DNA of 64,000 bases from Paraburkholderia azotifigens (GTDB lineage: Bacteria > Pseudomonadota > Gammaproteobacteria > Burkholderiales > Burkholderiaceae). The position numbers and the translations under genes were made by a program. The notes under the pieces were generated by a model. It saw only the letters and a program-made list of their open reading frames with translations, was not told the origin of the DNA and searched no databases. The DNA lies in contig NZ_VOQS01000003.1 in assembly GCF_007995085.1 (NCBI RefSeq), forward strand, positions 434,001 through 498,000. Reading direction: 5' to 3'. This document shows, in pieces, positions 1-64,000 of this stretch. Positions within the stretch are counted from its first letter, which is position 1. Each line of letters begins with the position of its first letter.

Positions 1-35
1 CGGTGAGCGGCCTGGGGGCTGACCGTCAGCTCAAA

Positions 36-90
36 GTTGGTTCGACGTTGGTTCGACGTTGCTGCGGCGTTGGTGCGGCGTTGGTGCGGC
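36..90. repeat. 11-bp tandem repeat, five units
   Basis: Five consecutive 11-bp units starting at 36, 47, 58, 69 and 80 read GTTGGTTCGAC twice, then GTTGCTGCGGC, then GTTGGTGCGGC twice. The array lies upstream of the UbiB-like gene at 223, in DNA where I see no convincing gene. An 11-bp period is about one helical turn. The function is unknown. Confidence 0.75.
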
Positions 91-222
91 GTCAGCCGAC
101 GGTGCCCGCGTGCGGCGTTGGACGCATCGCCGTGTCCGTGCCGATGTTCCGCGCGCCTCATCTTTGCTAATCTGAGCGGTCTTCTCACGCATCGCCGATG
201 CGCCTTGTCGAACGACCCGCCG

Positions 223-1779
223 ATGCCGCCTCTGTTTCGCCGCCTACGACTGCTGTTTCACGCGCTGCGCTACGGCGCGCGCCTCATCTGGCTCGCCGCG
301 CCCGAGCATCACAAGCTGCACTGGATCGTCACGCTCGCGTCGCGCGTGCATGAGTCGCCCGGCGGCCGAGCGGGCGTGCACCGCGCGCTGCCGAACCTCG
401 GCCCGCTGGCGAGCGCCTTCGCGGAATCGCTTGCGCGCCGCCCCGAGCTCGCGACGGGCACGCTGCACGATGCAATCGATGCCGTCAGCCACCTCGAAAC
501 GCCTTTGCCGCCGGACGAAGTCGAACACGCGATTGCGGCAGCGCTCGGCCGCCCCGTGTCGACGCACTTCGCCGCGATCGATCTGACTCCCGCGCAGAAC
601 GGCTTTGCCGAGCAAACACACGTCGCGCGGCTCGCCGAGCCGATCAACGGACATCGCGATCTCGCGATCAAGCTCGTGCGCGCCGCTCAAGTCCAGGAAA
701 TCGCCGACGAAGCCGCGCTGCTGCGCTGGGTCGCGCGCTGGATGGAAAAGCTGTCGAAGAACGCGCGCCGTCTGCGGCTGCGCGAACTCGCCGAGACCTT
801 CACGCAGGAGATTCTGCGCCGCTTCGACCTGCGCGCCGAAGCCGCGAACCTGAGCCAGACCGCGCATCATTTCGACGGCGACAGGCGGCTTGCGATTCCC
901 GCCGTGATCTGGGAGCTGTGCACGGACCGCACGCTCGCGATGCAGCATATCGAGTCGCTGCCCGCGCTCGACCTCGGCGGTCTGTCGGCGCGCGGCGTGA
1001 AGCTCGTGCCGCTCGCCGAGCACATCGTCGAAGTGGTCACGGAACAGGCCTTCGAGCACGGCTTCTTTCACGCGACGCTCGATGCCCGGCGCGTGCGCGT
1101 GAGCGTCGAGCCGGACACGCTCGGGCGCATCGTGCTGGCGGACTTCGCGGTGATGTCGAGCCTCTCGTCGCAGGAACGCGAGTTTTTCGTGCACGGCGCC
1201 ACGGCGCTGTTCGATCAGGACTATGGGCGCCTTGCGCATCTGCATCGCGATGCCGGGCACGTATCGCAGGACACGCGCCCCGAGAAGCTCGAAGCCGAAT
1301 TGCGCATGCGCGCCGAAGGGCAATTCGCGCCGGCGTCGCACGAGCGCTCGGCGGGCGCGCTGTTCCAGCATCTGCTGTTCGCCGTGCATCCGTTCGGCGG
1401 CTCCGTGCCGGCGCGTCTCGCCGCCGCACAGCGCGCGTTCGGCCAGGCGGAGATGCTGGCGAACGCGCTGCATCCCGGCGTCGATTCGTGGAAGATCGCG
1501 CGCTCCGTGCTGGCGACGCTCGCGCGCCGCGAACGCGATCATCGCGGCTGGGTCAAGCATCTCGCGCAGGAACTGCCGCATCTCGCGCATCTCGTGCCGC
1601 GCATTCCGCAGCTCGCGGTGCGCTATCTGCAGCATCAGCATGAAGTGACCCACGTCAGGCAGCAGACGCAACTCGTCAGCGACGTGCTGCTCGAATACCG
1701 GCGCACGCGCACGCTGCTGTGGGCGTGCTCGATTTGCGGCGGGCTGCTCGGAGCGATTGCGGTGCTCCTCGCGTATTGA
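223..1779 (+). CDS. UbiB/ABC1-like protein with degenerate kinase motifs
   Basis: A 518-residue protein with the overall plan of the UbiB/ABC1 atypical kinase family (E. coli UbiB has 546). A lysine strand (DLAIKL, near residue 147), the helix with RFDLRAEAANLSQ and a C-terminal hydrophobic segment are all recognisable. The catalytic elements are not. Where the family has HADMHPGN this protein reads HATLDARR, and the metal-binding DFG reads DFA. I infer a pseudo-enzyme that may bind but not phosphorylate, possibly still tied to ubiquinone or membrane lipid biology. The start at 223 (MPPLFRR) matches the family N-terminus better than the longer open frame, which runs through a tandem repeat. 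It is followed by a transporter gene on the same strand. Confidence 0.8.
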   Translation: MPPLFRRLRLLFHALRYGARLIWLAAPEHHKLHWIVTLASRVHESPGGRAGVHRALPNLGPLASAFAESLARRPELATGTLHDAIDAVSHLETPLPPDEVEHAIAAALGRPVSTHFAAIDLTPAQNGFAEQTHVARLAEPINGHRDLAIKLVRAAQVQEIADEAALLRWVARWMEKLSKNARRLRLRELAETFTQEILRRFDLRAEAANLSQTAHHFDGDRRLAIPAVIWELCTDRTLAMQHIESLPALDLGGLSARGVKLVPLAEHIVEVVTEQAFEHGFFHATLDARRVRVSVEPDTLGRIVLADFAVMSSLSSQEREFFVHGATALFDQDYGRLAHLHRDAGHVSQDTRPEKLEAELRMRAEGQFAPASHERSAGALFQHLLFAVHPFGGSVPARLAAAQRAFGQAEMLANALHPGVDSWKIARSVLATLARRERDHRGWVKHLAQELPHLAHLVPRIPQLAVRYLQHQHEVTHVRQQTQLVSDVLLEYRRTRTLLWACSICGGLLGAIAVLLAY

Positions 1780-1873
1780 TCGGACACACTGCGGCAAGTG
1801 CAGCTTCGAACAAGACGGCTGCACGCGCTTGCGCCCATACTGCGTGCTTCGTGTCCGAAGTTCGGGTCGTCCG

Positions 1874-2755
1874 ATGCTGGTTGTCTTCAATGCAGTTGTC
1901 TTCGTGGTTCTGTGGTCGACGGGTTTCGTGGTCGCGCGCGCGATCAAGCCTTTCGCCGATCCCAATCTCTTCCTGCTCGCGCGTTTCGGCGGCACCGCGC
2001 TGCTGTTCATGGCGGCGGCGCTCGTTGCGCGCGTCGAATGGCCGCGGGGCCGCGCGCTCGGCAAGCATCTGATCGCGGGCGCGCTGCTGCAAGGCGTCTA
2101 TCTGGGTGCGGGCTACTGGGCCGTCGCGCAAGGCATGAGCGCGGGCATCATGGCGCTGCTCGGCGCGCTGCAGCCGCTGCTGACGGCCGCCGTGGCCGCG
2201 CCGCTGTTCGGCGAACGCCTGTCGGGGCGCGGCTGGACGGGCATGCTGCTCGGACTTGCGGGCGTCGCGCTGGTGCTTGAACCGAAACTCGCGGCCGCGC
2301 CTGCGCCCATCACGCAAGGCCATGTGGGCGACGTGCCGCAATGGCTGGTGGTCGGCGTGTCGATTTTCGCCGTGGGCGCGATTACGGCGGGCACGCTGAT
2401 CCAGAAGACCTCGCTGTCGAAGGCCGATATCCGTAGCGCGAGCGCCGTGCAAAATTTCGGCGCTGCCGCCGTCGTGCTGGTGTTCGCGCTGGCGCTCGGC
2501 GAGGATCGATGGATTCCGTCGCCTACGCTGTGGATGTCGCTTGCGTGGGGCGTCGTGATGCTGTCTGGCGTGAGCGTCACGCTGCTCGTGTGGATGGTGC
2601 GGCGCGGCGACGCGTCGCGCGCGACGGCGCTTCTGTTTCTCGCGCCGCCGCTGGCTGCGCTCGAAGGCTATGTCGGCTTCGGCGAAACGCTGACGGCAGT
2701 TCAGGTGGCGGGTTTCGCCGTCGCGCTGGTCGGGGTGCTGCTGGCGCGCTCGTAA
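1874..2755 (+). CDS. DMT-superfamily (EamA) transporter
   Basis: A 293-residue, very hydrophobic protein with about ten predicted membrane helices arranged as two EamA repeats. The opening FVVLWSTGFVVARA and the central GALQPLLTAAVAAPLFGERLSGRGWTG stretch are typical. Family members export metabolites such as amino acids, but the substrate cannot be read from sequence. I chose ATG 1874 because it starts directly in the first helix; an in-frame start further upstream would add a non-hydrophobic leader. It lies about 95 bp after the UbiB-like gene on the same strand. Confidence 0.85.
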   Translation: MLVVFNAVVFVVLWSTGFVVARAIKPFADPNLFLLARFGGTALLFMAAALVARVEWPRGRALGKHLIAGALLQGVYLGAGYWAVAQGMSAGIMALLGALQPLLTAAVAAPLFGERLSGRGWTGMLLGLAGVALVLEPKLAAAPAPITQGHVGDVPQWLVVGVSIFAVGAITAGTLIQKTSLSKADIRSASAVQNFGAAAVVLVFALALGEDRWIPSPTLWMSLAWGVVMLSGVSVTLLVWMVRRGDASRATALLFLAPPLAALEGYVGFGETLTAVQVAGFAVALVGVLLARS

Positions 2756-2779
2756 GCGCGCCGCGCGCTTGCCCTGCGG

Positions 2780-3862
2780 CTAGTCCGCCGTATCGGCGTT
2801 CGCCGGCACTTTCGCGCGAGCCCTGGCGCCCGGCGCCGGCGACCAGCCGGGCCGCGCCTTGCGCTGCGAATCGACGACGACGATATAACGCCCCGCCCAC
2901 GGCGTCGCGACGCGGTTCGAATGCAGCACCCACAACGAGCTCCCTTCGGCGACGAGTGCCTCGTAATCGCGATCGAGAATGCCGTAATGATCGAGAAACA
3001 CGTTCAGCGACGCCGGAATCCGCACGCAGCCTTTCGAATGGCGGATGCCGAGAATCGGTTCGAGCTTGTCGGGGTCGGTGGCATGCATCTGGAAGCGCAT
3101 CTGCGAGATGCCGCCCTTGCCCCAGCCGCGCTCGCCCTGCGCCCAGCCGAGGTCGAAAATGCGCATGTCGTGATTGCCGTAGCCGCGGATGCCGTTCTGG
3201 TTCATCGTGCCTTCCGCGCGGAAATCCATGTTCTCAGGTGTGTGCTCGAACACGCCGAGGGGCGTGATGAAGTGATCGTACTGTCCGGGGCGGCCCGTCG
3301 CGACGGGCGACGCGCCGATCATCTGCCAGGCGCCCGAAGGCGCGGCTCGAAAGTAGATGAAGAGCGCCTGCACGTTCTCGCTGCGATCGACGAGCACCAC
3401 ATACTCACCCGACAGACTGCCCAGATCGTTCTGCTCGAGCGCCTGCTGCAGACGCCCGCCGTATGCGCGCTGTTCGGCGGCCGGCACCTTCAGACGGCGT
3501 GTCACGCTGCTTGCGAACATGTCGCGCAGCAGCAACGCGCGGCGCGGGTCCACGCCTCCGACTGCATCGTGCGCCGCGACACCCGACGCGTCGACGGCGG
3601 GAGTGGCGGCATCTTGCGGCGCGTCGGCGGCATATGCGTTTTGCGCGTATGCGGGGACGGCCAGCGAAACGGCCACCGTCAGGCCGAGCATCAAGCCGAA
3701 CGACGACACACGTCGACGCACAGCAGCCGAACCTGCGCGCCGAACCAACGCAGTCCTGTCGATCCACGCATCCCCGTCATCGCTGCACAGAGTCCCGCTC
3801 TGCCATTCCGCCTTCTCTCGTGCAGGCGGAATGAACTTCCTGTTCTCTTTTTTGCTGGTCAT
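2780..3862 (-). CDS. L,D-transpeptidase (YkuD family), exported
   Basis: A 360-residue protein with a long basic N-terminus, a hydrophobic export segment near residues 55-75 ending in AYAQ, an Ala/Asp-rich linker and a C-terminal YkuD domain. The catalytic motif is visible as HSKGCVRIP, with the nucleophilic Cys in the SxGCxR context. Such enzymes make 3-3 peptidoglycan cross-links or anchor proteins in the periplasm. The export segment lies unusually far inside, so the true start may be downstream of the ATG at 3862; no strong ribosome site decides it. It is convergent with the DMT transporter gene and divergent from nadE. Confidence 0.85.
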   Translation of the reverse strand: MTSKKENRKFIPPAREKAEWQSGTLCSDDGDAWIDRTALVRRAGSAAVRRRVSSFGLMLGLTVAVSLAVPAYAQNAYAADAPQDAATPAVDASGVAAHDAVGGVDPRRALLLRDMFASSVTRRLKVPAAEQRAYGGRLQQALEQNDLGSLSGEYVVLVDRSENVQALFIYFRAAPSGAWQMIGASPVATGRPGQYDHFITPLGVFEHTPENMDFRAEGTMNQNGIRGYGNHDMRIFDLGWAQGERGWGKGGISQMRFQMHATDPDKLEPILGIRHSKGCVRIPASLNVFLDHYGILDRDYEALVAEGSSLWVLHSNRVATPWAGRYIVVVDSQRKARPGWSPAPGARARAKVPANADTAD

Positions 3863-4155
3863 GTTGTTCGAACATCACTGCCTGCCGCTCCGTCCGCGCA
3901 GCCGCTCGCGGCATGCCGCCGGACGTCTTCCGGCACGGTACGTTGCGCCCGCGCCGGGCTGCTGATCATGACGAACCCAACCGTCGCACTGTCCGATATT
4001 CGACGATTCAGTTTCTGTCGATTCAACGCTGCAATCGTTCAGATTGGTTGATGGGTATGCATCATTAAACCAGACAACGCATGACGGCGCACCGAATTCC
4101 GCAGTTCATGCAATCATCGCAACCGATATCACCGCGCCTTGCGAGGAGAATGTCG

Positions 4156-4992
4156 ATGGATCAGCAGGAACGTGCCGCGCGTCAGCGGCAGATCGCAGCA
4201 GAATTGCATGTCGCCGACACGTTCGACGCCACGCTCGAGATCGAGCAGCGCGTCACGTTTCTCGCCGGCTATCTGCGCGCGAACGGACTGGACGCGTACG
4301 TGCTCGGCATCAGCGGCGGCGTCGATTCGTCGACGGCGGGGCGGCTCGCGCAACTGGCCGTCGAACGTCTGCGCGCCGCGAATTACGACGCGCGTTTTGT
4401 CGCGATGCGTTTGCCGTACGGCGTCCAGCACGATGAAGCCGATGCGCAACAGGCGCTCGCGTTCATCCGGCCCGACGAAACGCTGACGGTCGACATCCGC
4501 CCCGCCGCCAATGCGATGCTCGCGTCACTCACGGCTGGCGGCCTGCCCTTCGCCGACGAGTCGCAGCAGGACTTCGTGCACGGCAACATCAAGGCGCGCC
4601 AGCGGATGATCGCGCAATATGCGGCGGCGGGCGCGCGGCGCGGCATCGTCGTCGGCACGGATCACGCGGCGGAATCGGTGATGGGTTTCTTCACGAAGTT
4701 CGGCGACGGCGGGGCCGACGTGTTGCCGCTCGCGGGACTGACCAAGCGGCGCGTGCGCGCGCTCGCTGCCGCACTCGGCGCCAGCGATGCCCTCGCGCAC
4801 AAGGTGCCGACCGCCGACCTCGAAATGTTGCGCCCTCAACGTCCCGACGAGGACGCATACGGCATCCGTTACGCGGACATCGACGATTTTCTCGAAGGCA
4901 AGCCGGTGAGCAATGCGGTGTTCGACACCGTCATGCGTTTCTACGACAGCACGCGTCACAAGCGCGCGCTGCCTTACACGCCCTTCGATTGA
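4156..4992 (+). CDS. nadE: NH3-dependent NAD+ synthetase
   Basis: A 278-residue protein that aligns throughout with E. coli NadE (275). The PP-loop ATP site SGGVDSS, the RLPYGVQ stretch, GTDHAAE, FFTKFGDGG and the C-terminal KVPTADLE...RPDE block are all present. It converts deamido-NAD to NAD using ammonia, the last step of NAD synthesis in the cytoplasm. There is no N-terminal glutaminase domain. GAGGAG ends eight bases before ATG 4156, so I prefer this start to ATG 4150 or the longer frame from 4081. It is divergent from the L,D-transpeptidase gene across about 290 bp with no other gene. Confidence 0.95.
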   Translation: MDQQERAARQRQIAAELHVADTFDATLEIEQRVTFLAGYLRANGLDAYVLGISGGVDSSTAGRLAQLAVERLRAANYDARFVAMRLPYGVQHDEADAQQALAFIRPDETLTVDIRPAANAMLASLTAGGLPFADESQQDFVHGNIKARQRMIAQYAAAGARRGIVVGTDHAAESVMGFFTKFGDGGADVLPLAGLTKRRVRALAAALGASDALAHKVPTADLEMLRPQRPDEDAYGIRYADIDDFLEGKPVSNAVFDTVMRFYDSTRHKRALPYTPFD

Positions 4993-5019
4993 AAACGCGC
5001 GGCTGCGCGTGCGCGTGAA

Positions 5020-5295
5020 TTACGGGCGACGCCGCGGCGGCGTTTCGTCGCCGCCGAAAGGCACGGCGCTCACCTGCAGCGATACGCCGCCCAGCTGCTT
5101 GCCGTTGAATTGCTGCGCAATGACGTCGGCGACATAGGCCTCGTCGGCATCGACATCGACCTTGGCGTACGCGTTGGACGTGCCCTGCTCGAACACTTCG
5201 ATGTCTTTCGCATAATGGCCGAGTTCGTGGCCGAGAAAATCACGCACTTCCTGCTCCGAGCAGGACTCGGGGATGTTCCACACGATGATCTTCAT
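5020..5295 (-). CDS. small RRM-like RNA-binding protein
   Basis: A 91-residue protein with the beta-alpha-beta-beta-alpha-beta pattern of an RNA recognition motif. An RNP2-like strand KIIVWNIP begins the protein, an RNP1-like strand NAYAKVDVD follows the first helix, and FNGKQLGGVSLQV closes the fold. The aromatic residues usual in RNP1 are largely missing, so binding to RNA is inferred from the fold only. ATG 5295 is preferred to GTG 5304 because an AGAGAG site lies at a better distance. The IS110 element lies within a few hundred bases upstream of this gene and may have altered its promoter. Confidence 0.65.
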   Translation of the reverse strand: MKIIVWNIPESCSEQEVRDFLGHELGHYAKDIEVFEQGTSNAYAKVDVDADEAYVADVIAQQFNGKQLGGVSLQVSAVPFGGDETPPRRRP

Positions 5296-5439
5296 ACGCG
5301 CCACGCTCTCTGTTGATGGTGGTCATACAACGTGCCTTGGGGCGGCACTGGTACTGCATCGAGACGACTGTCAGGTTAGCCAGAAACGTGCCCCGCGGCA
5401 ACGCAGGGCGAGACATGCCCGCATGAAGCGCGGCGGGTT

Positions 5440-6915
5440 TAGGCAGTATGACTTTCCGTGAGCCAGTGGCTGGCCCGCCGTGAGGAACCAAACGCGGGTT
5501 AGCATCACTGCCAGAGCCGCACGATGTGCACAGGGCACACCCCGGCGATTTCCAGCGCGGAGGCCAGCGTGAACCACGATAGCACGGTGTTTGTCGGTCT
5601 GGATGTTCACAAGGAGTCGATCACGGTGGCGTACGCAATCGATATGGCCGACGTGGAACTGTTGGGCAAGATCGGAACGCTGAAGGCGGATATCGATCGC
5701 TTGTGCAAGCGTGTTCAGTCGAAGGCGCGCCATGTCCGCGTTGTCTATGAAGCCGGCCCCTGCGGCTACGGACTCTACAGGGAGCTCGTTGAAAGAGGAT
5801 TCGACTGCGTGGTATGCGCGCCGTCCCTGGTCCCGAAGAAACCGGGCGAGCGCGTCAAGACGGACCGGCGCGATGCGGTCAAGCTCGTACGCGCACTGCG
5901 CGCTGGCGACCTGTCAGCGGTACACGTGCCGGATGTTGAAGATGAGGCGTTCCGGGACCTGGCGCGCACATGGGCGGCAGCGAAAGCAGATCTCAGACAG
6001 GCCCGCCAGCGATTGAAGTCCTTCCTGCTATCGCATGGAGTCCGCTACTCAGGTAACGCCAACTGGGGTCCCGAGCACCGGCGATGGATAAGCGTATTTG
6101 CATTCCCAAACCACTGGCAGCAACTGGCCTTCGACGAGTGCCGTCGCACGATCGAAGACAGGTTTGCGCAATGTAAGCGCCTCGAGGCGACCCTGCACGA
6201 AGCTGTCGTCGGCTGGCGATTTTATCCGGCCATTCTCGGTCTGCAGACCATGCGCGGCATACAGTTCATCACCGCCGTGGGCATGCTCTCCGAATTGGGA
6301 GACCTCTCCCGCTTCGAGCACCCGCGTCAACTGATGGCCTGGCTGGGCGTGACGCCCTCAGAACATTCTTCGGGTGAGCGGCGGCGTCAGGGCAGCATCA
6401 CGAAGAACGGCAATAGCTATGCAAGAAAGCTGCTCGTCGAGGCCGCCTGGAGCTACAGATACCCGGCACGCGTGAGCCCGGAAATTCAGCGCCGACATGA
6501 AGGCATCCCCAAACGCATCCTCGACCGTGCCTGGGACGCACAGGTCCGACTCTGCCGCCGATACCGCAAGCTGGCAGCACGCGGCAAGAATGTGAACATC
6601 GCTGTCGTCGCCGTCGCACGCGAACTTGCGGGGTTCATCTGGGACATCAGCAAGCTCGCAATGTCGCTCGCCGTAACGCGAAACGAGCAGCCGGCGTAGC
6701 GCTGAGCTTGGCTACACAGATTTGACGAGTTTCCTGAAGGCGGCGTAGCCCGGCACCCGAGCAACCCGCGGCTGGACTATGCAACGGACATCATTCGATT
6801 TGCGACTTTAGATAGCGGCAGGCTCAAGGGGCGGACCTCTGTAATGCGGTACCCAACCCGCGAATATCAGTGCGATCCACCGTCGAGACTTACTGCTACG
6901 TCGCCCTCAGGAAAT
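5440..6915 (+). mobile_element. IS110-family insertion sequence (ends approximate)
   Basis: The element consists of one DEDD transposase gene (5569-6699) flanked by non-coding DNA on both sides, about 130 bp left and 215 bp right. IS110 elements lack conventional terminal inverted repeats and target duplications, so the ends cannot be fixed from one copy. My limits are where the sequence stops looking like flanking host genes. The non-coding flanks are where the family's bridge RNA is encoded; which side applies here I cannot tell. Confidence 0.6.
5569..6699 (+). CDS. IS110-family transposase
   Basis: A 376-residue DEDD transposase. The N-terminal RuvC-like domain shows the acidic residues in FVGLDVHK, YEAG and TDRRDA. 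The C-terminal Transposase_20 domain contains MAWLGVTPSEHSSG and the serine-bearing GSITKNGN segment used for strand exchange. I chose GTG 5569 because GGAGG lies five bases upstream; the open frame extends further upstream but without a ribosome site. The gene appears intact, so the element may be active. Family members recombine DNA using a structured bridge RNA transcribed from the element's own end. Confidence 0.93.
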   Translation: MNHDSTVFVGLDVHKESITVAYAIDMADVELLGKIGTLKADIDRLCKRVQSKARHVRVVYEAGPCGYGLYRELVERGFDCVVCAPSLVPKKPGERVKTDRRDAVKLVRALRAGDLSAVHVPDVEDEAFRDLARTWAAAKADLRQARQRLKSFLLSHGVRYSGNANWGPEHRRWISVFAFPNHWQQLAFDECRRTIEDRFAQCKRLEATLHEAVVGWRFYPAILGLQTMRGIQFITAVGMLSELGDLSRFEHPRQLMAWLGVTPSEHSSGERRRQGSITKNGNSYARKLLVEAAWSYRYPARVSPEIQRRHEGIPKRILDRAWDAQVRLCRRYRKLAARGKNVNIAVVAVARELAGFIWDISKLAMSLAVTRNEQPA

Positions 6916-6965
6916 TCATGTGTCTTCCAAACGAAAACCGATCCCGATTGACACGGAAAGTCATA

Positions 6966-7310
6966 TCAGTCCGCGTTCTCGACGTTCGCCGCGCTGACCC
7001 ACCACGCCATCTTGCCCTGCGGCACGTGGACGAGGACGGCGGAAGGATCGGCGACGCCGTCGTCGGCAATCCCGCACACGTCGAGTCCATCCGGAAGACG
7101 CTTGACAGTGCCTGCATCCTGGAACAGCGCGAGACGGTGCACGTCGAGCGGGCGCAACTGGCGATAGACGTCGTAGCTAATCGCGCCCGGCGTATCGCCG
7201 CGGATTTGCAGCGCGTCGTCCTTGCCGCACGGCGACGCCGCCAACGCGGCCTGACTCGCCGCGAGGCAGCCAAACGCGGCCACGGCAATAGCGATGAATG
7301 ATTGCTTCAT
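6966..7310 (-). CDS. small exported protein of unknown function
   Basis: A 114-residue protein with a clear Sec signal peptide (hydrophobic core FIAIAVAAFGCLAASQA, cleavage after ALA) and two cysteines in the mature part that could form a disulfide. I do not recognise the family. The mature part mentions no catalytic motif. A GGAG site seven bases before ATG 7310 fixes the start. It lies next to another secreted small protein on the same strand, 92 bp apart, and immediately downstream of the IS110 element. Confidence 0.65.
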   Translation of the reverse strand: MKQSFIAIAVAAFGCLAASQAALAASPCGKDDALQIRGDTPGAISYDVYRQLRPLDVHRLALFQDAGTVKRLPDGLDVCGIADDGVADPSAVLVHVPQGKMAWWVSAANVENAD

Positions 7311-7402
7311 ATTGGTTCTCCAGATTGTGACGGTTGGCCGCGCGGCGCGGCGTCCGGGAAAGTGGACCGAGCGCAACCCAGCAGCAGAAGCAGCGACCGC
7401 TC

Positions 7403-7912
7403 TCAGGAGCCGTCGTCGCCGATCGACGCCACGCCGCGATCGCCGTCGCACGGTGCGCTGCCGAAGCCCGCATAGTGCGCGGACCAGTTTCCGGCGATAG
7501 CGCTCTGCGCGTCGCTCAGGCTCATGCGCCCTTCGCACACGCAGCGCTTGAGCTTCGCCGTCAGCAATTCCTTGCGGCGCTCGCCCTTGTGTCCGCCCCA
7601 CGGCAGCAGATCGAGGTTATCGGGCGCATCCGGCGATCCGCCCAGCACGATCGGCACGCGACGGTCCAGCGCGTAGCGCGTGCCGTGCTCGCTGTCGATG
7701 CCCCGCTCGGCGAGCAGCCTGTCCTTGTGCTCCATCATGTCGTCGAACGGTGGCGAAACCGTGTCGGCGTAACCGGGGCGGCAGATCGTCGCGGCGATGT
7801 TCTGCTGCGTCACGCGTTCGTCGAGCATCGACGCATCTTGCGCACACGACGACGCAGCATGCAGATACAAGCCGGCCGCGACGACGAAGAGCGCGACACC
7901 GCGCATACGCAT
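7403..7912 (-). CDS. exported protein with degenerate HNH-like fold
   Basis: A 169-residue protein beginning with a signal peptide (GVALFVVAAGLYLHAASSCAQ). The C-terminal half, with LDRRVPIVLGGSPDAPDNLDLLPW followed by a Lys/Glu-rich helix and CEGRMSLSDAQSAIAGNW, resembles exported HNH-like proteins that normally carry a DH pair at LDHLVPL and an asparagine. Here the histidine is replaced by arginine, so nuclease activity is doubtful. The open frame continues to ATG 8014, but ATG 7912 puts the signal peptide at the N-terminus. Confidence 0.6.
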   Translation of the reverse strand: MRMRGVALFVVAAGLYLHAASSCAQDASMLDERVTQQNIAATICRPGYADTVSPPFDDMMEHKDRLLAERGIDSEHGTRYALDRRVPIVLGGSPDAPDNLDLLPWGGHKGERRKELLTAKLKRCVCEGRMSLSDAQSAIAGNWSAHYAGFGSAPCDGDRGVASIGDDGS

Positions 7913-8253
7913 CGCTCGCGCGCGGCCCGCGGCACGGCCCGTGTCGCGGGCAATGGATTCGATTCGATCAACGTCACGCGCCTGAGCGGGCGCGGTCACC
8001 TTCCCTGCATTCATTAATCAGCGCGCCTTGAACAGCGCGGGGGAGTTAATTCGCAAGACAATTAAAACACATTCGGGACGCATGACGTAAATACCGCCCG
8101 ATTTGTCGCCCGATTTGCCGCCCCATTGAATCGCTTAACAATTTCGATGCTCTCGGCATCGAGGGCATCGCAATACAGCCGCGATGCCCTCGCCTTGCAG
8201 CGTTTTCATGAGCCGCAACGCTACCTGTCTGCTGCGGGCATAACCCCGCCCGT

Positions 8254-9918
8254 TCAATGCATCTTCGCGGCCGTGAGCGCCTGCAGTGCCCGCACGCGCC
8301 CGAGCGCCTCCGTGTTGGTGACCGCGGCGTCGTACATCGACGCGAGATCGGCCTTCAACGCCGTGCGCGAGCCGCCGTCGAGATACACCATGTGCCCCGA
8401 CGGGTAAAAGCGCGCTGCCAGGTTGTCGCGCACCTGCTGGCTCAGAAGCGGCATCTGCTGCAAGTCGATCACCGTCTGATAGAACGGCGTGACGAAATCG
8501 TAGAAGCCGTTTGCCGACAGCACTTTCAGATCCACGTTGAGCGCCATCACGGCCGCGAGGTCGCCCGCCGTGTACAGGATGATGTTGCCCTTGCTGTCGA
8601 CGCCCTTCTGCTCGCCCGTCGGATCGATGTGACCGAAGTCCCAGAACTTGAACGCCTGATCGTTCAGATCCGTGAATGCCGAGTTCGACGTGAACTTCAA
8701 CTGCTCGTTCAGATAGACGTTCCACATCGTCGTGTAGACGCCCGTGACGGCCGTCATGGTCGGATCGTTGCCGCCCGAGTTCGGATCGATCTTGCCCGCG
8801 ATGCCCGTTTCGATTGCCGTCACCCGGCCGTCATACGCGCCGAGCGCAAGCCCCTTCGACTTGAGCAACGTGGTCAGGAACAGCGAGTTGCCGCGGCTGT
8901 CGTATCCGGCGATGTCGAGGCTCCACGCCAGCAGCGTGGCCTTGTCGATGCCCGTGTATTCGCTCAGCTTCTCGACCACGGCGTTGTCGGTGGTCGGGAA
9001 TTTGCGCAGCGCGTTCAGATAGTCGGTGCGAGCGAACTGCGCCACTTCTTCGACGAACTGGCCGAGATCCGTGGGCCTCGGCGCGACGCCGAGCTTCTTG
9101 TGATACCAGGCGTCGGCGGCGGCCGTGGGCAATGCGCCGATGGGATTGCCCGCCTGCGTGTAGTCGAGGATCGACGACTGCAGCGTGACGCCGTTCAGAT
9201 CGACGCCGTCTTCATGCAGCTTGTAGGCGAGCACGCAACTGCGCGCCGTGCCATACGACTCGCCGAACAGGAACTTGGGCGAGTTCCAGCGGCTGTTCCT
9301 GGTCAGATAGCGCTTGATGAACTGCTTGATGGAATCGGCGTCCTGATCCACGCCCCAGAAATCGCGGTTCTTGCGCGGCGCCACGGCCGCCGAATAGCCC
9401 GTGCCGACCGGGTTGATAAAGACGAGATCGCTCTTGTCGAGCAGACTGTCCGGGTTGTCTTCCATCTGATACGGCGCGGGCGGCGTGAAGCTCGGCATCG
9501 ACGTCTTGATGCGGCGCGGCGCGAACGACCCGAGCAGCACGAACACCGACGACGAGCCCGGCCCGCCGTTGTAGAAGAACGTGAGCGGCCTCGTCTCTTC
9601 CTTCTGGTGATCCTGCGTGAAGGCGACGTAGAAGAACTTGGCCGCCGGCTGCGAACTGGAAGGATCGACCGTCACCAGATGGCCGGCCGTGGCCGTGTAG
9701 TTGATCTTCTTGCCGCCGATCGTGATCGAATGCCTGGTGATCGCGGCGTTCTCGCTCGTGTCCGTGACCGAGTCGTCGGGGCCGTTGCCGTACGCGACGG
9801 GATCGAAGAACGGCTGGTCGCCCGCCTTGTGCGACCCGCTCGCGGCGGATGCTTCCTGCGCGGCGTGTGAATTGTGAGGCGACTGCAAACTGCCGGAAGC
9901 CGATTCGGTATTCGTCAT
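8254..9918 (-). CDS. S10-family serine carboxypeptidase
   Basis: A 554-residue peptidase of the S10 (serine carboxypeptidase) family. The oxyanion motif NGGPGSSS, the nucleophile in GESYG, the aspartate in ANGFYDFVTPF and the histidine in YPSGHMVYLD are all visible in order. Such enzymes remove C-terminal residues and work best at acidic pH. No signal peptide is apparent: the first 50 residues are Ser/Ala/His-rich and hydrophilic. A TGGAG site six bases before ATG 9918 supports the start. The next gene upstream, on the same strand, is an S53 peptidase, another acid-active family. Confidence 0.9.
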   Translation of the reverse strand: MTNTESASGSLQSPHNSHAAQEASAASGSHKAGDQPFFDPVAYGNGPDDSVTDTSENAAITRHSITIGGKKINYTATAGHLVTVDPSSSQPAAKFFYVAFTQDHQKEETRPLTFFYNGGPGSSSVFVLLGSFAPRRIKTSMPSFTPPAPYQMEDNPDSLLDKSDLVFINPVGTGYSAAVAPRKNRDFWGVDQDADSIKQFIKRYLTRNSRWNSPKFLFGESYGTARSCVLAYKLHEDGVDLNGVTLQSSILDYTQAGNPIGALPTAAADAWYHKKLGVAPRPTDLGQFVEEVAQFARTDYLNALRKFPTTDNAVVEKLSEYTGIDKATLLAWSLDIAGYDSRGNSLFLTTLLKSKGLALGAYDGRVTAIETGIAGKIDPNSGGNDPTMTAVTGVYTTMWNVYLNEQLKFTSNSAFTDLNDQAFKFWDFGHIDPTGEQKGVDSKGNIILYTAGDLAAVMALNVDLKVLSANGFYDFVTPFYQTVIDLQQMPLLSQQVRDNLAARFYPSGHMVYLDGGSRTALKADLASMYDAAVTNTEALGRVRALQALTAAKMH

Positions 9919-10030
9919 GATCGCTCCATCGAATGCCTGTGTGTATTGCTCACGATTGCGATGCGTTGATCGCCGCCTTTATGCCACTGTCATGCCACCT
10001 GCTTAACACTCAAAGCGCCCGCTGCCCAGA

Positions 10031-11593
10031 CTATAAAGCTGCTGCCACCTTCACACCATTGGGACTACCTAATCCCGTACAGGCATCCCAGCCCGTGGTG
10101 GCCGCATAACTGCCGTTGTTACCCTGCGTGATGTCGTTGCAGGCACCCGACGCCTTGTACAGCTTCGGATTGACGAAGCCGACGGGCGCCCCTTTTGCGC
10201 CATTGATGCGCGCGATCAGCGCGGCCCACAGCGGCGCGACGGCGCTGGTGCCGCCGACCACCGTATTGTTGCCGTCGACGATCACGTCGTAGCCCGTCAG
10301 CGGCGAAGCGTCGCCTGCCACATCCGGTACGCCGCGCCCCGTCAAAGCCTGCTTTCCGCCTTGCGCGGCCGATGCCGACAGGCCTTCCTGCCACGCCGGC
10401 ACGGGAAAGGCGCCGCTCACGCCGCCGCCCGACGCACCGCCGTTCGCGCCATCGTTCCACACCACTTCATGCGAAACGGATTGCCCGGAGCCTTGCAGAC
10501 TCGTACCGCCGCATGCGAGCACGTAGGGGCTCGACGCGGGAAAGTCGACGTGATCGCTGCCGTCGCCGACACCGTCGCCGGAGCCGCTGTCGCCCGACGC
10601 CGCGCACACCGTCACGCCGATTGCCGCAGCCGATTGCAGCACGTCGTTGAAGGCTTTCATCGACTGCGCAGTCCACACGCTTTCCGGCGCGCCCCAGCTG
10701 ATCGAGATCACCGACGGCTTGTTGGTCTTGTCGTGCACGGCCTGGCTGACGGCGTCGATGAAACCGGCGTCGCTGTTGGTCGTGAAGTACACGGCGATGG
10801 TCGCGGCGGGCGCGATGGCGCCTGCGATCTCGATGTCCAGCGTCACTTCGCTGTCGGGTCCGTTCGGATCGCCCGTGGGGTGATTGCCGCTCTGGTCGAC
10901 GCCGACGGAAACCACCTTCGGCGAGCGTACGCCGAGGCTCGCAAAGTAGTTGTCGAGGTCGGCCGTGCGGTAGCCGCCGCCCAGTTCGACGATGCCGATG
11001 CATTGGCCGCTGCCGTCGCCCTGCGGAAACTGGTACAGCGACGCGAGTTGCAGCGGCGTGAACGACGAAGCCGGCTGTGCTCTCGCCGGCTGGAACGGCG
11101 GGCGAATGCGGAAGTGCGGCCGCGCCTGCGGACGATCGTCGAGACCCAGCACGGCCGTCACGACGCCATGCAGGTCGTCGGGTACGCTGATCGCACCCGT
11201 GCGGCCCCGAAAGCGACCCATCGATTGATGCTCGTAGTGCTGCAGCTGCACGTCGAACGCCTTCTGGAACTGATCGATCTTGCCGCTCAGCACGACGGTG
11301 CGCGCCGACGCATCCTCACGGACCACCGTCAAGCCATGTTGCGTAGCGAAGGCTTTCAGTTTCGCAATGTCTTCCGCCGATGCGCCGAAGCGCTGTTCGA
11401 GTTCATCGCGCGTGAGCAGTTTCGCGTCCGCCGCGCCCGCCTCGATCTTTTTCATCATCTGGGCGAACTGCTGCTCGTCCTTGCGGCGCAGTACGACCAC
11501 CACCTGAATCGTTTCCGACGGATCGCACTGCGCGACCACCTTCGAACCGGGCGCGAGCTGGCGCTCGCTGCCGGGCAATGGATGTTTCGTCAT
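10031..11593 (-). CDS. S53 sedolisin (kumamolisin-type) peptidase
   Basis: A 520-residue protein with an N-terminal pro-kumamolisin activation domain (about residues 10-160) and a C-terminal S53 catalytic domain. The Glu/Asp pair lies in SEVTLDIEIAGA, the oxyanion aspartate in AASGDSGSGDG and the serine in GGTSAVAP. The C-terminal calcium site region (GWDACTGLGSPNG) is present. These endopeptidases act at low pH after removal of the propeptide. GGGAG lies eight bases before ATG 11593. There is no classical signal peptide, as in kumamolisin itself. Confidence 0.93.
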   Translation of the reverse strand: MTKHPLPGSERQLAPGSKVVAQCDPSETIQVVVVLRRKDEQQFAQMMKKIEAGAADAKLLTRDELEQRFGASAEDIAKLKAFATQHGLTVVREDASARTVVLSGKIDQFQKAFDVQLQHYEHQSMGRFRGRTGAISVPDDLHGVVTAVLGLDDRPQARPHFRIRPPFQPARAQPASSFTPLQLASLYQFPQGDGSGQCIGIVELGGGYRTADLDNYFASLGVRSPKVVSVGVDQSGNHPTGDPNGPDSEVTLDIEIAGAIAPAATIAVYFTTNSDAGFIDAVSQAVHDKTNKPSVISISWGAPESVWTAQSMKAFNDVLQSAAAIGVTVCAASGDSGSGDGVGDGSDHVDFPASSPYVLACGGTSLQGSGQSVSHEVVWNDGANGGASGGGVSGAFPVPAWQEGLSASAAQGGKQALTGRGVPDVAGDASPLTGYDVIVDGNNTVVGGTSAVAPLWAALIARINGAKGAPVGFVNPKLYKASGACNDITQGNNGSYAATTGWDACTGLGSPNGVKVAAAL

Positions 11594-11907
11594 GGTTGCG
11601 ATTCTCCCTTTGAATGGCACGAAACCACGCGTTTGAAACACTGCGCACGCGGGTTGCGCAAAGCGTCGGTGCGCCACGATCCCGCTCGCGTCACGACGCT
11701 GGTCACGAGGCAACGACAACCTTCCGACCAATCCATTCGAACACAGTTCCGGCCCGCCAGGCACCTGGCCGGATGGCTAGCCGAACGGCCAGCTTTTGTC
11801 GCGAACGGGATTCGCGTTACGTTGCTCCAGCAGCATTTACGCCGTTGCGTTACGCTATGCGACCGCGTGCCCAAGGGCGCGCGACCCCATGAATTCGAGG
11901 ACCATCC
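11594..11907. other. intergenic region between divergent genes
   Basis: This 314-bp stretch separates the S53 peptidase gene (leftward) from the DUF1993 gene (rightward), so it must carry both promoters. I see no convincing gene, repeat or strong sigma-70 hexamer pair in it. Confidence 0.5.
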
Positions 11908-12420
11908 ATGACCATCTCGATGTTTCAGGCATCCATTCCCGTGCTGATTCGCGGCCTCACCAATCTGCAGGCCATTCTCGGCAAGGGACAGGCGCACGCG
12001 GCAGAAAAGCAGATCGATCCGTCCGTGCTGACGGGTGCGCGCCTCTTCCCGGACATGCATCCGCTGGCCCGCCAGGTGCACATCGCGACGGATACGGCCA
12101 AAGGTTGCGCGGCGCGTCTGGCCGGCGTCGAGGCGCCGAAGTTCGACGACGTCGAGTTCACGTTCGACGAACTGCACGCACGCATTCAGAAAACGATCGA
12201 TTATCTGAAGGAGTTCAATGCCGCGCAGATCGACGGATCGGAAACGCGTACGGTGACGTTGAAGATGCGCAGCGGTCCCGTCGAGTTCAACGGTTTGTCT
12301 TATTTGCTCGGGTTCGCAATGCCGAACTTCTATTTCCACATCACGACGGCTTACGACATCCTGCGCCATAACGGCGTCGAACTTGGCAAGCTGGACTTCC
12401 TCGGCAAGCCGAATAGCTGA
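11908..12420 (+). CDS. DUF1993 family protein
   Basis: A 170-residue cytosolic protein that matches the DUF1993 family along its length. Diagnostic parts are the N-terminal MTISMFQASIPVLIRGL, the central LPxxHPL-like segment FPDMHPLARQV, and the C-terminal NFYFHITTAYDILRHNGVELGK ending, where His and Asp suggest a DinB-like four-helix bundle. The biochemical role is not known. It is transcribed alone and ends at a hairpin shared with the convergent YnfA-like gene. Confidence 0.85.
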   Translation: MTISMFQASIPVLIRGLTNLQAILGKGQAHAAEKQIDPSVLTGARLFPDMHPLARQVHIATDTAKGCAARLAGVEAPKFDDVEFTFDELHARIQKTIDYLKEFNAAQIDGSETRTVTLKMRSGPVEFNGLSYLLGFAMPNFYFHITTAYDILRHNGVELGKLDFLGKPNS

Positions 12421-12446
12421 AAGCGGCGCGAACACCGCTAAACGAT

Positions 12447-12477
12447 GCGCGAACCGGCGGCGGTCGCCGGTTCGCGC
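12447..12477. terminator. hairpin between convergent genes
   Basis: A perfect 13-bp stem (12447-12459 with 12465-12477, five-base loop) lies between the stops of the DUF1993 gene and the YnfA-like gene. There is no long T-tract on either side, so it may be a weak bidirectional terminator or an mRNA-stabilising hairpin. Confidence 0.6.
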
Positions 12478-12487
12478 GCCAGAAGAA

Positions 12488-12808
12488 TCACACGCGCGGC
12501 TGGAACGCGATGATGCTCATGCCTGCCAGCGTCAGCGCGACGCCGGCGAAATCCCAGGCGCTTGGCCGCACATGGTCGACGCACCACAGCCAGAGGATCG
12601 CCACGGCCACGTAGACGCCGCCGTAAGCCGCATAGACGCGGCCCGCCGCCGTGCCATGAAAGGTCAGCAGCCACGCGAACAGCGCGAGGCTCACGGCGCC
12701 CGGCAGCAGCAGCCACGTGGGGCCGCCTTCCTTGAGCCAGCGCCAGGGCAGATAGCAGCCGACGATTTCGGCGATGGCGGTCACGACGTAGAGCAACAGG
12801 GTTTTCAT
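12488..12808 (-). CDS. UPF0060 (YnfA-like) membrane protein
   Basis: A 106-residue protein with four predicted membrane helices that matches the YnfA/UPF0060 family end to end. Signature parts are [13 protein letters not shown], the central [20 protein letters not shown] and the terminal [17 protein letters not shown]. The family belongs to the small multidrug-resistance-like fold, but transport activity is not settled for most members. A normal length argues that the gene is intact. Confidence 0.92.
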
Positions 12809-12996
12809 CGGCAGGAGTGAAGTGATCGGTCGATGCGCGAATCGCTGTCAAGACCAGGCGCGCCCAGCAGTCTATCGCCTTTATAAACACAATCACTTTG
12901 CTCGCGGCAGGCGCGGCGTGCGACAGTCGCTTTCACCCGCTCACCCCGCTCTCAACCCGCTCTCACCGTTACCCAACCGCTCACGAGCACGCCAGC

Positions 12997-13170
12997 ATGA
13001 GTGTCAAATCGCCCTGTATCGACATCTGCAAGTTCGACAGCAAGACCGGCTATTGCATCGGCTGCCTGCGCACCCGGGAAGAATGCAAAGGCTGGAAGAA
13101 GATGAAGGACAAGCATCGGCGCAAGATCATCGACCAGAAACCGGAACGCGTGGCGACGATTCGCAAGTAA
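12997..13170 (+). CDS. DUF1289 cysteine-rich small protein
   Basis: A 57-residue protein starting CIDICKFD soon after the N-terminus, with YCIGCLRTREEC, the four-cysteine pattern of DUF1289, and a basic C-terminus. The cysteine spacing suggests metal or iron-sulfur binding; the role is unknown. ATG 12997 starts directly before the motif. The 60 bp after the stop contain short purine-rich 6-bp repeats of no obvious function. Confidence 0.85.
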   Translation: MSVKSPCIDICKFDSKTGYCIGCLRTREECKGWKKMKDKHRRKIIDQKPERVATIRK

Positions 13171-13234
13171 GCACGACACAGGCACAGACAAAGACAAAGA
13201 CAGAGGCACAGGCGGCGCGGCGGCCGCCCGTCGA

Positions 13235-13864
13235 TCAATCGAGCGAAAGCCTTACCGCAAAGCCGATCAGCGCCGCCGAGAACGGCCAGCGCTGCAACGT
13301 CTGCGCGAGCGGATGCGCGCGCACCCAGCCGGCGATCCGCGCCCCGCCGATCGCGTAGATCGCGTCGAAACAGGCGCCGAGCGCGACCAGCACGACACCC
13401 AGTTCGATCATCTGCCACGCGACGGGCCCCGCTTCAGGACGCACGAACTGCGGCAGGAGCACCGAGCAGAACAGCAGCGCCTTCGGGTTCAGCAGGTTCG
13501 TGAACAGTCCTTTGACGAAGGCCGTGCGCAGCGCGCCGTCGTCGCTGGCCGGCGCGCCGCCCGACGGCAGCGCGAACATGGGTGCGCGGAAAATCTGCAC
13601 GGCCACCCACGCCAGATAAATCGCGCCACCAAAACGCACCACTTCGTAGAGCCACGGCGCATTGCGCAGCAGCGCCGCCACGCCGCACGCGGAGAGCGTC
13701 ACGTGCGTCGCGCGCGAGATGCCGAGCCCGACGGAAGCGGCGAAACCGTGACGGGCGCCCCGCCCGATGCTCGTCTGCAGCACGAGCGCCATGTCCGGCC
13801 CAGGCAGCGCAAACACCACGACGAGCGCCGTGACATACAGAATCAGAAGATGAGCGGAAATCAT
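13235..13864 (-). CDS. LysE/RhtB-family amino-acid exporter
   Basis: A 209-residue membrane protein with six predicted helices and the LysE signature ALPGPDMALVLQTSIGRGARHGF near the N-terminus, then FVKGLFTNLLNPKALLF in the middle. It most likely exports an amino acid or derivative. GAGG seven bases before ATG 13864 sets the start. It is divergent from an Lrp/AsnC regulator gene 135 bp away, the usual arrangement for LysE-type exporters controlled by the adjacent regulator. Confidence 0.92.
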   Translation of the reverse strand: MISAHLLILYVTALVVVFALPGPDMALVLQTSIGRGARHGFAASVGLGISRATHVTLSACGVAALLRNAPWLYEVVRFGGAIYLAWVAVQIFRAPMFALPSGGAPASDDGALRTAFVKGLFTNLLNPKALLFCSVLLPQFVRPEAGPVAWQMIELGVVLVALGACFDAIYAIGGARIAGWVRAHPLAQTLQRWPFSAALIGFAVRLSLD

Positions 13865-13999
13865 GGAAAACCTCATGTGTCGAGGCATTCATGATGCATT
13901 GACCCCACTAGCGGATGCTGGCGATTTTCATTCGGCTACGCCAACGAATTAGCGAATTGACCTACACTTCGCCTATTCCGAAATGTTTTCCCCTCACAT

Positions 14000-14464
14000 A
14001 TGAACGAACTCGACAAAACAGATCGCGCGATCCTCGCGGCCCTGCAAGCGGACGGCCGCATGTCCAACGCGAAGCTCGCCGAGACGGTCGGACTCAGCGA
14101 AACGCCCTGCGCGCGCCGGCTCAAACGGCTCGAAAGCGACGGCTACATCGAGCGCTACCGCGCGATGCTGTCGCGCTCGGCGCTGGGCTTCGGGGTGGTG
14201 TCTTTCGTGTACGTCCGCTTCGCCGTTCACGACCGTGCTACCGCAACGCGCTTCGAGCGCGAAGTGCTGGCGATCCCGCGCATCTTGTCGTGTCACAACG
14301 TGTCGGGCAGCGCCGACTATGTGCTGCAAGTCGTCGCGCGCGATCTCGACGATTACGGCAGCTTCATGCGCGACGAATTGCGCAGTCTGCCGGGGGTGAC
14401 ATCGGTGGAATCGTCGCTGTCGCTGCGCGAAGTGAAGGCGAATGGCGGCTTGCCGCTGAGTTGA
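14000..14464 (+). CDS. Lrp/AsnC-family transcriptional regulator
   Basis: A 154-residue protein with an N-terminal winged helix (LDKTDRAILAALQADGRMSNAKLAETVGLSETPCARRLKRLE) followed by an RAM/AsnC ligand-binding domain (FERE...ISCHNVSGSADYVLQVVARDLDDY). Such proteins sense amino acids as oligomers. The divergent position next to the LysE-type exporter suggests that it controls that gene and itself from the shared 13865-13999 region. Confidence 0.92.
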   Translation: MNELDKTDRAILAALQADGRMSNAKLAETVGLSETPCARRLKRLESDGYIERYRAMLSRSALGFGVVSFVYVRFAVHDRATATRFEREVLAIPRILSCHNVSGSADYVLQVVARDLDDYGSFMRDELRSLPGVTSVESSLSLREVKANGGLPLS

Positions 14465-14563
14465 TCCAGACGCCGCGCACAACAGACACAGGCGAAATGA
14501 CGCGCGACTCGTGGCATAGTGAGCGCCTCGCCGACACGGCACGACGAAATACGGAGCATTGGC

Positions 14564-14797
14564 ATGGATCACGCAGCGGCGCGAGCCGAAGAAACCCGCG
14601 CGATGGAGCGCGTCTTGAACGCAACGAAACAGGTGCAGACGGCCTTCGCCGCGCTGCAATCGCAATTTCCGCCTGCGGGCAGCGGCCGCCCTTCGCAGAT
14701 CGCGTTGCAGACCTTCGACGCCGCCCTGCAGGAACTCGAAGACGCCCAATCCGAGTTCGACACGATCCTGAACGATCTGCTTGACGGCAACCGCTGA
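14564..14797 (+). CDS. small coiled-coil protein, unknown function
   Basis: A 77-residue, acidic, probably all-helical protein. Two amphipathic segments (ERVLNATKQVQTAFAAL and a C-terminal stretch from ALQELEDAQSEF) are separated by a Gly/Pro turn. I do not recognise the family. GGAG lies seven bases before ATG 14564. The 234 bp after its stop contain only a possible 21-codon open frame from 14882. Confidence 0.6.
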   Translation: MDHAAARAEETRAMERVLNATKQVQTAFAALQSQFPPAGSGRPSQIALQTFDAALQELEDAQSEFDTILNDLLDGNR

Positions 14798-15031
14798 GCG
14801 GACTACGCGCCGGATACTGATGGCGTTCGGCGCAACCCGCGGCGCGCAGGTGGTGGAAACGCCCCGGCTCACGCCGCGAGAATGTCCAAGGAGTACAAAA
14901 AAAGACAGTTAGTTGCGATTCAGACACCCACGTCATCACCTCACTGAATACCCCAAGATTCAACAAATAAACTTCAGGAATGCCTTAACCGCCGCTAAGC
15001 TGGGCTTCACCTCTTCCCAGGCAAGCATGCG

Positions 15032-15706
15032 ATGGCGGAACTCTATCTGGTACGGCACGGCCAGGCGTCGTTGGGCGCCGACGACTACGACCGGCTTTCC
15101 GATGTCGGCGAGCAGCAAGGCCTCTGGCTAGGCGAATACTTCGCGCAACGCGACATCCACTTCGATCGCGTGATGACGGGGACGCTGCGGCGCCACGCGC
15201 AGACGCTCGATGCGATCTGGCGCGGCCTCGGCGTTCCGCCGTTCGAAACCGAGATTGATTCCGGTTTCGACGAATACGATTTCCACGCGCTGTTTCGCGC
15301 GCTCGAAGGCGAACATGCCGCGCTTGCCGAACGCGCCGCGCGCAGTCCGCGCGATTTCTTCAAGGCCTTGCGCGAAGTGCTGCAACTGTGGGCAGAAGGC
15401 GCCCTCGACGCATGCGTGCCCGAAACGTGGCAAGCGTTCCAGCAACGCGTCGCCGATGCGCGCTGCGCGGTCCAGCATGGCAACGGGCAGCGCGTGCTCG
15501 TCGTCAGTTCGGGCGGCGTGATTGCAGCGCTCACGCAGCAGATCCTGCAGGCGCCTGCCGCAACGGCCATCGCGCTGAACATGCAGGTCCGCAACAGCAG
15601 CGTCAGCCATTACTTCTTCAATCGCGACACGCTGCAACTGTCGAGCTTCAACGGCATCGGCCATCTCGACGATCCACAGCGCTGCGCTTTTCAGACCTAT
15701 GGTTAA
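15032..15706 (+). CDS. histidine phosphatase superfamily protein
   Basis: A 224-residue branch-1 histidine phosphatase. The phosphate-binding LVRHGQAS motif with the catalytic His begins at residue 5, the second arginine lies in TGTLRRHAQT, and the second histidine-type segment is VSSGGVIAALTQQ, where the usual SHG reads SSG. The missing second histidine may lower activity. It is the first gene of a four-gene operon (24 bp to the next) with an APH-type kinase, an SDR and an acyl-CoA dehydrogenase. A phosphatase fits a pathway with phosphorylated acyl intermediates, but its exact role is inferred. Confidence 0.85.
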   Translation: MAELYLVRHGQASLGADDYDRLSDVGEQQGLWLGEYFAQRDIHFDRVMTGTLRRHAQTLDAIWRGLGVPPFETEIDSGFDEYDFHALFRALEGEHAALAERAARSPRDFFKALREVLQLWAEGALDACVPETWQAFQQRVADARCAVQHGNGQRVLVVSSGGVIAALTQQILQAPAATAIALNMQVRNSSVSHYFFNRDTLQLSSFNGIGHLDDPQRCAFQTYG

Positions 15707-15730
15707 TCCAGCCACGACGCATCGACCGAC

Positions 15731-16759
15731 ATGACTCGCGATCAACACGACACCACGCTCGACCTCGACCGCCTTGCGCATTATCTGGAGCAACACGTCG
15801 CCGGCTTTCGCGGCCCGCTGCGCGCGACGAAGTTCGCGGGCGGGCAGTCCAATCCAACCTATCTGCTCGACGCGCAAAGCGGCCGCTATGTGCTGCGCCG
15901 TCAGCCGCCCGGACAGCTGCTGAAGTCCGCGCATGCCGTCGACCGCGAATACCGCGTGCTGAGTGCGCTCGCCGATACGCCCGTGCCCGTTGCGCACGTG
16001 TGGCATCTGTGCGAAGACCGTGACGTGATCGGCAGCCTGTTCTATCTGATGAGCTACGAGGAAGGCCGCATCTTCTGGAACCCGGCGCTGCCCGAAGTGG
16101 AGCGCGACGCGCGGCGCGCTTGCTACGCGTCGATCGTGGGGACGCTCGCAGCATTGCACGACGTCGATCCGCAAGCCGTCGGCCTCGGCGACTACGGGCG
16201 CGCGGGCAATTACTTCGAGCGTCAGATCGGCGTGTGGACCAAGCAGTACCGCGCCGCCGAAACGCAGCGCATCGATGCGATGGAAGCGCTGATGGAATGG
16301 CTGCCCGCGCACTGCCCCGCCGATACACAGCGGGTGTCGCTCGTGCACGGCGACTTCCGCATCGACAACCTGATCTTCGCGAGCGATACGCCGCACGTGC
16401 GCGCGATCCTCGACTGGGAACTGTCGACGCTCGGCAATCCGCTCGCCGATCTCGCGTACTTCTGCATGTGCCTGCGGCTGCCGTCGCAAGGTCATATCAC
16501 CGGCTTGCGCGGCCAGGACCGCGCCGCCCTCGGCGTGCCCGACGAAGAGGAGATCGTCGCGCAGTACTGCGCGCTGCGCGGCCTGCCCGCAATCGACAAC
16601 TGGCCGTTCTATCTCGCGTTCAGTTTCTTCCGCCTCGCGTCGATTGCGCAGGGCGTGAAGGCGCGCGCGCTGCAAGGCAACGCGTCGAGCGCGGAAGCAC
16701 ATGAAGTCGGCGCAATGGTCGAGCCGCTCGCGCAACTCGCGGTCGAAGTCATCGCGTAA
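15731..16759 (+). CDS. APH-family phosphotransferase (LvaA/ACAD10-11-type kinase)
   Basis: A 342-residue protein of the aminoglycoside-phosphotransferase fold. The nucleotide loop region is FAGGQSNPTYLL, the catalytic loop is LVHGDFRIDNLIF and the metal-binding motif is ILDWELSTLGNPLADLAYF. This subgroup, found beside acyl-CoA dehydrogenases or fused to them in ACAD10/11, is known to phosphorylate the 4-hydroxyl of 4-hydroxyacyl-CoA. The adjoining SDR and dehydrogenase genes support that role here rather than antibiotic resistance. Confidence 0.88.
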   Translation: MTRDQHDTTLDLDRLAHYLEQHVAGFRGPLRATKFAGGQSNPTYLLDAQSGRYVLRRQPPGQLLKSAHAVDREYRVLSALADTPVPVAHVWHLCEDRDVIGSLFYLMSYEEGRIFWNPALPEVERDARRACYASIVGTLAALHDVDPQAVGLGDYGRAGNYFERQIGVWTKQYRAAETQRIDAMEALMEWLPAHCPADTQRVSLVHGDFRIDNLIFASDTPHVRAILDWELSTLGNPLADLAYFCMCLRLPSQGHITGLRGQDRAALGVPDEEEIVAQYCALRGLPAIDNWPFYLAFSFFRLASIAQGVKARALQGNASSAEAHEVGAMVEPLAQLAVEVIA

Positions 16760-16800
16760 GCGTCACACGCATCCAACGATAAAACATGAAGGAGACAACC

Positions 16801-17565
16801 TTGAGCACGAATCGTTTCGACCTGACGGGCCGCATCGCACTCGTGACGGGCGCAAGCCGCGGCATCGGCGAAGCAATCGCGACATTGCTCGCGCAACAGG
16901 GCGCGCATGTGATCGTGTCGAGCCGCAAGATCGACGAATGCGAGCAGGTGGCGTCGGCCATTCGCGCAGCGGGCGGCAGCGCGGAGGCGTTCGCCTGCCA
17001 CGTCGGGCGCATGGAGGATATCGCCGCGACCTTCGCGCATATCCGCGAGAAGCACGGCAAGCTCGACATCCTCGTCAACAATGCGGCGGCCAATCCGTAC
17101 TTCGGCCACATCCTCGACACGGACCTCGCCGCCTACAACAAGACAGTCGAAGTGAACGTGCGCGGCTACTTCTTCATGTCCGTCGAAGCCGGCAAGCTGA
17201 TGAAGGCGCAAGGACGCGGCGCGATCGTCAACACGGCTTCCGTCAACGCATTGCAGCCCGGCGATCAGCAAGGCATCTACTCGATCACGAAGGCGGCCGT
17301 CGTCAACATGACCAAGGCGTTCGCGAAGGAATGCGGACCGCTCGGCATTCGCGTGAACGCGCTGCTGCCCGGCCTCACGAAAACGAAATTCGCGGGCGCG
17401 CTGTTCGAGAACAAGGACATCTACCAACACTGGATCAACAACATTCCGCTGCGCCGCCACGGCGAGCCGCACGAAATGGCGGGCACGGTGCTGTATCTCG
17501 TGTCCGACGCGGCGAGCTACACGAACGGCGAATGCATCGTCGTCGACGGCGGCCTGACGATCTAG
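16801..17565 (+). CDS. SDR-family oxidoreductase
   Basis: A 254-residue classical short-chain dehydrogenase. The NAD(P) site TGASRGIG, the NNAA motif, the catalytic Ser in NTASVNA and the YSITK pair (Tyr and Lys) are all present, and the C-terminus has GECIVVDGGLTI. I place the start at TTG 16801 because the perfect AAGGAG six bases upstream would otherwise be coding; the in-frame ATG at 16786 has no ribosome site. In the operon it would interconvert a hydroxy- and a keto-acyl-CoA, as LvaD does for levulinyl-CoA. Confidence 0.9.
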   Translation: MSTNRFDLTGRIALVTGASRGIGEAIATLLAQQGAHVIVSSRKIDECEQVASAIRAAGGSAEAFACHVGRMEDIAATFAHIREKHGKLDILVNNAAANPYFGHILDTDLAAYNKTVEVNVRGYFFMSVEAGKLMKAQGRGAIVNTASVNALQPGDQQGIYSITKAAVVNMTKAFAKECGPLGIRVNALLPGLTKTKFAGALFENKDIYQHWINNIPLRRHGEPHEMAGTVLYLVSDAASYTNGECIVVDGGLTI

Positions 17566-17586
17566 CAACACACCAGGAAACACATC

Positions 17587-18837
17587 ATGAATTTCGGCTA
17601 CAGCCCCAAGGTTGAAGACTTGCGCCGCCGCGTGCGCGCGTTCATGGACGAGCACATCGTGCCGCGTCATCGTCAATGGCTCGACGAAGTGCACGCGGGG
17701 CACTTCCCTCCCGCTTTCATGGAAGACCTGAAAGCGAAGGCGAAAGCCGAAGGCCTGTGGAATCTGTTCCTGCCGCATCTGAAGGACGACGAGCCTGGCA
17801 CGCGCCTGACGAACCTCGAATACGCGCCGCTCGCGGAAATCATGGGCCGCATTTCGTGGGCGCCCGAAGTCTTCAACTGCAATGCGCCCGACACGGGCAA
17901 CATGGAACTGCTGCACATGTTCGCGACGCCCGCGCAGCGCGAGCAATGGCTCGTGCCTTTGCTCGACGGCACGATCCGCTCGGCATTCGCGATGACGGAG
18001 CCGGACGTCGCTTCGTCGGATGCAACGAACATCACGACGTCGATCCGCCGCGACGGCGACGACTACGTAATCAACGGGCGCAAATGGTTCATCACGAACG
18101 CCGCGCACCCGAACTGCAAGCTCTTCATCGTGATGGGCAAGACCGACCCCGACGCGGAAACGCACCGGCAGCAAAGCATGATTCTCGTGCCTGCGCATAC
18201 GCCCGGCCTGAAAGTGGTGCGCAACATTCCCGTGATGAACCACACCTCGCCGGAAGGCCATTGCGAGGTCACGTTCACGAACGTGCGCGTCAGCGCGTCG
18301 AATCTGCTCGGCGAGGAAGGCAGCGGCTTCGCGCTTGCGCAGGCGCGGCTGGGGCCGGGGCGCATTCATCACTGCATGCGTTCGATCGGCGCGGCGGAAC
18401 TCGCACTCGAACTGATGATCGAGCGTTCGCAGGAGCGCAAGACATTCGGCAAGTATCTGCATCAGCATGGCACTGTCGGCGAGTGGATCGCGAAGTCGCG
18501 CATCGAAATCGATCAGGCGCGCCTGCTCGTGCTGAAGACGGCATGGCTCATCGACGAAGTGGGCGCGAAGGCGGCGCGCAAGGAAATCTCGATGATCAAG
18601 GCACTGGTGCCGCAACTGCACACCACCGTCTGCGATCGCGCGATGCAGGTGTTCGGCGCGATGGGCGTGAGTCCCGACACGCCGCTCGCCGATCACTGGA
18701 CGTGGGGGCGCGCGCTGCGCTACGCGGACGGCCCCGACGAAGTGCATCTGCAAGCGATCGCGCGCATGGAGATCGGCGCGGGTAAGGGGACGCCCGGCGC
18801 AGCGGCGGCGTATCTGACTCCGCCCGCGCGCGACTGA
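17587..18837 (+). CDS. acyl-CoA dehydrogenase family protein (LvaC/ACAD11-like)
   Basis: A 416-residue protein with the three acyl-CoA dehydrogenase domains. FAMTEPDVASSDATN and the KWFITNAAHPNCK stretch form the FAD and substrate region. The C-terminal helical domain contains GRIHHCMRSIGAAE, RKTFGKYL and the QVFGAMGVSPDTPL segment. The normal catalytic Glu near the C-terminus is not obvious, which fits members that eliminate phosphate rather than oxidise a plain acyl chain. It is the last gene of the 15032-18837 operon; a tandem repeat and a LysR gene follow. Confidence 0.9.
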   Translation: MNFGYSPKVEDLRRRVRAFMDEHIVPRHRQWLDEVHAGHFPPAFMEDLKAKAKAEGLWNLFLPHLKDDEPGTRLTNLEYAPLAEIMGRISWAPEVFNCNAPDTGNMELLHMFATPAQREQWLVPLLDGTIRSAFAMTEPDVASSDATNITTSIRRDGDDYVINGRKWFITNAAHPNCKLFIVMGKTDPDAETHRQQSMILVPAHTPGLKVVRNIPVMNHTSPEGHCEVTFTNVRVSASNLLGEEGSGFALAQARLGPGRIHHCMRSIGAAELALELMIERSQERKTFGKYLHQHGTVGEWIAKSRIEIDQARLLVLKTAWLIDEVGAKAARKEISMIKALVPQLHTTVCDRAMQVFGAMGVSPDTPLADHWTWGRALRYADGPDEVHLQAIARMEIGAGKGTPGAAAAYLTPPARD

Positions 18838-18850
18838 TCATCCTGTTGCG

Positions 18851-18905
18851 CAAGTAAAGGGCAAATAAAGGTCAAATAAAGGCCAAGTGAAGGCCAGGTA
18901 AAGGA
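18851..18905. repeat. 11-bp tandem repeat, five units, upstream of lysR
   Basis: Five 11-bp units with consensus CAARTAAAGGN start at 18851, 18862, 18873, 18884 and 18895, between the operon stop and the LysR start at 18959. The repeats are AT-richer than their surroundings and phased to one DNA turn, so they could hold a multimeric regulator on one face of the helix. A regulatory role is inferred. Confidence 0.8.
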
Positions 18906-18958
18906 CGCATTGCCGCCAAGGCCGTCGCTTATGATGTCGGGCGTAAGGAGACTGTGCG

Positions 18959-19870
18959 ATGCGCCCACCGAAGCTCGATCTGAACCTGTTCGTCGTATTC
19001 GAAGCGATCTACGACAAGCGCAACCTGACGCGCGCGGCCGAAATGCTGTTCATCACGCAGCCCGCCGTCAGCAACGCGCTCGCGCGCATGCGCAAGGCCT
19101 TCGACGATCCCCTCTTCGTGAGCACGCCGACGGGCATGGTGCCGACGCCGCTGTCGGAGAACATCATCGGCCGCGTGCGCGAGGCGCTGCAACTGCTGGA
19201 GACGAGCGCGACGGAAGGCGACGTGTTCGTGCCCGCCGCGTCGGAGCGCACGTTTCGCCTGAGCATGCCCGATCTGACGGAGGCGATCCTGTTGCCCGCG
19301 CTCGGCGAAGTGCTGCAGCAGCAGGCGCCCGGCATGCGCATCGAAAGCTATTTCACGCCGCGCAGCGAGGTGGCGGCCGCGCTCGCGACGGGCAAGATCG
19401 ACTTCGCGATCGACGTGCCGCTGATCGACGATCCGCAGTTGCATCAGATGCCGCTCGGCAGCGACCGTTACGCGTGCATGCTGCGTCACGATCATCCGTT
19501 CGCGGGCGACACGCTGACGATGGACGACTATCTCGCGCTCGGTCACATCCAGGTGTCGAGCCGCCGCCAGGGCAGCGGACTCGTCGATGCCGAACTGCAC
19601 AAGCTTGGCAAACGGCGGCAGTTGCAGATGCGCGTGCAGCACTATATGGTCGCGCCGCTGATCGCGCTGCGCACTGATCTCGCCTTGACCGCGCCCGTGC
19701 AACTGCTGCAACGCTACGACGCGCGCATCCTCGAACTGCCGTTTCCGCTCGCGAAGCTCGAGTGGCATCTGTACTGGCATCGCAGCGGCGAACAGGACCA
19801 GGCGAACCGCTGGGTGCGCGGCGAAGTGATCCGGCTGATGCAGGAGATGGCCGCGCCGAACGCCGCATAA
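18959..19870 (+). CDS. LysR-family transcriptional regulator
   Basis: A 303-residue regulator with an N-terminal winged HTH (LDLNLFVVFEAIYDKRNLTRAAEMLFITQPAVSNALARMRKAF) and a LysR substrate-binding domain. The HTH has the NodD/LeuO-like form with DPLFV after the recognition helix. AAGGAGA nine bases before ATG 18959 supports the start. It follows the acyl-CoA-type operon on the same strand across 121 bp containing the 11-bp repeat array. It probably regulates that operon or itself; the inducer is unknown. Confidence 0.92.
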   Translation: MRPPKLDLNLFVVFEAIYDKRNLTRAAEMLFITQPAVSNALARMRKAFDDPLFVSTPTGMVPTPLSENIIGRVREALQLLETSATEGDVFVPAASERTFRLSMPDLTEAILLPALGEVLQQQAPGMRIESYFTPRSEVAAALATGKIDFAIDVPLIDDPQLHQMPLGSDRYACMLRHDHPFAGDTLTMDDYLALGHIQVSSRRQGSGLVDAELHKLGKRRQLQMRVQHYMVAPLIALRTDLALTAPVQLLQRYDARILELPFPLAKLEWHLYWHRSGEQDQANRWVRGEVIRLMQEMAAPNAA

Positions 19871-20049
19871 CACGCGGACACTGCGCCAGCGTCGGCAACA
19901 TCTGGTAAGGAATGGCCTCTTTTCACGGCTGTTCCGCGAATTGGGTCTGACCTCTTTCGGCGATCATCGCTTCAATCCGAAGGCACGCGTGCAGTTCCGG
20001 GAAGACCTTCGCGAGAAGACCTGAGCGAAACATCGACGTAGAGAAAGAT

Positions 20050-21309
20050 GTGAATACCTTGTTCGCACGAACGGTGCTGTTATCGGTGGCCATGTTGCTC
20101 GCCGTGCATGTCGGTTATCGGCTGATCGAGTCCGTTTCTTTAACCGCCGACGAATCCCCTCCCGGCGCCACGCAGCCGCGCGCCGCTTTTGCACATTACC
20201 CCACGCGCGCCGACGCCGCGCCCGCCGCCGACGACGACACGAACGGCATCGGCCCCGCCGTGTCGATCCGTCCGCGCCTCGTCGATCTCGGCACACCCGT
20301 CGCGCCGAGCCTGCGCACAGCCGTCTGGCTGCCTGCCGCGTCGATTTCGATGCCGATGAATGCGCTCGTGTTCGCCGGGAGCGAGTCGCCCGATATGTGG
20401 GACGACACGCCTTTCCCGTTCGCCGACGACACACGCTTCGCGCCGTTGATCCTGTCGCTGCCGGCCGCCCTGATCGCGCTGTCCGCCTACTGGCTCTGCC
20501 AGATACGGCGTCACCTGCGCGAACTCGAGCAGATGGCGCGCAACGCGGATGCAGGCGGCACTGCGCTGCGCGTGCCCGATCGCGGCGTGTGCGACGTACG
20601 TCTGCTCGCGCGGGCGCTGAACGATCTGATGGGCCGCCACAGCCAGGCGCTCGACGAACAGTCGACGGCGCTCGCGGCGTTCGCGAGGCAGATCGATACG
20701 CGCGTCGACCGATTGCGCGCGCGGGCGCTGAACGTCGCGCAATGGCACAAGCGTGTGGGCTTCATCGAGGACATCGATCTGTTCTCGAACGTCGCGCGTC
20801 AGTTCGTCGATGTCGTGGGACGCAGCGAGACGCAGGCCGCTCACGCAGGCGTCGACGCGTGGCTGCACGACCGCTTCGTGCACGGCGCCGCGCTCGACGA
20901 CGCGAAGATCGTGCTGCGGCTGAATGCGGGCGCCGACTTCACGCTGCCGCGCAACGCGCTCGAACGGCTCGTCGGCAATCTGGTCGGCAATGCGCTGGCG
21001 CACGGCGCGCCGCCCGTCGAAATCTGCACGCTGCGCGGCGTGCGCACCTGGATGCTGAGCGTGCGCGATCACGGCAACGGCATCAGCGAACACGACCTCG
21101 ACGTGGCGATGCAGCCGTTCATGCGGCTCACATCGAATGAGCCGCACAGCGAAAACCAAAGCGAACGCGGCGAACATTGGGGACTCGGGCTGTCGATCGT
21201 CAGCCGGCTCGCGCAGCATTGCGGCGCGAAACTCAAGCTCGGCAATCACCCCGACGGCGGACTATGGGTGCGCGTGATCGTGCCGATGCAGAGGACGGCT
21301 TCGCATTGA
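20050..21309 (+). CDS. sensor histidine kinase-like protein lacking the usual phospho-acceptor His
   Basis: A 419-residue membrane sensor with one N-terminal helix, a roughly 115-residue periplasmic part, a second helix at about 135-155, a HAMP-like linker and a C-terminal HATPase domain. The N-box ERLVGNLVGNALAHG, G1 DHGNGIS and G2 GLGLSIV are intact. In the dimerisation helix, where kinases have SHDLRTPLTR, this reads ARQIDTRVDR, so the acceptor His is arginine. It may be a pseudo-kinase or use another residue. No response regulator lies beside it. The start is GTG 20050. A 35-residue open frame just upstream looks like the C-terminus of a lost protein, but I cannot identify it. Confidence 0.8.
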   Translation: MNTLFARTVLLSVAMLLAVHVGYRLIESVSLTADESPPGATQPRAAFAHYPTRADAAPAADDDTNGIGPAVSIRPRLVDLGTPVAPSLRTAVWLPAASISMPMNALVFAGSESPDMWDDTPFPFADDTRFAPLILSLPAALIALSAYWLCQIRRHLRELEQMARNADAGGTALRVPDRGVCDVRLLARALNDLMGRHSQALDEQSTALAAFARQIDTRVDRLRARALNVAQWHKRVGFIEDIDLFSNVARQFVDVVGRSETQAAHAGVDAWLHDRFVHGAALDDAKIVLRLNAGADFTLPRNALERLVGNLVGNALAHGAPPVEICTLRGVRTWMLSVRDHGNGISEHDLDVAMQPFMRLTSNEPHSENQSERGEHWGLGLSIVSRLAQHCGAKLKLGNHPDGGLWVRVIVPMQRTASH

Positions 21310-21470
21310 CAGGCTCTCATTCGCAGAATTGATGCACCGGGAATGAGCAATACGCGCCGATCCGATGTAAGGCGCTCTTAAGGCGACGGCCGCTACTCTG
21401 TGCGCTTTGTGCCGCATGACTGCTCCATGCAGTCGACGCGGCGCCCTCCACTCACTTGCGCGCACACGTC

Positions 21471-22226
21471 ATGGATAAAGCGAACCAGGCCCTCACCAAG
21501 GTACCCGAAGTCACGCTCGCCTTCTGGATCATCAAGATCGCCGCCACCACGCTCGGCGAAACGGGCGGCGATGCCGCTTCGATGTCGATGAATCTGGGCT
21601 ATCTGATCAGCACCCTCATTTTCGCCGTCATTTTTGTCGCCGCCGTGATCGCGCAGATCCGCGCCGACCGCTTCAATCCCATCCTCTACTGGGTCACGAT
21701 CATCGCGACGACGACAGTCGGCACGACACTCGCCGATTTCGCCGACCGCTCGCTCGGCATCGGCTATGCGGGCGGCAGCGCACTGTTGCTGTTCCTGCTG
21801 TTCACGTCGTTATTCGTCTGGTATCGGACGATGGGCTCCGTGTCCGTGACCACCGTATCGTCCGCGAAACCCGAGATGTTCTACTGGGTGACGATCATGT
21901 TTTCGCAGACGCTCGGCACCGCGCTCGGCGACTGGACGTCCGACACGGCCGGTCTCGGTTATGCAGGCGCGGCGCTGATCTTCGGCGGTCTGCTGCTCGC
22001 GCTCGTCATCGCGTACTACGCGACGCAACTGCCGCGCACGCTGCTGTTCTGGGCGGCGTTCATCCTGACGCGCCCGCTTGGCGCCGTGGTCGGCGATTTC
22101 CTCGACAAGCCGATCGCAAACGGCGGCCTCGCAATGAGCCGCTATGGCGCATCGATTGCGCTCGTCGCGTTCATCGTGGTGTGCGGCGCGCTGTTCCGGC
22201 AGCGGCCGGCGAAGGTTTCGCACTAG
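21471..22226 (+). CDS. DUF347 repeat membrane protein (COG4705)
   Basis: A 251-residue membrane protein built of four DUF347 repeats. Each has a helix with a T-T/Q-x-LG motif and an acidic GD/AD pair: ATTLGETGGDAAS, ATTTVGTTLADFADRS, SQTLGTALGDWTSD and TRPLGAVVGDFLDK. About eight helices are predicted. The family is annotated as membrane-anchored with unknown function; the repeated acidic pairs inside helices suggest ion or proton handling. I chose ATG 21471 over an in-frame TTG at 21456. Confidence 0.88.
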   Translation: MDKANQALTKVPEVTLAFWIIKIAATTLGETGGDAASMSMNLGYLISTLIFAVIFVAAVIAQIRADRFNPILYWVTIIATTTVGTTLADFADRSLGIGYAGGSALLLFLLFTSLFVWYRTMGSVSVTTVSSAKPEMFYWVTIMFSQTLGTALGDWTSDTAGLGYAGAALIFGGLLLALVIAYYATQLPRTLLFWAAFILTRPLGAVVGDFLDKPIANGGLAMSRYGASIALVAFIVVCGALFRQRPAKVSH

Positions 22227-22259
22227 CGGGCCGTCGCCCGCCACATTCCAGGCGGCGAA

Positions 22260-22505
22260 CTAGTTGCCGGCAGCATGCCCGTGCGAGCAATCGTCCGGGC
22301 GCACCTTGCTGCCCCGTTCGGCGACGGGCACCTTGCAATTGTCGACGCGCTGGTCGTCGCTTGCCTTGTCGCCCAGGCGTTCCTTGAGCGTTTTGGGTTC
22401 GCTTGCCGCGGCGTCCTGCTTCGCGTCGTTCGCTACCGCTTGCGACAACCCAACGCCCAGCGTCGCGACCAGCGCGGCGGCAACATACCCGAATCCTGAC
22501 GGCAT
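22260..22505 (-). CDS. small exported protein, unknown function
   Basis: An 81-residue protein with an N-terminal signal peptide (hydrophobic run GYVAAALVATLGVGLSQAVA) and a short charged mature part with two cysteines (DNCKVP and DDCSHG). I do not recognise the family. GGGAG eight bases before ATG 22505 supports it. It ends convergently with the DUF347 gene. Confidence 0.6.
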   Translation of the reverse strand: MPSGFGYVAAALVATLGVGLSQAVANDAKQDAAASEPKTLKERLGDKASDDQRVDNCKVPVAERGSKVRPDDCSHGHAAGN

Positions 22506-22654
22506 CACACGTTCTCCCGTCGTCACGGTTGACAGATAGCCACGCGCCGCAATAGCGCCAGAACTGCTTTGATTGTGATCTTTAATTGGTTCGCACGCGC
22601 GACGGGCTTCGCTACATTCGAAGTCCGGATCACACGCGACCATAAGGACAATCG

Positions 22655-22813
22655 ATGGCACGGGTTTGGCGCTTCGCAAGCTTCTCAAGCTTCTCAAGGA
22701 CACGGGTACGCACGTCGCCCGGCCGCGGCTCACGCATTCTGCGAGACTTTCTGACGACGGCGGCCGCCGCCCTCGCTCTGTGCTATTTCGGCACGACACA
22801 AGCCCCGCATTGA
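22655..22813 (+). CDS. possible 52-residue small protein
   Basis: A short open frame (ATG 22655, TGA 22811-22813) preceded by AAGGA at six bases, a good ribosome site. The product begins basic and Ser/Phe-rich, over three 9-bp repeats, and ends with a hydrophobic helix (TTAAAALALCYFGT). It fills most of the otherwise empty 438-bp gap between the small exported protein gene and the MetQ-like gene. There is no family match I know; it could be a small membrane peptide or chance. Confidence 0.35.
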   Translation: MARVWRFASFSSFSRTRVRTSPGRGSRILRDFLTTAAAALALCYFGTTQAPH

Positions 22814-22943
22814 GGAACCCGCTTTAACGACGCGCCCCCACGGCTTGCGCACAAACGGCATAACGATAGCGCTCGATATTATTTGCGCGGCCACGGGCGC
22901 CTCTCTACGATCCCGACACCTTTACCCGTTGACTTTCCGAACC

Positions 22944-23771
22944 ATGAAAACAACCAGAACACTCAAGGCCGCCTTTCTCTCCGTTCTGCTGACCTTCGGC
23001 ATCGTGAGCGCGCAACCGGCGCTCTCCGCTGACAAGACGGTGCGCGTCGGCATCATGTCCGGCGAAGACGAGGACGTGTGGCGCGCCGTCGCGGCCAATG
23101 CGGCGAAGCACGGCATCACCGTCAAGATCACGACGTTCTCCGACTACACGCAACCCAACGAAGCGCTCGCACAACACGATCTCGATGCGAATTCGTTCCA
23201 GCACAAGCCATATCTCGACGCGCAGATCGCCGCGCGCCACTATGACATCGTGCCCGTCGGCTTCACCTATGTGCAACCGATCGGCCTCTACTCGCGCAAG
23301 GTGAAATCGGTCGCGGCGCTGCCGCAGAACGCGACGATCGGCGTGCCGAACGATCCGAGCAACGAAGGCCGCGCATTGCTGCTGTTGCAGGCCAACGGGC
23401 TCATCAAGCTGCGCCCGGACGTCGGCCTGCTGCCGACGGCGCGCGACATTGCGGACAACCCGAAGCACGTCCAGATCAAGGAACTCGACGCGGGCATCGT
23501 GGGCCGCGCAATCGGCGATCTGGACGCGGCCGTCGTCAACACCGACTGGGCGATCAAGGCAGGCATCCAGATTCCGCAGGAACGCATCGCGCAGGAGAAG
23601 GTGCCCGGCAATCCGTACCGCAACTTCATCGCGGTGAACTCGAAAGATGCGAAGGCGCCGTGGGTGAAAACACTCGTCGACAGCTACCAGCAGGCCAACG
23701 TCGCGTCGTCGATCCTGACCGTCTATCACGGCGCCACGCTGCCGGCATGGGACGGCGCGCCGCAGCACTGA
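22944..23771 (+). CDS. MetQ/NlpA-family ABC substrate-binding protein
   Basis: A 275-residue periplasmic binding protein of the NlpA/MetQ family. Diagnostic segments are VRVGIMSGEDEDVW, the LDANSFQHKPYLD region, the PNDPSNEGRALLLLQ motif and the VVNTDWAIKAG ligand site. MetQ proteins bind methionine for MetNI. This one has a signal peptide ending around ALSAD without a lipobox cysteine, unlike the lipoprotein MetQ. No ATPase or permease gene is adjacent. A second solitary binding protein gene follows at 23853. Confidence 0.88.
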   Translation: MKTTRTLKAAFLSVLLTFGIVSAQPALSADKTVRVGIMSGEDEDVWRAVAANAAKHGITVKITTFSDYTQPNEALAQHDLDANSFQHKPYLDAQIAARHYDIVPVGFTYVQPIGLYSRKVKSVAALPQNATIGVPNDPSNEGRALLLLQANGLIKLRPDVGLLPTARDIADNPKHVQIKELDAGIVGRAIGDLDAAVVNTDWAIKAGIQIPQERIAQEKVPGNPYRNFIAVNSKDAKAPWVKTLVDSYQQANVASSILTVYHGATLPAWDGAPQH

Positions 23772-23852
23772 GCGCAATCTGAGCGGCGTTCGCTTCCTGT
23801 CACTCCGTTTCGCAAGCGGGCGCCCTTTCCTTCTTCTTCACTTCCGTCTGCC

Positions 23853-24836
23853 ATGCCGAACTTCAAAACGTCTCACGACCGCCGCACCTTCCTGAAACGT
23901 TCGCTGGGCGCCGCAGCCGCGGCCGCAGCCGTATCGACTGCCGTCGTGCCCGTTGCGTTTGCACAAGGTTCGGCGCGCACGTTGCGCATCGGCAATCAAA
24001 AGGGCTATCTGAACCTGCTGAAAGGCCGCGGCACGCTCGAAAAGCGGCTCGCTCCGCTGAATGTCTCCGTGAGCTGGACGGAGTTCGCAGCGGGCCCCGT
24101 CCAACTCGAAGCGCTGAACGTCGGCTCGATCGATTTCGGCGACGTCGGCGAAGCACCGCCCATCTTCGCGCAGGCGGCGGGTGCGCCGCTCGTGTATGTG
24201 GCCGCCACCGTGACGCGGCCGCAATCCGAGGCCGTGCTCGTGCCGCCGCAATCGGCGATACGCAGCGTCAAGGATCTGAAGGGCAAGCGGATCGCGCTCA
24301 ACAAAGGCAGCAACGTCCACTACTTTCTGGTGAAGCTGCTGCGTCAGCACGGCTTGCAATACAGCGACGTGAACCCGGTGTTCCTCGCACCCGCCGATGC
24401 GCGTGCGGCCTTCGAACGGTCGTCGGTCGATGCCTGGGTGATCTGGGACCCGTTCTTCGCAGCCGCGGAGAAATCGCTGGGCGCACGCGTGATTGCCGAT
24501 GCGAGCGGCGTGGTCGGCAATCGCGCGTTCTACTTTTCGTCGCAGACGTATGCAGCGAAGAATCCCGACGTGATCCGCATCCTCATCGAAGAACTCGACA
24601 AGGTCGATCAATGGGGCAAGCAGAACAAGGATCAGCTTGCGAGCGAACTGGCGCAGCTATGGGGCGCGCCGAAGCCTGTCGTCGATGTGGTCGTGGCACG
24701 CCAGCAGTACGGCACCGAGCCGATCACGCGCGCGATTCTTGCCGGGCAGCAGCAGATCGCCGATACCTTCCTCGATCTCGGCCTGATTCCGAAACACATC
24801 GACGTGTCGAAGGCCGCGCCGCCCGATCTTGCATGA
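23853..24836 (+). CDS. SsuA-type (sulfonate) ABC substrate-binding protein
   Basis: A 327-residue binding protein with a Tat-type leader (DRRTFLKRS then an alanine-rich helix). The aliphatic-sulfonate/taurine family pattern follows: RIGNQKGYLNLLKGRG, WTEFAAGPVQLEALNVGSIDFGDVGEAPPIFAQAAG and LKGKRIALNKGSNVHYFLVK. It would deliver an organosulfur ligand to an SsuBC-like transporter, but no permease or ATPase is present in the window. The gene lies 81 bp after the MetQ-like gene, so the two may be co-transcribed. Confidence 0.88.
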   Translation: MPNFKTSHDRRTFLKRSLGAAAAAAAVSTAVVPVAFAQGSARTLRIGNQKGYLNLLKGRGTLEKRLAPLNVSVSWTEFAAGPVQLEALNVGSIDFGDVGEAPPIFAQAAGAPLVYVAATVTRPQSEAVLVPPQSAIRSVKDLKGKRIALNKGSNVHYFLVKLLRQHGLQYSDVNPVFLAPADARAAFERSSVDAWVIWDPFFAAAEKSLGARVIADASGVVGNRAFYFSSQTYAAKNPDVIRILIEELDKVDQWGKQNKDQLASELAQLWGAPKPVVDVVVARQQYGTEPITRAILAGQQQIADTFLDLGLIPKHIDVSKAAPPDLA

Positions 24837-24918
24837 CCGCGCGGCGCGCATAGCCGGACCCGTTTCGCGAGTTGCCGTTACAATCCAGCACTTCGATCGT
24901 ACACAGGCACATCGCGCG

Positions 24919-25323
24919 ATGAAATTCCTTCTTGCATCGACACTGGCTGCGGCGGCCGCGCTCGCGGTTACGAGCACGGCTGCCATGGCGGCGACGCCCG
25001 GCAACGGCGACAACCTCAGTTGCGCAATCGGCTATGTGACGGGCGTGGGCGGCGCCGCCGACAGCATGCGCGAGTATCTCGCGACGCCCGACCGCGACCG
25101 CTATCGCTACGTTGCCGATCATCCGCTCCAATGCCAGGTATCCGACGATGGACGCGCAAAGGGCTGCACGGGCGTCGACAACCTCCGCAGCGAGAAAGTG
25201 AGCGTGTACGACGAGATCGACAGCGCGACGATAGCCGTCGTCGCACGCGTCGAACTCGAACACGGGCAGACCTATCCTGCCATCATCGTCGTGCAGAAAA
25301 AGGACGTGCGCTGCGACAACTGA
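24919..25323 (+). CDS. exported protein of unknown function
   Basis: A 134-residue protein with a typical Sec signal peptide (FLLASTLAAAAALAVTSTAAMAA) and four cysteines in the mature part, which could form two disulfides. I do not recognise a family. It begins 82 bp after the SsuA-like gene on the same strand and is convergent with the acyltransferase gene. Confidence 0.6.
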   Translation: MKFLLASTLAAAAALAVTSTAAMAATPGNGDNLSCAIGYVTGVGGAADSMREYLATPDRDRYRYVADHPLQCQVSDDGRAKGCTGVDNLRSEKVSVYDEIDSATIAVVARVELEHGQTYPAIIVVQKKDVRCDN

Positions 25324-25363
25324 TGCGCTGCGGCGGCCGCCTCGCTCACATCATTCACTCACA

Positions 25364-26659
25364 TCATTCGCTTACATCGCTCAGCGCCGCAGCGATTTCC
25401 AGCACCATCTGGTCGAGCAGCCCTTGCATCGGCGAGTAACTCGTATGCACGAGATGCAGCCGGTCGCGATACGTAGCCGCACCGATCACCTGCTCGCCGA
25501 CAACACCCACCGCAACCGACGGTCCCCACACGGCATCGAGCGCAAGCGCACCGAAACGTGTCGGCAGATCGACGACTCCCAGATTCGTGATCACGGCATC
25601 GTTGCCGAATGCCTGAGCGAACACCGCTTTCGCATCCGCCACGCCGTTCACCGTATCCAGCATCGCGTGCGCGCCCAGCACCTGTGCCGCAAGACGCTCG
25701 GGCGACTCGATGCCGGCGAACGCCTGCGCTGCGAGACGCGCCCGGCTCCATAGACGGGCATCGCGCGAGTGGTCGTCGGGATGCACGACGCCGCTCGCGC
25801 ACATCGCCAGATGATCGCTGCCTCCGAGCAGCCGACGCCGCAAATCCACGGGCGACAGCACGCGCATCGGCTGCCGCGGCGCATCGGACGTCAGCGCGCA
25901 TACCGCCTTCGTAAATGCCGCGACCAGCGCCGACTGAACCGACGTGCGTTCGACGCGTGCGCGTTCGCGCAGCTTTTGTGTCATCGCGGACGTCAGGCGC
26001 AAGGCTTCCACATGCGCAGGCGAGCCATCCGGCTCGCGCATGGCCAGCGGCGCTCGCACGGGCGCGTCCGGCGCATCCGCCGACGCAGGTGCAGGTGCAG
26101 GCGCACTCGCATCGGCTGACGGAACACCATGCGTGAGTTCGATCAGACGCTCGACGGCCATCGTCTGCTGGCTGCGCTCGAGCGGCTGCCCCGCCATCGT
26201 GCGCAACAGATCGCCGAGCAGCGCTGTCAGCGACAAGCCGTCGCCGATCGAATGATGCGCGACCAGCACGATGATCGAACGCGTTTCGCCATGCAGCAAC
26301 GTGGCGCGCATCAACGGCGGATTGAGCTCGTCGAACGGTCGCGCGACTTGCGCAGCGGCCTCATCCGTCCAGTTCGACGAGCCATACGGCTTCACCTGCA
26401 AGGGAACCACGCCGTGCGGCACGGGCGCGAACACGGGCACGCCGTCGCGGCTGCGCTCGATGCGCGACCAGACGAGCGGCGAATGATGCGCGACGCAATC
26501 GAGCGCGTCCTGCCATTGATCGACCCGCGTCGAGCCCGACACTTCGCCTGCCATGACGAAATGATTCGGATGACTCTTGCTCAGCAGAAAAAAGAACTTT
26601 TCCATTGCGCCCAACGAACGCGCGGTGCGCGACATGACGGGTTCAACTAAGGAATTCAT
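25364..26659 (-). CDS. free-standing condensation/PapA-type acyltransferase
   Basis: A 431-residue protein of the condensation-domain fold. The catalytic HHxxxDG motif is present as AHHSIGDGLS at about residue 135. The second conserved motif (DFGWG in condensation domains) appears as DAVWGPSV. An Ala/Pro-rich linker joins the two lobes. It contains no carrier or adenylation domain, so it resembles stand-alone acyltransferases such as PapA5 or alcohol acetyltransferases. GGAAGGAC before ATG 26659 sets the start. No biosynthetic genes surround it, so the acceptor is unknown. Confidence 0.75.
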   Translation of the reverse strand: MNSLVEPVMSRTARSLGAMEKFFFLLSKSHPNHFVMAGEVSGSTRVDQWQDALDCVAHHSPLVWSRIERSRDGVPVFAPVPHGVVPLQVKPYGSSNWTDEAAAQVARPFDELNPPLMRATLLHGETRSIIVLVAHHSIGDGLSLTALLGDLLRTMAGQPLERSQQTMAVERLIELTHGVPSADASAPAPAPASADAPDAPVRAPLAMREPDGSPAHVEALRLTSAMTQKLRERARVERTSVQSALVAAFTKAVCALTSDAPRQPMRVLSPVDLRRRLLGGSDHLAMCASGVVHPDDHSRDARLWSRARLAAQAFAGIESPERLAAQVLGAHAMLDTVNGVADAKAVFAQAFGNDAVITNLGVVDLPTRFGALALDAVWGPSVAVGVVGEQVIGAATYRDRLHLVHTSYSPMQGLLDQMVLEIAAALSDVSE

Positions 26660-26999
26660 GACGTCCTTCCATGTTTGATTGACGGTTGCCTATGGGACAA
26701 CACCCGGCACGTTCCGCTTATTCCTTCGACACGCGCATCTTCGTCCGCACGAGTTCGGCGAACGCAATCAGTAGCACGCTGCGCCCGTCGTCGCATGCAC
26801 TTCGCGAAGTCGAGGCGCGCAAAGCGAAGCTGATTCAGCAATTTCTTTTTGTCGAAAATTCGCTGGAATAGCCGGGCAATCACAGTTGTTCTGTAGGAAG
26901 GTCCTGTTGCAGATGGACCATTCCGATCGACAGGAAGACACCCGTTCGATTGATTAGCCATCCTGTTGACCAGCGTGACAACGAATGAGGAAGCTGATG
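26660..26999. other. intergenic region without a convincing gene
   Basis: About 340 bp between the divergent acyltransferase and lipoprotein genes. A 61-codon open frame at 26686-26871 has no ribosome site or recognisable product, so I leave it out. The region must hold both promoters. Confidence 0.45.
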
Positions 27000-28100
27000 A
27001 TGAATACGTACAGATCACTGATTGCAATCGCACTCGCCGGCGCCGTGGCGAGCGGCCTCGCAGCCTGTGGCGGCGGGAGCAACGACACGCCGCCTGCGCC
27101 GCCCGCGAGCCCCTTCGTCTCGACGGCGCTCGTGTCGGACGGCAGCACGCCCGCCGCGCATACCGATCCGAATCTGCAGAATGGCTGGGGCGTCGCCTTC
27201 AACCCGAAGGGCACCTTCTGGGTGTCGGACAACACGACGCACAAGTCGACGCTTTACGACGGCAATGGCGTCGTGCAATCGCTCGTCGTGACGATTCCCG
27301 ACGGCCAGAACGGTCCTGCCGGTCCGACGGGCATCATCTTCAACGCGACGTCGGACTTCGTCATCAGCAGCGGCGGCAACAGCAGCAGCGCCGTGTTCGT
27401 CTGGGCCACGGATGCGGGAACGATCGCCGCGTGGTCGCCCAAAGTCCTGCCGACGCAAGCCGTCACCGCGTTCGACGACGCCAGCGGCGGCGCAAACTAC
27501 AAAGGCCTGACGACTGCGTCCCTGAACGGCCAGAACCTGCTGTACGCGGCCGATTTCCACAACGGCAAGGTCGACGTGTTCAACGCCTCGTTCCAGAAGA
27601 TCCAGCTCGACGGCCAGTTCAAGGATCCGACTCTGCCGGCCGGCTTCGCGCCGTTCGGCATTCAGGTGATCGGCAGCAATATTTTCGTCACGTACGCGAA
27701 GCAGAACGCGACGGCCAATGCGCAGGTGGTCGGCGCCGGACTCGGCGTGCTCGACGAATTCGATCTGAGCGGCCACTTCGTCAGGCAGTTCGTGAATGCG
27801 GGCGGCGTGCTGAATGCGCCGTGGGGCATCGCGCAGGCGCCCGCGAACTTCGGTCCTTTGAGCAATGACTTGCTGGTCGGCAATTTCGGCGACGGCACGA
27901 TCGAAGCCTTCGATCCGAACACCGCGAAGGATCTCGGCAAGCTCACGCTGCACGACGGCCAGCCGTTCACGCAGCGCGGCTTGTGGGGCATCAGCTTCGG
28001 TAACGACGTCGACAATCAGCCGAAGAACACGCTGTTCTATGCGGCAGGTCCGAGCAAAACGACGGGCATCTTCGGCCGTATCGACGCGTCGGCGAACTGA
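27000..28100 (+). CDS. TIGR03118-type beta-propeller lipoprotein
   Basis: A 366-residue protein with a lipoprotein signal (ALAGAVASGLAAC, Cys about residue 23) and a Gly/Ser/Pro linker. A repetitive beta-rich domain follows with NGWGVAFNPKGTFWVSDN, YAADFHNGKVDVF and GNFGDGTIEAFDP motifs, characteristic of the TIGR03118 family and an NHL/YncE-like propeller. It is probably outer-membrane anchored; the ligand is unknown. GAGGAAG points to ATG 27000 rather than ATG 26985. Confidence 0.82.
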   Translation: MNTYRSLIAIALAGAVASGLAACGGGSNDTPPAPPASPFVSTALVSDGSTPAAHTDPNLQNGWGVAFNPKGTFWVSDNTTHKSTLYDGNGVVQSLVVTIPDGQNGPAGPTGIIFNATSDFVISSGGNSSSAVFVWATDAGTIAAWSPKVLPTQAVTAFDDASGGANYKGLTTASLNGQNLLYAADFHNGKVDVFNASFQKIQLDGQFKDPTLPAGFAPFGIQVIGSNIFVTYAKQNATANAQVVGAGLGVLDEFDLSGHFVRQFVNAGGVLNAPWGIAQAPANFGPLSNDLLVGNFGDGTIEAFDPNTAKDLGKLTLHDGQPFTQRGLWGISFGNDVDNQPKNTLFYAAGPSKTTGIFGRIDASAN

Positions 28101-28130
28101 GTGCTGCGTGAGACCACGCTGCAAAAAAGG

Positions 28131-28162
28131 CAATAAAAAAGGCCGCTCGAACGAGCGGCCTT
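28131..28162 (-). terminator. rho-independent terminator of ilvD
   Basis: A GC-rich inverted repeat at 28139-28162 with arms AAGGCCGC and GCGGCCTT. On the minus strand it is followed by a run of six T, making a classical terminator for the leftward ilvD transcript. In the plus direction it lacks a T-tract, though it may also stop the lipoprotein transcript. Confidence 0.85.
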
Positions 28163-28196
28163 CACAACACGAGCAGGCTCGACGCCCGCTCGCGTA

Positions 28197-30056
28197 TCAG
28201 TCGTCGAGCAGCGACAGGTCGCGCACCGCGCCCTTGTCCGCCGACATGACGAGCTTCGCATACGCCTTCAGTGCCGCCGACACCTTGCGGGGACGCGGCT
28301 TCGCCGGCTTCCAGCCCTTCGCGTTCTGCTCTTCGCGGCGGCGCGCCAGTTCGTCATCGGACAGCAGCACGTCGATCGTGCGGTTCGGAATGTCGATGCG
28401 GATCCTGTCGCCGTCGCGCACGAGGCCGATCGCGCCGCCCGCCGCTGCTTCGGGCGAGCAGTGACCGATCGACAGGCCCGACGTGCCGCCCGAGAAACGG
28501 CCGTCCGTCAATAGCGCGCACGCCTTGCCGAGACCTTTCGACTTGATGTAGCTCGTCGGATAGAGCATTTCCTGCATGCCCGGGCCGCCCTTCGGACCTT
28601 CGTAGCGGACGATCACGATGTCGCCGGCCTTGACCTTGTCGTTGAGGATGTTCTCGACAGCTTCATCCTGCGACTCCGTCACATGCGCCGAGCCTTCGAA
28701 CACCAGAATGCTTTCGTCGACGCCCGCCGTCTTCACCACGCAGCCGTCGCGCGCGATGTTGCCCGTCAGCACCGCGAGGCCGCCTTCCTTCGAGAACGCG
28801 TGCTCGTACGAACGGATGCAGCCCTCGGCGCGGTCGAGATCGAGGCTCGGCCAGCGCGTGTTCTGGCTGAACGCGACCTGCGTCGGAATGCCTGCCGGGC
28901 CCGCCATGTAGAAGGTCTTCACGGCCTGGTCGTCGGTCAGCACGATGTCCCACTGATTCAGCGCGTCCTTCAGCGTGGGCGCGTGCACCGTCGGCACGTC
29001 CGTATGCAGCTTGCCCGCGCGCTCCAGTTCGCCGAGGATGGCCATGATGCCGCCCGCGCGATGCACGTCTTCGATGTGGTACTTGTTCGTGTTCGGCGCC
29101 ACCTTGCACAGCTGCGGCACGCTGCGCGACAGACGGTCGATGTCCGTCATCGAGAAGTCGATGCCCGCTTCCTGCGCGATGGCCAGCAGATGCAGGATGG
29201 TGTTGGTCGAACCGCCCATTGCGATATCGAGCGTCATCGCGTTTTCGAACGCCTTGAAGCCCACCGAGCGCGGCAGCACGCGCTCGTCTTCCTTCTCGTA
29301 GTACTCGCGCGCCAGTTCGACAATGCGGCTGCCCGCGCGCTTGAAGAGCTGCTCGCGGTCCGCGTGCGTCGCGACCACCGTGCCGTTACCGGGCAGCGAC
29401 AGGCCGAGCGCTTCCGTCAGGCAGTTCATCGAGTTGGCCGTGAACATGCCCGAGCACGAGCCGCAGGTCGGGCACGCGGAGCGCTCCACTTCGGCCACGT
29501 CGGCGTCGGAGTAGGACTGGTCGGCGGCGATCACCATCGCGTCAACGAGGTCGAGCTTCTTGAACTCGATCGTGCCCGTCTTCGGATTCGCGAGGCGCGT
29601 CTTGCCCGCTTCCATCGGGCCGCCCGACACGAAGATCACGGGAATGTTCAGGCGCATCGCGGCCATCAGCATGCCGGGGGTGATCTTGTCGCAGTTCGAG
29701 ATGCACACCATCGCGTCGGCGCAGTGCGCGTTGACCATGTACTCGACGGAGTCCGCGATGATGTCCCGGCTCGGCAGCGAGTACAGCATGCCGTCGTGGC
29801 CCATCGCGATGCCGTCGTCGACGGCGATGGTGTTGAATTCCTTCGCGACGCCGCCCGCCGCTTCGATTTCGCGCGCGACGAGCTGGCCGAGGTCTTTCAG
29901 GTGCACGTGACCCGGCACGAACTGGGTGAACGAGTTGACGACCGCGATAATCGGCTTGGAAAAGTCTTCGTCTTTCATGCCGGTAGCGCGCCACAGCGAG
30001 CGCGCCCCAGCCATGTTGCGGCCGGCGGTGGAGGTTTTGGAACGGTATGCGGGCAT
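28197..30056 (-). CDS. ilvD: dihydroxy-acid dehydratase
   Basis: A 619-residue protein matching IlvD throughout. The iron-sulfur cysteines lie in SNCDKITPG and [23 protein letters not shown], and C-terminal motifs [16 protein letters not shown] and [11 protein letters not shown] are present. It dehydrates 2,3-dihydroxy-isovalerate and its homologue in valine, leucine and isoleucine synthesis. ATG 30056 starts the conserved [21 protein letters not shown]-terminus; the open frame extends further but is not conserved. It is transcribed alone and ends at a strong terminator. Confidence 0.97.
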
Positions 30057-30202
30057 CGTGGTTGTGGGAGAGTTATCGCAGAGAGAAAGCGGGCCACGCG
30101 AATAAAGGCCCCTCGTGCGCCCGTGCGAACAACCTCGTGAGTCGCGCCCTGGGCAAACCCGGCGATTATCCCACACAGCCTTTCGGTGTGTTGTAAACGC
30201 AT

Positions 30203-30233
30203 AAGGGCGGCCGGCTCGTGGCCGACCGCCCTT
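30203..30233 (-). terminator. hairpin downstream of the cytochrome P460 gene
   Basis: A near-perfect 13-bp stem (AAGGGCGG arm at 30203-30210 pairing with CCGCCCTT at 30226-30233, one mismatch further in). It lies downstream of the stop at 30310 and just upstream of ilvD, with only a short T-rich stretch following on the minus strand. It probably ends the hydrolase-P460 transcript. Confidence 0.65.
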
Positions 30234-30264
30234 CACCTCCGCCACACGCGTGTGCGCTTTCGGC

Positions 30265-30316
30265 GCGTAATCAAGGTGCGCAATCAAGGTGCGTAATCAA
30301 GGTGCGTAATCAAGGC
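30265..30316. repeat. 13-bp tandem repeat, four units, over the P460 stop codon
   Basis: Four units of consensus GCGTAATCAAGGT start at 30265, 30278, 30291 and 30304; a partial fifth begins at 30317. On the minus strand every unit carries a TGA; the copy at 30310-30312 is the stop codon of the cytochrome gene. The period is not a multiple of three, so the array can only grow downstream of the stop without changing the protein. Confidence 0.8.
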
Positions 30317-30894
30317 GCGTAATGCGTGAAGACGTAATCGCGGTCCTTCACGCGCGCCGCGTGGCACGCGAAGCAGGTCTGGTGCTGCGCGAGATCGGCG
30401 GGCTGTCCGTTGATGAAGCGCCCGTAACCCCACCCGCCCGACGACGCATAGCGGCGCGAATCCTTCACCATCACCTGCACCGTGGTCGGCTGCCCCGGCA
30501 CAGTCGCCGATTCGAAATCCGGCGACTGCTTGCGCTTGTACGCGAGCTTCACGAACATCGCCCCATCCGGATACGGCAGTGTCGAGTTTTCGATCGCCTT
30601 CACGGCAGCGGGGTTGCCGAGCACGACGCGCAGTTCATCGAGCGGCGCGCCCTCTTCGGCGGGCGCGATCACCTGCCACTTGCGATAGCCCTCGGGAATG
30701 GTGACGCCGTAGATCGGCGACGCCGCGACTTTAGCCCCTTTAGCCCCTTTTGCCCCGTTAGCCCCGTTAGCCCCGTTAGCCGCTTGCGCAGATTGCGCGG
30801 GTTTGGCGGACTCGGCGATCGCCTGATCCGCCGATACGGCGCCGACGAGCAGCGCCGCGCTGAGGACGATATACGCGGTCCGGATAGGTCGCAT
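30310..30894 (-). CDS. cytochrome P460-family periplasmic haem protein
   Basis: A 194-residue protein with a signal peptide, a short repetitive linker made of NGA and KGA triplets (encoded by a 9-bp repeat near 30731-30780), and a cytochrome P460 domain. IPEGYRKWQVIAPAEEG opens the domain and the haem motif CFACH lies near the C-terminus, followed by KDRDYVFTHYAP. Family members oxidise hydroxylamine or handle NO, but many are uncharacterised. GAGGAG eight bases before ATG 30894 fixes the start. It begins 22 bp after the upstream hydrolase gene and should share its promoter. Confidence 0.85.
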   Translation of the reverse strand: MRPIRTAYIVLSAALLVGAVSADQAIAESAKPAQSAQAANGANGANGAKGAKGAKVAASPIYGVTIPEGYRKWQVIAPAEEGAPLDELRVVLGNPAAVKAIENSTLPYPDGAMFVKLAYKRKQSPDFESATVPGQPTTVQVMVKDSRRYASSGGWGYGRFINGQPADLAQHQTCFACHAARVKDRDYVFTHYAP

Positions 30895-30916
30895 TGGATG
30901 GCTCCTCGCTCGCCCG

Positions 30917-31942
30917 TCAGAAACGCGCGACGTCGATGATGGCGTCGGCGAATGCCTTCGGCGCCTCTTGCGGCAGGTTGTGACCGATACCGCCGCCGAT
31001 GTTCCGGTGCGCGTACTTGCCCGTGAACTTCTTCGCGTACGCTTCCGGCTGCGGATGCGGCGCACCGTTCGCGTCGCCTTCCATCGTGATGGTCGGCACA
31101 GCGATGGTCGGTGCGGTTGCGAGACGCTTCTCGATGTCGTCGTACTTCGCCTCGCCGCGCGACAGGCCGAGACGCCAGCGATAGTTGTCGATCACGACGG
31201 CGACGTGGTCCGGGTTACTGAACGATTCGGCCGTGCGGTCGAAGGTGGCATCGGAGAAATTCCACTTCGGCGACGCGAGTTGCCAGATCAGCTTGTTGAA
31301 GTCATGGCGGTTCGCATCGTAACCGGCATAGCCGCGCTCGGTTGCGAAGTAGAACTGATACCACCACGCGAATTCCGCTTTCGGCGGCAGCGGCGCGCGG
31401 TTCGCCTGCTGACTGCCGATCAGATAGCCGCTCACCGACACCATTGCCTTGCAGCGTTCCGGCCACAGCGCGGCAATGATGTTGACGGTGCGCGCGCCCC
31501 AATCGAAGCCGCCCAGAATCGCCTTGTCGATCTTCAGCGCGTCCATCAGCGCGATGATGTCGACGGCGATCGCGGCCTGCTGGCCATTGCGCGGCGTATC
31601 CGACGAAAGAAAGCGCGTGCTGCCGTAGCCACGCAGATACGGCACGATCACGCGATAACCCGCCGCGACCAGCAGCGGCGTCACTTCGGCATAGCTGTAG
31701 ATGTCGTACGGCCAGCCGTGCACCAGAATCACCACCGGGCCGTTCTGCGGACCTGCTTCCGCGTAGCCGATGTTCAGCGTGCCCGCGTTGATCTGCCTGA
31801 TCTGCGCGTACGAGCCGACGCTCGAACCCGTCTTCGAGGTTTGCGCCTGGGCGAGCCCGCTCAGGCCCAGCTCCAGCAGGCCGATGCCCGCAACGGTCGT
31901 TCCCATCAGACGACGGCGCCGAGTGTTGATCTGTTCCGACAT
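30917..31942 (-). CDS. Tat-type secreted alpha/beta hydrolase (paralog 1)
   Basis: A 341-residue hydrolase with a twin-arginine leader (NTRRRRLMGTT then a hydrophobic stretch to AQAQ). The epoxide-hydrolase/haloalkane-dehalogenase layout follows: oxyanion HGWPYD, nucleophile Asp in GGFDWGAR and the catalytic His near the C-terminus in GGIGHNLPQEAP. The substrate is unknown. A closely similar paralog is encoded at 47252-48295. AAGGAAA seven bases before ATG 31942 sets the start. It forms an operon with the P460 gene and has an upstream GATACRT-type promoter. Confidence 0.88.
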   Translation of the reverse strand: MSEQINTRRRRLMGTTVAGIGLLELGLSGLAQAQTSKTGSSVGSYAQIRQINAGTLNIGYAEAGPQNGPVVILVHGWPYDIYSYAEVTPLLVAAGYRVIVPYLRGYGSTRFLSSDTPRNGQQAAIAVDIIALMDALKIDKAILGGFDWGARTVNIIAALWPERCKAMVSVSGYLIGSQQANRAPLPPKAEFAWWYQFYFATERGYAGYDANRHDFNKLIWQLASPKWNFSDATFDRTAESFSNPDHVAVVIDNYRWRLGLSRGEAKYDDIEKRLATAPTIAVPTITMEGDANGAPHPQPEAYAKKFTGKYAHRNIGGGIGHNLPQEAPKAFADAIIDVARF

Positions 31943-32015
31943 GGTGAGTTTCCTTAGGTACGGTTGCTTGAGTCTGCGTGCTCTTGCGGGAGACGCAATC
32001 GGCTGACAGGGATGT

Positions 32016-32098
32016 ATTAAACACTGCGGACGTATCTGCGTTGTGTCCGCAATGTCCGCTATTGAGTCGGTATGTATCAGGTGGCGGCGCAGATACAT
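32016..32098 (-). promoter_or_regulatory. GATACRT-type promoter array for hydrolase paralog 1
   Basis: Read on the minus strand, GATACGT (complement of 32030-32036) lies eight bases before the hexamer TTTAAT (complement of 32016-32021). Half-sites GACACAA (32041-32047) and GGACATT (32051-32057) lie 11 and 21 bases further upstream. Beyond them ATGTATC at 32072-32078 and GATACAT at 32092-32098 form an inverted pair. The hexamer is 73 bp from the start codon. The same geometry recurs upstream of five other transcription units in the window. Confidence 0.6.
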
Positions 32099-32105
32099 TG
32101 GGATA

Positions 32106-32132
32106 CAAAAAGGGCCGCGAAAGCGCGGCCCT
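32106..32132 (-). terminator. rho-independent terminator of the cupin gene
   Basis: A 9-bp perfect stem (32111-32119 with 32124-32132, loop AAAG) followed on the minus strand by five T. It ends the leftward AraC-cupin transcript just before the GATACRT promoter array of the next gene. Confidence 0.85.
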
Positions 32133-32165
32133 CTAGCAGGAACTCAACCGGTGCGAACGTTCGCG

Positions 32166-32621
32166 CTACGGTCTGGCCTTGTTCGCTTCGTCGGAATCGT
32201 AGGTGACGTAGAGCTTCGTATAGCCGCTGGTATCGAACTGTCCCGTCCAGCCTTTTGGAAGCGTGACGCCTTCGCCCGTATTCACGACCATCACCGAGCC
32301 GTCCGACGACGTCAGCTTCACGCTGCCCGACAGAAAATAAAGAAACTCGGTATACGGCAGTCCTTGCGGGCCCTTGATCTCTTCGTGCAGCGGGCCCGAC
32401 TTGTAGACGCCCGTCTGATACGCGTTATCGGGCGATGTGTAGGTCACGGCGTCCGTGCTTCGATTGCCGTGTTCGTCCTTCGTGACGGCATCTTTGCGCT
32501 TGAATATCGCGCCCGCCAGATCGGCTTTCGACACCTTGACGGGTTGGATCGTTTGCGCATGCAAGCCCGTCGATGCCATCGCGCCCGTCAAGATCGCTGC
32601 GGCGAATAGTGTTCTGACCAT
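32166..32621 (-). CDS. exported cupin-domain protein
   Basis: A 151-residue protein with a signal peptide (LFAAAILTGAMASTGLHAQ) and a single cupin domain. The beta-barrel motif region reads YTEFLYFLSGSVKLTSSDG and then GEGVTLPKGWTGQF. The usual histidine metal ligands are largely absent, so a binding or sensor role is as likely as catalysis. AAGGAAAA before ATG 32621 supports the start. It begins 22 bp after the AraC-type gene on the same strand, so the two form an operon. Confidence 0.78.
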   Translation of the reverse strand: MVRTLFAAAILTGAMASTGLHAQTIQPVKVSKADLAGAIFKRKDAVTKDEHGNRSTDAVTYTSPDNAYQTGVYKSGPLHEEIKGPQGLPYTEFLYFLSGSVKLTSSDGSVMVVNTGEGVTLPKGWTGQFDTSGYTKLYVTYDSDEANKARP

Positions 32622-32643
32622 CGATGGTTTTCCTTGTGACTGA

Positions 32644-33021
32644 CTATGGCTGAACCAGGACACCCGCACAGCGGAAGTCCGATGGTGACACGCCGTATTG
32701 CTGCTTGAAAAGACGGCTGAAATGCGCGGCGGTGGTGAAACCGCATTGCCAGCCGATCTCCTGTATCGAACTGTTGCGCGGCTCGAGCGCGCGCAACAGG
32801 AGCCGCGCCCGCTCGAGCCGCGCCTGCCACACGTAACGCATCAGCGAAATGCCCTTCGTGCGAAACAGGCGCTGCAAATGTTGCGGCGACACGTGTACGC
32901 CCGCTGCGATGCCGGCGACGTCGAGCGCCGTATCGCCGAGATGCGATTCGATGTAACGCTTCGCCTGGTGAATCAACGCTTCGGGACAACGCCGTGTCGA
33001 GCGCGCGCCGGGATCGATCAT
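32644..33021 (-). CDS. AraC-family DNA-binding protein lacking a sensor domain
   Basis: A 125-residue protein consisting only of the AraC/XylS DNA-binding domain. The first HTH is DVAGIAAGVHVSPQHLQRLF and the second SIQEIGWQCGFTTAAHFSRLF, followed by GVSPSDFR. Full-length family members have 280-320 residues with an N-terminal ligand domain. I see no matching domain upstream in any frame, so it is either a naturally short type (like SoxS/MarA) or an old truncation. It is co-transcribed with the cupin gene. Confidence 0.85.
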   Translation of the reverse strand: MIDPGARSTRRCPEALIHQAKRYIESHLGDTALDVAGIAAGVHVSPQHLQRLFRTKGISLMRYVWQARLERARLLLRALEPRNSSIQEIGWQCGFTTAAHFSRLFKQQYGVSPSDFRCAGVLVQP

Positions 33022-33478
33022 CGAATAGCCGGGTCACTACACTGAAAGATCACAACTCTTTCTCTGTAGAGACTTTCTGGCGGAATCACTATGACCGATT
33101 ACTCCACTGCACTGTCGTCGAACGTTCGCGAGCGCTCCTATACCGATGGAGAATGGGCTGCATGCCTGGAGGAATTGTCCGGGGCGGTTTGACGCTTGTC
33201 TAAAACGCGCTTTATGAAAACGCCCTTTTATAGCGCATTCGGCGCGCTGGAATATGTCCGAATGTATCTGGCGCCGCACGGGAAACAAATCGTTTCAAAG
33301 CGTTGTCGCCGGGTACTTTGCACAAGCAACGACGAGGATCGGGCGTGCGAATGAGCGTTACAGACAAGACAGATGCGCCGCATGGACAAGGCTTTCGGCA
33401 AATTGAAGCGATACAGTAAGAGGTTCCTTCAGCTACCCAGGCAACGGGGACGTTTTCTCTTCAGCTTCACGATTTGCG
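33022..33478. other. intergenic region with an isolated ATGTATC box
   Basis: About 457 bp between the divergent AraC and sigma-factor genes. ATGTATC at 33262-33268 matches the box seen upstream of other genes in the region, but lacks a good partner hexamer and 11-bp half-site. A 33-codon open frame at 33091-33192 has a weak ribosome site. I see no supported gene. Confidence 0.4.
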
Positions 33479-34003
33479 ATGCAGTGTATCGATCTCCCGC
33501 TCGTTCTTCCAGCAATACTTCCGCGGCTCTGGCCGTTTGCATTACGGCTAACGGAGAACGAGTGCAAAGCGGAAGAACGGGTTCAGCGCGCTTGCATGCG
33601 CGCACTCGAAAACGAAACAGCATTTGCGCACGATGCTTCGCCGCTGAACCGGATGTTCTCGATTGTCTATTCGATCTGGCGCGACGATTTGCGGGGCCGC
33701 ATGCAGCGCCATTGCGTGCACGCGGCCGCGAGCATCATGCGAAGCGGCGCGAACACCCGTTCGACAGCGCGAACGGATGAAGTCATCGGACACGCCATCA
33801 GTGCGATCGAACAGCTCACGCTGACCCAGCGCATCGCATTGCTGCTGGTCAATGTCGAAGGTCTCGATTACGAACAGGCCGCCGAAGTGCCCGGCGTCGA
33901 CGTGTCCGTGGTCAGGAACCGTCTGTGCACGGCACGCAAGCGTATCGGCGCATCGTGCGCCGCGCGACAGTTCTCGATACACGGACACATGCGCGCGGAA
34001 TAG
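33479..34003 (+). CDS. ECF-type RNA polymerase sigma factor
   Basis: A 174-residue protein with a region 2 (ILPRLWPFALRLTENECKAEERVQRACMRALE) and a region 4 (AIEQLTLTQRIALLLVNVEGLDYEQAAEVPGVDVSVVRNRLCTARKRIG) of the ECF sigma-70 family. The usual DxxD of region 2 is degenerate. No anti-sigma factor is encoded beside it, which is common for some ECF groups. Target promoters are unknown; it lies inside the signalling-rich island. Confidence 0.85.
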   Translation: MQCIDLPLVLPAILPRLWPFALRLTENECKAEERVQRACMRALENETAFAHDASPLNRMFSIVYSIWRDDLRGRMQRHCVHAAASIMRSGANTRSTARTDEVIGHAISAIEQLTLTQRIALLLVNVEGLDYEQAAEVPGVDVSVVRNRLCTARKRIGASCAARQFSIHGHMRAE

Positions 34004-34139
34004 ATCCGTATAGCGAAGTGTTGTCGAATCAGGCAACCGACATTTCGCAGCGGATCTCGCTACGCGAATGCGCTGCCCGATCCTCTCTTTTCAACGGGAA
34101 TACGACGATGCGCGTGTTCCGTTATGGTCCAGATAGAAC

Positions 34140-34589
34140 ATGTCATCCTTCTCGAGAATGCTGCTCGTGTACGACGAGAGTGCCGAAGCGCAAGCCGCGT
34201 TGAACCGCTGCTCGCAACTCTCTCTTGCGTTGTCGGCGCACGTCGACGTCGTCTCAATCGTCGATTCCGTCACGGCGAATGCGACCTGTGCGGGCATGCT
34301 GTCCGATCTCGCATGCAGCCGCATGGAAGAACACGCGCGTCACGCGCTCGACGCCGCTGTCGGGCATCTGGCGAACGCGGGGATCAGCGCGTACGGCCAT
34401 CTCAAGTACGGACGTCCCGCCGATGTGATTTCACTGCATGTGGCGGCCTTTCACGCCGATATCGTGGTGATCGGCCATCGCGTGCAGAAGGGATTGGCGC
34501 GCTGGTGGGGCGAGCGCCCCGTTCATCTCGATCTCGCCGAGCGCCTGCGCGGCTCGACAATCGTGACGGTGACGCCGCCGCTCGTATAG
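34140..34589 (+). CDS. universal stress protein (UspA family)
   Basis: A 149-residue Usp-fold protein. The N-terminal strand RMLLVYDESAEAQAAL, the central ADVISLHVAAFHADIVVIGHR and the terminal LRGSTIVTVTPPL follow the family. The ATP-binding glycine loop (G-2x-G-9x-G-S/T) is distorted, so this is more likely the non-ATP-binding type. It is transcribed toward the amidase gene, with a short hairpin between them. Confidence 0.88.
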   Translation: MSSFSRMLLVYDESAEAQAALNRCSQLSLALSAHVDVVSIVDSVTANATCAGMLSDLACSRMEEHARHALDAAVGHLANAGISAYGHLKYGRPADVISLHVAAFHADIVVIGHRVQKGLARWWGERPVHLDLAERLRGSTIVTVTPPLV

Positions 34590-34599
34590 CGCTCGGCGC

Positions 34600-34622
34600 C
34601 TGGCGGCGAAGCAAGCCGCCAG
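34600..34622. terminator. small hairpin between convergent Usp and amidase genes
   Basis: Perfect 8-bp arms CTGGCGGC (34600-34607) and GCCGCCAG (34615-34622) with a 7-base loop, without a T-tract. It may be a weak shared terminator. Confidence 0.4.
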
Positions 34623-34641
34623 CCAGGTTCGACCCGCAGAC

Positions 34642-36042
34642 TCAGACGATGGGATCGACGGGCGAAACGGGCACGCCGCGCGCCTCGATCGCTTCGCCCG
34701 CGAGCAGGCACAGATCCTCGCGGAAATGCGCGGCGACGATCTGCACGCCGACAGGAACGCCATGTATCAACTGCGTCGTCACGGCGAGTCCCGGCAAACC
34801 CATCGCGGGCAACGCTCGCATCGTGAGCTGCGCATCCCACACGCGGTCGAAACCTTCCGGACCGCGCTGATCGAGGTCGTCGGGGAACGGCAGTTCGCCG
34901 GACACGGGCATCAGCACGACGGCGTACTGATCGAGAAACAGGCGCCACTGACGCACCAGCGTGGTACGCCGCACCAGCGACCGGCTGATCACATCGGCGG
35001 GCAGGCCCTTCACCTTCAGACGCGCCGCCGCAACGACGGCAGCCGCGCCCGGATCGCCGTCACGCGCGACATTGTCGGCGAGCGCGTCGAAGCCGTCGCC
35101 GAGCCATAGACGCTCCTGCAATTGCCCCGCCTCCTGCAGCGAAGGCACGTCGTCGATTTCCTCGACGCTCCAGCCTGCGTCGACGAGCCGCCGCGCCGCA
35201 TCGTGCAGCGCGTCTTCCACTTCCTTCGCGATCCGCATGCCGCCCGGACGCAGACACAGCGCCGCGCGCAACGGCACAGCGCGCCCTTCGAACGGCATCG
35301 GCACATACCACGGATCGCGCAGATCGGGCGCGGCCATCGCGAGGAGACCGAGGCGCAGATCGTCGATCGTGCGCCCGATCGGTCCCGTCGCGGACATCAG
35401 CTGCGCGCCGACCGGACGTTCGGGCGACGACGCATTGAAAGCGGGCACGCGTCCGAAGCTCGGCCTGAGTCCATGCACGCCGCACGCGTAGGCGGGATAG
35501 CGAATCGAGCCGCCGATATCCGTGCCGAGCGCAAGCTGCCCGATGCCCGCCGCCACGGCCGCTGCCGCGCCGCCCGACGATCCGCCCGGCGTCAGCGACG
35601 CGTCGCGCGGATTGAGCGTGCGGCCATGCACCTGATTCGACGTGAACCAGCGCAACGCAAAGGTCGGCGAATTGCTGCGCCCAAGCAGCACGGCGCCCGC
35701 TTTCGACAGATTGTCGACGGCGGGACTGCTCGCTTGCGCGATCAGGTTTTCCTGCAAGCGTGTGCCGTTCGTGGTCGCGAAGCCGGCCTGGTCCGTGTTG
35801 ATTTTCACGGTGACGGGCACGCCCGCAAGCGGCCCCGGATCTTCGCCGCGCGCAATCGCGCGGTCCACGTCGTCCGCCTGCTGAAGCACCCACTCCGGCT
35901 TGTGCGCGACGACGGCGTTGATGACGGGATTCACCGCGCCGAGACGCGCGAGCGCGGACTGCGCCGCCTCGCGCGCGGAGACTTCGCGTGATCGGACACG
36001 CCTCGCAAGTTCAGCCGCGGACAAACGCCAAAGTTCGCTCAT
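34642..36042 (-). CDS. amidase-signature family hydrolase
   Basis: A 466-residue amidase-signature enzyme with the Ser-cisSer-Lys triad: Lys in GVPVTVKINTD, and the serines in TPGGSSGGAAAAVAAG and GTDIGGSIRYPA. It hydrolyses an amide or closely related bond; the specificity (amide, hydrazide or nitrile-derived) cannot be told. GAGGAC six bases before ATG 36042 favours that start over the 10-residue longer form. It lies 39 bp after the DUF3331 gene on the same strand. Confidence 0.9.
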   Translation of the reverse strand: MSELWRLSAAELARRVRSREVSAREAAQSALARLGAVNPVINAVVAHKPEWVLQQADDVDRAIARGEDPGPLAGVPVTVKINTDQAGFATTNGTRLQENLIAQASSPAVDNLSKAGAVLLGRSNSPTFALRWFTSNQVHGRTLNPRDASLTPGGSSGGAAAAVAAGIGQLALGTDIGGSIRYPAYACGVHGLRPSFGRVPAFNASSPERPVGAQLMSATGPIGRTIDDLRLGLLAMAAPDLRDPWYVPMPFEGRAVPLRAALCLRPGGMRIAKEVEDALHDAARRLVDAGWSVEEIDDVPSLQEAGQLQERLWLGDGFDALADNVARDGDPGAAAVVAAARLKVKGLPADVISRSLVRRTTLVRQWRLFLDQYAVVLMPVSGELPFPDDLDQRGPEGFDRVWDAQLTMRALPAMGLPGLAVTTQLIHGVPVGVQIVAAHFREDLCLLAGEAIEARGVPVSPVDPIV

Positions 36043-36081
36043 GTTGTCCTCGATAATAATTCGGACTGTCAATGATGCCGC

Positions 36082-36519
36082 TCACGCGACGTGCACATCG
36101 GCGTGCTGGTCGACGGTCGCGGCGAGGATCATCTGATGCTGGTTGGACGGCACATGGAAGTCGTGCGCGCGCGGACGGAACACAAGGTCGCCACGGCTGA
36201 TCGCGCGTCCCGTCAGCACGCACACGGCGGCATCGCGCGCGAGGCCGCTGCGCCAGATCTGTTCGGTGTATCGCCCGGTACATGGGTCGCTCCACGATAC
36301 GCTGATCGTGCACGACGAGAGCCGCTCCTGCACCACGATATGCGCGGGCTTCGCCACTTGCGCGAAACGGTCGGCGGGAACAGGCGACGGTATCGTGACG
36401 CGCAGTTTCTTCAGCGCCGCGTAGCGGTTTTTCGTACACGCATTGCGCTGCTCTGCCGATGGATCGAGCACATTCAGCAGCGTGCGCAGCACGATGTTGT
36501 CGTCGGATAGCGCGTTCAT
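36082..36519 (-). CDS. DUF3331-like protein
   Basis: A 145-residue protein with the central pattern CTGRYTEQIWRSGLARDAAVCVLTGRAISRGD and PSNQHQMILA near the C-terminus, which I recognise as the DUF3331 family, common in Burkholderiaceae. Paired cysteines suggest a metal-binding fold like a zinc ribbon. The function is unknown. GGGAG nine bases before ATG 36519 supports this start over an upstream in-frame one. It precedes the amidase gene by 39 bp and may share its transcript. Confidence 0.7.
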   Translation of the reverse strand: MNALSDDNIVLRTLLNVLDPSAEQRNACTKNRYAALKKLRVTIPSPVPADRFAQVAKPAHIVVQERLSSCTISVSWSDPCTGRYTEQIWRSGLARDAAVCVLTGRAISRGDLVFRPRAHDFHVPSNQHQMILAATVDQHADVHVA

Positions 36520-36637
36520 CGACTCATCTCCCGTCACTGTCGCGGCCATATCGTGAACGTGAACACATGGTTGTCCGGCTGGCGGCCTCGCGCGCTGATG
36601 TACGCACAAGGACGCCAGCCTGCAGCTCGTGCAGCGA

Positions 36638-37030
36638 TCAGCCGCCGCCTTGCTGGCGCAGCGTCAGCTTGCTCGTGACGGACGTGACGCCGTGCACCTG
36701 CCTCGCCGTTTCGACGGCGAGACGGTCCTGGTCTTCGCTCGTGATCTGGCCGGCGAGCGTGACGGCGCCCGTCTTCGCGTTGCCGAACGCGGTGATCGAC
36801 GTGTCTTCGAGACCCTTCGTCTTCAAGATCGTCTTTTGAACGGTCTTGGAGAACGCGCGGTTGGCAGCGCGAATCTGCTTCTTCGACGCGCCGGACTGCG
36901 TGGCCGATCTGGTCGTCGTGGCCGCTGCGTCCGTTGCCGATGCTGCGGCATCCGCAGCGAAAACAGGTGCGCACGAGAATGCGACGGCTGCGGTGAGGCT
37001 GCTGCTCATCAGGAACTGGCGGAGTTTCAT
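36638..37030 (-). CDS. periplasmic BON-domain protein
   Basis: A 130-residue protein with a signal peptide (SSSLTAAVAFSCAPVFA), an Ala/Thr/Ser-rich linker and one BON domain (KTILKTKGLEDTSITAFGNAKTGAVTLAGQITSEDQ...VTSVTSKLTL). BON domains bind phospholipid surfaces and occur in envelope-stress proteins such as OsmY. It has a dedicated GATACRT-type promoter at 37101-37153, with the hexamer 70 bp from the start codon, so it is a likely member of the local regulon. Confidence 0.88.
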   Translation of the reverse strand: MKLRQFLMSSSLTAAVAFSCAPVFAADAAASATDAAATTTRSATQSGASKKQIRAANRAFSKTVQKTILKTKGLEDTSITAFGNAKTGAVTLAGQITSEDQDRLAVETARQVHGVTSVTSKLTLRQQGGG

Positions 37031-37100
37031 TGTCTTGTCCTTGTCGTTTGAAAACTGGGCTGCAGGCCGTCAGATGCTCTGACTCCGACGCCTGCCAAGG

Positions 37101-37153
37101 ATTAGAAACGCGCAATGTATCGTCTGTGTTTCCTCGACGTATCCAAATGTATC
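37101..37153 (-). promoter_or_regulatory. GATACRT-type promoter array of the BON gene
   Basis: On the minus strand: TCTAAT (37101-37106), eight bases, GATACAT (37115-37121), then upstream half-sites GAAACAC (37126-37132), GATACGT (37137-37143) and GATACAT (37147-37153). The starts are spaced 11, 11 and 10 bp, one helical turn each. This is the longest regular array of this motif in the window. No TTGACA-like -35 is present, as expected for an activator-dependent promoter. Confidence 0.65.
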
Positions 37154-37241
37154 GGGCTTACGGTTGCATTGCGGCGTTCGCTCATTGCGCTCATTCAGCA
37201 CGCGCAATCACAGGCGATGCTAACGCCGCCGGAAACTGACG

Positions 37242-37625
37242 TCAGCGATGGTCCAGCGCGCGGCGGATCCAGGCTTCGAGCTCCGCTGCATCGACAGGTT
37301 TTTCGATCAGGCATAGCGCCGCGCCCGCCGGCACGCGCTCGCGAATGCGAGCCGTGGCGAACGCAGTGATGAAGATAGTGGGAATGCGGATACCCTGGCG
37401 CCCAAGCGTACCCAGCAGTGCAATGCCATCCGTGTCGGGCATTTGCACGTCGCAGACAAGACAACGCGTTCGTTCGAGCGCATCCGAAGCGAGAAATTCC
37501 GCAGCGGATGCAAAGACCCGCGCGTCCCATCCGAACGAACGCACCAGACTGCTGGTCGCGGCGCGCACGAGGGGATCGTCGTCGACGATGGACACTAGCT
37601 CGTTATTGTGCAGGGACAAGGACAC
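37242..37625 (-). CDS. single-domain response regulator (receiver only)
   Basis: A 127-residue FixJ-type receiver. The acidic pocket reads VDDDP, the phospho-acceptor Asp lies in CLVCDVQMPDTDG, followed by the Thr in FITAF and the Lys in LIEKPVD. There is no output domain. I prefer GTG 37625 because homologous receivers begin right before the VSIVDDD strand; the open frame reaches a TTG at 37664. It may act as a phosphate sink or relay for the neighbouring hybrid kinase. A dyad motif lies at 37712-37727, upstream. Confidence 0.85.
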   Translation of the reverse strand: MSLSLHNNELVSIVDDDPLVRAATSSLVRSFGWDARVFASAAEFLASDALERTRCLVCDVQMPDTDGIALLGTLGRQGIRIPTIFITAFATARIRERVPAGAALCLIEKPVDAAELEAWIRRALDHR

Positions 37626-37711
37626 TCTCGCTGATGACAAGGCAAGCGAATGAGCGGATCCCAAGCTTGCCCGGCAGCTTCACGATAGAGCGCGAAGTGC
37701 CGCGCCGCCAT

Positions 37712-37727
37712 CATATGATCGTATAGG
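37712..37727. promoter_or_regulatory. 16-bp dyad motif, copy 1
   Basis: On the minus strand this reads CCTATACGATCATATG, close to the consensus CCWATACGAWCGTATG found at three other places (38535, 45277 and 47045). It lies about 90 bp upstream of the lone receiver gene. A binding site for the FixJ-type regulator encoded next door is inferred. Confidence 0.45.
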
Positions 37728-37759
37728 CCGCGTCTTCGTTCTGCGAGAAAAGCGCACCG

Positions 37760-38422
37760 TTAGCGCGGCGCGTGCGCGATCCCGAGCGCTTCCATTTTGC
37801 GCATCAGTTCGGCGACCGAACGTGCGCCCATCTTGCGCATTGCCTGGCCGCGATGGATCTTCGCGGTGATCTCCGCGATGCCCATATTCGCGGCGATCTG
37901 CTTGTTCAACAGCCCCGTTGCCACATGCTGCAGCACCTCGCGTTCGCGCGGCGTGAGCGACTCCCAGGCCGTGCGCATCGCATGCAGCGAGCGATCCGAT
38001 GCGAGACGCCGCGCGTCGCGCTCAAGCGCGGCGATCACGGCGTCGATCATGTCCTGATCGCGGAACGGCTTGGCGAGAAAATCCATCGCACCCGCCTTCA
38101 TCGCCTTCACCGACATCGCAATGTCGCCATAGCCCGTCATGAAGATGATGGGCATATGCAGCCGTCCGTCTTCGATCAGCGTCTGCTGCAGCGCGAGTCC
38201 GCTCTGACCGCGCAGCCGCACGTCGAGCACGAGGCAGGATGGAATGACGGGCTTGTCGGCGGCGAGAAAATCTTCCGTCGACGCGAACGTGCGCACATCG
38301 ATACCGATCGAGCGCAGCAGCCCCGAAAGCGCGCCACGTACGAGTTCATCGTCGTCGACGACATACACGAGGCGGGCATCGGATTCAGAGGAAGCTGTCT
38401 GGAAAGGCGTGGATTTGGACAT
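37760..38422 (-). CDS. FixJ/NarL-type response regulator
   Basis: A 220-residue regulator. The receiver shows VVDDDE, the phospho-acceptor in CLVLDVRLRGQSG, FMTGYGD and the LAKPF lysine. The C-terminal LuxR-type HTH begins at about 155 (SLTPREREVLQHVATGLLNKQIAANMGIAEITAKIHR). ATG 38422 gives a normal N-terminus; the open frame continues to 38479. It follows the 1700-residue hybrid kinase gene by 111 bp on the same strand and is its likely partner. Confidence 0.92.
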   Translation of the reverse strand: MSKSTPFQTASSESDARLVYVVDDDELVRGALSGLLRSIGIDVRTFASTEDFLAADKPVIPSCLVLDVRLRGQSGLALQQTLIEDGRLHMPIIFMTGYGDIAMSVKAMKAGAMDFLAKPFRDQDMIDAVIAALERDARRLASDRSLHAMRTAWESLTPREREVLQHVATGLLNKQIAANMGIAEITAKIHRGQAMRKMGARSVAELMRKMEALGIAHAPR

Positions 38423-38533
38423 CGTTGCTGTTGATGATTTCGATGACGCGGATGGCCGCTGGACAAAACGGCCGCTCATGGTAACAAATGGACTCAGGGC
38501 GGTCCACGACGCTCAGCCGCGCGCGCAAGGCAA

Positions 38534-41500
38534 TCATACGATCGTATGCGGCGCGCGATTCGCGAGACAGGGCAGCGTAAACATGGCGCGCGTGCCCCTC
38601 GTTTCGCGCGGCGCAAGCATGAGTGTTCCGCCATGTGCTTCGACAATCGAATTGCAAATGGCGAGCCCCATGCCCATGCCGTTTTCCTTCGTGGTGAACA
38701 GCGGTTCGAGCAGCCGCTCCGCGATTTGCGGATCGATGCCGCTGCCGAGATCCTCCACCGACACGCATACCGGTCCGCCCTCCTCCTGCGTGCAGATCAG
38801 CTTCAGCTTGCGTTCGCTCTGCGCGAGCGCCGCCATCGATTCGGCTCCGTTCGTGAGCAGATTGATCGCGACCTGCTGCAACTGGATGCGGTCGCCATGC
38901 ACCTGCACGGGATAGTCGAGTCCGCGCAGTTCGAGCCTGATCTTCAGCGCGTCCAGCTGGCCCGCGACAAGCGCGGCCGCTTCGCGCAATGCGTCGTTCA
39001 GATCGAGCGTCGCGAACTGCGGCTCCGCTCGGCGCGCCTTGGCGCGCAGCGCCTGGATGATTGCACGCGCACGTGTGGCGCTCATGCTGATGTGCGTGAG
39101 CATCTCGCGCGTTTCGCCGATGTCGGGCGGATTGCGATCGAGCCAGCGCAATGCCGCGCTCGCCGACGTACCGACGGCCGCAAGCGGCTGCCCCACTTCA
39201 TGCACGATCGATGCGACGAGTTCGCCCATCGCCTTCAGACGGCTCGCCCGTTCCAGCTCGCCGAGCGCGTTGCGCAACTCGTCTTCCGCCTGCGCACGCT
39301 GACGGTTCTGCTCGGACAGTTCTTCATAGAGACGCGCGTTTTCGAGCGCGAACGCAGCCTGCGAAGCCACGACTTCGAGCAACGCCGCTTTCGCCGACGT
39401 GAACACATTGGCAGCGAGATTGTTCTCCAGATACAGCACGCCAACGAGCATCGCGTAACGCATCAGCGGCACGCACAGCACCGAGCGCGGACGCTGGCGC
39501 CGCACGTAGTCGTCCTGGGCATAGGCGGGCGAATCGCATACGTCGTCGAGCACCAGCTTTTCCTGCGTGCGCGCCACGGCATGCACGATCGATACAGGCA
39601 GCGTATCCGACGAAAATTCAGCCGTCTCGTGCGAGACGACGATCGCACCGCCCAGCACATGCGCGCACGCCGGCACGCGCCATACGCCCCGATGCAGCAG
39701 CACGAGCGCGCCCTGATCGGCACCCGCGCTTTCGAGTGCGGTACGCAACAGCGTTTCGACGAGACGCGCGGGCACGATGTTGCTGGCAAGCGCGTTCGAA
39801 ATGCGCAGTACGGCCTGCACGTCGAGTTCCTGCAAGCGGCTCGCAGCGGGCGCACTGCCGTCGGCGTCGACGTAGTCCGGATAGTCGGCCTGCAACTGGC
39901 GCACCTTCGCCGTCGCCCCCCAGCGCTGCCACGCACCCCGCGCATGATTCAGATAGGCTTGCGCGGGCACCTCTTCGCCGCGAGCAGCGTGAAAACGCGC
40001 CGCCAGTTCGGCGGCGAGCGCTTCGACTTGCGTGAAGCCATTGCGGCGCGCGTGCGAAAGCGCCTTCGCATAGGCTTCGCCTGCTTCATGCGCAACGCCG
40101 TGCGCACGCGCGTACTCGGCACGCACCAGCTCGCGGCGGCCGACGAAATTGATCGGACATGCGCGCGCCCATGTATCGAGCCGTTCCATATGGCGCTGTA
40201 GCGCCGCTTCCTGTTCAGCATCGCGCGCGGGCAACGCGAGCAGCGCGAGCGCGCCGTAATAAGGCAGTTCGGCGGACTCCGCGAACGAGCGCGCGACGTG
40301 CGAGCAGGCTTGCGCACGCCGACGGGATTCGAGCGCATCGGCGATGTCGCCGAACAGAAACGCCCGTTGCAAGCGGTACACCCAGTACGCGAGGTCCACC
40401 AGCGTCACGGGCGTGCCTTCCACGGGCTCGGGCGGCGGCTCCTCGCCCGCGTCCGGCTCGCCGTCCTGCAGCGCGGTCACCAGCGCCCACTTCGCGAGAA
40501 ACGACTTGATCACCAGACGGAAATTCGCGTCCCGCACCAGCGCGAGTCCGCGCGTGATGGTGGCGCGCACGTCGCCGAGAAACTCGCCCGCGAACAGCAT
40601 GCCCGTCACCTGGTTGCTCGGGCAATACATCGCGAACGTATGATCGCCGCTTGCAACGGCCACGTCGAACGCGCGGCGGATGTAGTCGCGTCCGGTTCGC
40701 GCGGGCAGCGCCCACGGCACGATCCATGTGCCGAACACCATGTAGACCCGCGCGCGATACCGCGCGAGGCCGCGCTCGTCGACCAGATGCAACGCCAGTT
40801 CGCCGAACGGCAGCGCCGCCGCATGGTCGCCGTAGCGCGCGGCGAAGATCTGGTGCAAGCAGGTGTACACGTTCGCGGTTGCGTCGGACTGCCCGTGCTC
40901 GCTCGCGAGATTGACGGCGCGCAGCAGCATCAGGTCGACGAGATCCTGGTCCGTGTAGAGCGCGGGCGGAATCAGGTCGGCGAAGATGTCGGTGATCGCG
41001 CGCCGCAACGGATCCGCGACGATGGGCAGGCCGCGCAAGCCGTCGATGCCGTGCTCGTCGAGCCAGCTTCGCAGGCGCGCATATTCGCGGTCGACGTCGG
41101 CGGCCTGCGGATGCCGCGGCACGTCGATGCCCGCCTTGCGCAGGAACGCGATGCCCACCTCCAGCGCCAGATCGTAACGGCCGAGCGTCGTGTAGAGGGC
41201 TGCGCGCAGACGTGCGAGGTCCGCGCCGAAGATGCCTTCGCCTGCCACCGTCTCCAGCGCGGAAAGCCGCGCTTCGGCGGGTTCGAGCGCGCCCGTCATG
41301 AACTCCGCCTCGCCGCACAGCATGCGGGCCTTCAGGCCGTCTTCGCTGGTGTCGTCGTGGCCGAGAAAGTCGAGCGCCGCCCGAAACAGACCCAGCGCCG
41401 AATGATGCGCGGTGGCCGCCTTCGCCTCGCATCCCGCGTCGAGATTGAGCCGTGCAAAAGCAATCCGTTCGTCGCGATCCGCGACCACGGAACGCGCGAG

Positions 41501-43636
41501 ATTGACCTGTGCGGCCATCGCGAACACATCGGTCCGCGCGGCGCGCTGCGCAAGCATGCGCCGCGCGATCTGCAGATGCAGCGGCGCGCGCGCTTCGAGC
41601 GGGATGGATGCATACGCGGCCTCGCGGATGCCGTCGTGCAGGAACAGCCAGTCCGCGCCGTCGCGATAGAGGCTGCCTGCTTCGAGCGCCGCCTGCAGGG
41701 CCAGCGCCGCCTCGCCTTCGGGCAGCGCCGACGCGACGGCTAGCGCGTCGCCCGACGCGCGGTCGCCGAGACAGGCCAGCACGCGCAACATGATCTGCGC
41801 AGGCAGCGGCAGCTGTTCGAGTTCGTGCGTCAGCAGATCGACGACGTTGTCCGCGCCGCGATGGCTCATCACGCGGTCGAGATGCCATCCCCATGCGCCC
41901 GCGTCGAGGTCGTATTCGAGCGCGCCGTCGTCGGCCAGCACGCGCAGCAGATGACGGACGAAGAACGGATTGCGGCCCGTCTTGCGGCCGATCTCCTCGG
42001 CGAGCGGCGCAAGCGCATGCACGTCGCGATGCAGCGCCCGCGCGATCAGTTCGCGCAACGCGTCTTCGTGCAGCGGCCCGAGTTCGATGGTCAGCGCGTC
42101 ATGCCGTGCCGCCAGCAGGCCGGTGCGCAACGGATGATCCGCACCGACTTCGTTGCCCCGGAACGCGCCGACGAACAGCAGCGCGGACTCCGCGTGCTTC
42201 AACAGCCGTTCGAGCACGTGCAGCGTGCCGACGTCGGCCCATTGCAGATCGTCGAGCAGCAGCACGAGCGGCCGCGCGGCCGTCGCGAAGCAGGCGATCA
42301 GCCGCGCCATGCCCTGCAGGACGCGCTCGCGTTCGTGCGAAGGCTGCGGGTCGGGCGCTTCGGACATGCCCGGCTGCGAACCGAGGACGGCCGTCAGCGT
42401 GGGCAGCAGGCCCGCGAGCGTGCGGGCGGCAGGACCGGCGGCTTCGCGGATACGGTTGCGCCACTGCGCGAATTCGTTGTCGGGACATCCCAGCACGTAT
42501 TGCAGCAGCGGCTCCAGCGCCTGCACGAGGATCGCGTACGGCGCCGCGCGGCGGCCCTCTTCGCTCTTCCCGGCGGCAATCAGCGGCGTGTGCGTGCGGC
42601 GTATGCGCGCGATGGCTTCCTGCAGCAAGGTGGATTTGCCGATGCCCGAATGGCCGGCGATCCATGCCACATGCGCGCTTCCACTCTGGTCGACGCTGTC
42701 GTACAGCGCCAGCAGCGCACCGAGTTCTTCGTCGCGCCCGAACACACGGTCGGCGCGCCGCAGCGATTGCAGCGCGGCCTGCGTATCCAGCGCAAATGGC
42801 GGGATATGCCCGAGGCGTTCATAGAGGTCCGCACACCGGCGCAGATCGGCCAGCAGACTCGCGGCATCGGTGTAGCGCTGCCCGGGTGCCTTCTCGAGCA
42901 GCTTCATGACGATGTGCGACAGCTGCAACGGCACGTCCGCAGCGAGTTCGACGGGCGCACGCGGACGATGCGTGGCATGCGCATGCACGCGCGCGGCGGC
43001 ATCCGTCGAGCCTTCGAAGGGCATCACGCCCGTCAGCAGTTCGTAGAAGATGCAGCCGAGCGAATAGAGATCCGCGCGCTCGTCGACCCGTACGTTCATC
43101 CGTGCGCCAAGCTCGGGCGCCATATAGATGAAACTGGCTTCGCTCCATTCGAAGTCGGCAGCAGGCAGGCCCGCCGTGTCTTTGCACGTACACGAGCCGA
43201 AGCCAAAACCCGTGAGGTACGCGCGCCCGGCTTCATCGACGAGAAAACTGCCCGGCGTCAGCGCGCGATGCACGACGCCTGCCGCATGCATCGCACCGAC
43301 GGCGGCAGCCAGGCCCACGGCGCGCGCCAGGCATGCCTTCAGCGCCGTCAGCCCGGCCGCGCGAGGCATGTCGATACGCAAGGGTTCGCCGCCCGGATCA
43401 GCGAGGATCAGCAGCATGCCATTGCCGTGCGGCTGCATCGATAGGGGCACGGCGCACCAGGCTTCGTGCAGGGCATCGCGCAACGCGTATTCGCGCTGCA
43501 GCGCGGCCAGTTCGGCGGGCGTCGCATTGACGCGGCCGGCGACGAGAACGGGCGCCGTGCCGCTGGCCACTGCCCTTTGCAGTCTGGGCGCTCCCGCACC
43601 CAGTTCAATGAGGCTTCGGTTGGAAAGATCGATCAT
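38534..43636 (-). CDS. pseudokinase-AAA ATPase-GAF-histidine kinase hybrid sensor
   Basis: A 1700-residue protein. Residues about 1-270 form a Ser/Thr-kinase-like domain with YMAPELG and DERADLYSLGCIFYELLTG, but the catalytic HRD reads HRA and DFG reads GFG, so it is probably inactive. An AAA_16 ATPase follows (Walker A GHSGIGKST, Walker B LVLLLDDLQWAD), then a long alpha-helical TPR-like part. Next come a GAF domain (about 1290-1440) and a histidine kinase with H-box SIVHEVGQPLAAV, N-box NLLTNGAESM and G-boxes DLGSGID and GMGMGLAIC. It is cytoplasmic, with no membrane helix seen. It is followed by its likely partner, the FixJ-type regulator. Confidence 0.9.
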   Translation of the reverse strand: MIDLSNRSLIELGAGAPRLQRAVASGTAPVLVAGRVNATPAELAALQREYALRDALHEAWCAVPLSMQPHGNGMLLILADPGGEPLRIDMPRAAGLTALKACLARAVGLAAAVGAMHAAGVVHRALTPGSFLVDEAGRAYLTGFGFGSCTCKDTAGLPAADFEWSEASFIYMAPELGARMNVRVDERADLYSLGCIFYELLTGVMPFEGSTDAAARVHAHATHRPRAPVELAADVPLQLSHIVMKLLEKAPGQRYTDAASLLADLRRCADLYERLGHIPPFALDTQAALQSLRRADRVFGRDEELGALLALYDSVDQSGSAHVAWIAGHSGIGKSTLLQEAIARIRRTHTPLIAAGKSEEGRRAAPYAILVQALEPLLQYVLGCPDNEFAQWRNRIREAAGPAARTLAGLLPTLTAVLGSQPGMSEAPDPQPSHERERVLQGMARLIACFATAARPLVLLLDDLQWADVGTLHVLERLLKHAESALLFVGAFRGNEVGADHPLRTGLLAARHDALTIELGPLHEDALRELIARALHRDVHALAPLAEEIGRKTGRNPFFVRHLLRVLADDGALEYDLDAGAWGWHLDRVMSHRGADNVVDLLTHELEQLPLPAQIMLRVLACLGDRASGDALAVASALPEGEAALALQAALEAGSLYRDGADWLFLHDGIREAAYASIPLEARAPLHLQIARRMLAQRAARTDVFAMAAQVNLARSVVADRDERIAFARLNLDAGCEAKAATAHHSALGLFRAALDFLGHDDTSEDGLKARMLCGEAEFMTGALEPAEARLSALETVAGEGIFGADLARLRAALYTTLGRYDLALEVGIAFLRKAGIDVPRHPQAADVDREYARLRSWLDEHGIDGLRGLPIVADPLRRAITDIFADLIPPALYTDQDLVDLMLLRAVNLASEHGQSDATANVYTCLHQIFAARYGDHAAALPFGELALHLVDERGLARYRARVYMVFGTWIVPWALPARTGRDYIRRAFDVAVASGDHTFAMYCPSNQVTGMLFAGEFLGDVRATITRGLALVRDANFRLVIKSFLAKWALVTALQDGEPDAGEEPPPEPVEGTPVTLVDLAYWVYRLQRAFLFGDIADALESRRRAQACSHVARSFAESAELPYYGALALLALPARDAEQEAALQRHMERLDTWARACPINFVGRRELVRAEYARAHGVAHEAGEAYAKALSHARRNGFTQVEALAAELAARFHAARGEEVPAQAYLNHARGAWQRWGATAKVRQLQADYPDYVDADGSAPAASRLQELDVQAVLRISNALASNIVPARLVETLLRTALESAGADQGALVLLHRGVWRVPACAHVLGGAIVVSHETAEFSSDTLPVSIVHAVARTQEKLVLDDVCDSPAYAQDDYVRRQRPRSVLCVPLMRYAMLVGVLYLENNLAANVFTSAKAALLEVVASQAAFALENARLYEELSEQNRQRAQAEDELRNALGELERASRLKAMGELVASIVHEVGQPLAAVGTSASAALRWLDRNPPDIGETREMLTHISMSATRARAIIQALRAKARRAEPQFATLDLNDALREAAALVAGQLDALKIRLELRGLDYPVQVHGDRIQLQQVAINLLTNGAESMAALAQSERKLKLICTQEEGGPVCVSVEDLGSGIDPQIAERLLEPLFTTKENGMGMGLAICNSIVEAHGGTLMLAPRETRGTRAMFTLPCLANRAPHTIV
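38535..38550. promoter_or_regulatory. 16-bp dyad motif, copy 2 (perfect palindrome)
   Basis: CATACGATCGTATG at 38535-38548 is a perfect 14-bp palindrome, extended to CGCATACGATCGTATG on the minus strand. It overlaps the last codons of the hybrid kinase and lies 113 bp upstream of the FixJ-type regulator start, a plausible autoregulatory site. Confidence 0.5.
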
Positions 43637-43777
43637 GCGAACGACGTGACAGATGCGGCGATGGACATAACAGGCCCGATACTGTACCGCGCCTGTTACA
43701 TATCAATGCCTGTATGTGACGCCCGCCTCAGATTGCAAAACGCGCCGCCCGCGTTGGAACGATCGATCGGTCGTGCC

Positions 43778-45049
43778 TTAACGCAATGGCCTGAAGCCCG
43801 CCCGCACTTCCTGAGCGAACAGCAGCGGCTCTTCCCAGGCCGCGAAATGACCGCCTTTGTCGACCTCGTTGAAATAGATCAGATTGTGATACGCGCGTTC
43901 GGCCCAGCTGCGAGGCGCCTGATAGATCTCGCCGGGGAACACCGTGATTGCAGCCGGCAGGGCGATATCGACGGCATTGAAGTTGTTCGAATGGTCTTCC
44001 CAATAGATCTGCGCCGACGAGGTCGCGCTGTCGGTCAGCCAGTACAGCGAGATGTCGTCGAGAATCTCGTCGCGCGTCAGCGAGCGCTCGGGAATGCCGC
44101 CGCTATCGGTCCACTGCGAAATCTTGTCGTACATCCACGCGGCCTGACCCACGGGCGAATCGGCGAGCGCATAGCCGACCGTCTGCGGGCGCGTGACCAT
44201 CATCGCCGAGTAGCCGCAATTGTCGCGATAGAACACGGCGAGCTTCTCGTACGCGTTCTTCTCCTTCGGCGACAGTCCGGCGGGCGCGGGTGCATCGAGC
44301 GCCAGCGAACGCGCGATATCGGGCGGCACCGTCGCGGGCATGTTCACATGAATGCCGATCAGCCCCTTCACGTGCTGCATCGCCATCCGATGCGAGACCA
44401 CGGACCCGCAGTCGCCGCCTTGCGAGACGAAGCGCGTATAGCCGAGCCGCTCCATCAGCACGCCCCATGCGCGCGCGATATGGTCCGAGCCCCAGCCCGG
44501 TCTGGTCGGCTTGCCCGAGAAGCCGAAGCCGGGCAGCGACGGCACGACCACGTGGAAGGCGTCGTCCGCGCTTGCGCCATAGGCGGTCGGATTCGTGAGC
44601 GGATCGATGGCCTTGACGAGTTCGAAGATCGAGCCGGGCCAGCCGTGCGTCATGATCATCGGCATCGCGTTCTTGTGCCGCGAGCGCACGTGAATGAACT
44701 GGATATCCAGTCCGTCGATTTCCGTCACATACATCGGCAATGCATTGAGCTTCGCTTCGCCCTTGCGCCAGTCGTATTCGCTGCCCCAGTATTGAACGAG
44801 TTTCTGCATGCGTTCGAGACGAACGCCTTGCGATTCGTCGGCGACGGTTTCTTTACCCGGCCAGCGCGTATTGGCAAGTCGCTGGCGTAAATCGGCTAGC
44901 AGACTATCTGGAATATGGGCTTTAAAAGGCCGGATATTCTCCGCGTCACTGGCGGCATAGATCGCTTCGGGAAATAACGCAAATGCGCCGGCCGCGACGG
45001 TGGCGGCCAGCACGTTACGCCGCATCGGCGAGAACGGTGTTGAAGACAT
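43778..45049 (-). CDS. secreted epoxide hydrolase (EHN family)
   Basis: A 423-residue protein with a Tat-like leader (MRRNVLAATVAAGAFALFP), an epoxide-hydrolase N-terminal domain (IRPFKAHIPDSLLADLRQRLANTRWP) and an alpha/beta hydrolase core. HGWPGS is the oxyanion motif, the nucleophile Asp sits in SQGGDCGS, and the catalytic His in KGGHFAAWEEP. The usual Trp after the nucleophile is Cys. Members open epoxides of aromatic or terpenoid compounds. A GATACRT-type promoter lies about 100 bp upstream of ATG 45049. Confidence 0.9.
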   Translation of the reverse strand: MSSTPFSPMRRNVLAATVAAGAFALFPEAIYAASDAENIRPFKAHIPDSLLADLRQRLANTRWPGKETVADESQGVRLERMQKLVQYWGSEYDWRKGEAKLNALPMYVTEIDGLDIQFIHVRSRHKNAMPMIMTHGWPGSIFELVKAIDPLTNPTAYGASADDAFHVVVPSLPGFGFSGKPTRPGWGSDHIARAWGVLMERLGYTRFVSQGGDCGSVVSHRMAMQHVKGLIGIHVNMPATVPPDIARSLALDAPAPAGLSPKEKNAYEKLAVFYRDNCGYSAMMVTRPQTVGYALADSPVGQAAWMYDKISQWTDSGGIPERSLTRDEILDDISLYWLTDSATSSAQIYWEDHSNNFNAVDIALPAAITVFPGEIYQAPRSWAERAYHNLIYFNEVDKGGHFAAWEEPLLFAQEVRAGFRPLR

Positions 45050-45152
45050 ACTGTGTCGTCCTGTTTCCAAGGAGTGGGCACTGTGTGCGCGATTGGCAGA
45101 GCAAGGCTCGACTGTCTTGCGAAGCGAATGAATCGTCCGAAGCGTCCCACTC

Positions 45153-45194
45153 ATTAGAAGCGGCGAATGTATCTCGCGTTTGTCCGCGATGTAC
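45153..45194 (-). promoter_or_regulatory. GATACRT-type promoter array of the epoxide hydrolase gene
   Basis: On the minus strand: TCTAAT (45153-45158), eight bases, GATACAT (45167-45173), then GACAAAC (45178-45184) and GTACATC (45188-45194), spaced 11 and 10 bp. The geometry is identical to the BON and hydrolase promoters. It would drive the leftward epoxide hydrolase gene. Confidence 0.62.
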
Positions 45195-45276
45195 TTATTC
45201 GTAACACGCGCGCTTCAAACTAGATGAAGCACGTAAAGTTGTGCGAGAGAATCGTTAAAGCGCCAGGCGTGGCTAT

Positions 45277-45292
45277 CATACGTTCGTTTGGA
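45277..45292. promoter_or_regulatory. 16-bp dyad motif, copy 3
   Basis: On the minus strand CCAAACGAACGTATGA, one imperfect copy of the CCWATACGAWCGTATG dyad. It lies about 57 bp upstream of the cNMP-binding/FAD oxidoreductase gene, a good operator or activator position for that gene. Confidence 0.4.
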
Positions 45293-45348
45293 TTGACCCT
45301 GATCCGCATAAACGCGATTATTCCCGCGCACGCAAAACAAGGAATCCG

Positions 45349-47004
45349 ATGAATCAGCAGCAACATGACAATGCTTCGGCGAACGACCGTTATCCGCGCT
45401 TCACCAAAGCCGAGGTCGAAAAGATGATGCGCTTCGGCATCATTGAACGCTGGCGCGCGGGCGATGTCATGTTTCGCATCGGCCAGCCGGGACTCGGCAT
45501 GCGCGTGCTGTTGAGCGGCCGCGCGAGACTCTCGCGGCGCGATGGGCTCGGCCGCTCGCAGACCATCGTCGAACTGGGCGAAGGCCAGTTCCTCGGCGAA
45601 GTCGCGCAGCTCACGGGCAAGCCCGCGCTTGCCGATGGCCTCGCGCTCGACGACGTCGAAGCGCTGATGATCCCGCCTGAACAGATACGCGAGCTGCTCG
45701 TGGCGCAAGCGCATCTGGGCGAGCGCATCATGCGCTCGCTCGTGCTGCGCCGCTTCGGTCTCGTGCGCGAGGGCGCGGGCCCCGTGCTGATCGGACGTTC
45801 GGGCGATCTTCGGCTGCTCGCGCTCGAAGGCCTGCTGCACCGGCTCGATCATCCTTATACGGTCGCGGACCCGGCGACCGATTCCGATATCCGCGCGCTG
45901 CTCGAAGACTGGGGCGTGTGGCATGGCGACGTGCCCGTCGTGATGCTCGCGGACGGCACGCCGCTGCGCGATCCCGGCGAACGCGAACTGGCCGCGCGGC
46001 TGGGCCTGCTGCCCGAACTCGACTCGACGCGTACCTATGACGTCGCCGTGGTCGGCGCGGGGCCTGCCGGTCTTGCGGCGGCCGTCTATGCCGCCTCCGA
46101 AGGACTCTCCGTGATCGTCTTCGACAGCCACGGTCCCGGCGGACAGGCGGGCGCGAGCGCGCGGATCGAAAACTATCTCGGCTTTTCCACAGGCGTATCG
46201 GGCCGCGAACTCGCGGCCAACGCGTTCGCGCAAGCGGTGAAGTTCGGAGCCGAAGTCGTGATCCCGACACGCATCGGCCGGCTCGATTGCACGCAGACGC
46301 CGCTGCAACTCGAACTCGAAGGCGGCCAGCGCATCGCGTCGCGTACCGTCGTGATCGCGACGGGCGCGGCGTACCGGCGCCCCGCCATCGAAGGCCTCGA
46401 CGATGTCGCGGGCCGTGGCGTCTATTACTGGGCTTCGTCCGTCGAAGGCCGGCTGTGCCGCGGCGCGGAGGTGGTACTCGTGGGCGGCGGCAATTCGGCG
46501 GGACAGGCGGCCGTGTATCTGGCTTCGCAGGCGAGCCGCGTCCACATGCTGATTCGCGGCGACAGCCTCGAGAAGAGCATGTCGCGCTATCTGATCGACC
46601 GCATCGCATCGCTCGGCAATGTCACGCTGCATACGCAGACCGTCATCGCGTCCGTCAGAAGCGATCAATGGGGACTCGAGGCCGTGAACTGCAATACGCC
46701 CGAAGGCGAGCGCGTATTCGACACGCGGCATCTGTTCCTCTTCACGGGCGCCGATCCCAATACGCAGTGGCTTCGCGATTGCAGCGTCGGGATCGACGAA
46801 CGCGGCTTCGTGAAGACGGGACTGGCGGCAGGCGTGCGCGCCGATACGGCCTGCTTCGCGCTGCAGACGAACGTGCCCGGCGTGTTCGCGATCGGCGATG
46901 TACGCAATGCATCGGCGAAGCGAGTCGCGGCGGCAGTGGGCGACGGCGCCGCCGTCGTGGCGGAGATTCATCAGTTTCTGAGCGCGCCCTCACCTGTCGC
47001 CTGA
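45349..47004 (+). CDS. cNMP-binding, thioredoxin-reductase-like FAD oxidoreductase
   Basis: A 551-residue three-part protein. Residues about 15-135 form a cyclic-nucleotide-binding-like domain (GDVMFRIGQPGLGMRVLLSG, GQFLGEVAQLTGKPALAD). A short thioredoxin-like segment follows, then a class-II FAD/NAD(P) reductase (VVGAGPAGLAAAVYAASEG, GGNSAGQAAVYLASQ, GVFAIGDVR). The CxxC redox motif of thioredoxin reductase is absent; that region reads WASSVEGRLC. It may reduce a partner directly or sense redox state. A 16-bp dyad motif is immediately upstream. Confidence 0.88.
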   Translation: MNQQQHDNASANDRYPRFTKAEVEKMMRFGIIERWRAGDVMFRIGQPGLGMRVLLSGRARLSRRDGLGRSQTIVELGEGQFLGEVAQLTGKPALADGLALDDVEALMIPPEQIRELLVAQAHLGERIMRSLVLRRFGLVREGAGPVLIGRSGDLRLLALEGLLHRLDHPYTVADPATDSDIRALLEDWGVWHGDVPVVMLADGTPLRDPGERELAARLGLLPELDSTRTYDVAVVGAGPAGLAAAVYAASEGLSVIVFDSHGPGGQAGASARIENYLGFSTGVSGRELAANAFAQAVKFGAEVVIPTRIGRLDCTQTPLQLELEGGQRIASRTVVIATGAAYRRPAIEGLDDVAGRGVYYWASSVEGRLCRGAEVVLVGGGNSAGQAAVYLASQASRVHMLIRGDSLEKSMSRYLIDRIASLGNVTLHTQTVIASVRSDQWGLEAVNCNTPEGERVFDTRHLFLFTGADPNTQWLRDCSVGIDERGFVKTGLAAGVRADTACFALQTNVPGVFAIGDVRNASAKRVAAAVGDGAAVVAEIHQFLSAPSPVA

Positions 47005-47044
47005 GCCCGATCCACGCGGCACACAAGGGGAATTGCGGCCCGCA

Positions 47045-47060
47045 CCTATACGAACGTATG
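47045..47060. promoter_or_regulatory. 16-bp dyad motif, copy 4
   Basis: CCTATACGAACGTATG, a close copy of the dyad. It is about 190 bp upstream of hydrolase paralog 2. A TCTAAT hexamer at 47126-47131 may be the promoter between them, with only degenerate GATACRT-type half-sites (GAACACA at 47108) nearby. Confidence 0.45.
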
Positions 47061-47251
47061 CGGTCGCCCATCCCTTGGAGTCAACTGCCTAGCTGCAGAT
47101 TGTATGGAACACATGCAGCCCGCAGTCTAATCTTTGCACATCGATGTATTGAGGCGGCGGCCGCTTGCAGTGCTCTGCGAAGCAAACGGTAGCGAACGGT
47201 CGTCCGCACGGCTCTGAAAAGAAAATCTGCATGACAAAAAAGGAGAACGCA

Positions 47252-48295
47252 ATGCAAGACACGGTGAATCTGCGGCGCCGCCGGCTGATCGGCACGGCCG
47301 CGGCGGGCCTCGGCCTGCTCGAACTCGGGCTGAACAATCTCGCGTTCGCGCAGACGCCGAAGGGCACGCATGCGGCGAAGAAGGCCGCGCACCATACGTC
47401 GTTCGACGCGATCGAGCAGATCGACGCGGGCTTGCTGAACATCGGCTACGTGGACACGGGCCCGAAGGACGGCCAGCCCGTCATCCTGCTGCACGGCTGG
47501 CCATACGACATCTACGCATTCGTCGATGTCGCGCCGATCCTCGCCGCGCAGGGCTACCGCGTGATCGTGCCGTATCTGCGCGGCTACGGCTCGACGCGCT
47601 TCCTGTCCAACGAAACGATGCGCAACGGCCAGCAGGCCGCGGTCGCCGTCGACATCATCGCGCTGATGGATGCGCTGAAGATCGATCAGGCCATCTTCGG
47701 CGCGTTCGACTGGGGCGCGCGCACCGCCTGCATCATCGCGGCACTGTGGCCGCAGCGCTGCAAGGCGCTCGTCTCCGTGAGCGGCTATCTGATCGGCACG
47801 CCCGAAGCCAACCGCAAGCCGCTGCCGCCGAAGGCCGAGTTCGAATGGTGGTATCAGTTCTACTTCGCGACCGAGCGCGGCGAAGCGGGCTACACGGCCA
47901 ATCGCAACGACTTCAACAGGCTGATCTGGCAACTGGCTTCGCCGAAGTGGCATTTCGACGACTCGACGTATCAGCGCACGGCGGCATCGTTCGCGAATCC
48001 CGATCACGTCTCCATCGTGATCCACAACTACCGCTGGCGTCTCGGCCTCGCGCAAGGCGAAGCGCAGTACGACGACATCGAGAAGCGCCTCGCCGCGCTG
48101 CCGGCCATCTCCGTGCCGACCATCACGATGGAAGGCGACGCGAACGGTGCGCCGCATCCGCCCGCGGCAGCCTACGCCAAGATGTTCACGGGCAAGTACC
48201 AGCATCGCGACGTGAGCGGCGGCATCGGCCACAACCTGCCGCAGGAAGCGCCGCGGGCGTTCGCCGACGCCGTCATGCAGGTCGTGCGGCTGTGA
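47252..48295 (+). CDS. Tat-type secreted alpha/beta hydrolase (paralog 2)
   Basis: A 347-residue hydrolase very similar along its whole length to the product of 30917-31942. It shares the twin-arginine leader (NLRRRRLIG), HGWPYDIYAF, the nucleophile in GAFDWGAR, the WWYQFYFATERG segment and the catalytic His in GGIGHNLPQEAP. AAGGAG six bases before ATG 47252 decides the start against an upstream in-frame ATG. The gene is followed 54 bp later by an OmpR-type regulator gene, probably in one operon. Confidence 0.9.
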   Translation: MQDTVNLRRRRLIGTAAAGLGLLELGLNNLAFAQTPKGTHAAKKAAHHTSFDAIEQIDAGLLNIGYVDTGPKDGQPVILLHGWPYDIYAFVDVAPILAAQGYRVIVPYLRGYGSTRFLSNETMRNGQQAAVAVDIIALMDALKIDQAIFGAFDWGARTACIIAALWPQRCKALVSVSGYLIGTPEANRKPLPPKAEFEWWYQFYFATERGEAGYTANRNDFNRLIWQLASPKWHFDDSTYQRTAASFANPDHVSIVIHNYRWRLGLAQGEAQYDDIEKRLAALPAISVPTITMEGDANGAPHPPAAAYAKMFTGKYQHRDVSGGIGHNLPQEAPRAFADAVMQVVRL

Positions 48296-48349
48296 TCCCG
48301 GACGCGTTCAACCCATGCAACGCAATCCGTCGCATATCGACCTGACATC

Positions 48350-49105
48350 ATGGACAAACCCGACCACGTTCTGATCGTCGACGAGGATCGCGGCGTACGC
48401 GAATTCGTCGCGGCCTATCTCGAGAAAAACGGTATGCGGGTCACGCTCGCGTCGAGCGGGCGCGACATGCATGCCGTGCTCGAACGCGATACGCCCGATG
48501 TGATCCTGCTCGACCTGATGCTGCCCGGCGAAGACGGTCTCGCGCTGTGCCGCGGGCTGCGCGCGGGCCGTCATCGCGCGCTGCCGCTCATGTTGCTCAC
48601 GGAGCAATGCGACGAAATGGACCGCATCATCGGTCTGGAGATGGGCGCGGACGACTTCCTCGCGAAGCCGTTCGCCGTGCGCGAACTGCTCGCCCGCATC
48701 CGCGCGGTGCTGCGCCGCACGCGCATGCTGCCGCCGGGCATGCTGATCGCGGAATCGTCGGAGATGCTCGGCTTCGGCGACTGGCGGCTCGATACGACGG
48801 CCCGTCATCTGCTCGACAACGACGACGCCGTGGTTGCGTTGAGCGGCGCCGAGTACCGGCTGCTGCGCGTGTTTCTCGATCATCCGCAACGCGTGCTGAC
48901 GCGCGACCAGCTGCTCAATCTGACGCAGCGGCGCAATGCCGAACCGTTCGACCGTTCGATCGACCTGCTGGTCAGCCGGCTGCGTCAACGGCTCGGCGAC
49001 GTCGCCCGCGTGCCGCGCTACATCAAGACGCTGCGCAACGAAGGCTACGTGTTCTCGTCGAGCGTCAAGGCCGTCGAGGAACTGCGCGAGCGGCAGCACG
49101 CCTGA
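48350..49105 (+). CDS. OmpR-type response regulator (paralog 1), orphan
   Basis: A 251-residue regulator. The receiver has VDEDRG, the phospho-acceptor in ILLDLMLPGEDG, LLTEQ and the LAKPF lysine; a PhoB/OmpR winged HTH follows (ALSGAEYRLLRVFLDHPQRVLTRDQLLNLTQ, RSIDLLVSRLRQRLGD). No sensor kinase gene is adjacent. It is highly similar to the regulator encoded at 52321-53091. PhoB-type proteins bind 11-bp direct half-sites just upstream of -10 hexamers, which is the arrangement of the GATACRT promoters nearby. Confidence 0.92.
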   Translation: MDKPDHVLIVDEDRGVREFVAAYLEKNGMRVTLASSGRDMHAVLERDTPDVILLDLMLPGEDGLALCRGLRAGRHRALPLMLLTEQCDEMDRIIGLEMGADDFLAKPFAVRELLARIRAVLRRTRMLPPGMLIAESSEMLGFGDWRLDTTARHLLDNDDAVVALSGAEYRLLRVFLDHPQRVLTRDQLLNLTQRRNAEPFDRSIDLLVSRLRQRLGDVARVPRYIKTLRNEGYVFSSSVKAVEELRERQHA

Positions 49106-49140
49106 CGCGGCGGCCGCGACGTTCGCGTCGCCGCTTCATT

Positions 49141-49233
49141 TGTATCGCCATGTATCGGGCGCCCGCCGCGATACATCGCGATACGCAAACCCTACCTTCC
49201 TGACATTCGCCGGATACATGCGCGGACTCTAAT
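49141..49233 (+). promoter_or_regulatory. GATACRT-type promoter and four-box dyad array of the DipZ gene
   Basis: TCTAAT at 49228-49233 is preceded, eight bases upstream, by GATACAT (49213-49219) and, 11 bp further, by GACATTC (49202-49208). Upstream, TGTATC (49141), ATGTATC (49150), GATACAT (49170) and GATAC (49180) form an inverted repeat of two pairs. The boxes at 49170, 49180, 49202 and 49213 stay in helical phase. The hexamer lies 69 bp from the DipZ start codon. Confidence 0.65.
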
Positions 49234-49302
49234 CCTGCATAACGGCACGCGCCACGTGTGCCAACCGGTCGAAGCCATCCATCGCGGATCAGGAGGTTGT
49301 TC

Positions 49303-51069
49303 ATGTTACTCATCGTCATCGCGTTTCTCGGCGGGGTGCTCACGATACTGAGCCCCTGCATCCTGCCTGTCGTGCCGTTCGTCTTCGCGCGCTCCGACAG
49401 GCCCTTCGTCACGGACCGGCTGCCGCTCCTGATCGGGCTCGCCGTCACGTTCTCGGTCGTCACGGGCGTCGGCATCGCCGGCCTTGCGGGCGCCGCACAG
49501 CTGAGCCACTACGGACGCTGGGTGTCGCTCGCGCTGTTCGCCGTGTTCGGCCTGTCGCTGCTTTTTCCCGCGCTGTGGACGCGTGTGTCGCGCCCGTTCT
49601 TCAGCATCGGCAACCGCGTCGAGGCGTTGTCGCATGCACAAGGCGCGCGCTTCCAGGTCGTCTCCGCGCTGCTGCTCGGCGCCGCGACGGGCTTGCTGTG
49701 GGCGCCCTGCGCCGGCCCGATCCTCGGCCTGATCCTCACGGGCGCCGCGTTGCATGGCGCGAACTGGCAGACGGCGGCCGCACTGACCGCCTACGCGTTC
49801 GGCGCGGCCAGCTCGCTCGCCGTGGTCTCGGGGCTCGGCAAACAGGCTCTCGGTGGCCTCAAGCGCTCGATCGGTTTCGGCGAGCGCGTGCGCCGCGTGA
49901 TGGGCGCCGTTGTGCTGCTGAGCGTCGCGGGTATCGGCTTCGGCTTCGATACGCGTGCCCTCGCGCATGTGCCGTCGGCGTCGACGACGGGTGTCGAAAG
50001 CCGTCTGGTCGGCCTGCTTTCCGCCAGCAATATCAGTAATAACAGCGACGGCAGCGACCGTCCGCACCTGCAGCGCATCAGCCTGCAGACGCCTTCGAAG
50101 CTGCCCGTCGAAGGCAAGCTGCCCTCGCTCGACGGCGCCGAAAGCTGGATCAATTCGCCGCCGCTCACGGCCGATGCATTGCGCGGCAAGGTCACGGTCG
50201 TCAACTTCTGGACGTATTCGTGCATCAACTGTCTGCGCACGCTGCCGTATCTGAAGACGTGGTCGGACCGTTACGGCAAGGACGGCCTCACTGTCGTCGG
50301 CGTGCACACGCCGGAGTTCGCGTTCGAGCACGATCCGTCTAACGTGAAGCGCGCGGTCGCGGATCTCGGCATCCGCTATCCTGTCGCGATCGACAACGGC
50401 TACAAGATCTGGCAAGCGTTCGGCAACCAGTACTGGCCGGCGTTCTATATCGTCGATACGCAAGGACGTATCCGCTATCACCATTTCGGTGAAGGCGGCT
50501 ATGGCGAAGCGGAAAAGGTCATCCAGCAGCTGCTGGCCGACTCGGGACACACGATGCAGGCAGGCGATCTGCCGCCCATCCACGGCTCCGGCGCACAGGC
50601 AGCGGCGGATGCATCGAATGTCGAATCGGGCGAGACCTATGTCGGCTATCAGCAGGCGCGCGGCTTTGCTTCGCCGCAGGACATCCGTCCCGATGACGCC
50701 GCAAGCTACACCATTCCGTCGCAGTTGCCGCTCAATAGCTGGGCGTTCGGCGGCAAGTGGATCGTCGGCGGCGAAGCGGCTGTGGCGAACGAAGCGAATG
50801 GGCGCATTGCCTACCGCTTCCATGCACGCGACCTGCATCTCGTGCTCGGACCGGGCGCGAACGGCAAGCCTGTGCGCTTTCGCGTGACGATCGACGGCGC
50901 CGCGCCCGGCGAGTCGCATGGCGCCGACGTCGCCGCCGACGGCAGCGGCGTGGTGACGAGCGCGCGGCTCTATCAACTCGTGCGCCAGCACGATGGCGTG
51001 CGCGACCGGACCTTCACGATCGAGTTCCTCGATCCGGGCGTGCAGGCCTTCTCGTTCACGTTCGGCTGA
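49303..51069 (+). CDS. DipZ-type thiol-disulfide protein (CcdA-like + thioredoxin domain)
   Basis: A 588-residue protein. The N-terminal CcdA/DsbD-like membrane domain (about residues 1-225) has six helices with cysteines in LSPCILP and WAPCAGP. A TlpA-like thioredoxin domain follows with CxxC in TYSCINCLRTLP, and a C-terminal beta-rich domain of the DipZ family (about 450-588) completes it. It would move reducing power across the membrane to periplasmic thiols. AGGAGG six bases before ATG 49303 fixes the start. It has its own GATACRT promoter and a strong terminator. Confidence 0.92.
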   Translation: MLLIVIAFLGGVLTILSPCILPVVPFVFARSDRPFVTDRLPLLIGLAVTFSVVTGVGIAGLAGAAQLSHYGRWVSLALFAVFGLSLLFPALWTRVSRPFFSIGNRVEALSHAQGARFQVVSALLLGAATGLLWAPCAGPILGLILTGAALHGANWQTAAALTAYAFGAASSLAVVSGLGKQALGGLKRSIGFGERVRRVMGAVVLLSVAGIGFGFDTRALAHVPSASTTGVESRLVGLLSASNISNNSDGSDRPHLQRISLQTPSKLPVEGKLPSLDGAESWINSPPLTADALRGKVTVVNFWTYSCINCLRTLPYLKTWSDRYGKDGLTVVGVHTPEFAFEHDPSNVKRAVADLGIRYPVAIDNGYKIWQAFGNQYWPAFYIVDTQGRIRYHHFGEGGYGEAEKVIQQLLADSGHTMQAGDLPPIHGSGAQAAADASNVESGETYVGYQQARGFASPQDIRPDDAASYTIPSQLPLNSWAFGGKWIVGGEAAVANEANGRIAYRFHARDLHLVLGPGANGKPVRFRVTIDGAAPGESHGADVAADGSGVVTSARLYQLVRQHDGVRDRTFTIEFLDPGVQAFSFTFG

Positions 51070-51094
51070 TCGCCCGGCGGCAGCTTCCTGAAAG

Positions 51095-51133
51095 ACGCCA
51101 CTGCGCCCTTGCGGCGCAGTGGCGTTTGCATTT
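51095..51133 (+). terminator. rho-independent terminator of the DipZ gene
   Basis: A perfect 13-bp stem (51095-51107 with 51113-51125, five-base loop) followed by a T-rich stretch to 51133. It lies 26 bp after the DipZ stop. Confidence 0.88.
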
Positions 51134-51247
51134 GAACGGTTTCGAAACGCGCTTGAACGCCGGAGCGCCCGCAAGTCGCCGGCGATTTGTACCCGAATGT
51201 ATATATCGCCGGTCAGGAAATACTGGCTTACATTCCGGCGCGTTCCG

Positions 51248-51279
51248 GAAACAAGCCAGATACGTCAGCGGGTTCAAAT
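51248..51279 (+). promoter_or_regulatory. GATACRT-type promoter of the DUF4148 gene
   Basis: GAAACAA (51248-51254) and, 11 bp on, GATACGT (51259-51265), then eight bases, TCAAAT (51274-51279). Same geometry as the other sites. The start codon of the DUF4148 gene is 117 bp downstream. Confidence 0.6.
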
Positions 51280-51396
51280 AACGACACGCAAGGTTGATTC
51301 ATGACAGTGCGAACTGACCGGGCAACCAGCGCATCGCAAACGCGATAACCGCCCGGGTGACGTCAACGCAGTCCATTCACCTACTGGAGAAAACCC

Positions 51397-51726
51397 ATGA
51401 AACTCGTTCAATCCCTCGTCGTTGCAGCATTGCTCGCCGCTCCCGCTCTCTCGTTCGCACAGTCGAACCAGCCGTTGACGCGCGCGCAGGTTCGCGCCGA
51501 ACTCGTGCAGCTTCAACAGGCGGGCTACAACCCCGCCAGCGACAACACGCAATACCCGGAGAATATCGAAGCCGCCCTGTCGCGCATCCAGGCCGAACAG
51601 GGCGTGGCATACGGCGGCGTGGCAGCGGGCCAGTCGAAGTCGGGCGCGCGTCGCGACACCGCGCAAACGCCTGCGCCGCAGCAACAGGACGTGCTCGGTC
51701 TCGAACCCGTCTACGCACACTCGTGA
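51397..51726 (+). CDS. DUF4148 exported protein
   Basis: A 109-residue protein with a signal peptide (LVQSLVVAALLAAPALSFAQ) followed by the DUF4148 core LTRAQVRAELVQLQQAGYNPASDNTQYP and a Gln/Ala-rich tail. The family is abundant in Burkholderiaceae envelopes; its function is unknown. GGAGAAAA before ATG 51397 supports the start. A GATACRT-type promoter lies upstream. Confidence 0.9.
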   Translation: MKLVQSLVVAALLAAPALSFAQSNQPLTRAQVRAELVQLQQAGYNPASDNTQYPENIEAALSRIQAEQGVAYGGVAAGQSKSGARRDTAQTPAPQQQDVLGLEPVYAHS

Positions 51727-51889
51727 TGGCAACGGCTCCGTTGCGAACGCGTGCGGGCCGCCGTTCGCAACGGACCAACCTGGCAACGTAAGCGCAGCAC
51801 GAAGCCATTCACCGATAACGCGGTACGCAGGGGCAACACAATGACAAGAACCTTCCGGACTTACTGCTGCTGACGCAGATCATCCGGCT

Positions 51890-52324
51890 GCGCGGCGGCA
51901 AGCGGGCGCCGATCATGTGATCGTCGACAGCGAAGGCCGTTTCGCCGACGACGTCATGCGCCTCACCGACGGCGAAGGCGTGCATGTCGTCTACGACGGT
52001 TCGGGGCCCGCGACGTTTCAGGGTTCGCTCGCGTCGCTGCGCCGCTCGGGCACGTTCTGCTGGTATGGGCCCGTGCTCGGCGATGCGGGTCCCATCCACA
52101 TCATGAGCCTGCCGAAGAGCATAAAGATCGGCTACGCGACGTTCGCGGACCACATCCATACGCCTGCGCTGCTGCGCGCGAAGACCCGGCAGCTGTTCGA
52201 CTGGATCATCGCGGGCGTGCTGGATGTGCGGATCGGCGGTGTGTATCCGCTCGCGGATGCGGCGCGGGCGCATGCCGATATGGAAAGCCGCAGGACGACG
52301 GGAAAGCTGCTGCTCGTACCCTAG
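51890..52324 (+). pseudogene. C-terminal remnant of a quinone oxidoreductase
   Basis: The frame encodes the last ~140 residues of a zinc-free MDR/quinone-oxidoreductase protein: RQAGADHVIVDSEG, GVHVVYDGSGPATFQGSLASLRRSG and the C-terminal YPLADAARAHADMESRRTTGKLLLVP. Intact enzymes have about 325 residues. The N-terminal catalytic half is missing; upstream DNA in this frame is unrelated and closes at a stop near 51842. Its stop overlaps the stop of the convergent OmpR-type gene by a few bases. Confidence 0.82.
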
Positions 52325-53091
52325 GCGAAGCAGGCGCGCACAGGCACATGCAACGTGGCGTTATCGTCGGCCGTCACCGTCGCGGTGAACAGATAGCCTT
52401 CGTTGCGAAGCGTCTTGATGTAACGCCCGTCGCGCACGCCGTCCTGCAGGCGCTGACGCACGCGGCTCACGAGCAGGTCGATCGAACGGTCGAGCAGATC
52501 GGCGTGACGTCCCTGCGTCATGTTGAGCAACTGGTCGCGCGTGAGCACGCGGTTCGGGTGATCGAGAAACACCCGCAACAGCCGGTACTCGGCGCCGCTC
52601 AACGCGACCAGTGTGCCTTCTGCATCGAGAAGATGGCGTGCGCCCGTGTCGAGCCGCCATTCGCCGAAGCGCAGGATCGATGCCGACTCCGCGATCCGCA
52701 TGCCGGGCGGCAGCATGTTCGTGCGGCGCAGAACGGCGCGGATGCGCGCCAGCAGTTCGCGGATCGCAAACGGTTTGGACAGGTAGTCGTCGGCGCCCAT
52801 TTCGAGGCCGAGGATCCGGTCCGCTTCTTCGTCACGCGCGGACAGCATCACGATGGGTATCGCGTGAAAGTCGCCCGCACGCAGTTCGCGGCACAGCGTG
52901 AGGCCATCCGTATCGGGCAACCTCACGTCGAGCACGATCAGATCGGGCCGGTCGAGGACGAGCGCGGCGCGCATCTCGCGCCCGTTGCCCGCGTGCGAGA
53001 CGCGCATGCCATTGCGTTCCAGATAGACGGCGACCAGCGCGCGGATCTCACGATCGTCGTCGACGATCAGGACGTGTTCGAGCTTCTTCAT
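52321..53091 (-). CDS. OmpR-type response regulator (paralog 2), orphan
   Basis: A 256-residue regulator strongly similar to the 48350-49105 product. The receiver has VDDDRE, the acceptor in LIVLDVRLPDTDG, MLSARDEE and YLSKPF; the winged HTH has LSGAEYRLLRVFLDHPNRVLTRDQLLNMTQ and RYIKTLRNEGYLF. The C-terminus carries an extra TADDNATLHVPVRACFA tail. No kinase gene is adjacent. The start is ATG 53091. Both paralogs are candidates for binding the GATACRT arrays; several such boxes lie in the region upstream (53180-53271). Confidence 0.92.
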   Translation of the reverse strand: MKKLEHVLIVDDDREIRALVAVYLERNGMRVSHAGNGREMRAALVLDRPDLIVLDVRLPDTDGLTLCRELRAGDFHAIPIVMLSARDEEADRILGLEMGADDYLSKPFAIRELLARIRAVLRRTNMLPPGMRIAESASILRFGEWRLDTGARHLLDAEGTLVALSGAEYRLLRVFLDHPNRVLTRDQLLNMTQGRHADLLDRSIDLLVSRVRQRLQDGVRDGRYIKTLRNEGYLFTATVTADDNATLHVPVRACFA

Positions 53092-53239
53092 GACAAGTTC
53101 TACGGCTGCGGCGAAACACTCAGCCTGCTGTTCCCACTGACTGCGCGGCGTGCGCGCGCGACGCGAAAGCGCCGCGTCTGTATGCGCATGTATCCGCCCT
53201 TGCGCGGCGATACACGACGTTGCACGCGAAACCATTTCA

Positions 53240-53271
53240 GACACGCGGCAGATACATCTGGCTGCTCAAAT
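53240..53271 (+). promoter_or_regulatory. GATACRT-type promoter between ompR-like and lysR genes
   Basis: GACACGC (53240-53246), then 11 bp on GATACAT (53251-53257), eight bases, TCAAAT (53266-53271). A further GATACAC at 53209 is four turns upstream. Rightward transcription would reach the LysR gene at 53422; an opposite-strand box at 53188-53194 faces the OmpR-type gene. Confidence 0.58.
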
Positions 53272-53421
53272 GAAGCTCGACGATGCGCGCCCATGCGGCC
53301 CCGCTGATCGCGGTCGATGTGCGGCGCATGGTGGCAGGAACGCGCGGGCAACACAACAGCAACTGTGCGCACTCCCTGTTGCCTTCTGGTCAACAGTCGA
53401 GATTTCATAGGTCTGACAACG

Positions 53422-54366
53422 ATGCGAACCATCAATCACCAGCGCCTGAGATATTTCCATGCCGTGCTCACGCACGGCTCGATCCGCGGCGCCGCCGACG
53501 ACATGAACACGTCCCCTTCCGTCATCACGCGGCAGATCCGGCTGCTCGAAGACGAACTGGGCGTCGCGCTGTTCGAGCGCGGGGCGAAAGGCGTCCGGCC
53601 GACGGAACCGGCCGCGCATCTGCTCGAGTTCTGGGAGGGCTGCCAGTCGCAGCAGGAGAAACTCGAAGATCAGCTGCATGCGTTTCGCGGCTTGCGGCAC
53701 GGCCGGGTGCAGCTTGCCGTCAGCGAGGGTTTCATCGATACGCTGACGGAGGATGTGCTCGCACCGTTTTGCGCGAAGTATCCCGCGCTGACCATCGAAA
53801 TGAGCATGCTGACGCGCGACGGCATCGTCGAGGAAATCGCCGGCGATCGCGCGCATATCGGGCTTGCCTACAATCCGCCGCCGCATCCGCGCATCCGCTG
53901 GCTCGCGAGTTCGATCCAGCGCGCCGTGCTGCTGCTGCGCCGCGAACATCCGCTTGCGCAAAAGAAGCGGCCCGCCACCATCGACGATCTGCGCGCCTTT
54001 CCGCTCGCGCTGATGCCGCAGAGCTTCGGCATCGGCCACGCGGTGAAGATGCTCGAAATCGCCGAGGGCATGCAGATCCAGCCCGCGATGACCACCAATT
54101 CGCTGGCCGTGCTCAAGCGCATGGTCGCTGCCGAGAATTTCGTCACGCTGATCGGCGAATTCGCGGCGCGGCGCGAAGTCGCGAGCGGCGAACTGACGAC
54201 CGTGCCCGTCGATCACCCGCTGTTTCAGGGTGCGCAGGCGCGGCTGCTCGTGAAGTCGAGCCGCGCACTTACGCCCGGGCCGCTCGAATTGCTCAGATGG
54301 ATCCAGCAGCGGCTGTCGGTGTTTTCAGCGGGGAACGCGGGTGGTGTGTCGCCCGTGACGGTGTAG
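53422..54366 (+). CDS. LysR-family transcriptional regulator
   Basis: A 314-residue LysR protein: [53 protein letters not shown], then the CysB-like effector domain with [15 protein letters not shown]. The HTH shows the usual [10 protein letters not shown] recognition helix. It has a GATACRT-type promoter 150 bp upstream, linking it to the local regulon. The inducer and targets are unknown. Confidence 0.92.
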
Positions 54367-54852
54367 ATCGAACAAGCCGGTTGTCGATCCGCCCGCGTCT
54401 CGTTCGTCGTGCCGGTCACGGTGATCCCGGTGGTGAAAGCGATGCCTGCGAGTGCGCGCCATGTCGAAGGGCTGCAGTGCATTCGCGATACCCAGAGCCC
54501 CAACTTCAATGACGTTCGTTGCGCCCCGTCGAGCCGGAGTCCGCGTGCCTCGCGTCCGTCGAGTCGTCTGCCCGTTGCGCAACGATGTGTCGCACGAAGC
54601 ACAGCACGTCGGTCCGATGCAACGAAGCACCGACAGGTTCGATGCGCTCTTTGCATCGCGCGCCGGGCGTGTCTTCCGCCCCTCAAAAACATGTCTAAAG
54701 GCCACCTGAATACATCCGTTAACAGGCTTGGAGATCACCGTTTCCCCTTAAATATCAAGTAATTGTTGCCGAGATGTGTAATTCGCGCAGTACCGCGCGA
54801 GATGTCTGGCGCGGGCCGCGCTGCCTTCCTCTCGCTGCTGTGTCCGGTGTGA
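54367..54852. other. intergenic region without a supported gene
   Basis: About 490 bp after the LysR gene. Overlapping open frames here show no ribosome site or recognisable product. An AT-richer patch at about 54690-54780 may be a promoter. The region leads into the EAL remnant and could contain further decayed parts of that gene. Confidence 0.45.
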
Positions 54853-55104
54853 CCGCCGCAGTCGCCCGTCAGGCGGAAACAGCTACGCGCGTCGCTGCGC
54901 CAGCCGCATTTCGCGCAGGGCGTGTTGCAGGCGCGCGCGGAAAGCGGGCTTTCCGCGCGCTGTCTCGTACTCGAACTGACCGAAAGCCTGTTGATGGAAA
55001 ACGTCGAGCTGGTCACCAAGCTGCTGAAGACAATCCGTGCCGCGGGAGTGCGCCTGTCGATGGACGACTTCGGCACCGGGTATTCGTCGCTGTCGTACTC
55101 GTGA
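54853..55104 (+). pseudogene. EAL-domain (c-di-GMP phosphodiesterase) remnant
   Basis: The frame encodes only the middle of an EAL domain: [46 protein letters not shown], then a TGA. The conserved ELTES and [10 protein letters not shown] metal-site segments are intact, but the EAL motif itself, the N-terminal half and everything after SSLSY are missing. No start codon with a ribosome site is visible. It cannot be a working phosphodiesterase. An intact diguanylate cyclase gene begins 52 bp later. Confidence 0.8.
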
Positions 55105-55156
55105 TGGCGGAACGACGCGCGTCGATGGTCCTGACCCTGCCCGACGGGGAGGCGTA

Positions 55157-56692
55157 ATGTCTGCAAGACTTCCCGTGATCCGCTTCATTCTAGGTATGCC
55201 CGCGCGCCGGCAGAACGTCGTGAGCGGCGCGATCCGCACGTCCCTGCTGTCGACCGTCTTCGAGAACGCTTACCCGCTCTTCATGGCGGGCGCCGCGAGC
55301 GCCTTCGTTGCGCTGGTTGCGTACTGGCGGCTGCATGCGCCGTGGGCGGCCGTCTGGCTGCTGATCGACGTGTCGATTCTCGTCACACGGCTGCTTTGCA
55401 TCCGCGCTTACGCTCGTCGACACAGCAATGCAGGCGCACGACATACGGATACGTGGGCCATGCGTTATGCGCCCCTCTGCCTGCTGGCGACGCTGACGCT
55501 CGGCCTCGGCACGATGGGCTGCGTGATATCGCCCGACGGACAACTGGCGGCGCTCGCCATCATGGTGACGGCGGGGATTCTGGGCGGCATCGGATCACGC
55601 AATGCCGCCGTGCCCCGCCTCGCGATTGCGCAGATCGCGCTGGGGGCCATTCCGATCGGCATCGGCACGCTGGTCGCTCCGCGCAGCGGCTCGTGGATAC
55701 TCGTTCCGCCGCTCGCGGCCTATCTCGGCGCGATGTTTTCCGTCGTCTGGCGGCATTACGACGGCCTGCTCGCGCTGATGTCCGCGGAACAGCGGCACGC
55801 CGAGCTGGCGGCCCGTTTCGACGCGGCTCTCGCGAACATGCCGCACGGTCTGTGCACGATCGACACCTCCGGCAAGGTGGTCATCGCGAACCGGCGCACC
55901 GCCGAACTGTTCGGCGCCCGTGTCGATGAATTGAAACTCGATCTGCCGCTGCCGGAGTTCATCGGTCACGTGGGGCTGGGGCAGTTCGGCCCGGGGCTCC
56001 GGAAGCAGCTGGTGGAGCGTTGCGCGGCGTGGCTGCAGGGCGAGCGCCGCCCGTTCGACCTCGACTTGCGCGACGGCCGCCAGCTTGAGATGACGCGCAA
56101 TCCCGTTCCGGACGGAAGCGCCGTGATCATCATCGAAGACGTGACGGAGCGCCGCGAAAGCGAAGCCAGGATGCTCCACCTCGCGCGCCACGATTCGCTG
56201 ACGGGACTGGCCAATCGCCGCGAATTGCATGACCGTCTGCGGCGGATGCTGGGCGCGGCCCCGCCGTCGGCGGCGTCGCGGCCGGCCGTGCTCTATCTCG
56301 ATCTGGACGGTTTCAAGAACGTCAACGACAGCCTGGGTCACGGCGCGGGCGACGAAGTGCTCACGATGGTCGCGGCAAGGCTCAGGCAGACGCTGCGCGA
56401 AGGCGAGCTGGCTGCGCGGCTCGGCGGCGACGAGTTCGCTATCGTCGTCCGCGATTCGACGCCGCTCGTGGTGTCCACCATCGCGCAGCGGATCATCCGG
56501 GTCATCAGCCGGCCCTATCGTCTGGCTGCCGGCAAGAACGTGTCGATCGGCACCAGCATCGGTATCGCGTTGTCAGCGCCCGGCGACGCCGTCGACGAAC
56601 TCATTACACGCGCCGACCACGCGCTTTACGCGGCCAAACAGGCGGGCAAAGGCACGTTCCGCGTGTCGAAGCGCGACGGCGTGCTGCTGTAG
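55157..56692 (+). CDS. membrane-bound PAS-GGDEF diguanylate cyclase
   Basis: A 511-residue protein. About six hydrophobic helices form the first 215 residues, a PAS domain with a short fold lies at about 220-330, and a GGDEF domain at about 345-505. The active site reads RLGGDEFAIVV, and DLDGFKNVND and TSIGIAL are normal. The inhibitory RxxD site upstream of GGDEF reads REGE, so product feedback may be weak. GGGGAGG six bases before ATG 55157 gives the start. It makes c-di-GMP and lies directly after an EAL remnant. Confidence 0.92.
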   Translation: MSARLPVIRFILGMPARRQNVVSGAIRTSLLSTVFENAYPLFMAGAASAFVALVAYWRLHAPWAAVWLLIDVSILVTRLLCIRAYARRHSNAGARHTDTWAMRYAPLCLLATLTLGLGTMGCVISPDGQLAALAIMVTAGILGGIGSRNAAVPRLAIAQIALGAIPIGIGTLVAPRSGSWILVPPLAAYLGAMFSVVWRHYDGLLALMSAEQRHAELAARFDAALANMPHGLCTIDTSGKVVIANRRTAELFGARVDELKLDLPLPEFIGHVGLGQFGPGLRKQLVERCAAWLQGERRPFDLDLRDGRQLEMTRNPVPDGSAVIIIEDVTERRESEARMLHLARHDSLTGLANRRELHDRLRRMLGAAPPSAASRPAVLYLDLDGFKNVNDSLGHGAGDEVLTMVAARLRQTLREGELAARLGGDEFAIVVRDSTPLVVSTIAQRIIRVISRPYRLAAGKNVSIGTSIGIALSAPGDAVDELITRADHALYAAKQAGKGTFRVSKRDGVLL

Positions 56693-56935
56693 CAGCGTCG
56701 GCGCAGCCCGCGGCATGCGTCGTGCTCAAGACCCTGAACCTCCGTGACGGTCCGCAGGAATTCGGCGACGGACATGGGCGCGTGGCATGCAGATGCCGCC
56801 AGTCGATCCGTTGCGTTCGACGCAGGGACGCTCGGCCGTTGCGAGGCGCTGAACGCGTGACCCGCTTTTGTACCGTACCCGTCGGGAACGGCCAGCCTGC
56901 GCAGCGGGATGTCGGGCGTCAAGAGGTTTCTTTCC

Positions 56936-57220
56936 ATGAATCACAATGCTCCCGTGCACAGGCTGCTGATCCGTGTCCTCAACGTCGATGCCGAGATTCA
57001 GGCAATCCGCAACGAACGCGATGCCGCATTGCACTGGCTGACGCGAGCCCAGGACGAGCGTTGGACGAAACGCGGCTCGACGCAGATCGCCGACTGCGAG
57101 GCGCTCGTATCCGAACTGAACATGGGCATCGCCGCGCTCGTTGCGCATCGGAGTTCGCTGGCCTCTACGCTGTCGCGGCTGGCCGATCATTCCGGCGATT
57201 CAGGACGCGAGATCCGTTAG
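56936..57220 (+). CDS. small helical protein, unknown function
   Basis: A 94-residue protein, largely alpha-helical and charged (AEIQAIRNERDAALHWLTRAQDERW, then ALVSELNMGIAALVAHRSS). No family is recognised. AAGAGG nine bases before ATG 56936 supports it. Two tryptophans and regular heptad spacing suggest a coiled coil. It is overlapped at its end by a doubtful open frame on the other strand. Confidence 0.55.
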   Translation: MNHNAPVHRLLIRVLNVDAEIQAIRNERDAALHWLTRAQDERWTKRGSTQIADCEALVSELNMGIAALVAHRSSLASTLSRLADHSGDSGREIR

Positions 57221-57550
57221 CGCAGCGTCGATTGCGGTGAGGGCATGATGGAAACCCCGCTTCGCGCCCTCTTCCCTTAGTCGCCGCAATTCGTCGCCGC
57301 AATTCGTCGCTGCAATTCGTCGCTGCAATTCGCCGCTGCAATTCGCGCACGCCTGCCGGACCACGCTCGCCTCTGCATCGCGGCGGCGGAAAGGGTCGGC
57401 CATCTCCAGGCGCTCGCGGTCGCGCATCGGTGAATGCGCGCCTCTTCTCGCCGCAGCCCGTGAGCCACTGCGACGGCACCGGCGCAGCAATGCCTGCGCG
57501 TACGGCTCGAGCCCGAGTCCACCGAGCCGCAGTCCGATATCCATCGTCAT
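57200..57550 (-). CDS. doubtful hypothetical ORF crossing a 13-bp repeat
   Basis: A 116-codon frame from ATG 57550 with an N-terminus MDIGLRLGGLGLEPYAQALL and a Cys-containing segment over the repeat array at 57281-57345. The 13-bp repeat shifts the reading frame by one base per unit, which argues against a stable protein, yet the codons outside the repeat look protein-like. No family is known. It overlaps the end of the 56936 gene by 21 bp. Confidence 0.25.
   Translation of the reverse strand: MTMDIGLRLGGLGLEPYAQALLRRCRRSGSRAAARRGAHSPMRDRERLEMADPFRRRDAEASVVRQACANCSGELQRRIAATNCGDELRRLREEGAKRGFHHALTAIDAALTDLAS
57281..57345. repeat. 13-bp tandem repeat, five units
   Basis: Five units with consensus TCGCYGCAATTCG start at 57281, 57294, 57307, 57320 and 57333, in the 508-bp gap before the SulP gene. 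A second 13-bp array occurs at 30265 with a different unit. It can expand or contract by slippage. A regulatory role is not shown. Confidence 0.8.
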
Positions 57551-57728
57551 CGCCCGAAGCTGTTTCCCGTTGAGCGCTTAAGAAATACCGCGCCACGCGT
57601 CTTTTCCAGTGCAGGTGTTGTGCGCGGCGCTCGCGTGCCGCGTGGTTTGACAGCGGCGAGAACAGCGGCGGATACTGGCCCGGACGGCCGCCCGCCTGGC
57701 GCGGGCCCGCGCGTTCCGGGAGAGCGCC

Positions 57729-59972
57729 GTGAAGCGGGGTGCTACAGGTTCTTCGTCGGAGTCCACGCCGGCGTCGCACGTCGGCGCCGCGGCACGCGTC
57801 AGCGGACTGTTCGGCGACCTGACGGCGGGCGCCGTTTCGACGCTCGTCATGCTCTGCTACGCGATGAGCCTCGGCACGTTGATCTTCAGCGCCGACCTCG
57901 CGCGCTATGCCGAACTCGGCGTGCCGACCGCGCTGATCAGCTGCATCGTCACGGCGCTCGTGATCGCGCTGACCAGCTCGATGCGCCTGAACATCGCCGG
58001 GCCCGACAGCAACGCGACCGCGTTTCTCGCGGGTGTGGCGGCAGGCGTCGCGAGCAGCGTGCATGCCGACGGCGGCTCGCCGCAAACCCTGCTTCTGACC
58101 GTGCTGATCGCCATCGCGCTGTGTTCGGTGTTGACGGGCATCGTGCTGTTTGGGATCGGCTCGTCGAAGCGCAGCCGGTCCTTGCAGTTCCTGCCGTACC
58201 CCGTCGTGGGCGGCTTTCTGGCGGGCACGGGTTATCTGCTGCTGGCGGGTGCGTTTCGCGTGCTGACGGGCGAAGCGCCGCAGTGGCATACCCTCGGCCT
58301 GCTCACGCATCTGCACTGGCTCGCGTGGGTGCCGGCCCTCGTCATCGGCGTGCTGACTACCATACTCACGCGCGGGCAGCAGCACATTGCCGCGTTGCCG
58401 TTCGTGCTCGTGTGCGGCGTCGCGCTGTTCTATGTGCTGCTGCGTCTAGCCGGACTCTCGATCGACGATGCGCGCAACATGGGCCTGCTGCTGCCGCACG
58501 TCAAGCTGCACTTCTTCCCCGATCTGCGTGTTCCCGCGCCGCTCGCGCAGGGTGCGATCGACTGGCCCGCGATTGCGGCACACCTGCCCGAGACGCTCAT
58601 CGTGACGTCGGCGTCGGCGATCACGATCCTGATGAACTCGACGGCCATCGGCGCGGCAACCGGCGAGGACATCGATCTGAATCGCGAAATGCGTGCCGCG
58701 GGGCTTGCCAACATCGCGAGCGGATTGCTGGGCGGCATGGTCGGCTATCAGTCGTACAACCGCTCGATGCTCAATGCGCGCGCCGGCGCGACGAGCCGCC
58801 TCGCGGGCGTGTTCGCGGCGCTCGCGTGCCTCGCGGCGCTCGCGGCATCGCCCGATCTGGTCGCGCTCTTTCCCGTGCCCGTGCTGGTCGGGCTGCAACT
58901 GTTCATGGGGCTGCGGCTGATGCTGCAGTGGCTCTTCGGCGCCTATGCGAGGCTCAACTGGTACGAGTACGCGCTCGTGCCAGGCATGCTGGCCGTCGTC
59001 GCGTTCTATGGCGTCGTCGCGGGCGTGATCGCGGGCGTCATCGCCGCCTGTGTGATGTTCGCGCTGCTGTATGGGCGCGTCAGCTGCGTGCGCATGGCAT
59101 TCGATGCCGCCACGCGCACCTCGTCGGTCGAACGCAGCATCGAAGATTCGGCGCAGCTGCGCGAACGCGGCGCTCAGGTGTACGGCTTGTGCCTGCAAGG
59201 CTTTCTGTTCTTCGGCACCGCCAATTCGATTCTGCAGCGCGTGCGCGAACGGCTCCAGGCGAACGGCGCGGTTGCCGTGCGCTATGTCGTGCTCGACTTC
59301 GCGTCGACCAACGGCATGGATGCGTCGGTATCGGTTGCTTTCGTCAAGCTGCGGCAACTGTGCGCGTCGTCGGGCGCCGACCTCGTGCTCACCGCGTTGC
59401 CCGCCCGCTCGCGCAGCCTGCTCGCGAAGTCGGGCACACTGAACCTGCGGATACACGAATTCGCGACGCTCGACGCCGGTCTCGAATGGATCGAAGACCG
59501 CGTGCTCGAATCGTGTTGTGTCCTGCCGCGATCGGATGAACAGGATTTCCGTGCGACCCTCGCGCCGCATTTCACGCTGCCCGCGCTGGCGAAGCTGTGC
59601 GACTGCCTCGAAGTGCGCGATCTCGTCGCGGGCGAGCCGCTCTTTCTGCGCGGCGAGCCGGGCGACGCGCTCTATATCGTCGAACGCGGACGCGTCGCCG
59701 TTTCGCTGCCGCTGTCCGACGGCCGGCTCGTGCGGCTGCGCTCGTTCGGTCCCGGCACGGTGGTTGGCGAGATGGCCGTGTACACGCAAACCACGCGAAG
59801 CGCCGATGTCGTCGCCGAATCGCCCACGCGCGTTCATCGGCTGTCGGCGCCGGCGCTGTTCGCGCTCGAACGCGATGACCCCGTCGCCGCACAGCAGTTT
59901 CACCGCTTCCTGATCAAGACAATTGCGGCACGGCTCGCCGTCGCCGACGAGGCCTTGCGTGCCGCGTATTGA
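57729..59972 (+). CDS. SulP anion transporter with STAS and cNMP-binding domains
   Basis: A 747-residue protein. Residues about 20-440 form a SulP/SLC26 membrane domain with DLTAGAVSTLVMLCYAMSLGT and the MNSTAIGAATGEDIDLNREM segment. A STAS domain at about 470-570 contains VRYVVLDFASTNGMDAS, and a cyclic-nucleotide-binding domain forms the C-terminus (GEPLFLRGEPGDALYIVERGRVAV, TVVGEMAVYTQTTRSADVVAES). Substrates of the family are sulfate, bicarbonate or dicarboxylates. The start is GTG 57729 behind GGGAGAG. It is convergent with the isochorismatase gene; the stops are 20 bp apart. Confidence 0.92.
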   Translation: MKRGATGSSSESTPASHVGAAARVSGLFGDLTAGAVSTLVMLCYAMSLGTLIFSADLARYAELGVPTALISCIVTALVIALTSSMRLNIAGPDSNATAFLAGVAAGVASSVHADGGSPQTLLLTVLIAIALCSVLTGIVLFGIGSSKRSRSLQFLPYPVVGGFLAGTGYLLLAGAFRVLTGEAPQWHTLGLLTHLHWLAWVPALVIGVLTTILTRGQQHIAALPFVLVCGVALFYVLLRLAGLSIDDARNMGLLLPHVKLHFFPDLRVPAPLAQGAIDWPAIAAHLPETLIVTSASAITILMNSTAIGAATGEDIDLNREMRAAGLANIASGLLGGMVGYQSYNRSMLNARAGATSRLAGVFAALACLAALAASPDLVALFPVPVLVGLQLFMGLRLMLQWLFGAYARLNWYEYALVPGMLAVVAFYGVVAGVIAGVIAACVMFALLYGRVSCVRMAFDAATRTSSVERSIEDSAQLRERGAQVYGLCLQGFLFFGTANSILQRVRERLQANGAVAVRYVVLDFASTNGMDASVSVAFVKLRQLCASSGADLVLTALPARSRSLLAKSGTLNLRIHEFATLDAGLEWIEDRVLESCCVLPRSDEQDFRATLAPHFTLPALAKLCDCLEVRDLVAGEPLFLRGEPGDALYIVERGRVAVSLPLSDGRLVRLRSFGPGTVVGEMAVYTQTTRSADVVAESPTRVHRLSAPALFALERDDPVAAQQFHRFLIKTIAARLAVADEALRAAY

Positions 59973-59992
59973 TCGCGCACGACCCAGCAGAT

Positions 59993-60721
59993 TCAGGCAT
60001 TCAGCGCACGCAGCGTTTCTTCCGTCGTCCAGAGCGCGTGAGCGAGGAAACGGAAGTTGATCAATGCGGCAAGGTAGCCGTCGCCCTCGGGGACACGCGG
60101 GCCCGCCGTCGCATCGCGTACGACGAGCACTTCGAATCCCTGCTCGATCAGTTCGCGAAGATGCGACTCGATACACAGATTGGCCGCCATGCCCGCCAGC
60201 ACGATCTGCGAGATGCCCTTCTTGCGCAACTGCAGGACGAGGTCATTCGTTTCGGGTCCGTACACCTTGTGCGGCGACGCGATGATCGTCTTTCCGTCCA
60301 GGATGTACGGCTTGTACTGTTCGAGAAAATCGGCGCCCGAGCCTTCGAATCCTTCCAGCGAAATCGGCCCTTTCCGTTCGAACATGTTGATGTCGTGCAT
60401 GACCTTCTCGAGCGGGCCGCCGAAGTGCCAGTGATGATCGTACGGGTAGTAATAATGCGGCGACACTGCAACCGTGAGATCGAGCGCCTTGAAGCCTTTC
60501 AGCAATTGCTCGACGTGCGCCACCGTATTGTTTTCGGTGACGCTCGGCCCGAAGATGGGCCAGCTTGCGCCCGCCGGACTGAGAAAATCGTTTTGCGGAT
60601 CCACCACCACCAGCGCGGCCTTCGAACGATCGAGCGTGAAGCCGGTTCCGGGAAGTGCCGGATCGGCGGGGTCGGCATATGCATTGACACTGCCTGGTCG
60701 AACCGTGTTTTCGTTACTCAT
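59993..60721 (-). CDS. isochorismatase-family cysteine hydrolase
   Basis: A 242-residue hydrolase. The catalytic Asp lies in VVVDPQNDFL, a Lys in the SPHKVYGPE region and the Cys in GMAANLCIESHLRELIEQGF with the preceding cis-peptide. Such enzymes cleave small amides, nicotinamide-like compounds or biuret; the family motif alone does not tell which. GGAGAGG before ATG 60721 sets the start. It lies 78 bp downstream of the TetR gene and has an ACCGGT operator in the gap. Confidence 0.9.
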   Translation of the reverse strand: MSNENTVRPGSVNAYADPADPALPGTGFTLDRSKAALVVVDPQNDFLSPAGASWPIFGPSVTENNTVAHVEQLLKGFKALDLTVAVSPHYYYPYDHHWHFGGPLEKVMHDINMFERKGPISLEGFEGSGADFLEQYKPYILDGKTIIASPHKVYGPETNDLVLQLRKKGISQIVLAGMAANLCIESHLRELIEQGFEVLVVRDATAGPRVPEGDGYLAALINFRFLAHALWTTEETLRALNA

Positions 60722-60762
60722 ATCTACCTCTCCGTTTGGGACCGTCAGATCTCTAAGAAAAT

Positions 60763-60782
60763 ATAGATGACCGGTCACCTTA
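60763..60782 (-). promoter_or_regulatory. TetR operator upstream of the isochorismatase gene
   Basis: GATGACCGGTCACC at 60766-60779 is a near-palindrome around ACCGGT, preceded by AATATA. The same ATAGATGACCGGTYAC stretch recurs, reversed, at 61426-61446 upstream of the TetR gene. It sits about 45 bp before the start codon, overlapping the expected promoter. Confidence 0.75.
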
Positions 60783-60799
60783 TAAAAAGACAAAAAAAA

Positions 60800-61405
60800 C
60801 TACCGCAATAACCGCGGCAGCACGACACGCTCGAAACGCGCACAGGCGTCGCCCGATTGCTCGACCTTGCCGCGCATCAGCGCACCTTCGTAAGCCTCGA
60901 TCACGATCTGCGCCAGCTCGGCAGCCTTGATTCCCGTGTCCAGTTCGCCGCGTTCCTGGGCTTCTGCAAGACAGGCCGCGAGACCGTCTTCCCAACGTTG
61001 CAGAAGCTCGGTGAGCTTGCCGCGCGTGCTGTCGCTCGTGTTCGACAGTTCGAGCGACAGATTGCCGATCAGGCAACCGAGCTTGAAATTCTCGCGGCCA
61101 TGATCTTCGCTGATTGCGCGGAAAAAGCGCACGATACGCTTGAGCGGCTTGATGCGCGCGTCGTACAGAATCGGCCCGTGTCTGTCTTCAATGGACTGCC
61201 AGTATTGCTCGACGATTTCCGCCGCAAAGGCTTCCTTCGTCTCGAAGTAGTTGTAGAACGAGCCCTTCGGCACATTGGCGGCCGCCGTGATGTCCTGCAC
61301 GCCGCAGCCGTTAAACCCTTTGTCGAGCACGACGTCGCGCCCGATGCTCAGCAGTCGGGCACGCACTTCGGGGTTCGGGGTCTTGGCATGGTGTCGGCTC
61401 ATCAT
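60800..61405 (-). CDS. TetR-family repressor
   Basis: A 201-residue regulator with an N-terminal HTH (GRDVVLDKGFNGCGVQDITAAANVPKGSFYNYFETKEAF) and a C-terminal ligand domain containing GCLIGNLSLELS. The KGSFYNYFETKE helix and the C-terminal part resemble the AcrR/NemR-like group that responds to reactive electrophiles or quinones. It is the first gene of the pair with the isochorismatase gene. Identical operators before both genes indicate autoregulation. The start is ATG 61405 or 61402. Confidence 0.92.
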   Translation of the reverse strand: MMSRHHAKTPNPEVRARLLSIGRDVVLDKGFNGCGVQDITAAANVPKGSFYNYFETKEAFAAEIVEQYWQSIEDRHGPILYDARIKPLKRIVRFFRAISEDHGRENFKLGCLIGNLSLELSNTSDSTRGKLTELLQRWEDGLAACLAEAQERGELDTGIKAAELAQIVIEAYEGALMRGKVEQSGDACARFERVVLPRLLR

Positions 61406-61425
61406 TGATCGGTTGATGGATAATA

Positions 61426-61446
61426 AAGTAACCGGTCATCTATTTT
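61426..61446 (-). promoter_or_regulatory. TetR operator upstream of the tetR gene
   Basis: On the minus strand this reads AAAATAGATGACCGGTTACTT, matching the operator at 60763-60782 in all but a few positions. It is about 20 bp before the TetR start codon, so the repressor would block its own transcription. Confidence 0.75.
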
Positions 61447-61467
61447 CTGTCAAGCTGCGGCGGGCTC

Positions 61468-62775
61468 TCAATGCGCGACGTAGCGCTGCGCCAGCGCCTC
61501 GTACAGCGGCGGCGCAAAGAGCTTCGACACCTGGCTCGCGATCAGCGCAGTCGCCATCAGCGACAGCACCAGCGCGTGCCCGTTGATCATCTCGATCACG
61601 ATGACGAACGCGGTGATCGGGCTTTGCGTGACGGCCGCGAGATAGCCGACCATGCCGAGCGCGATGAGCATCGGCAGCTGCATCTGCCCGAACAGAAGAT
61701 GCAGTGCGTTACCGATTCCGGCACCGATCGCGAGCGAAGGCGCAAAGAGACCGCCTGGCGCGCCGGGCAGATACGAGCCGACCATCGACGCCATCTTGAG
61801 CAGCGGATAGCTCGCGCCGAGTTGCGAGCTGCCTTCGAGCATGCCGCGCGCTTCGGCATAGCCGCTGCCGAATGTATGACCGCCGGCGGCGACGCCGATG
61901 ACGGCGATGAAGAGGCCGCACGCCGCGCCGAATGCAACGGGATGCGCGTTGCGCCACACGACCAGTCTTGCTGGCATCCAGCGTCCCGTATTCAGCAACA
62001 GCCAGCAGAATGCGCCGCCCGCGACGCCCGTCACGCCGCCCAGCATCACCACGGCAACGGCGAGCAGATCCGGAAAGTGGCCGTCTATATCGATCGTGCC
62101 GAAATACGTGTAGTTGCCCTGCATGCCGAGCGAGACGATACCCGCGAAGATGATCGCCGTGATCAGCACGCCGCTGGTCCGCTGCTCGAAGCTGCGCGTC
62201 AGTTCTTCGATGGCGAAGACGACGCCGGCGAGCGGCGCATTGAATGCCGCGGAGAGCCCCGCGGCCGCACCCGCCAGTGCGAGCTTGCGTTCCAGTTCCG
62301 CGCCGCGGATATTGCGCAGGCGCTCGGGGTAAAAGCGCCGCAGACTGAACATCAGCGACGCGCCGACGTGGATCGTCGGCCCCTCGCGGCCAATCGTGAA
62401 GCCGCCCAGAATCGATAGAAACGATATGGCGATCTTGCCGAGGAGAATCCGCAGGTTCAGCAGACGCGGGCCGAGGTCGCGCCCGTCATGCAGCGTCGCG
62501 ATCACTTGAGGAATACCGCTGCCCTCGGCGCCGGGGAACCAGCGGCGCGTCATCCAGACGCCGACCGCGCCGACGGCCGGCGTGAGCACGAGCGGCAACC
62601 ACCAGAGCATCGCCGTGTAGCGCAAAAAGGCTTCGTAGCCGGAATCGATCAGACGCGCGTACATGACGGCGACCAGACCGGTTGCCACCGCGCCCAGCCA
62701 GAACACCCCATAGTGGAGCCAAAGCCGCCTGGCGCGCAGCACCGCGCGTCGGTCGAGAGGAACGGGAATGCGCAT
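61468..62775 (-). CDS. ClC-family H+/Cl- antiporter
   Basis: A 435-residue membrane protein with all ClC signatures: GSGIPQ, GREGPTIHVGA (gating glutamate), FAIEELTRSF (second glutamate, proton path) and GLFAPSLAIGAGIG. Both glutamates are present, so it is probably a proton-coupled exchanger rather than a channel. The family protects bacteria during acid exposure. No strong ribosome site decides between ATG 62775 and ATG 62814. It is encoded downstream of a MarR gene on the same strand. Confidence 0.92.
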   Translation of the reverse strand: MRIPVPLDRRAVLRARRLWLHYGVFWLGAVATGLVAVMYARLIDSGYEAFLRYTAMLWWLPLVLTPAVGAVGVWMTRRWFPGAEGSGIPQVIATLHDGRDLGPRLLNLRILLGKIAISFLSILGGFTIGREGPTIHVGASLMFSLRRFYPERLRNIRGAELERKLALAGAAAGLSAAFNAPLAGVVFAIEELTRSFEQRTSGVLITAIIFAGIVSLGMQGNYTYFGTIDIDGHFPDLLAVAVVMLGGVTGVAGGAFCWLLLNTGRWMPARLVVWRNAHPVAFGAACGLFIAVIGVAAGGHTFGSGYAEARGMLEGSSQLGASYPLLKMASMVGSYLPGAPGGLFAPSLAIGAGIGNALHLLFGQMQLPMLIALGMVGYLAAVTQSPITAFVIVIEMINGHALVLSLMATALIASQVSKLFAPPLYEALAQRYVAH

Positions 62776-62869
62776 CGGAATGCTTGTGTGTGGTCGAAAC
62801 GAAATAAGGCACATTGTGACATAAATGCGCACTCCCCCGTTTCGCCCCCGACAGCCCACTGCGCAATGC

Positions 62870-63289
62870 CTATTCGCCCACCTCGCCGAACACCCAGCCG
62901 AACGAGCCATAGTGCGCCTTGTGCTCGGCTGCGAGCTTGAGCAGGCAGCGCTCGCCCTTGGGCGTCAGATGCACCTGCACCTGACGGCGATCGTCGGCGT
63001 CGGGCTTGCGCGTCACGAGCCCCGCCGATTCGCAGCGCGACACCAGCGCGGCCGTGCCGTTTGGCGCCGCCTGCAGACGTTCCGCGAGTTCGCCGACCGT
63101 GGCCCACTGGCGGCCTTCGAACCCGCGCACGTGCAGCAGCAGCTGATACTGAAGCGTCGTGATGCCCGCCGCGTTGGCGATCTCTTCGGAGACGCGCAGA
63201 AACTTGCGCAACTCGTAACGGAATACCGACATCGCTTCCAGATCCCGTTTGGCTGGAAGGTCGCGTTTGGCTTGCCTGCTTGAACTCAT
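62870..63289 (-). CDS. MarR-family transcriptional regulator
   Basis: A 139-residue regulator with the MarR winged helix: LQYQLLLHVRGFEGRQWATVGELAERLQAAPNGTAALVSRCESAGLVTRKPDADDRRQVQVHLTPKG, including the DxRxxxVxLT wing. It controls genes in response to small aromatic compounds in typical members. It lies upstream of the ClC antiporter gene (94 bp) and may regulate it. It is divergent from the methyltransferase gene. Confidence 0.9.
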   Translation of the reverse strand: MSSSRQAKRDLPAKRDLEAMSVFRYELRKFLRVSEEIANAAGITTLQYQLLLHVRGFEGRQWATVGELAERLQAAPNGTAALVSRCESAGLVTRKPDADDRRQVQVHLTPKGERCLLKLAAEHKAHYGSFGWVFGEVGE

Positions 63290-63473
63290 TTGCAGTCCCG
63301 GTGAATGGCCTTGATGTTCGCGGATCATACACACACGCACGAAATGCCCCGCACTGCGCCTTTCGTCTGTCTTTCCGCTACCTATACTTCGCATGGACGC
63401 CGTCGACAACGTGCAGGCATGGGCGGACGTCCTTTTCGTCAGATCAATTCTGCCTTCGCCGAGGAGGTGGCAC

Positions 63474-64000
63474 ATGCAATACGACGAGCAAAAAGTGCAG
63501 GACTTCATGGGGCGCATGGTCGAAGAGTTCGGCGCGGTCGCGTCCGCACCGCTGATTGCGCTGGGCGACCGGCTCGGGCTGTACAAGGCAATGACCGAGC
63601 AAGGCTGGATGACCTCGGAGCAGGTGGCAGAACGCGCCGGTCTCGCCGAACGGTACGTGCGCGAATGGCTCGCGGCGCAGGCCGCCTCAGGCTTCGTCCG
63701 CTACGAGCCTGAAACCGCGCGTTATCAACTCGATAACGAAATGGCGATGTGCTTCGCCGAGGAGACGAGCCCCACTTTCATACCGGGTTTCGTCGACTGC
63801 GCCGAAGCGATGTTCCGCAGCCTGCCCAAACTCGAAGCCGCGTTTCGCACAGGGCTCGGCGTCGGATGGCATCAGCATCATCCGTCGCTGTTCAGGGGCA
63901 CCGAGCGATTCTTCCGTCCGGGCTATGCGGCGCATCTCGTCGATGAATGGATTCCCGCGCTCAATGGTGTCGAAGCGATACTCAAGGGACGCGGCGCGAA
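63474..64000 (+). CDS. class I SAM-dependent methyltransferase (cut by window end)
   Basis: The first 175 codons of a protein resembling Rv2258c-like methyltransferases. A winged-helix dimerisation domain is seen (APLIALGDRLGLYKAM, TSEQVAERAGLAERYVREWLAAQAASGFVRYEPETARYQL), followed by the connecting helices with FFRPGYAAHLVDEWIP. The Rossmann SAM-binding domain lies beyond 64000 and is not visible. GAGGAGG six bases before ATG 63474 gives the start. It is divergent from the MarR gene. Confidence 0.85.
   Translation, partial: MQYDEQKVQDFMGRMVEEFGAVASAPLIALGDRLGLYKAMTEQGWMTSEQVAERAGLAERYVREWLAAQAASGFVRYEPETARYQLDNEMAMCFAEETSPTFIPGFVDCAEAMFRSLPKLEAAFRTGLGVGWHQHHPSLFRGTERFFRPGYAAHLVDEWIPALNGVEAILKGRGA

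Follow-up and report, generated by a model that had tools for sequence, protein, structure and literature searches.

What reads a promoter-like element that recurs, with invariant spacing, before unrelated genes of a single island, and is it regulatory at all? The question is raised by the 64-kb stretch of Paraburkholderia azotifigens DNA analysed here (the window), and the answer favoured below is that the element is very probably both operator and promoter for a single two-component regulon of the OmpR subfamily.

Six copies of one module

GATACRT-N8-TNNAAT occurs six times in the window where 0.01 occurrences are expected, none of 100 shuffles reached six, and at every one of the six sites an upstream half-site, GAMAH, starts 11 bp before GATACRT, so that the full module is GAMAH-N6-GATACRT-N8-TNNAAT. 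The boxes are where the initial annotation had placed them (on the minus strand it gave the lower coordinate of each 7-mer, the full extents being 32030-32036, 37115-37121 and 45167-45173), and the 11-bp/8-bp architecture that it had seen as common to all six is upheld. With genes as called in this analysis, all six sites are intergenic.

On the minus strand, site 1 (GACACAACGCA-GATACGT-N8-TTTAAT; 32016..32047) is upstream of genes for an alpha/beta hydrolase (30917..31942, its start codon read from the sequence) and then a cytochrome P460 protein (30310..30894), site 2 (37101..37153) is upstream of a BON-domain gene (36638..37030), and site 3 (45153..45184) is upstream of an epoxide hydrolase gene with an EHN domain (43778..45049, the likely start, at 45049, being taken from the translation); these four genes are also on the minus strand. 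On the plus strand, as are the genes behind them, site 4 (49202..49233) precedes a DipZ-like protein with DsbD_TM, redoxin and Thioredoxin_10 domains (49303..51069), site 5 (51248..51279) a DUF4148 protein (51397..51726), and site 6 (53240..53271) a LysR-family regulator (53422..54366). A gene for a cNMP-binding thioredoxin-reductase-like protein (45349..47004, plus strand) has no exact module of its own.

Several sites had been described as extending to three or four half-sites, and so they do. Site 2 comprises the module and two more, i.e., four half-sites with start-to-start distances of 10, 11 and 11 bp, and by eye sites 1, 3 and 4 have at least three, at spacings of 9-11 bp and once, at site 4, of 22 bp; site 4 has more half-sites on both strands from 49142 to 49185. 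An Rfam search of positions 28000-56000 gave no family at gathering score.

Is the module confined to the island? It had been thought restricted to 30-54 kb, and in the window that stands, as there is no other copy. For the 9.7-Mb genome it does not: nine exact full-module copies are present (reversed control, 0), six of them in the island, together with two that have one mismatch. The other three exact copies are found in front of two OsmC/Ohr genes and of a MarR-like/nitrilase locus, and the regulon would therefore be island-centred rather than island-confined. To the eye, a degenerate copy at C5:289459 looks as if the nitrilase-locus promoter had been duplicated and had then decayed.

Candidate regulators in the island

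Two OmpR-type response regulators are encoded within the island, regulator 1 at 48350..49105 (plus strand, with a second alpha/beta hydrolase gene at 47252..48295 directly upstream on the same strand) and regulator 2 at 52321..53091 (minus strand). They are 68% identical, and both have a PF00072 receiver and a PF00486 winged-helix Trans_reg_C domain above the Pfam cut-offs. By eye on an alignment the phospho-acceptor Asp and the conserved acidic, Thr/Ser and Lys residues are present in both, the acidic pattern being D-E-D in regulator 1 and D-D-D in regulator 2. Neither has a close kinase gene adjacent, and with no cognate kinase nearby both are orphans. A third paralogue, outside the island on contig C1, does adjoin one: among eight kinase matches in the genome the only close one is that neighbour, at C1:855900 (64%; the next is 36%). 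The sequence DRSIDL(L/M)(V/I)SR(L/V)RQ(R/K)L, presumed to be the DNA-recognition helix, is kept in all ten aligned family members (the alignment leaves out the row for locus L183) and differs in a 48%-identical paralogue; the presumed helices of the three paralogues hardly differ. At the kinase-linked paralogue (locus L181, 3.7 kb) there are scattered half-sites only and no 11-bp repeat, and at nine other OmpR-type loci of the host genome, 3.7 kb each, the GAMAH-N6-GATAC repeat is absent.

Does the module travel with the regulator?

The exact module was found in 66 of 200 genomes of the family, with the reversed control at 0 in every row (G013, G034, G051 and G114 were added as module-positive from the per-genome table). 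A close orthologue of the regulators (E<=1e-85) is present in 65 of those 66 genomes versus 115 of the 200 overall; in this survey, as in those of ECF and FixJ genes below, some 13-17 first-look candidates were scored per genome. The association recurs within genera: in g1 the module is in 16/16 regulator-positive and 1/6 regulator-negative genomes, and in g10 in 17/17 and 0/5. Shared ancestry of the genomes means that such co-occurrence statistics overstate independence. Among the 150 module matches listed, 39 copies are no more than 5 kb from the start of a regulator gene. One genome, G104, has two exact modules, although the OmpR-type proteins that it encodes reach at best 47-49% identity to the query.

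What of the 50 regulator-positive genomes, of 115, that lack an exact module? For 20 of them, with 14.5-16 kb around the regulator scanned, a variant site (PWM>=10) was near the regulator in 20/20 (control, 1/20). Genus g3 has the regulator in 19 of 21 genomes and the exact module in none, and nine sampled g3 loci hold variant sites. The same applies to a set of 80 orthologue loci, where an early sign against an OmpR-type reader, exact modules in only 4/80, was overturned when the weight matrix and the bare repeat revealed variant sites in 44/80. Leaving out ten loci titled Burkholderia, Paraburkholderia or Caballeronia, the 70 distant loci (Pseudomonas, Rhizobium and others) have a PWM site in 39 (control, 1/70) and none in 31; 24 of these 39 loci have their best site no more than 500 bp from where the regulator gene starts. 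Neighbours in the 80 loci include a kinase (68), a thioredoxin (30), an alpha/beta hydrolase (19) and OsmC (16), though genes in relatives' loci come from a codon-usage gene caller and several clusters were named by reading the sequence. In many genomes the module precedes unrelated genes (two first-gene assignments in the target-gene survey are >1 kb from the site). The island pair had been proposed as the natural readers, and the orthologue's presence in 65 of 66 module genomes favours that; the third, kinase-linked paralogue is also a candidate. It is likely, then, judging from these genomic associations, that the island OmpR-type proteins or the C1 paralogue read the module.

An unusual hexamer, and a second operator

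In the consensus the half-sites, hexamer and spacing are conserved and the other flanks are not; a further half-site-like element is often found about 31 bp upstream, and no -35-like sequence is visible by eye. The hexamer was first given as TYWAAT, which holds at the six sites; relatives broaden it to TYNAAT, with position 2 being C in 32, T in 17, G in 7 and A in none of 56. A at position 2 is the most important base of a sigma-70 -10, and its complete absence (0/56) argues that the hexamer is not an ordinary one. The exact module was the selection criterion for the 20-locus set and for most target-survey loci, and their hexamers are accordingly not independent evidence. Where loci were picked by the regulator, TNNAAT is at the same spacing, by eye, in 24 of 62 intergenic repeats (several in-family); at many Rhizobium sites the repeat is present but TNNAAT is not. 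The geometry of PhoB/OmpR class II activation, which had also been claimed, is recognisable in the 11-bp direct repeat and the lack of a -35, but the GAMAC/GATAC half-sites and a hexamer that excludes A depart from it; class II activation of a sigma-70 promoter may still be what occurs, and is not simply confirmed by the sequence.

The regulator genes themselves present a contrast. Upstream of regulator 2 is a second operator, GATACATGCGCATACA, a 10-bp tandem at 53179..53194 on the minus strand. Of 103 regulators, 50 have ATAC-N6-ATAC, i.e., a 10-bp spacing, upstream, versus 0-3 for six other spacings and 0 for the reversed control; at L090, at least, the repeat seems to be within coding sequence. 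A TATAAA-like -10 of the ordinary kind often follows the GATACA-like 10-bp repeats, and this pairing suggests autoregulation; the operator at 53179..53194 is likely autoregulatory.

Other readings

Could TYNAAT instead serve as -10 for an ECF sigma factor, e.g., the ECF-like one encoded in the island at 33479..34003 (plus strand), with or without an OmpR-type regulator? A hexamer never having A at position 2 would suit this, being unusual for sigma-70, and at locus L163 an ECF-like and, by reading, an anti-sigma-like gene follow the OsmC gene behind the module. Co-occurrence of module and ECF genes is non-random, though weaker than with the OmpR orthologue: relatives of the L163 factor (E<=1e-35) are absent from 33 of the 66 module-positive genomes, which disfavours an ECF sigma as general reader, and the window's own factor is not among the two host-genome hits. 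The latter has Sigma70_r4_2 at 41.8 bits (cut-off 25.7), but its region 2, at 16 bits, is below the Pfam cut-off of 24. Spacing between ECF -35 and -10 elements is typically shorter than 26 bp start to start, the distance here from GAMAC to hexamer. The ECF reading is accordingly improbable.

More unlikely again is that the module is read by the island's FixJ-like response regulator (37760..38479, minus strand) with the 1700-aa kinase encoded next to it (38534..43636, minus strand; Pkinase, AAA_16, GAF and HATPase, with HisKA just under the cut-off). Close FixJ homologues are in 50 of the 200 genomes and 33 of the 66 module-positive ones, which is above expectation, but the other 33 module genomes have none (E<=1e-70), so that it is rejected as general reader; a FixJ-type gene is labelled in 2 of the 80 orthologue loci versus a site in 44, and an 11-bp direct repeat is, in an excerpt of PMC4832192, an OmpR/PhoB pattern. 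A non-regulatory reading, in which a repeat or a promoter copy was dispersed together with the island, is scarcely credible and largely refuted, for all that six of nine genome copies are in one island and C5:289459 looks like a decayed duplicate, since half-sites, hexamer and spacing are conserved while other flanks vary, the genes behind the module are unrelated ones in many genomes, and in other bacterial classes the module is near the regulator.

Comparison with known systems

An OmpR-subfamily reader invites comparison with PhoB. The pho box has an 11-bp register, and the module resembles it in having a direct repeat in that register upstream of a -10-like hexamer, no -35, and a winged-helix regulator. 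However, its half-sites are GAMAC/GATAC and not of the TGTCA type, its hexamer lacks A at position 2, and its targets are not phosphate genes; the two regulators score 190.4 and 198.7 bits against NCBIfam PhoB TIGR02154, below the cut-off of 296.2. The PhoB half-site is given as TGTCA(T/C) in an excerpt of PMC3264566.

The fixed 10-11-bp register of the direct repeat is that of OmpR/PhoB-type operators generally. Half-sites of E. coli OmpR also end in AC, and the best NCBIfam match of both regulators is E. coli OmpR (NF007005; 232.5 and 223.4 bits); the curated cut-off is 331 bits, which neither score reaches, so the two proteins are not OmpR itself, and neighbours and targets differ. By sequence search the solved structures closest to regulator 2 are generic OmpR/PhoB proteins, e.g., KdpE (134 bits). 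The mycobacterial PhoP operator, in the portion of PMC4832192 that describes it, has 7-bp motifs separated by 4 bp, which makes 11-bp direct repeats, with binding up to three and four motifs. The likeness in repeat and extension is plain, but protein and regulon are other ones, and the strict PhoP spacing contrasts with the 10-bp form found before many regulator genes here. Burkholderia glumae GluR, RisA-like and an OmpR-type regulator from the same bacterial family, is unlike in that an excerpt of PMC8281045 reports binding upstream of ftsA and of ftsZ and a potential site in the form of an inverted repeat. PMC5192318 concerns another two-component system, and 'GATAC' is absent from the main text of PMC8041468. 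With the terms tried, no paper on such a regulator-operator system was found in the open-access literature.

How the regulon may work, and what it may be for

A response-regulator dimer, of either island paralogue or of the kinase-linked C1 paralogue, would bind the GAMAC and GATAC tandem, 11 bp apart; the bound tandem would end 8 bp before TYNAAT, which would act as the -10, and RNA polymerase would be recruited there. With no -35 and a poor -10, the promoters should be silent without the regulator, while the regulator genes would be autoregulated through the 10-bp operator.

The putative targets comprise DipZ/TlpA-like thioredoxins, OsmC/Ohr, epoxide and alpha/beta hydrolases, DUF4148 and BON proteins and, in some relatives, catalase-like and nitrilase genes, a set that suggests envelope defence against peroxides or electrophiles. 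A fuller picture, for which the chances seem even, is of an un-named two-component system extending from Burkholderia relatives to Pseudomonas and Rhizobium and serving envelope peroxide, electrophile and thiol defence, its own gene carrying a 10-bp tandem and a normal -10, and its targets an 11-bp tandem and an A-excluding -10 that would keep them strictly off until the regulator is active; here it would have been amplified to three regulators that share one kinase. If so, a widespread stress system would have gained its DNA code, regulator family and target list, and scattered thioredoxin, OsmC, hydrolase and DUF4148 genes would become one testable regulon. The A-avoiding -10, set against the -10 of ordinary appearance that follows the operator of the regulator gene, would also offer a natural contrast for the activator-dependence of promoters.

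Distribution of the module

The initial annotation described six copies of one promoter-like architecture in the ~32-53-kb part of the window (the island) and saw none in the intergenic DNA outside 30-54 kb, taking them to mark a 21-kb regulon. All six are where it placed them in the window sequence, with six occurrences of GATACRT-N8-TNNAAT vs 0.01 expected from shuffles, and 21 of GATACRT on its own vs 6.8 expected. The confinement is only partly borne out: the full module, GAMAH-N6-GATACRT-N8-TNNAAT, has nine exact copies in the 9.70-Mb genome, six inside the island and three outside, and there are a further two at one mismatch and 15 at two. The reversed module amounts to 3 altogether at up to two mismatches, with none exact. 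Of the three outlying exact copies, two are upstream of OsmC/Ohr genes (contig positions C3:527299 and C5:1957437) and one (C3:1797843) is upstream of a small MarR-like frame, behind which comes a nitrilase gene. A copy with one mismatch, at C5:1281900, is upstream of a short frame resembling a periplasmic thioredoxin, with a LysR gene divergent from it; all these names were read from sequence. Another one-mismatch copy (G000:C5:289459-289490) looks as if the promoter of the nitrilase locus had been duplicated and the duplicate had then decayed.

At least one exact module is present in 66 of 200 genomes sampled from the family, and the reversed control was zero in each row. The consensus of 56 non-redundant sites has TTgCA/ATACA at -31 to -27, GAMAC at -11, GATACRT at 0 and TYNAAT at +15, with weak flanks beyond these elements and no -35-like hexamer visible by eye. 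The outermost element, [AT]TNCA, is at -31 in 31/56 sites and one base earlier in 12/56, with just 3 occurrences elsewhere across 20 offsets tested.

Which genes are behind it? The first genes downstream of 74 distinct copies (56 loci) take their names either from Pfam matches of the members in the window or from inspection of the sequence, and two of those assigned are >1 kb from the site. DipZ/TlpA-type thioredoxin accounts for 21 (a DsbD-TM-like cluster for 2 more), DUF4148-like clusters for 18 (13+4+1), epoxide hydrolase for 14, OsmC for 4, BON for 3 and unclustered genes for 3; alpha/beta hydrolase, catalase-like, nitrilase, amidase, LysR and one other cluster have 1-2 each. At a relative's locus, L160, a DUF4148-like cluster is represented by three 72-aa genes, nearly identical and in tandem (L160:14353-15147), close to a regulator-kinase pair.

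The regulators and their link to the module

The two island OmpR-type regulators, 48350..49105 (+) and 52321..53091 (-), are, as had been proposed, mutually similar (68% identity). By domain both are of the OmpR/PhoB family, with scores short of the curated thresholds of both OmpR and PhoB, and the 120 homologues listed (7,999 candidates scored) bear generic names such as response regulator, OmpR, winged helix and CheY. They are 64-76% identical to regulators in 9 of 20 module-rich loci from relatives, and in 7 of those 9 the regulator adjoins a 438-447-aa kinase. The window's own genome has a third paralogue (C1:857240-857965). The one close kinase in this genome adjoins that paralogue (C1:855900-857216) and shares 64% identity with the L160 kinase, against 36% for the next-best; the island regulators are therefore kinase-less copies. 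In another fetched locus (L200:9241-10460) a kinase-linked regulator is downstream of a small gene resembling, as read from sequence, a formaldehyde-activating-enzyme protein; half-sites, and no exact module, are upstream of both.

Across the family the regulator is in 65 of 66 module-positive genomes, G104 being the exception, vs 115 of 200 overall. Among regulator-positive vs regulator-negative genomes of individual genera, the module is in 16/16 vs 1/6 (g1), 17/17 vs 0/5 (g10), 17/21 vs 0/1 (g12), 4/14 vs 0/8 (g11), 2/12 vs 0/4 (g24) and 0/19 vs 0/2 (g3), and in 5/11 for g25, which has no regulator-negative genome. Of the 50 regulator-positive genomes lacking an exact module, 20 were sampled, and each of them carries a variant of the site close to its regulator (control 1/20).

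Beyond the family, the best 80 of 589 confirmed orthologue loci from named genomes were scanned with a weight matrix derived from those 56 sites (score >=10): 44 have a site (control 1). With the loci titled Burkholderia, Paraburkholderia or Caballeronia set aside, 39 of the remaining 70 have one (control 1), and the taxa include Pseudomonas, Rhizobium, Mesorhizobium, Pseudoduganella and a Gallionellaceae contig. These best 80 contain 68 copies of the bare repeat GAMAH-N6-GATAC, 62 of them intergenic (reverse 6); kinase genes are present in 68 of the 80 loci, thioredoxin genes in 30, alpha/beta hydrolase genes in 19 and OsmC genes in 16.

Scanning up to 1 kb upstream of 103 regulators revealed a second arrangement: 50 of them have ATAC-N6-ATAC, with starts 10 bp apart, on the sense strand. 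Other spacings of 7-13 bp gave 0-3 each, and reversing the 10-bp pattern gave 0. By eye, many of these pairs are followed by a hexamer of ordinary TATAAA- or CATAAT-like form. The 52321..53091 regulator has the pair at 53179-53194; it is absent within the same 1 kb from the 48350..49105 gene and the C1 paralogue. Such a tandem on regulator genes suggests autoregulation, and independently ties the GATAC half-site to this regulator family.

The hexamer

Among the 56 sites, the second position of the hexamer is C in 32, T in 17, G in 7 and A in none (probability 1.5e-5 at 18% A expected, assuming independent sites, which these are not fully). Loci chosen for their regulator give 45 repeats with a hexamer ending in AT, and among these the same position is C in 20, T in 15, G in 5 and A in 5. 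An A at this position is the most important base of the sigma-70 -10. One of two readings, then, is selection for a -10 unable to work alone; the other is the -10 of another sigma factor, for which an ECF-like gene inside the island (33479-34003, +) is a candidate, although 33 of the 66 module-positive genomes are without relatives of the L163 ECF, the factor with which this count was made. The ECF of the window itself is diverged; its region 2 scores under cut-off, and it adjoins a universal stress protein gene (34158-34589, +). At L163 a relative and an anti-sigma-like gene come after an OsmC gene behind the module.

Other genes of the window

A 1700-aa kinase (38534-43636, -) with protein-kinase, AAA, GAF and histidine-kinase domains is beside a FixJ-like regulator (37760-38479, -). 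A 135-aa zinc-binding-dehydrogenase fragment (51917-52324, +), probably a remnant, separates the DUF4148 gene from the second regulator. An AraC-type DNA-binding domain is the only one detected in a 125-aa frame (32644-33021, -), and 5524-6699 (+) resembles an IS110-type transposase.

Mechanism and meaning

The module's site, spacing, conservation and linkage to the regulator family are matters of observation. For its working we propose that phosphorylated regulator would dimerise head to tail on the 11-bp tandem, that extra upstream half-sites would sometimes be occupied as well, and that bound regulator would recruit polymerase to an otherwise dead promoter. The dimer mode is the one solved on a direct repeat for mycobacterial PhoP (PMC4832192), and is proposed here by analogy. 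The signal, guessing from the targets, could be an envelope stress of the peroxide, electrophile or thiol kind. No publication on this regulator-module system is among the matches listed from the open-access literature, and the system is best viewed as a new, widely conserved one of a general type already known. One genome of the family sample, G104, has two exact modules, yet no close regulator orthologue on a recheck with all candidates scored; it offers a natural test of whether the module's reader has been lost or replaced.
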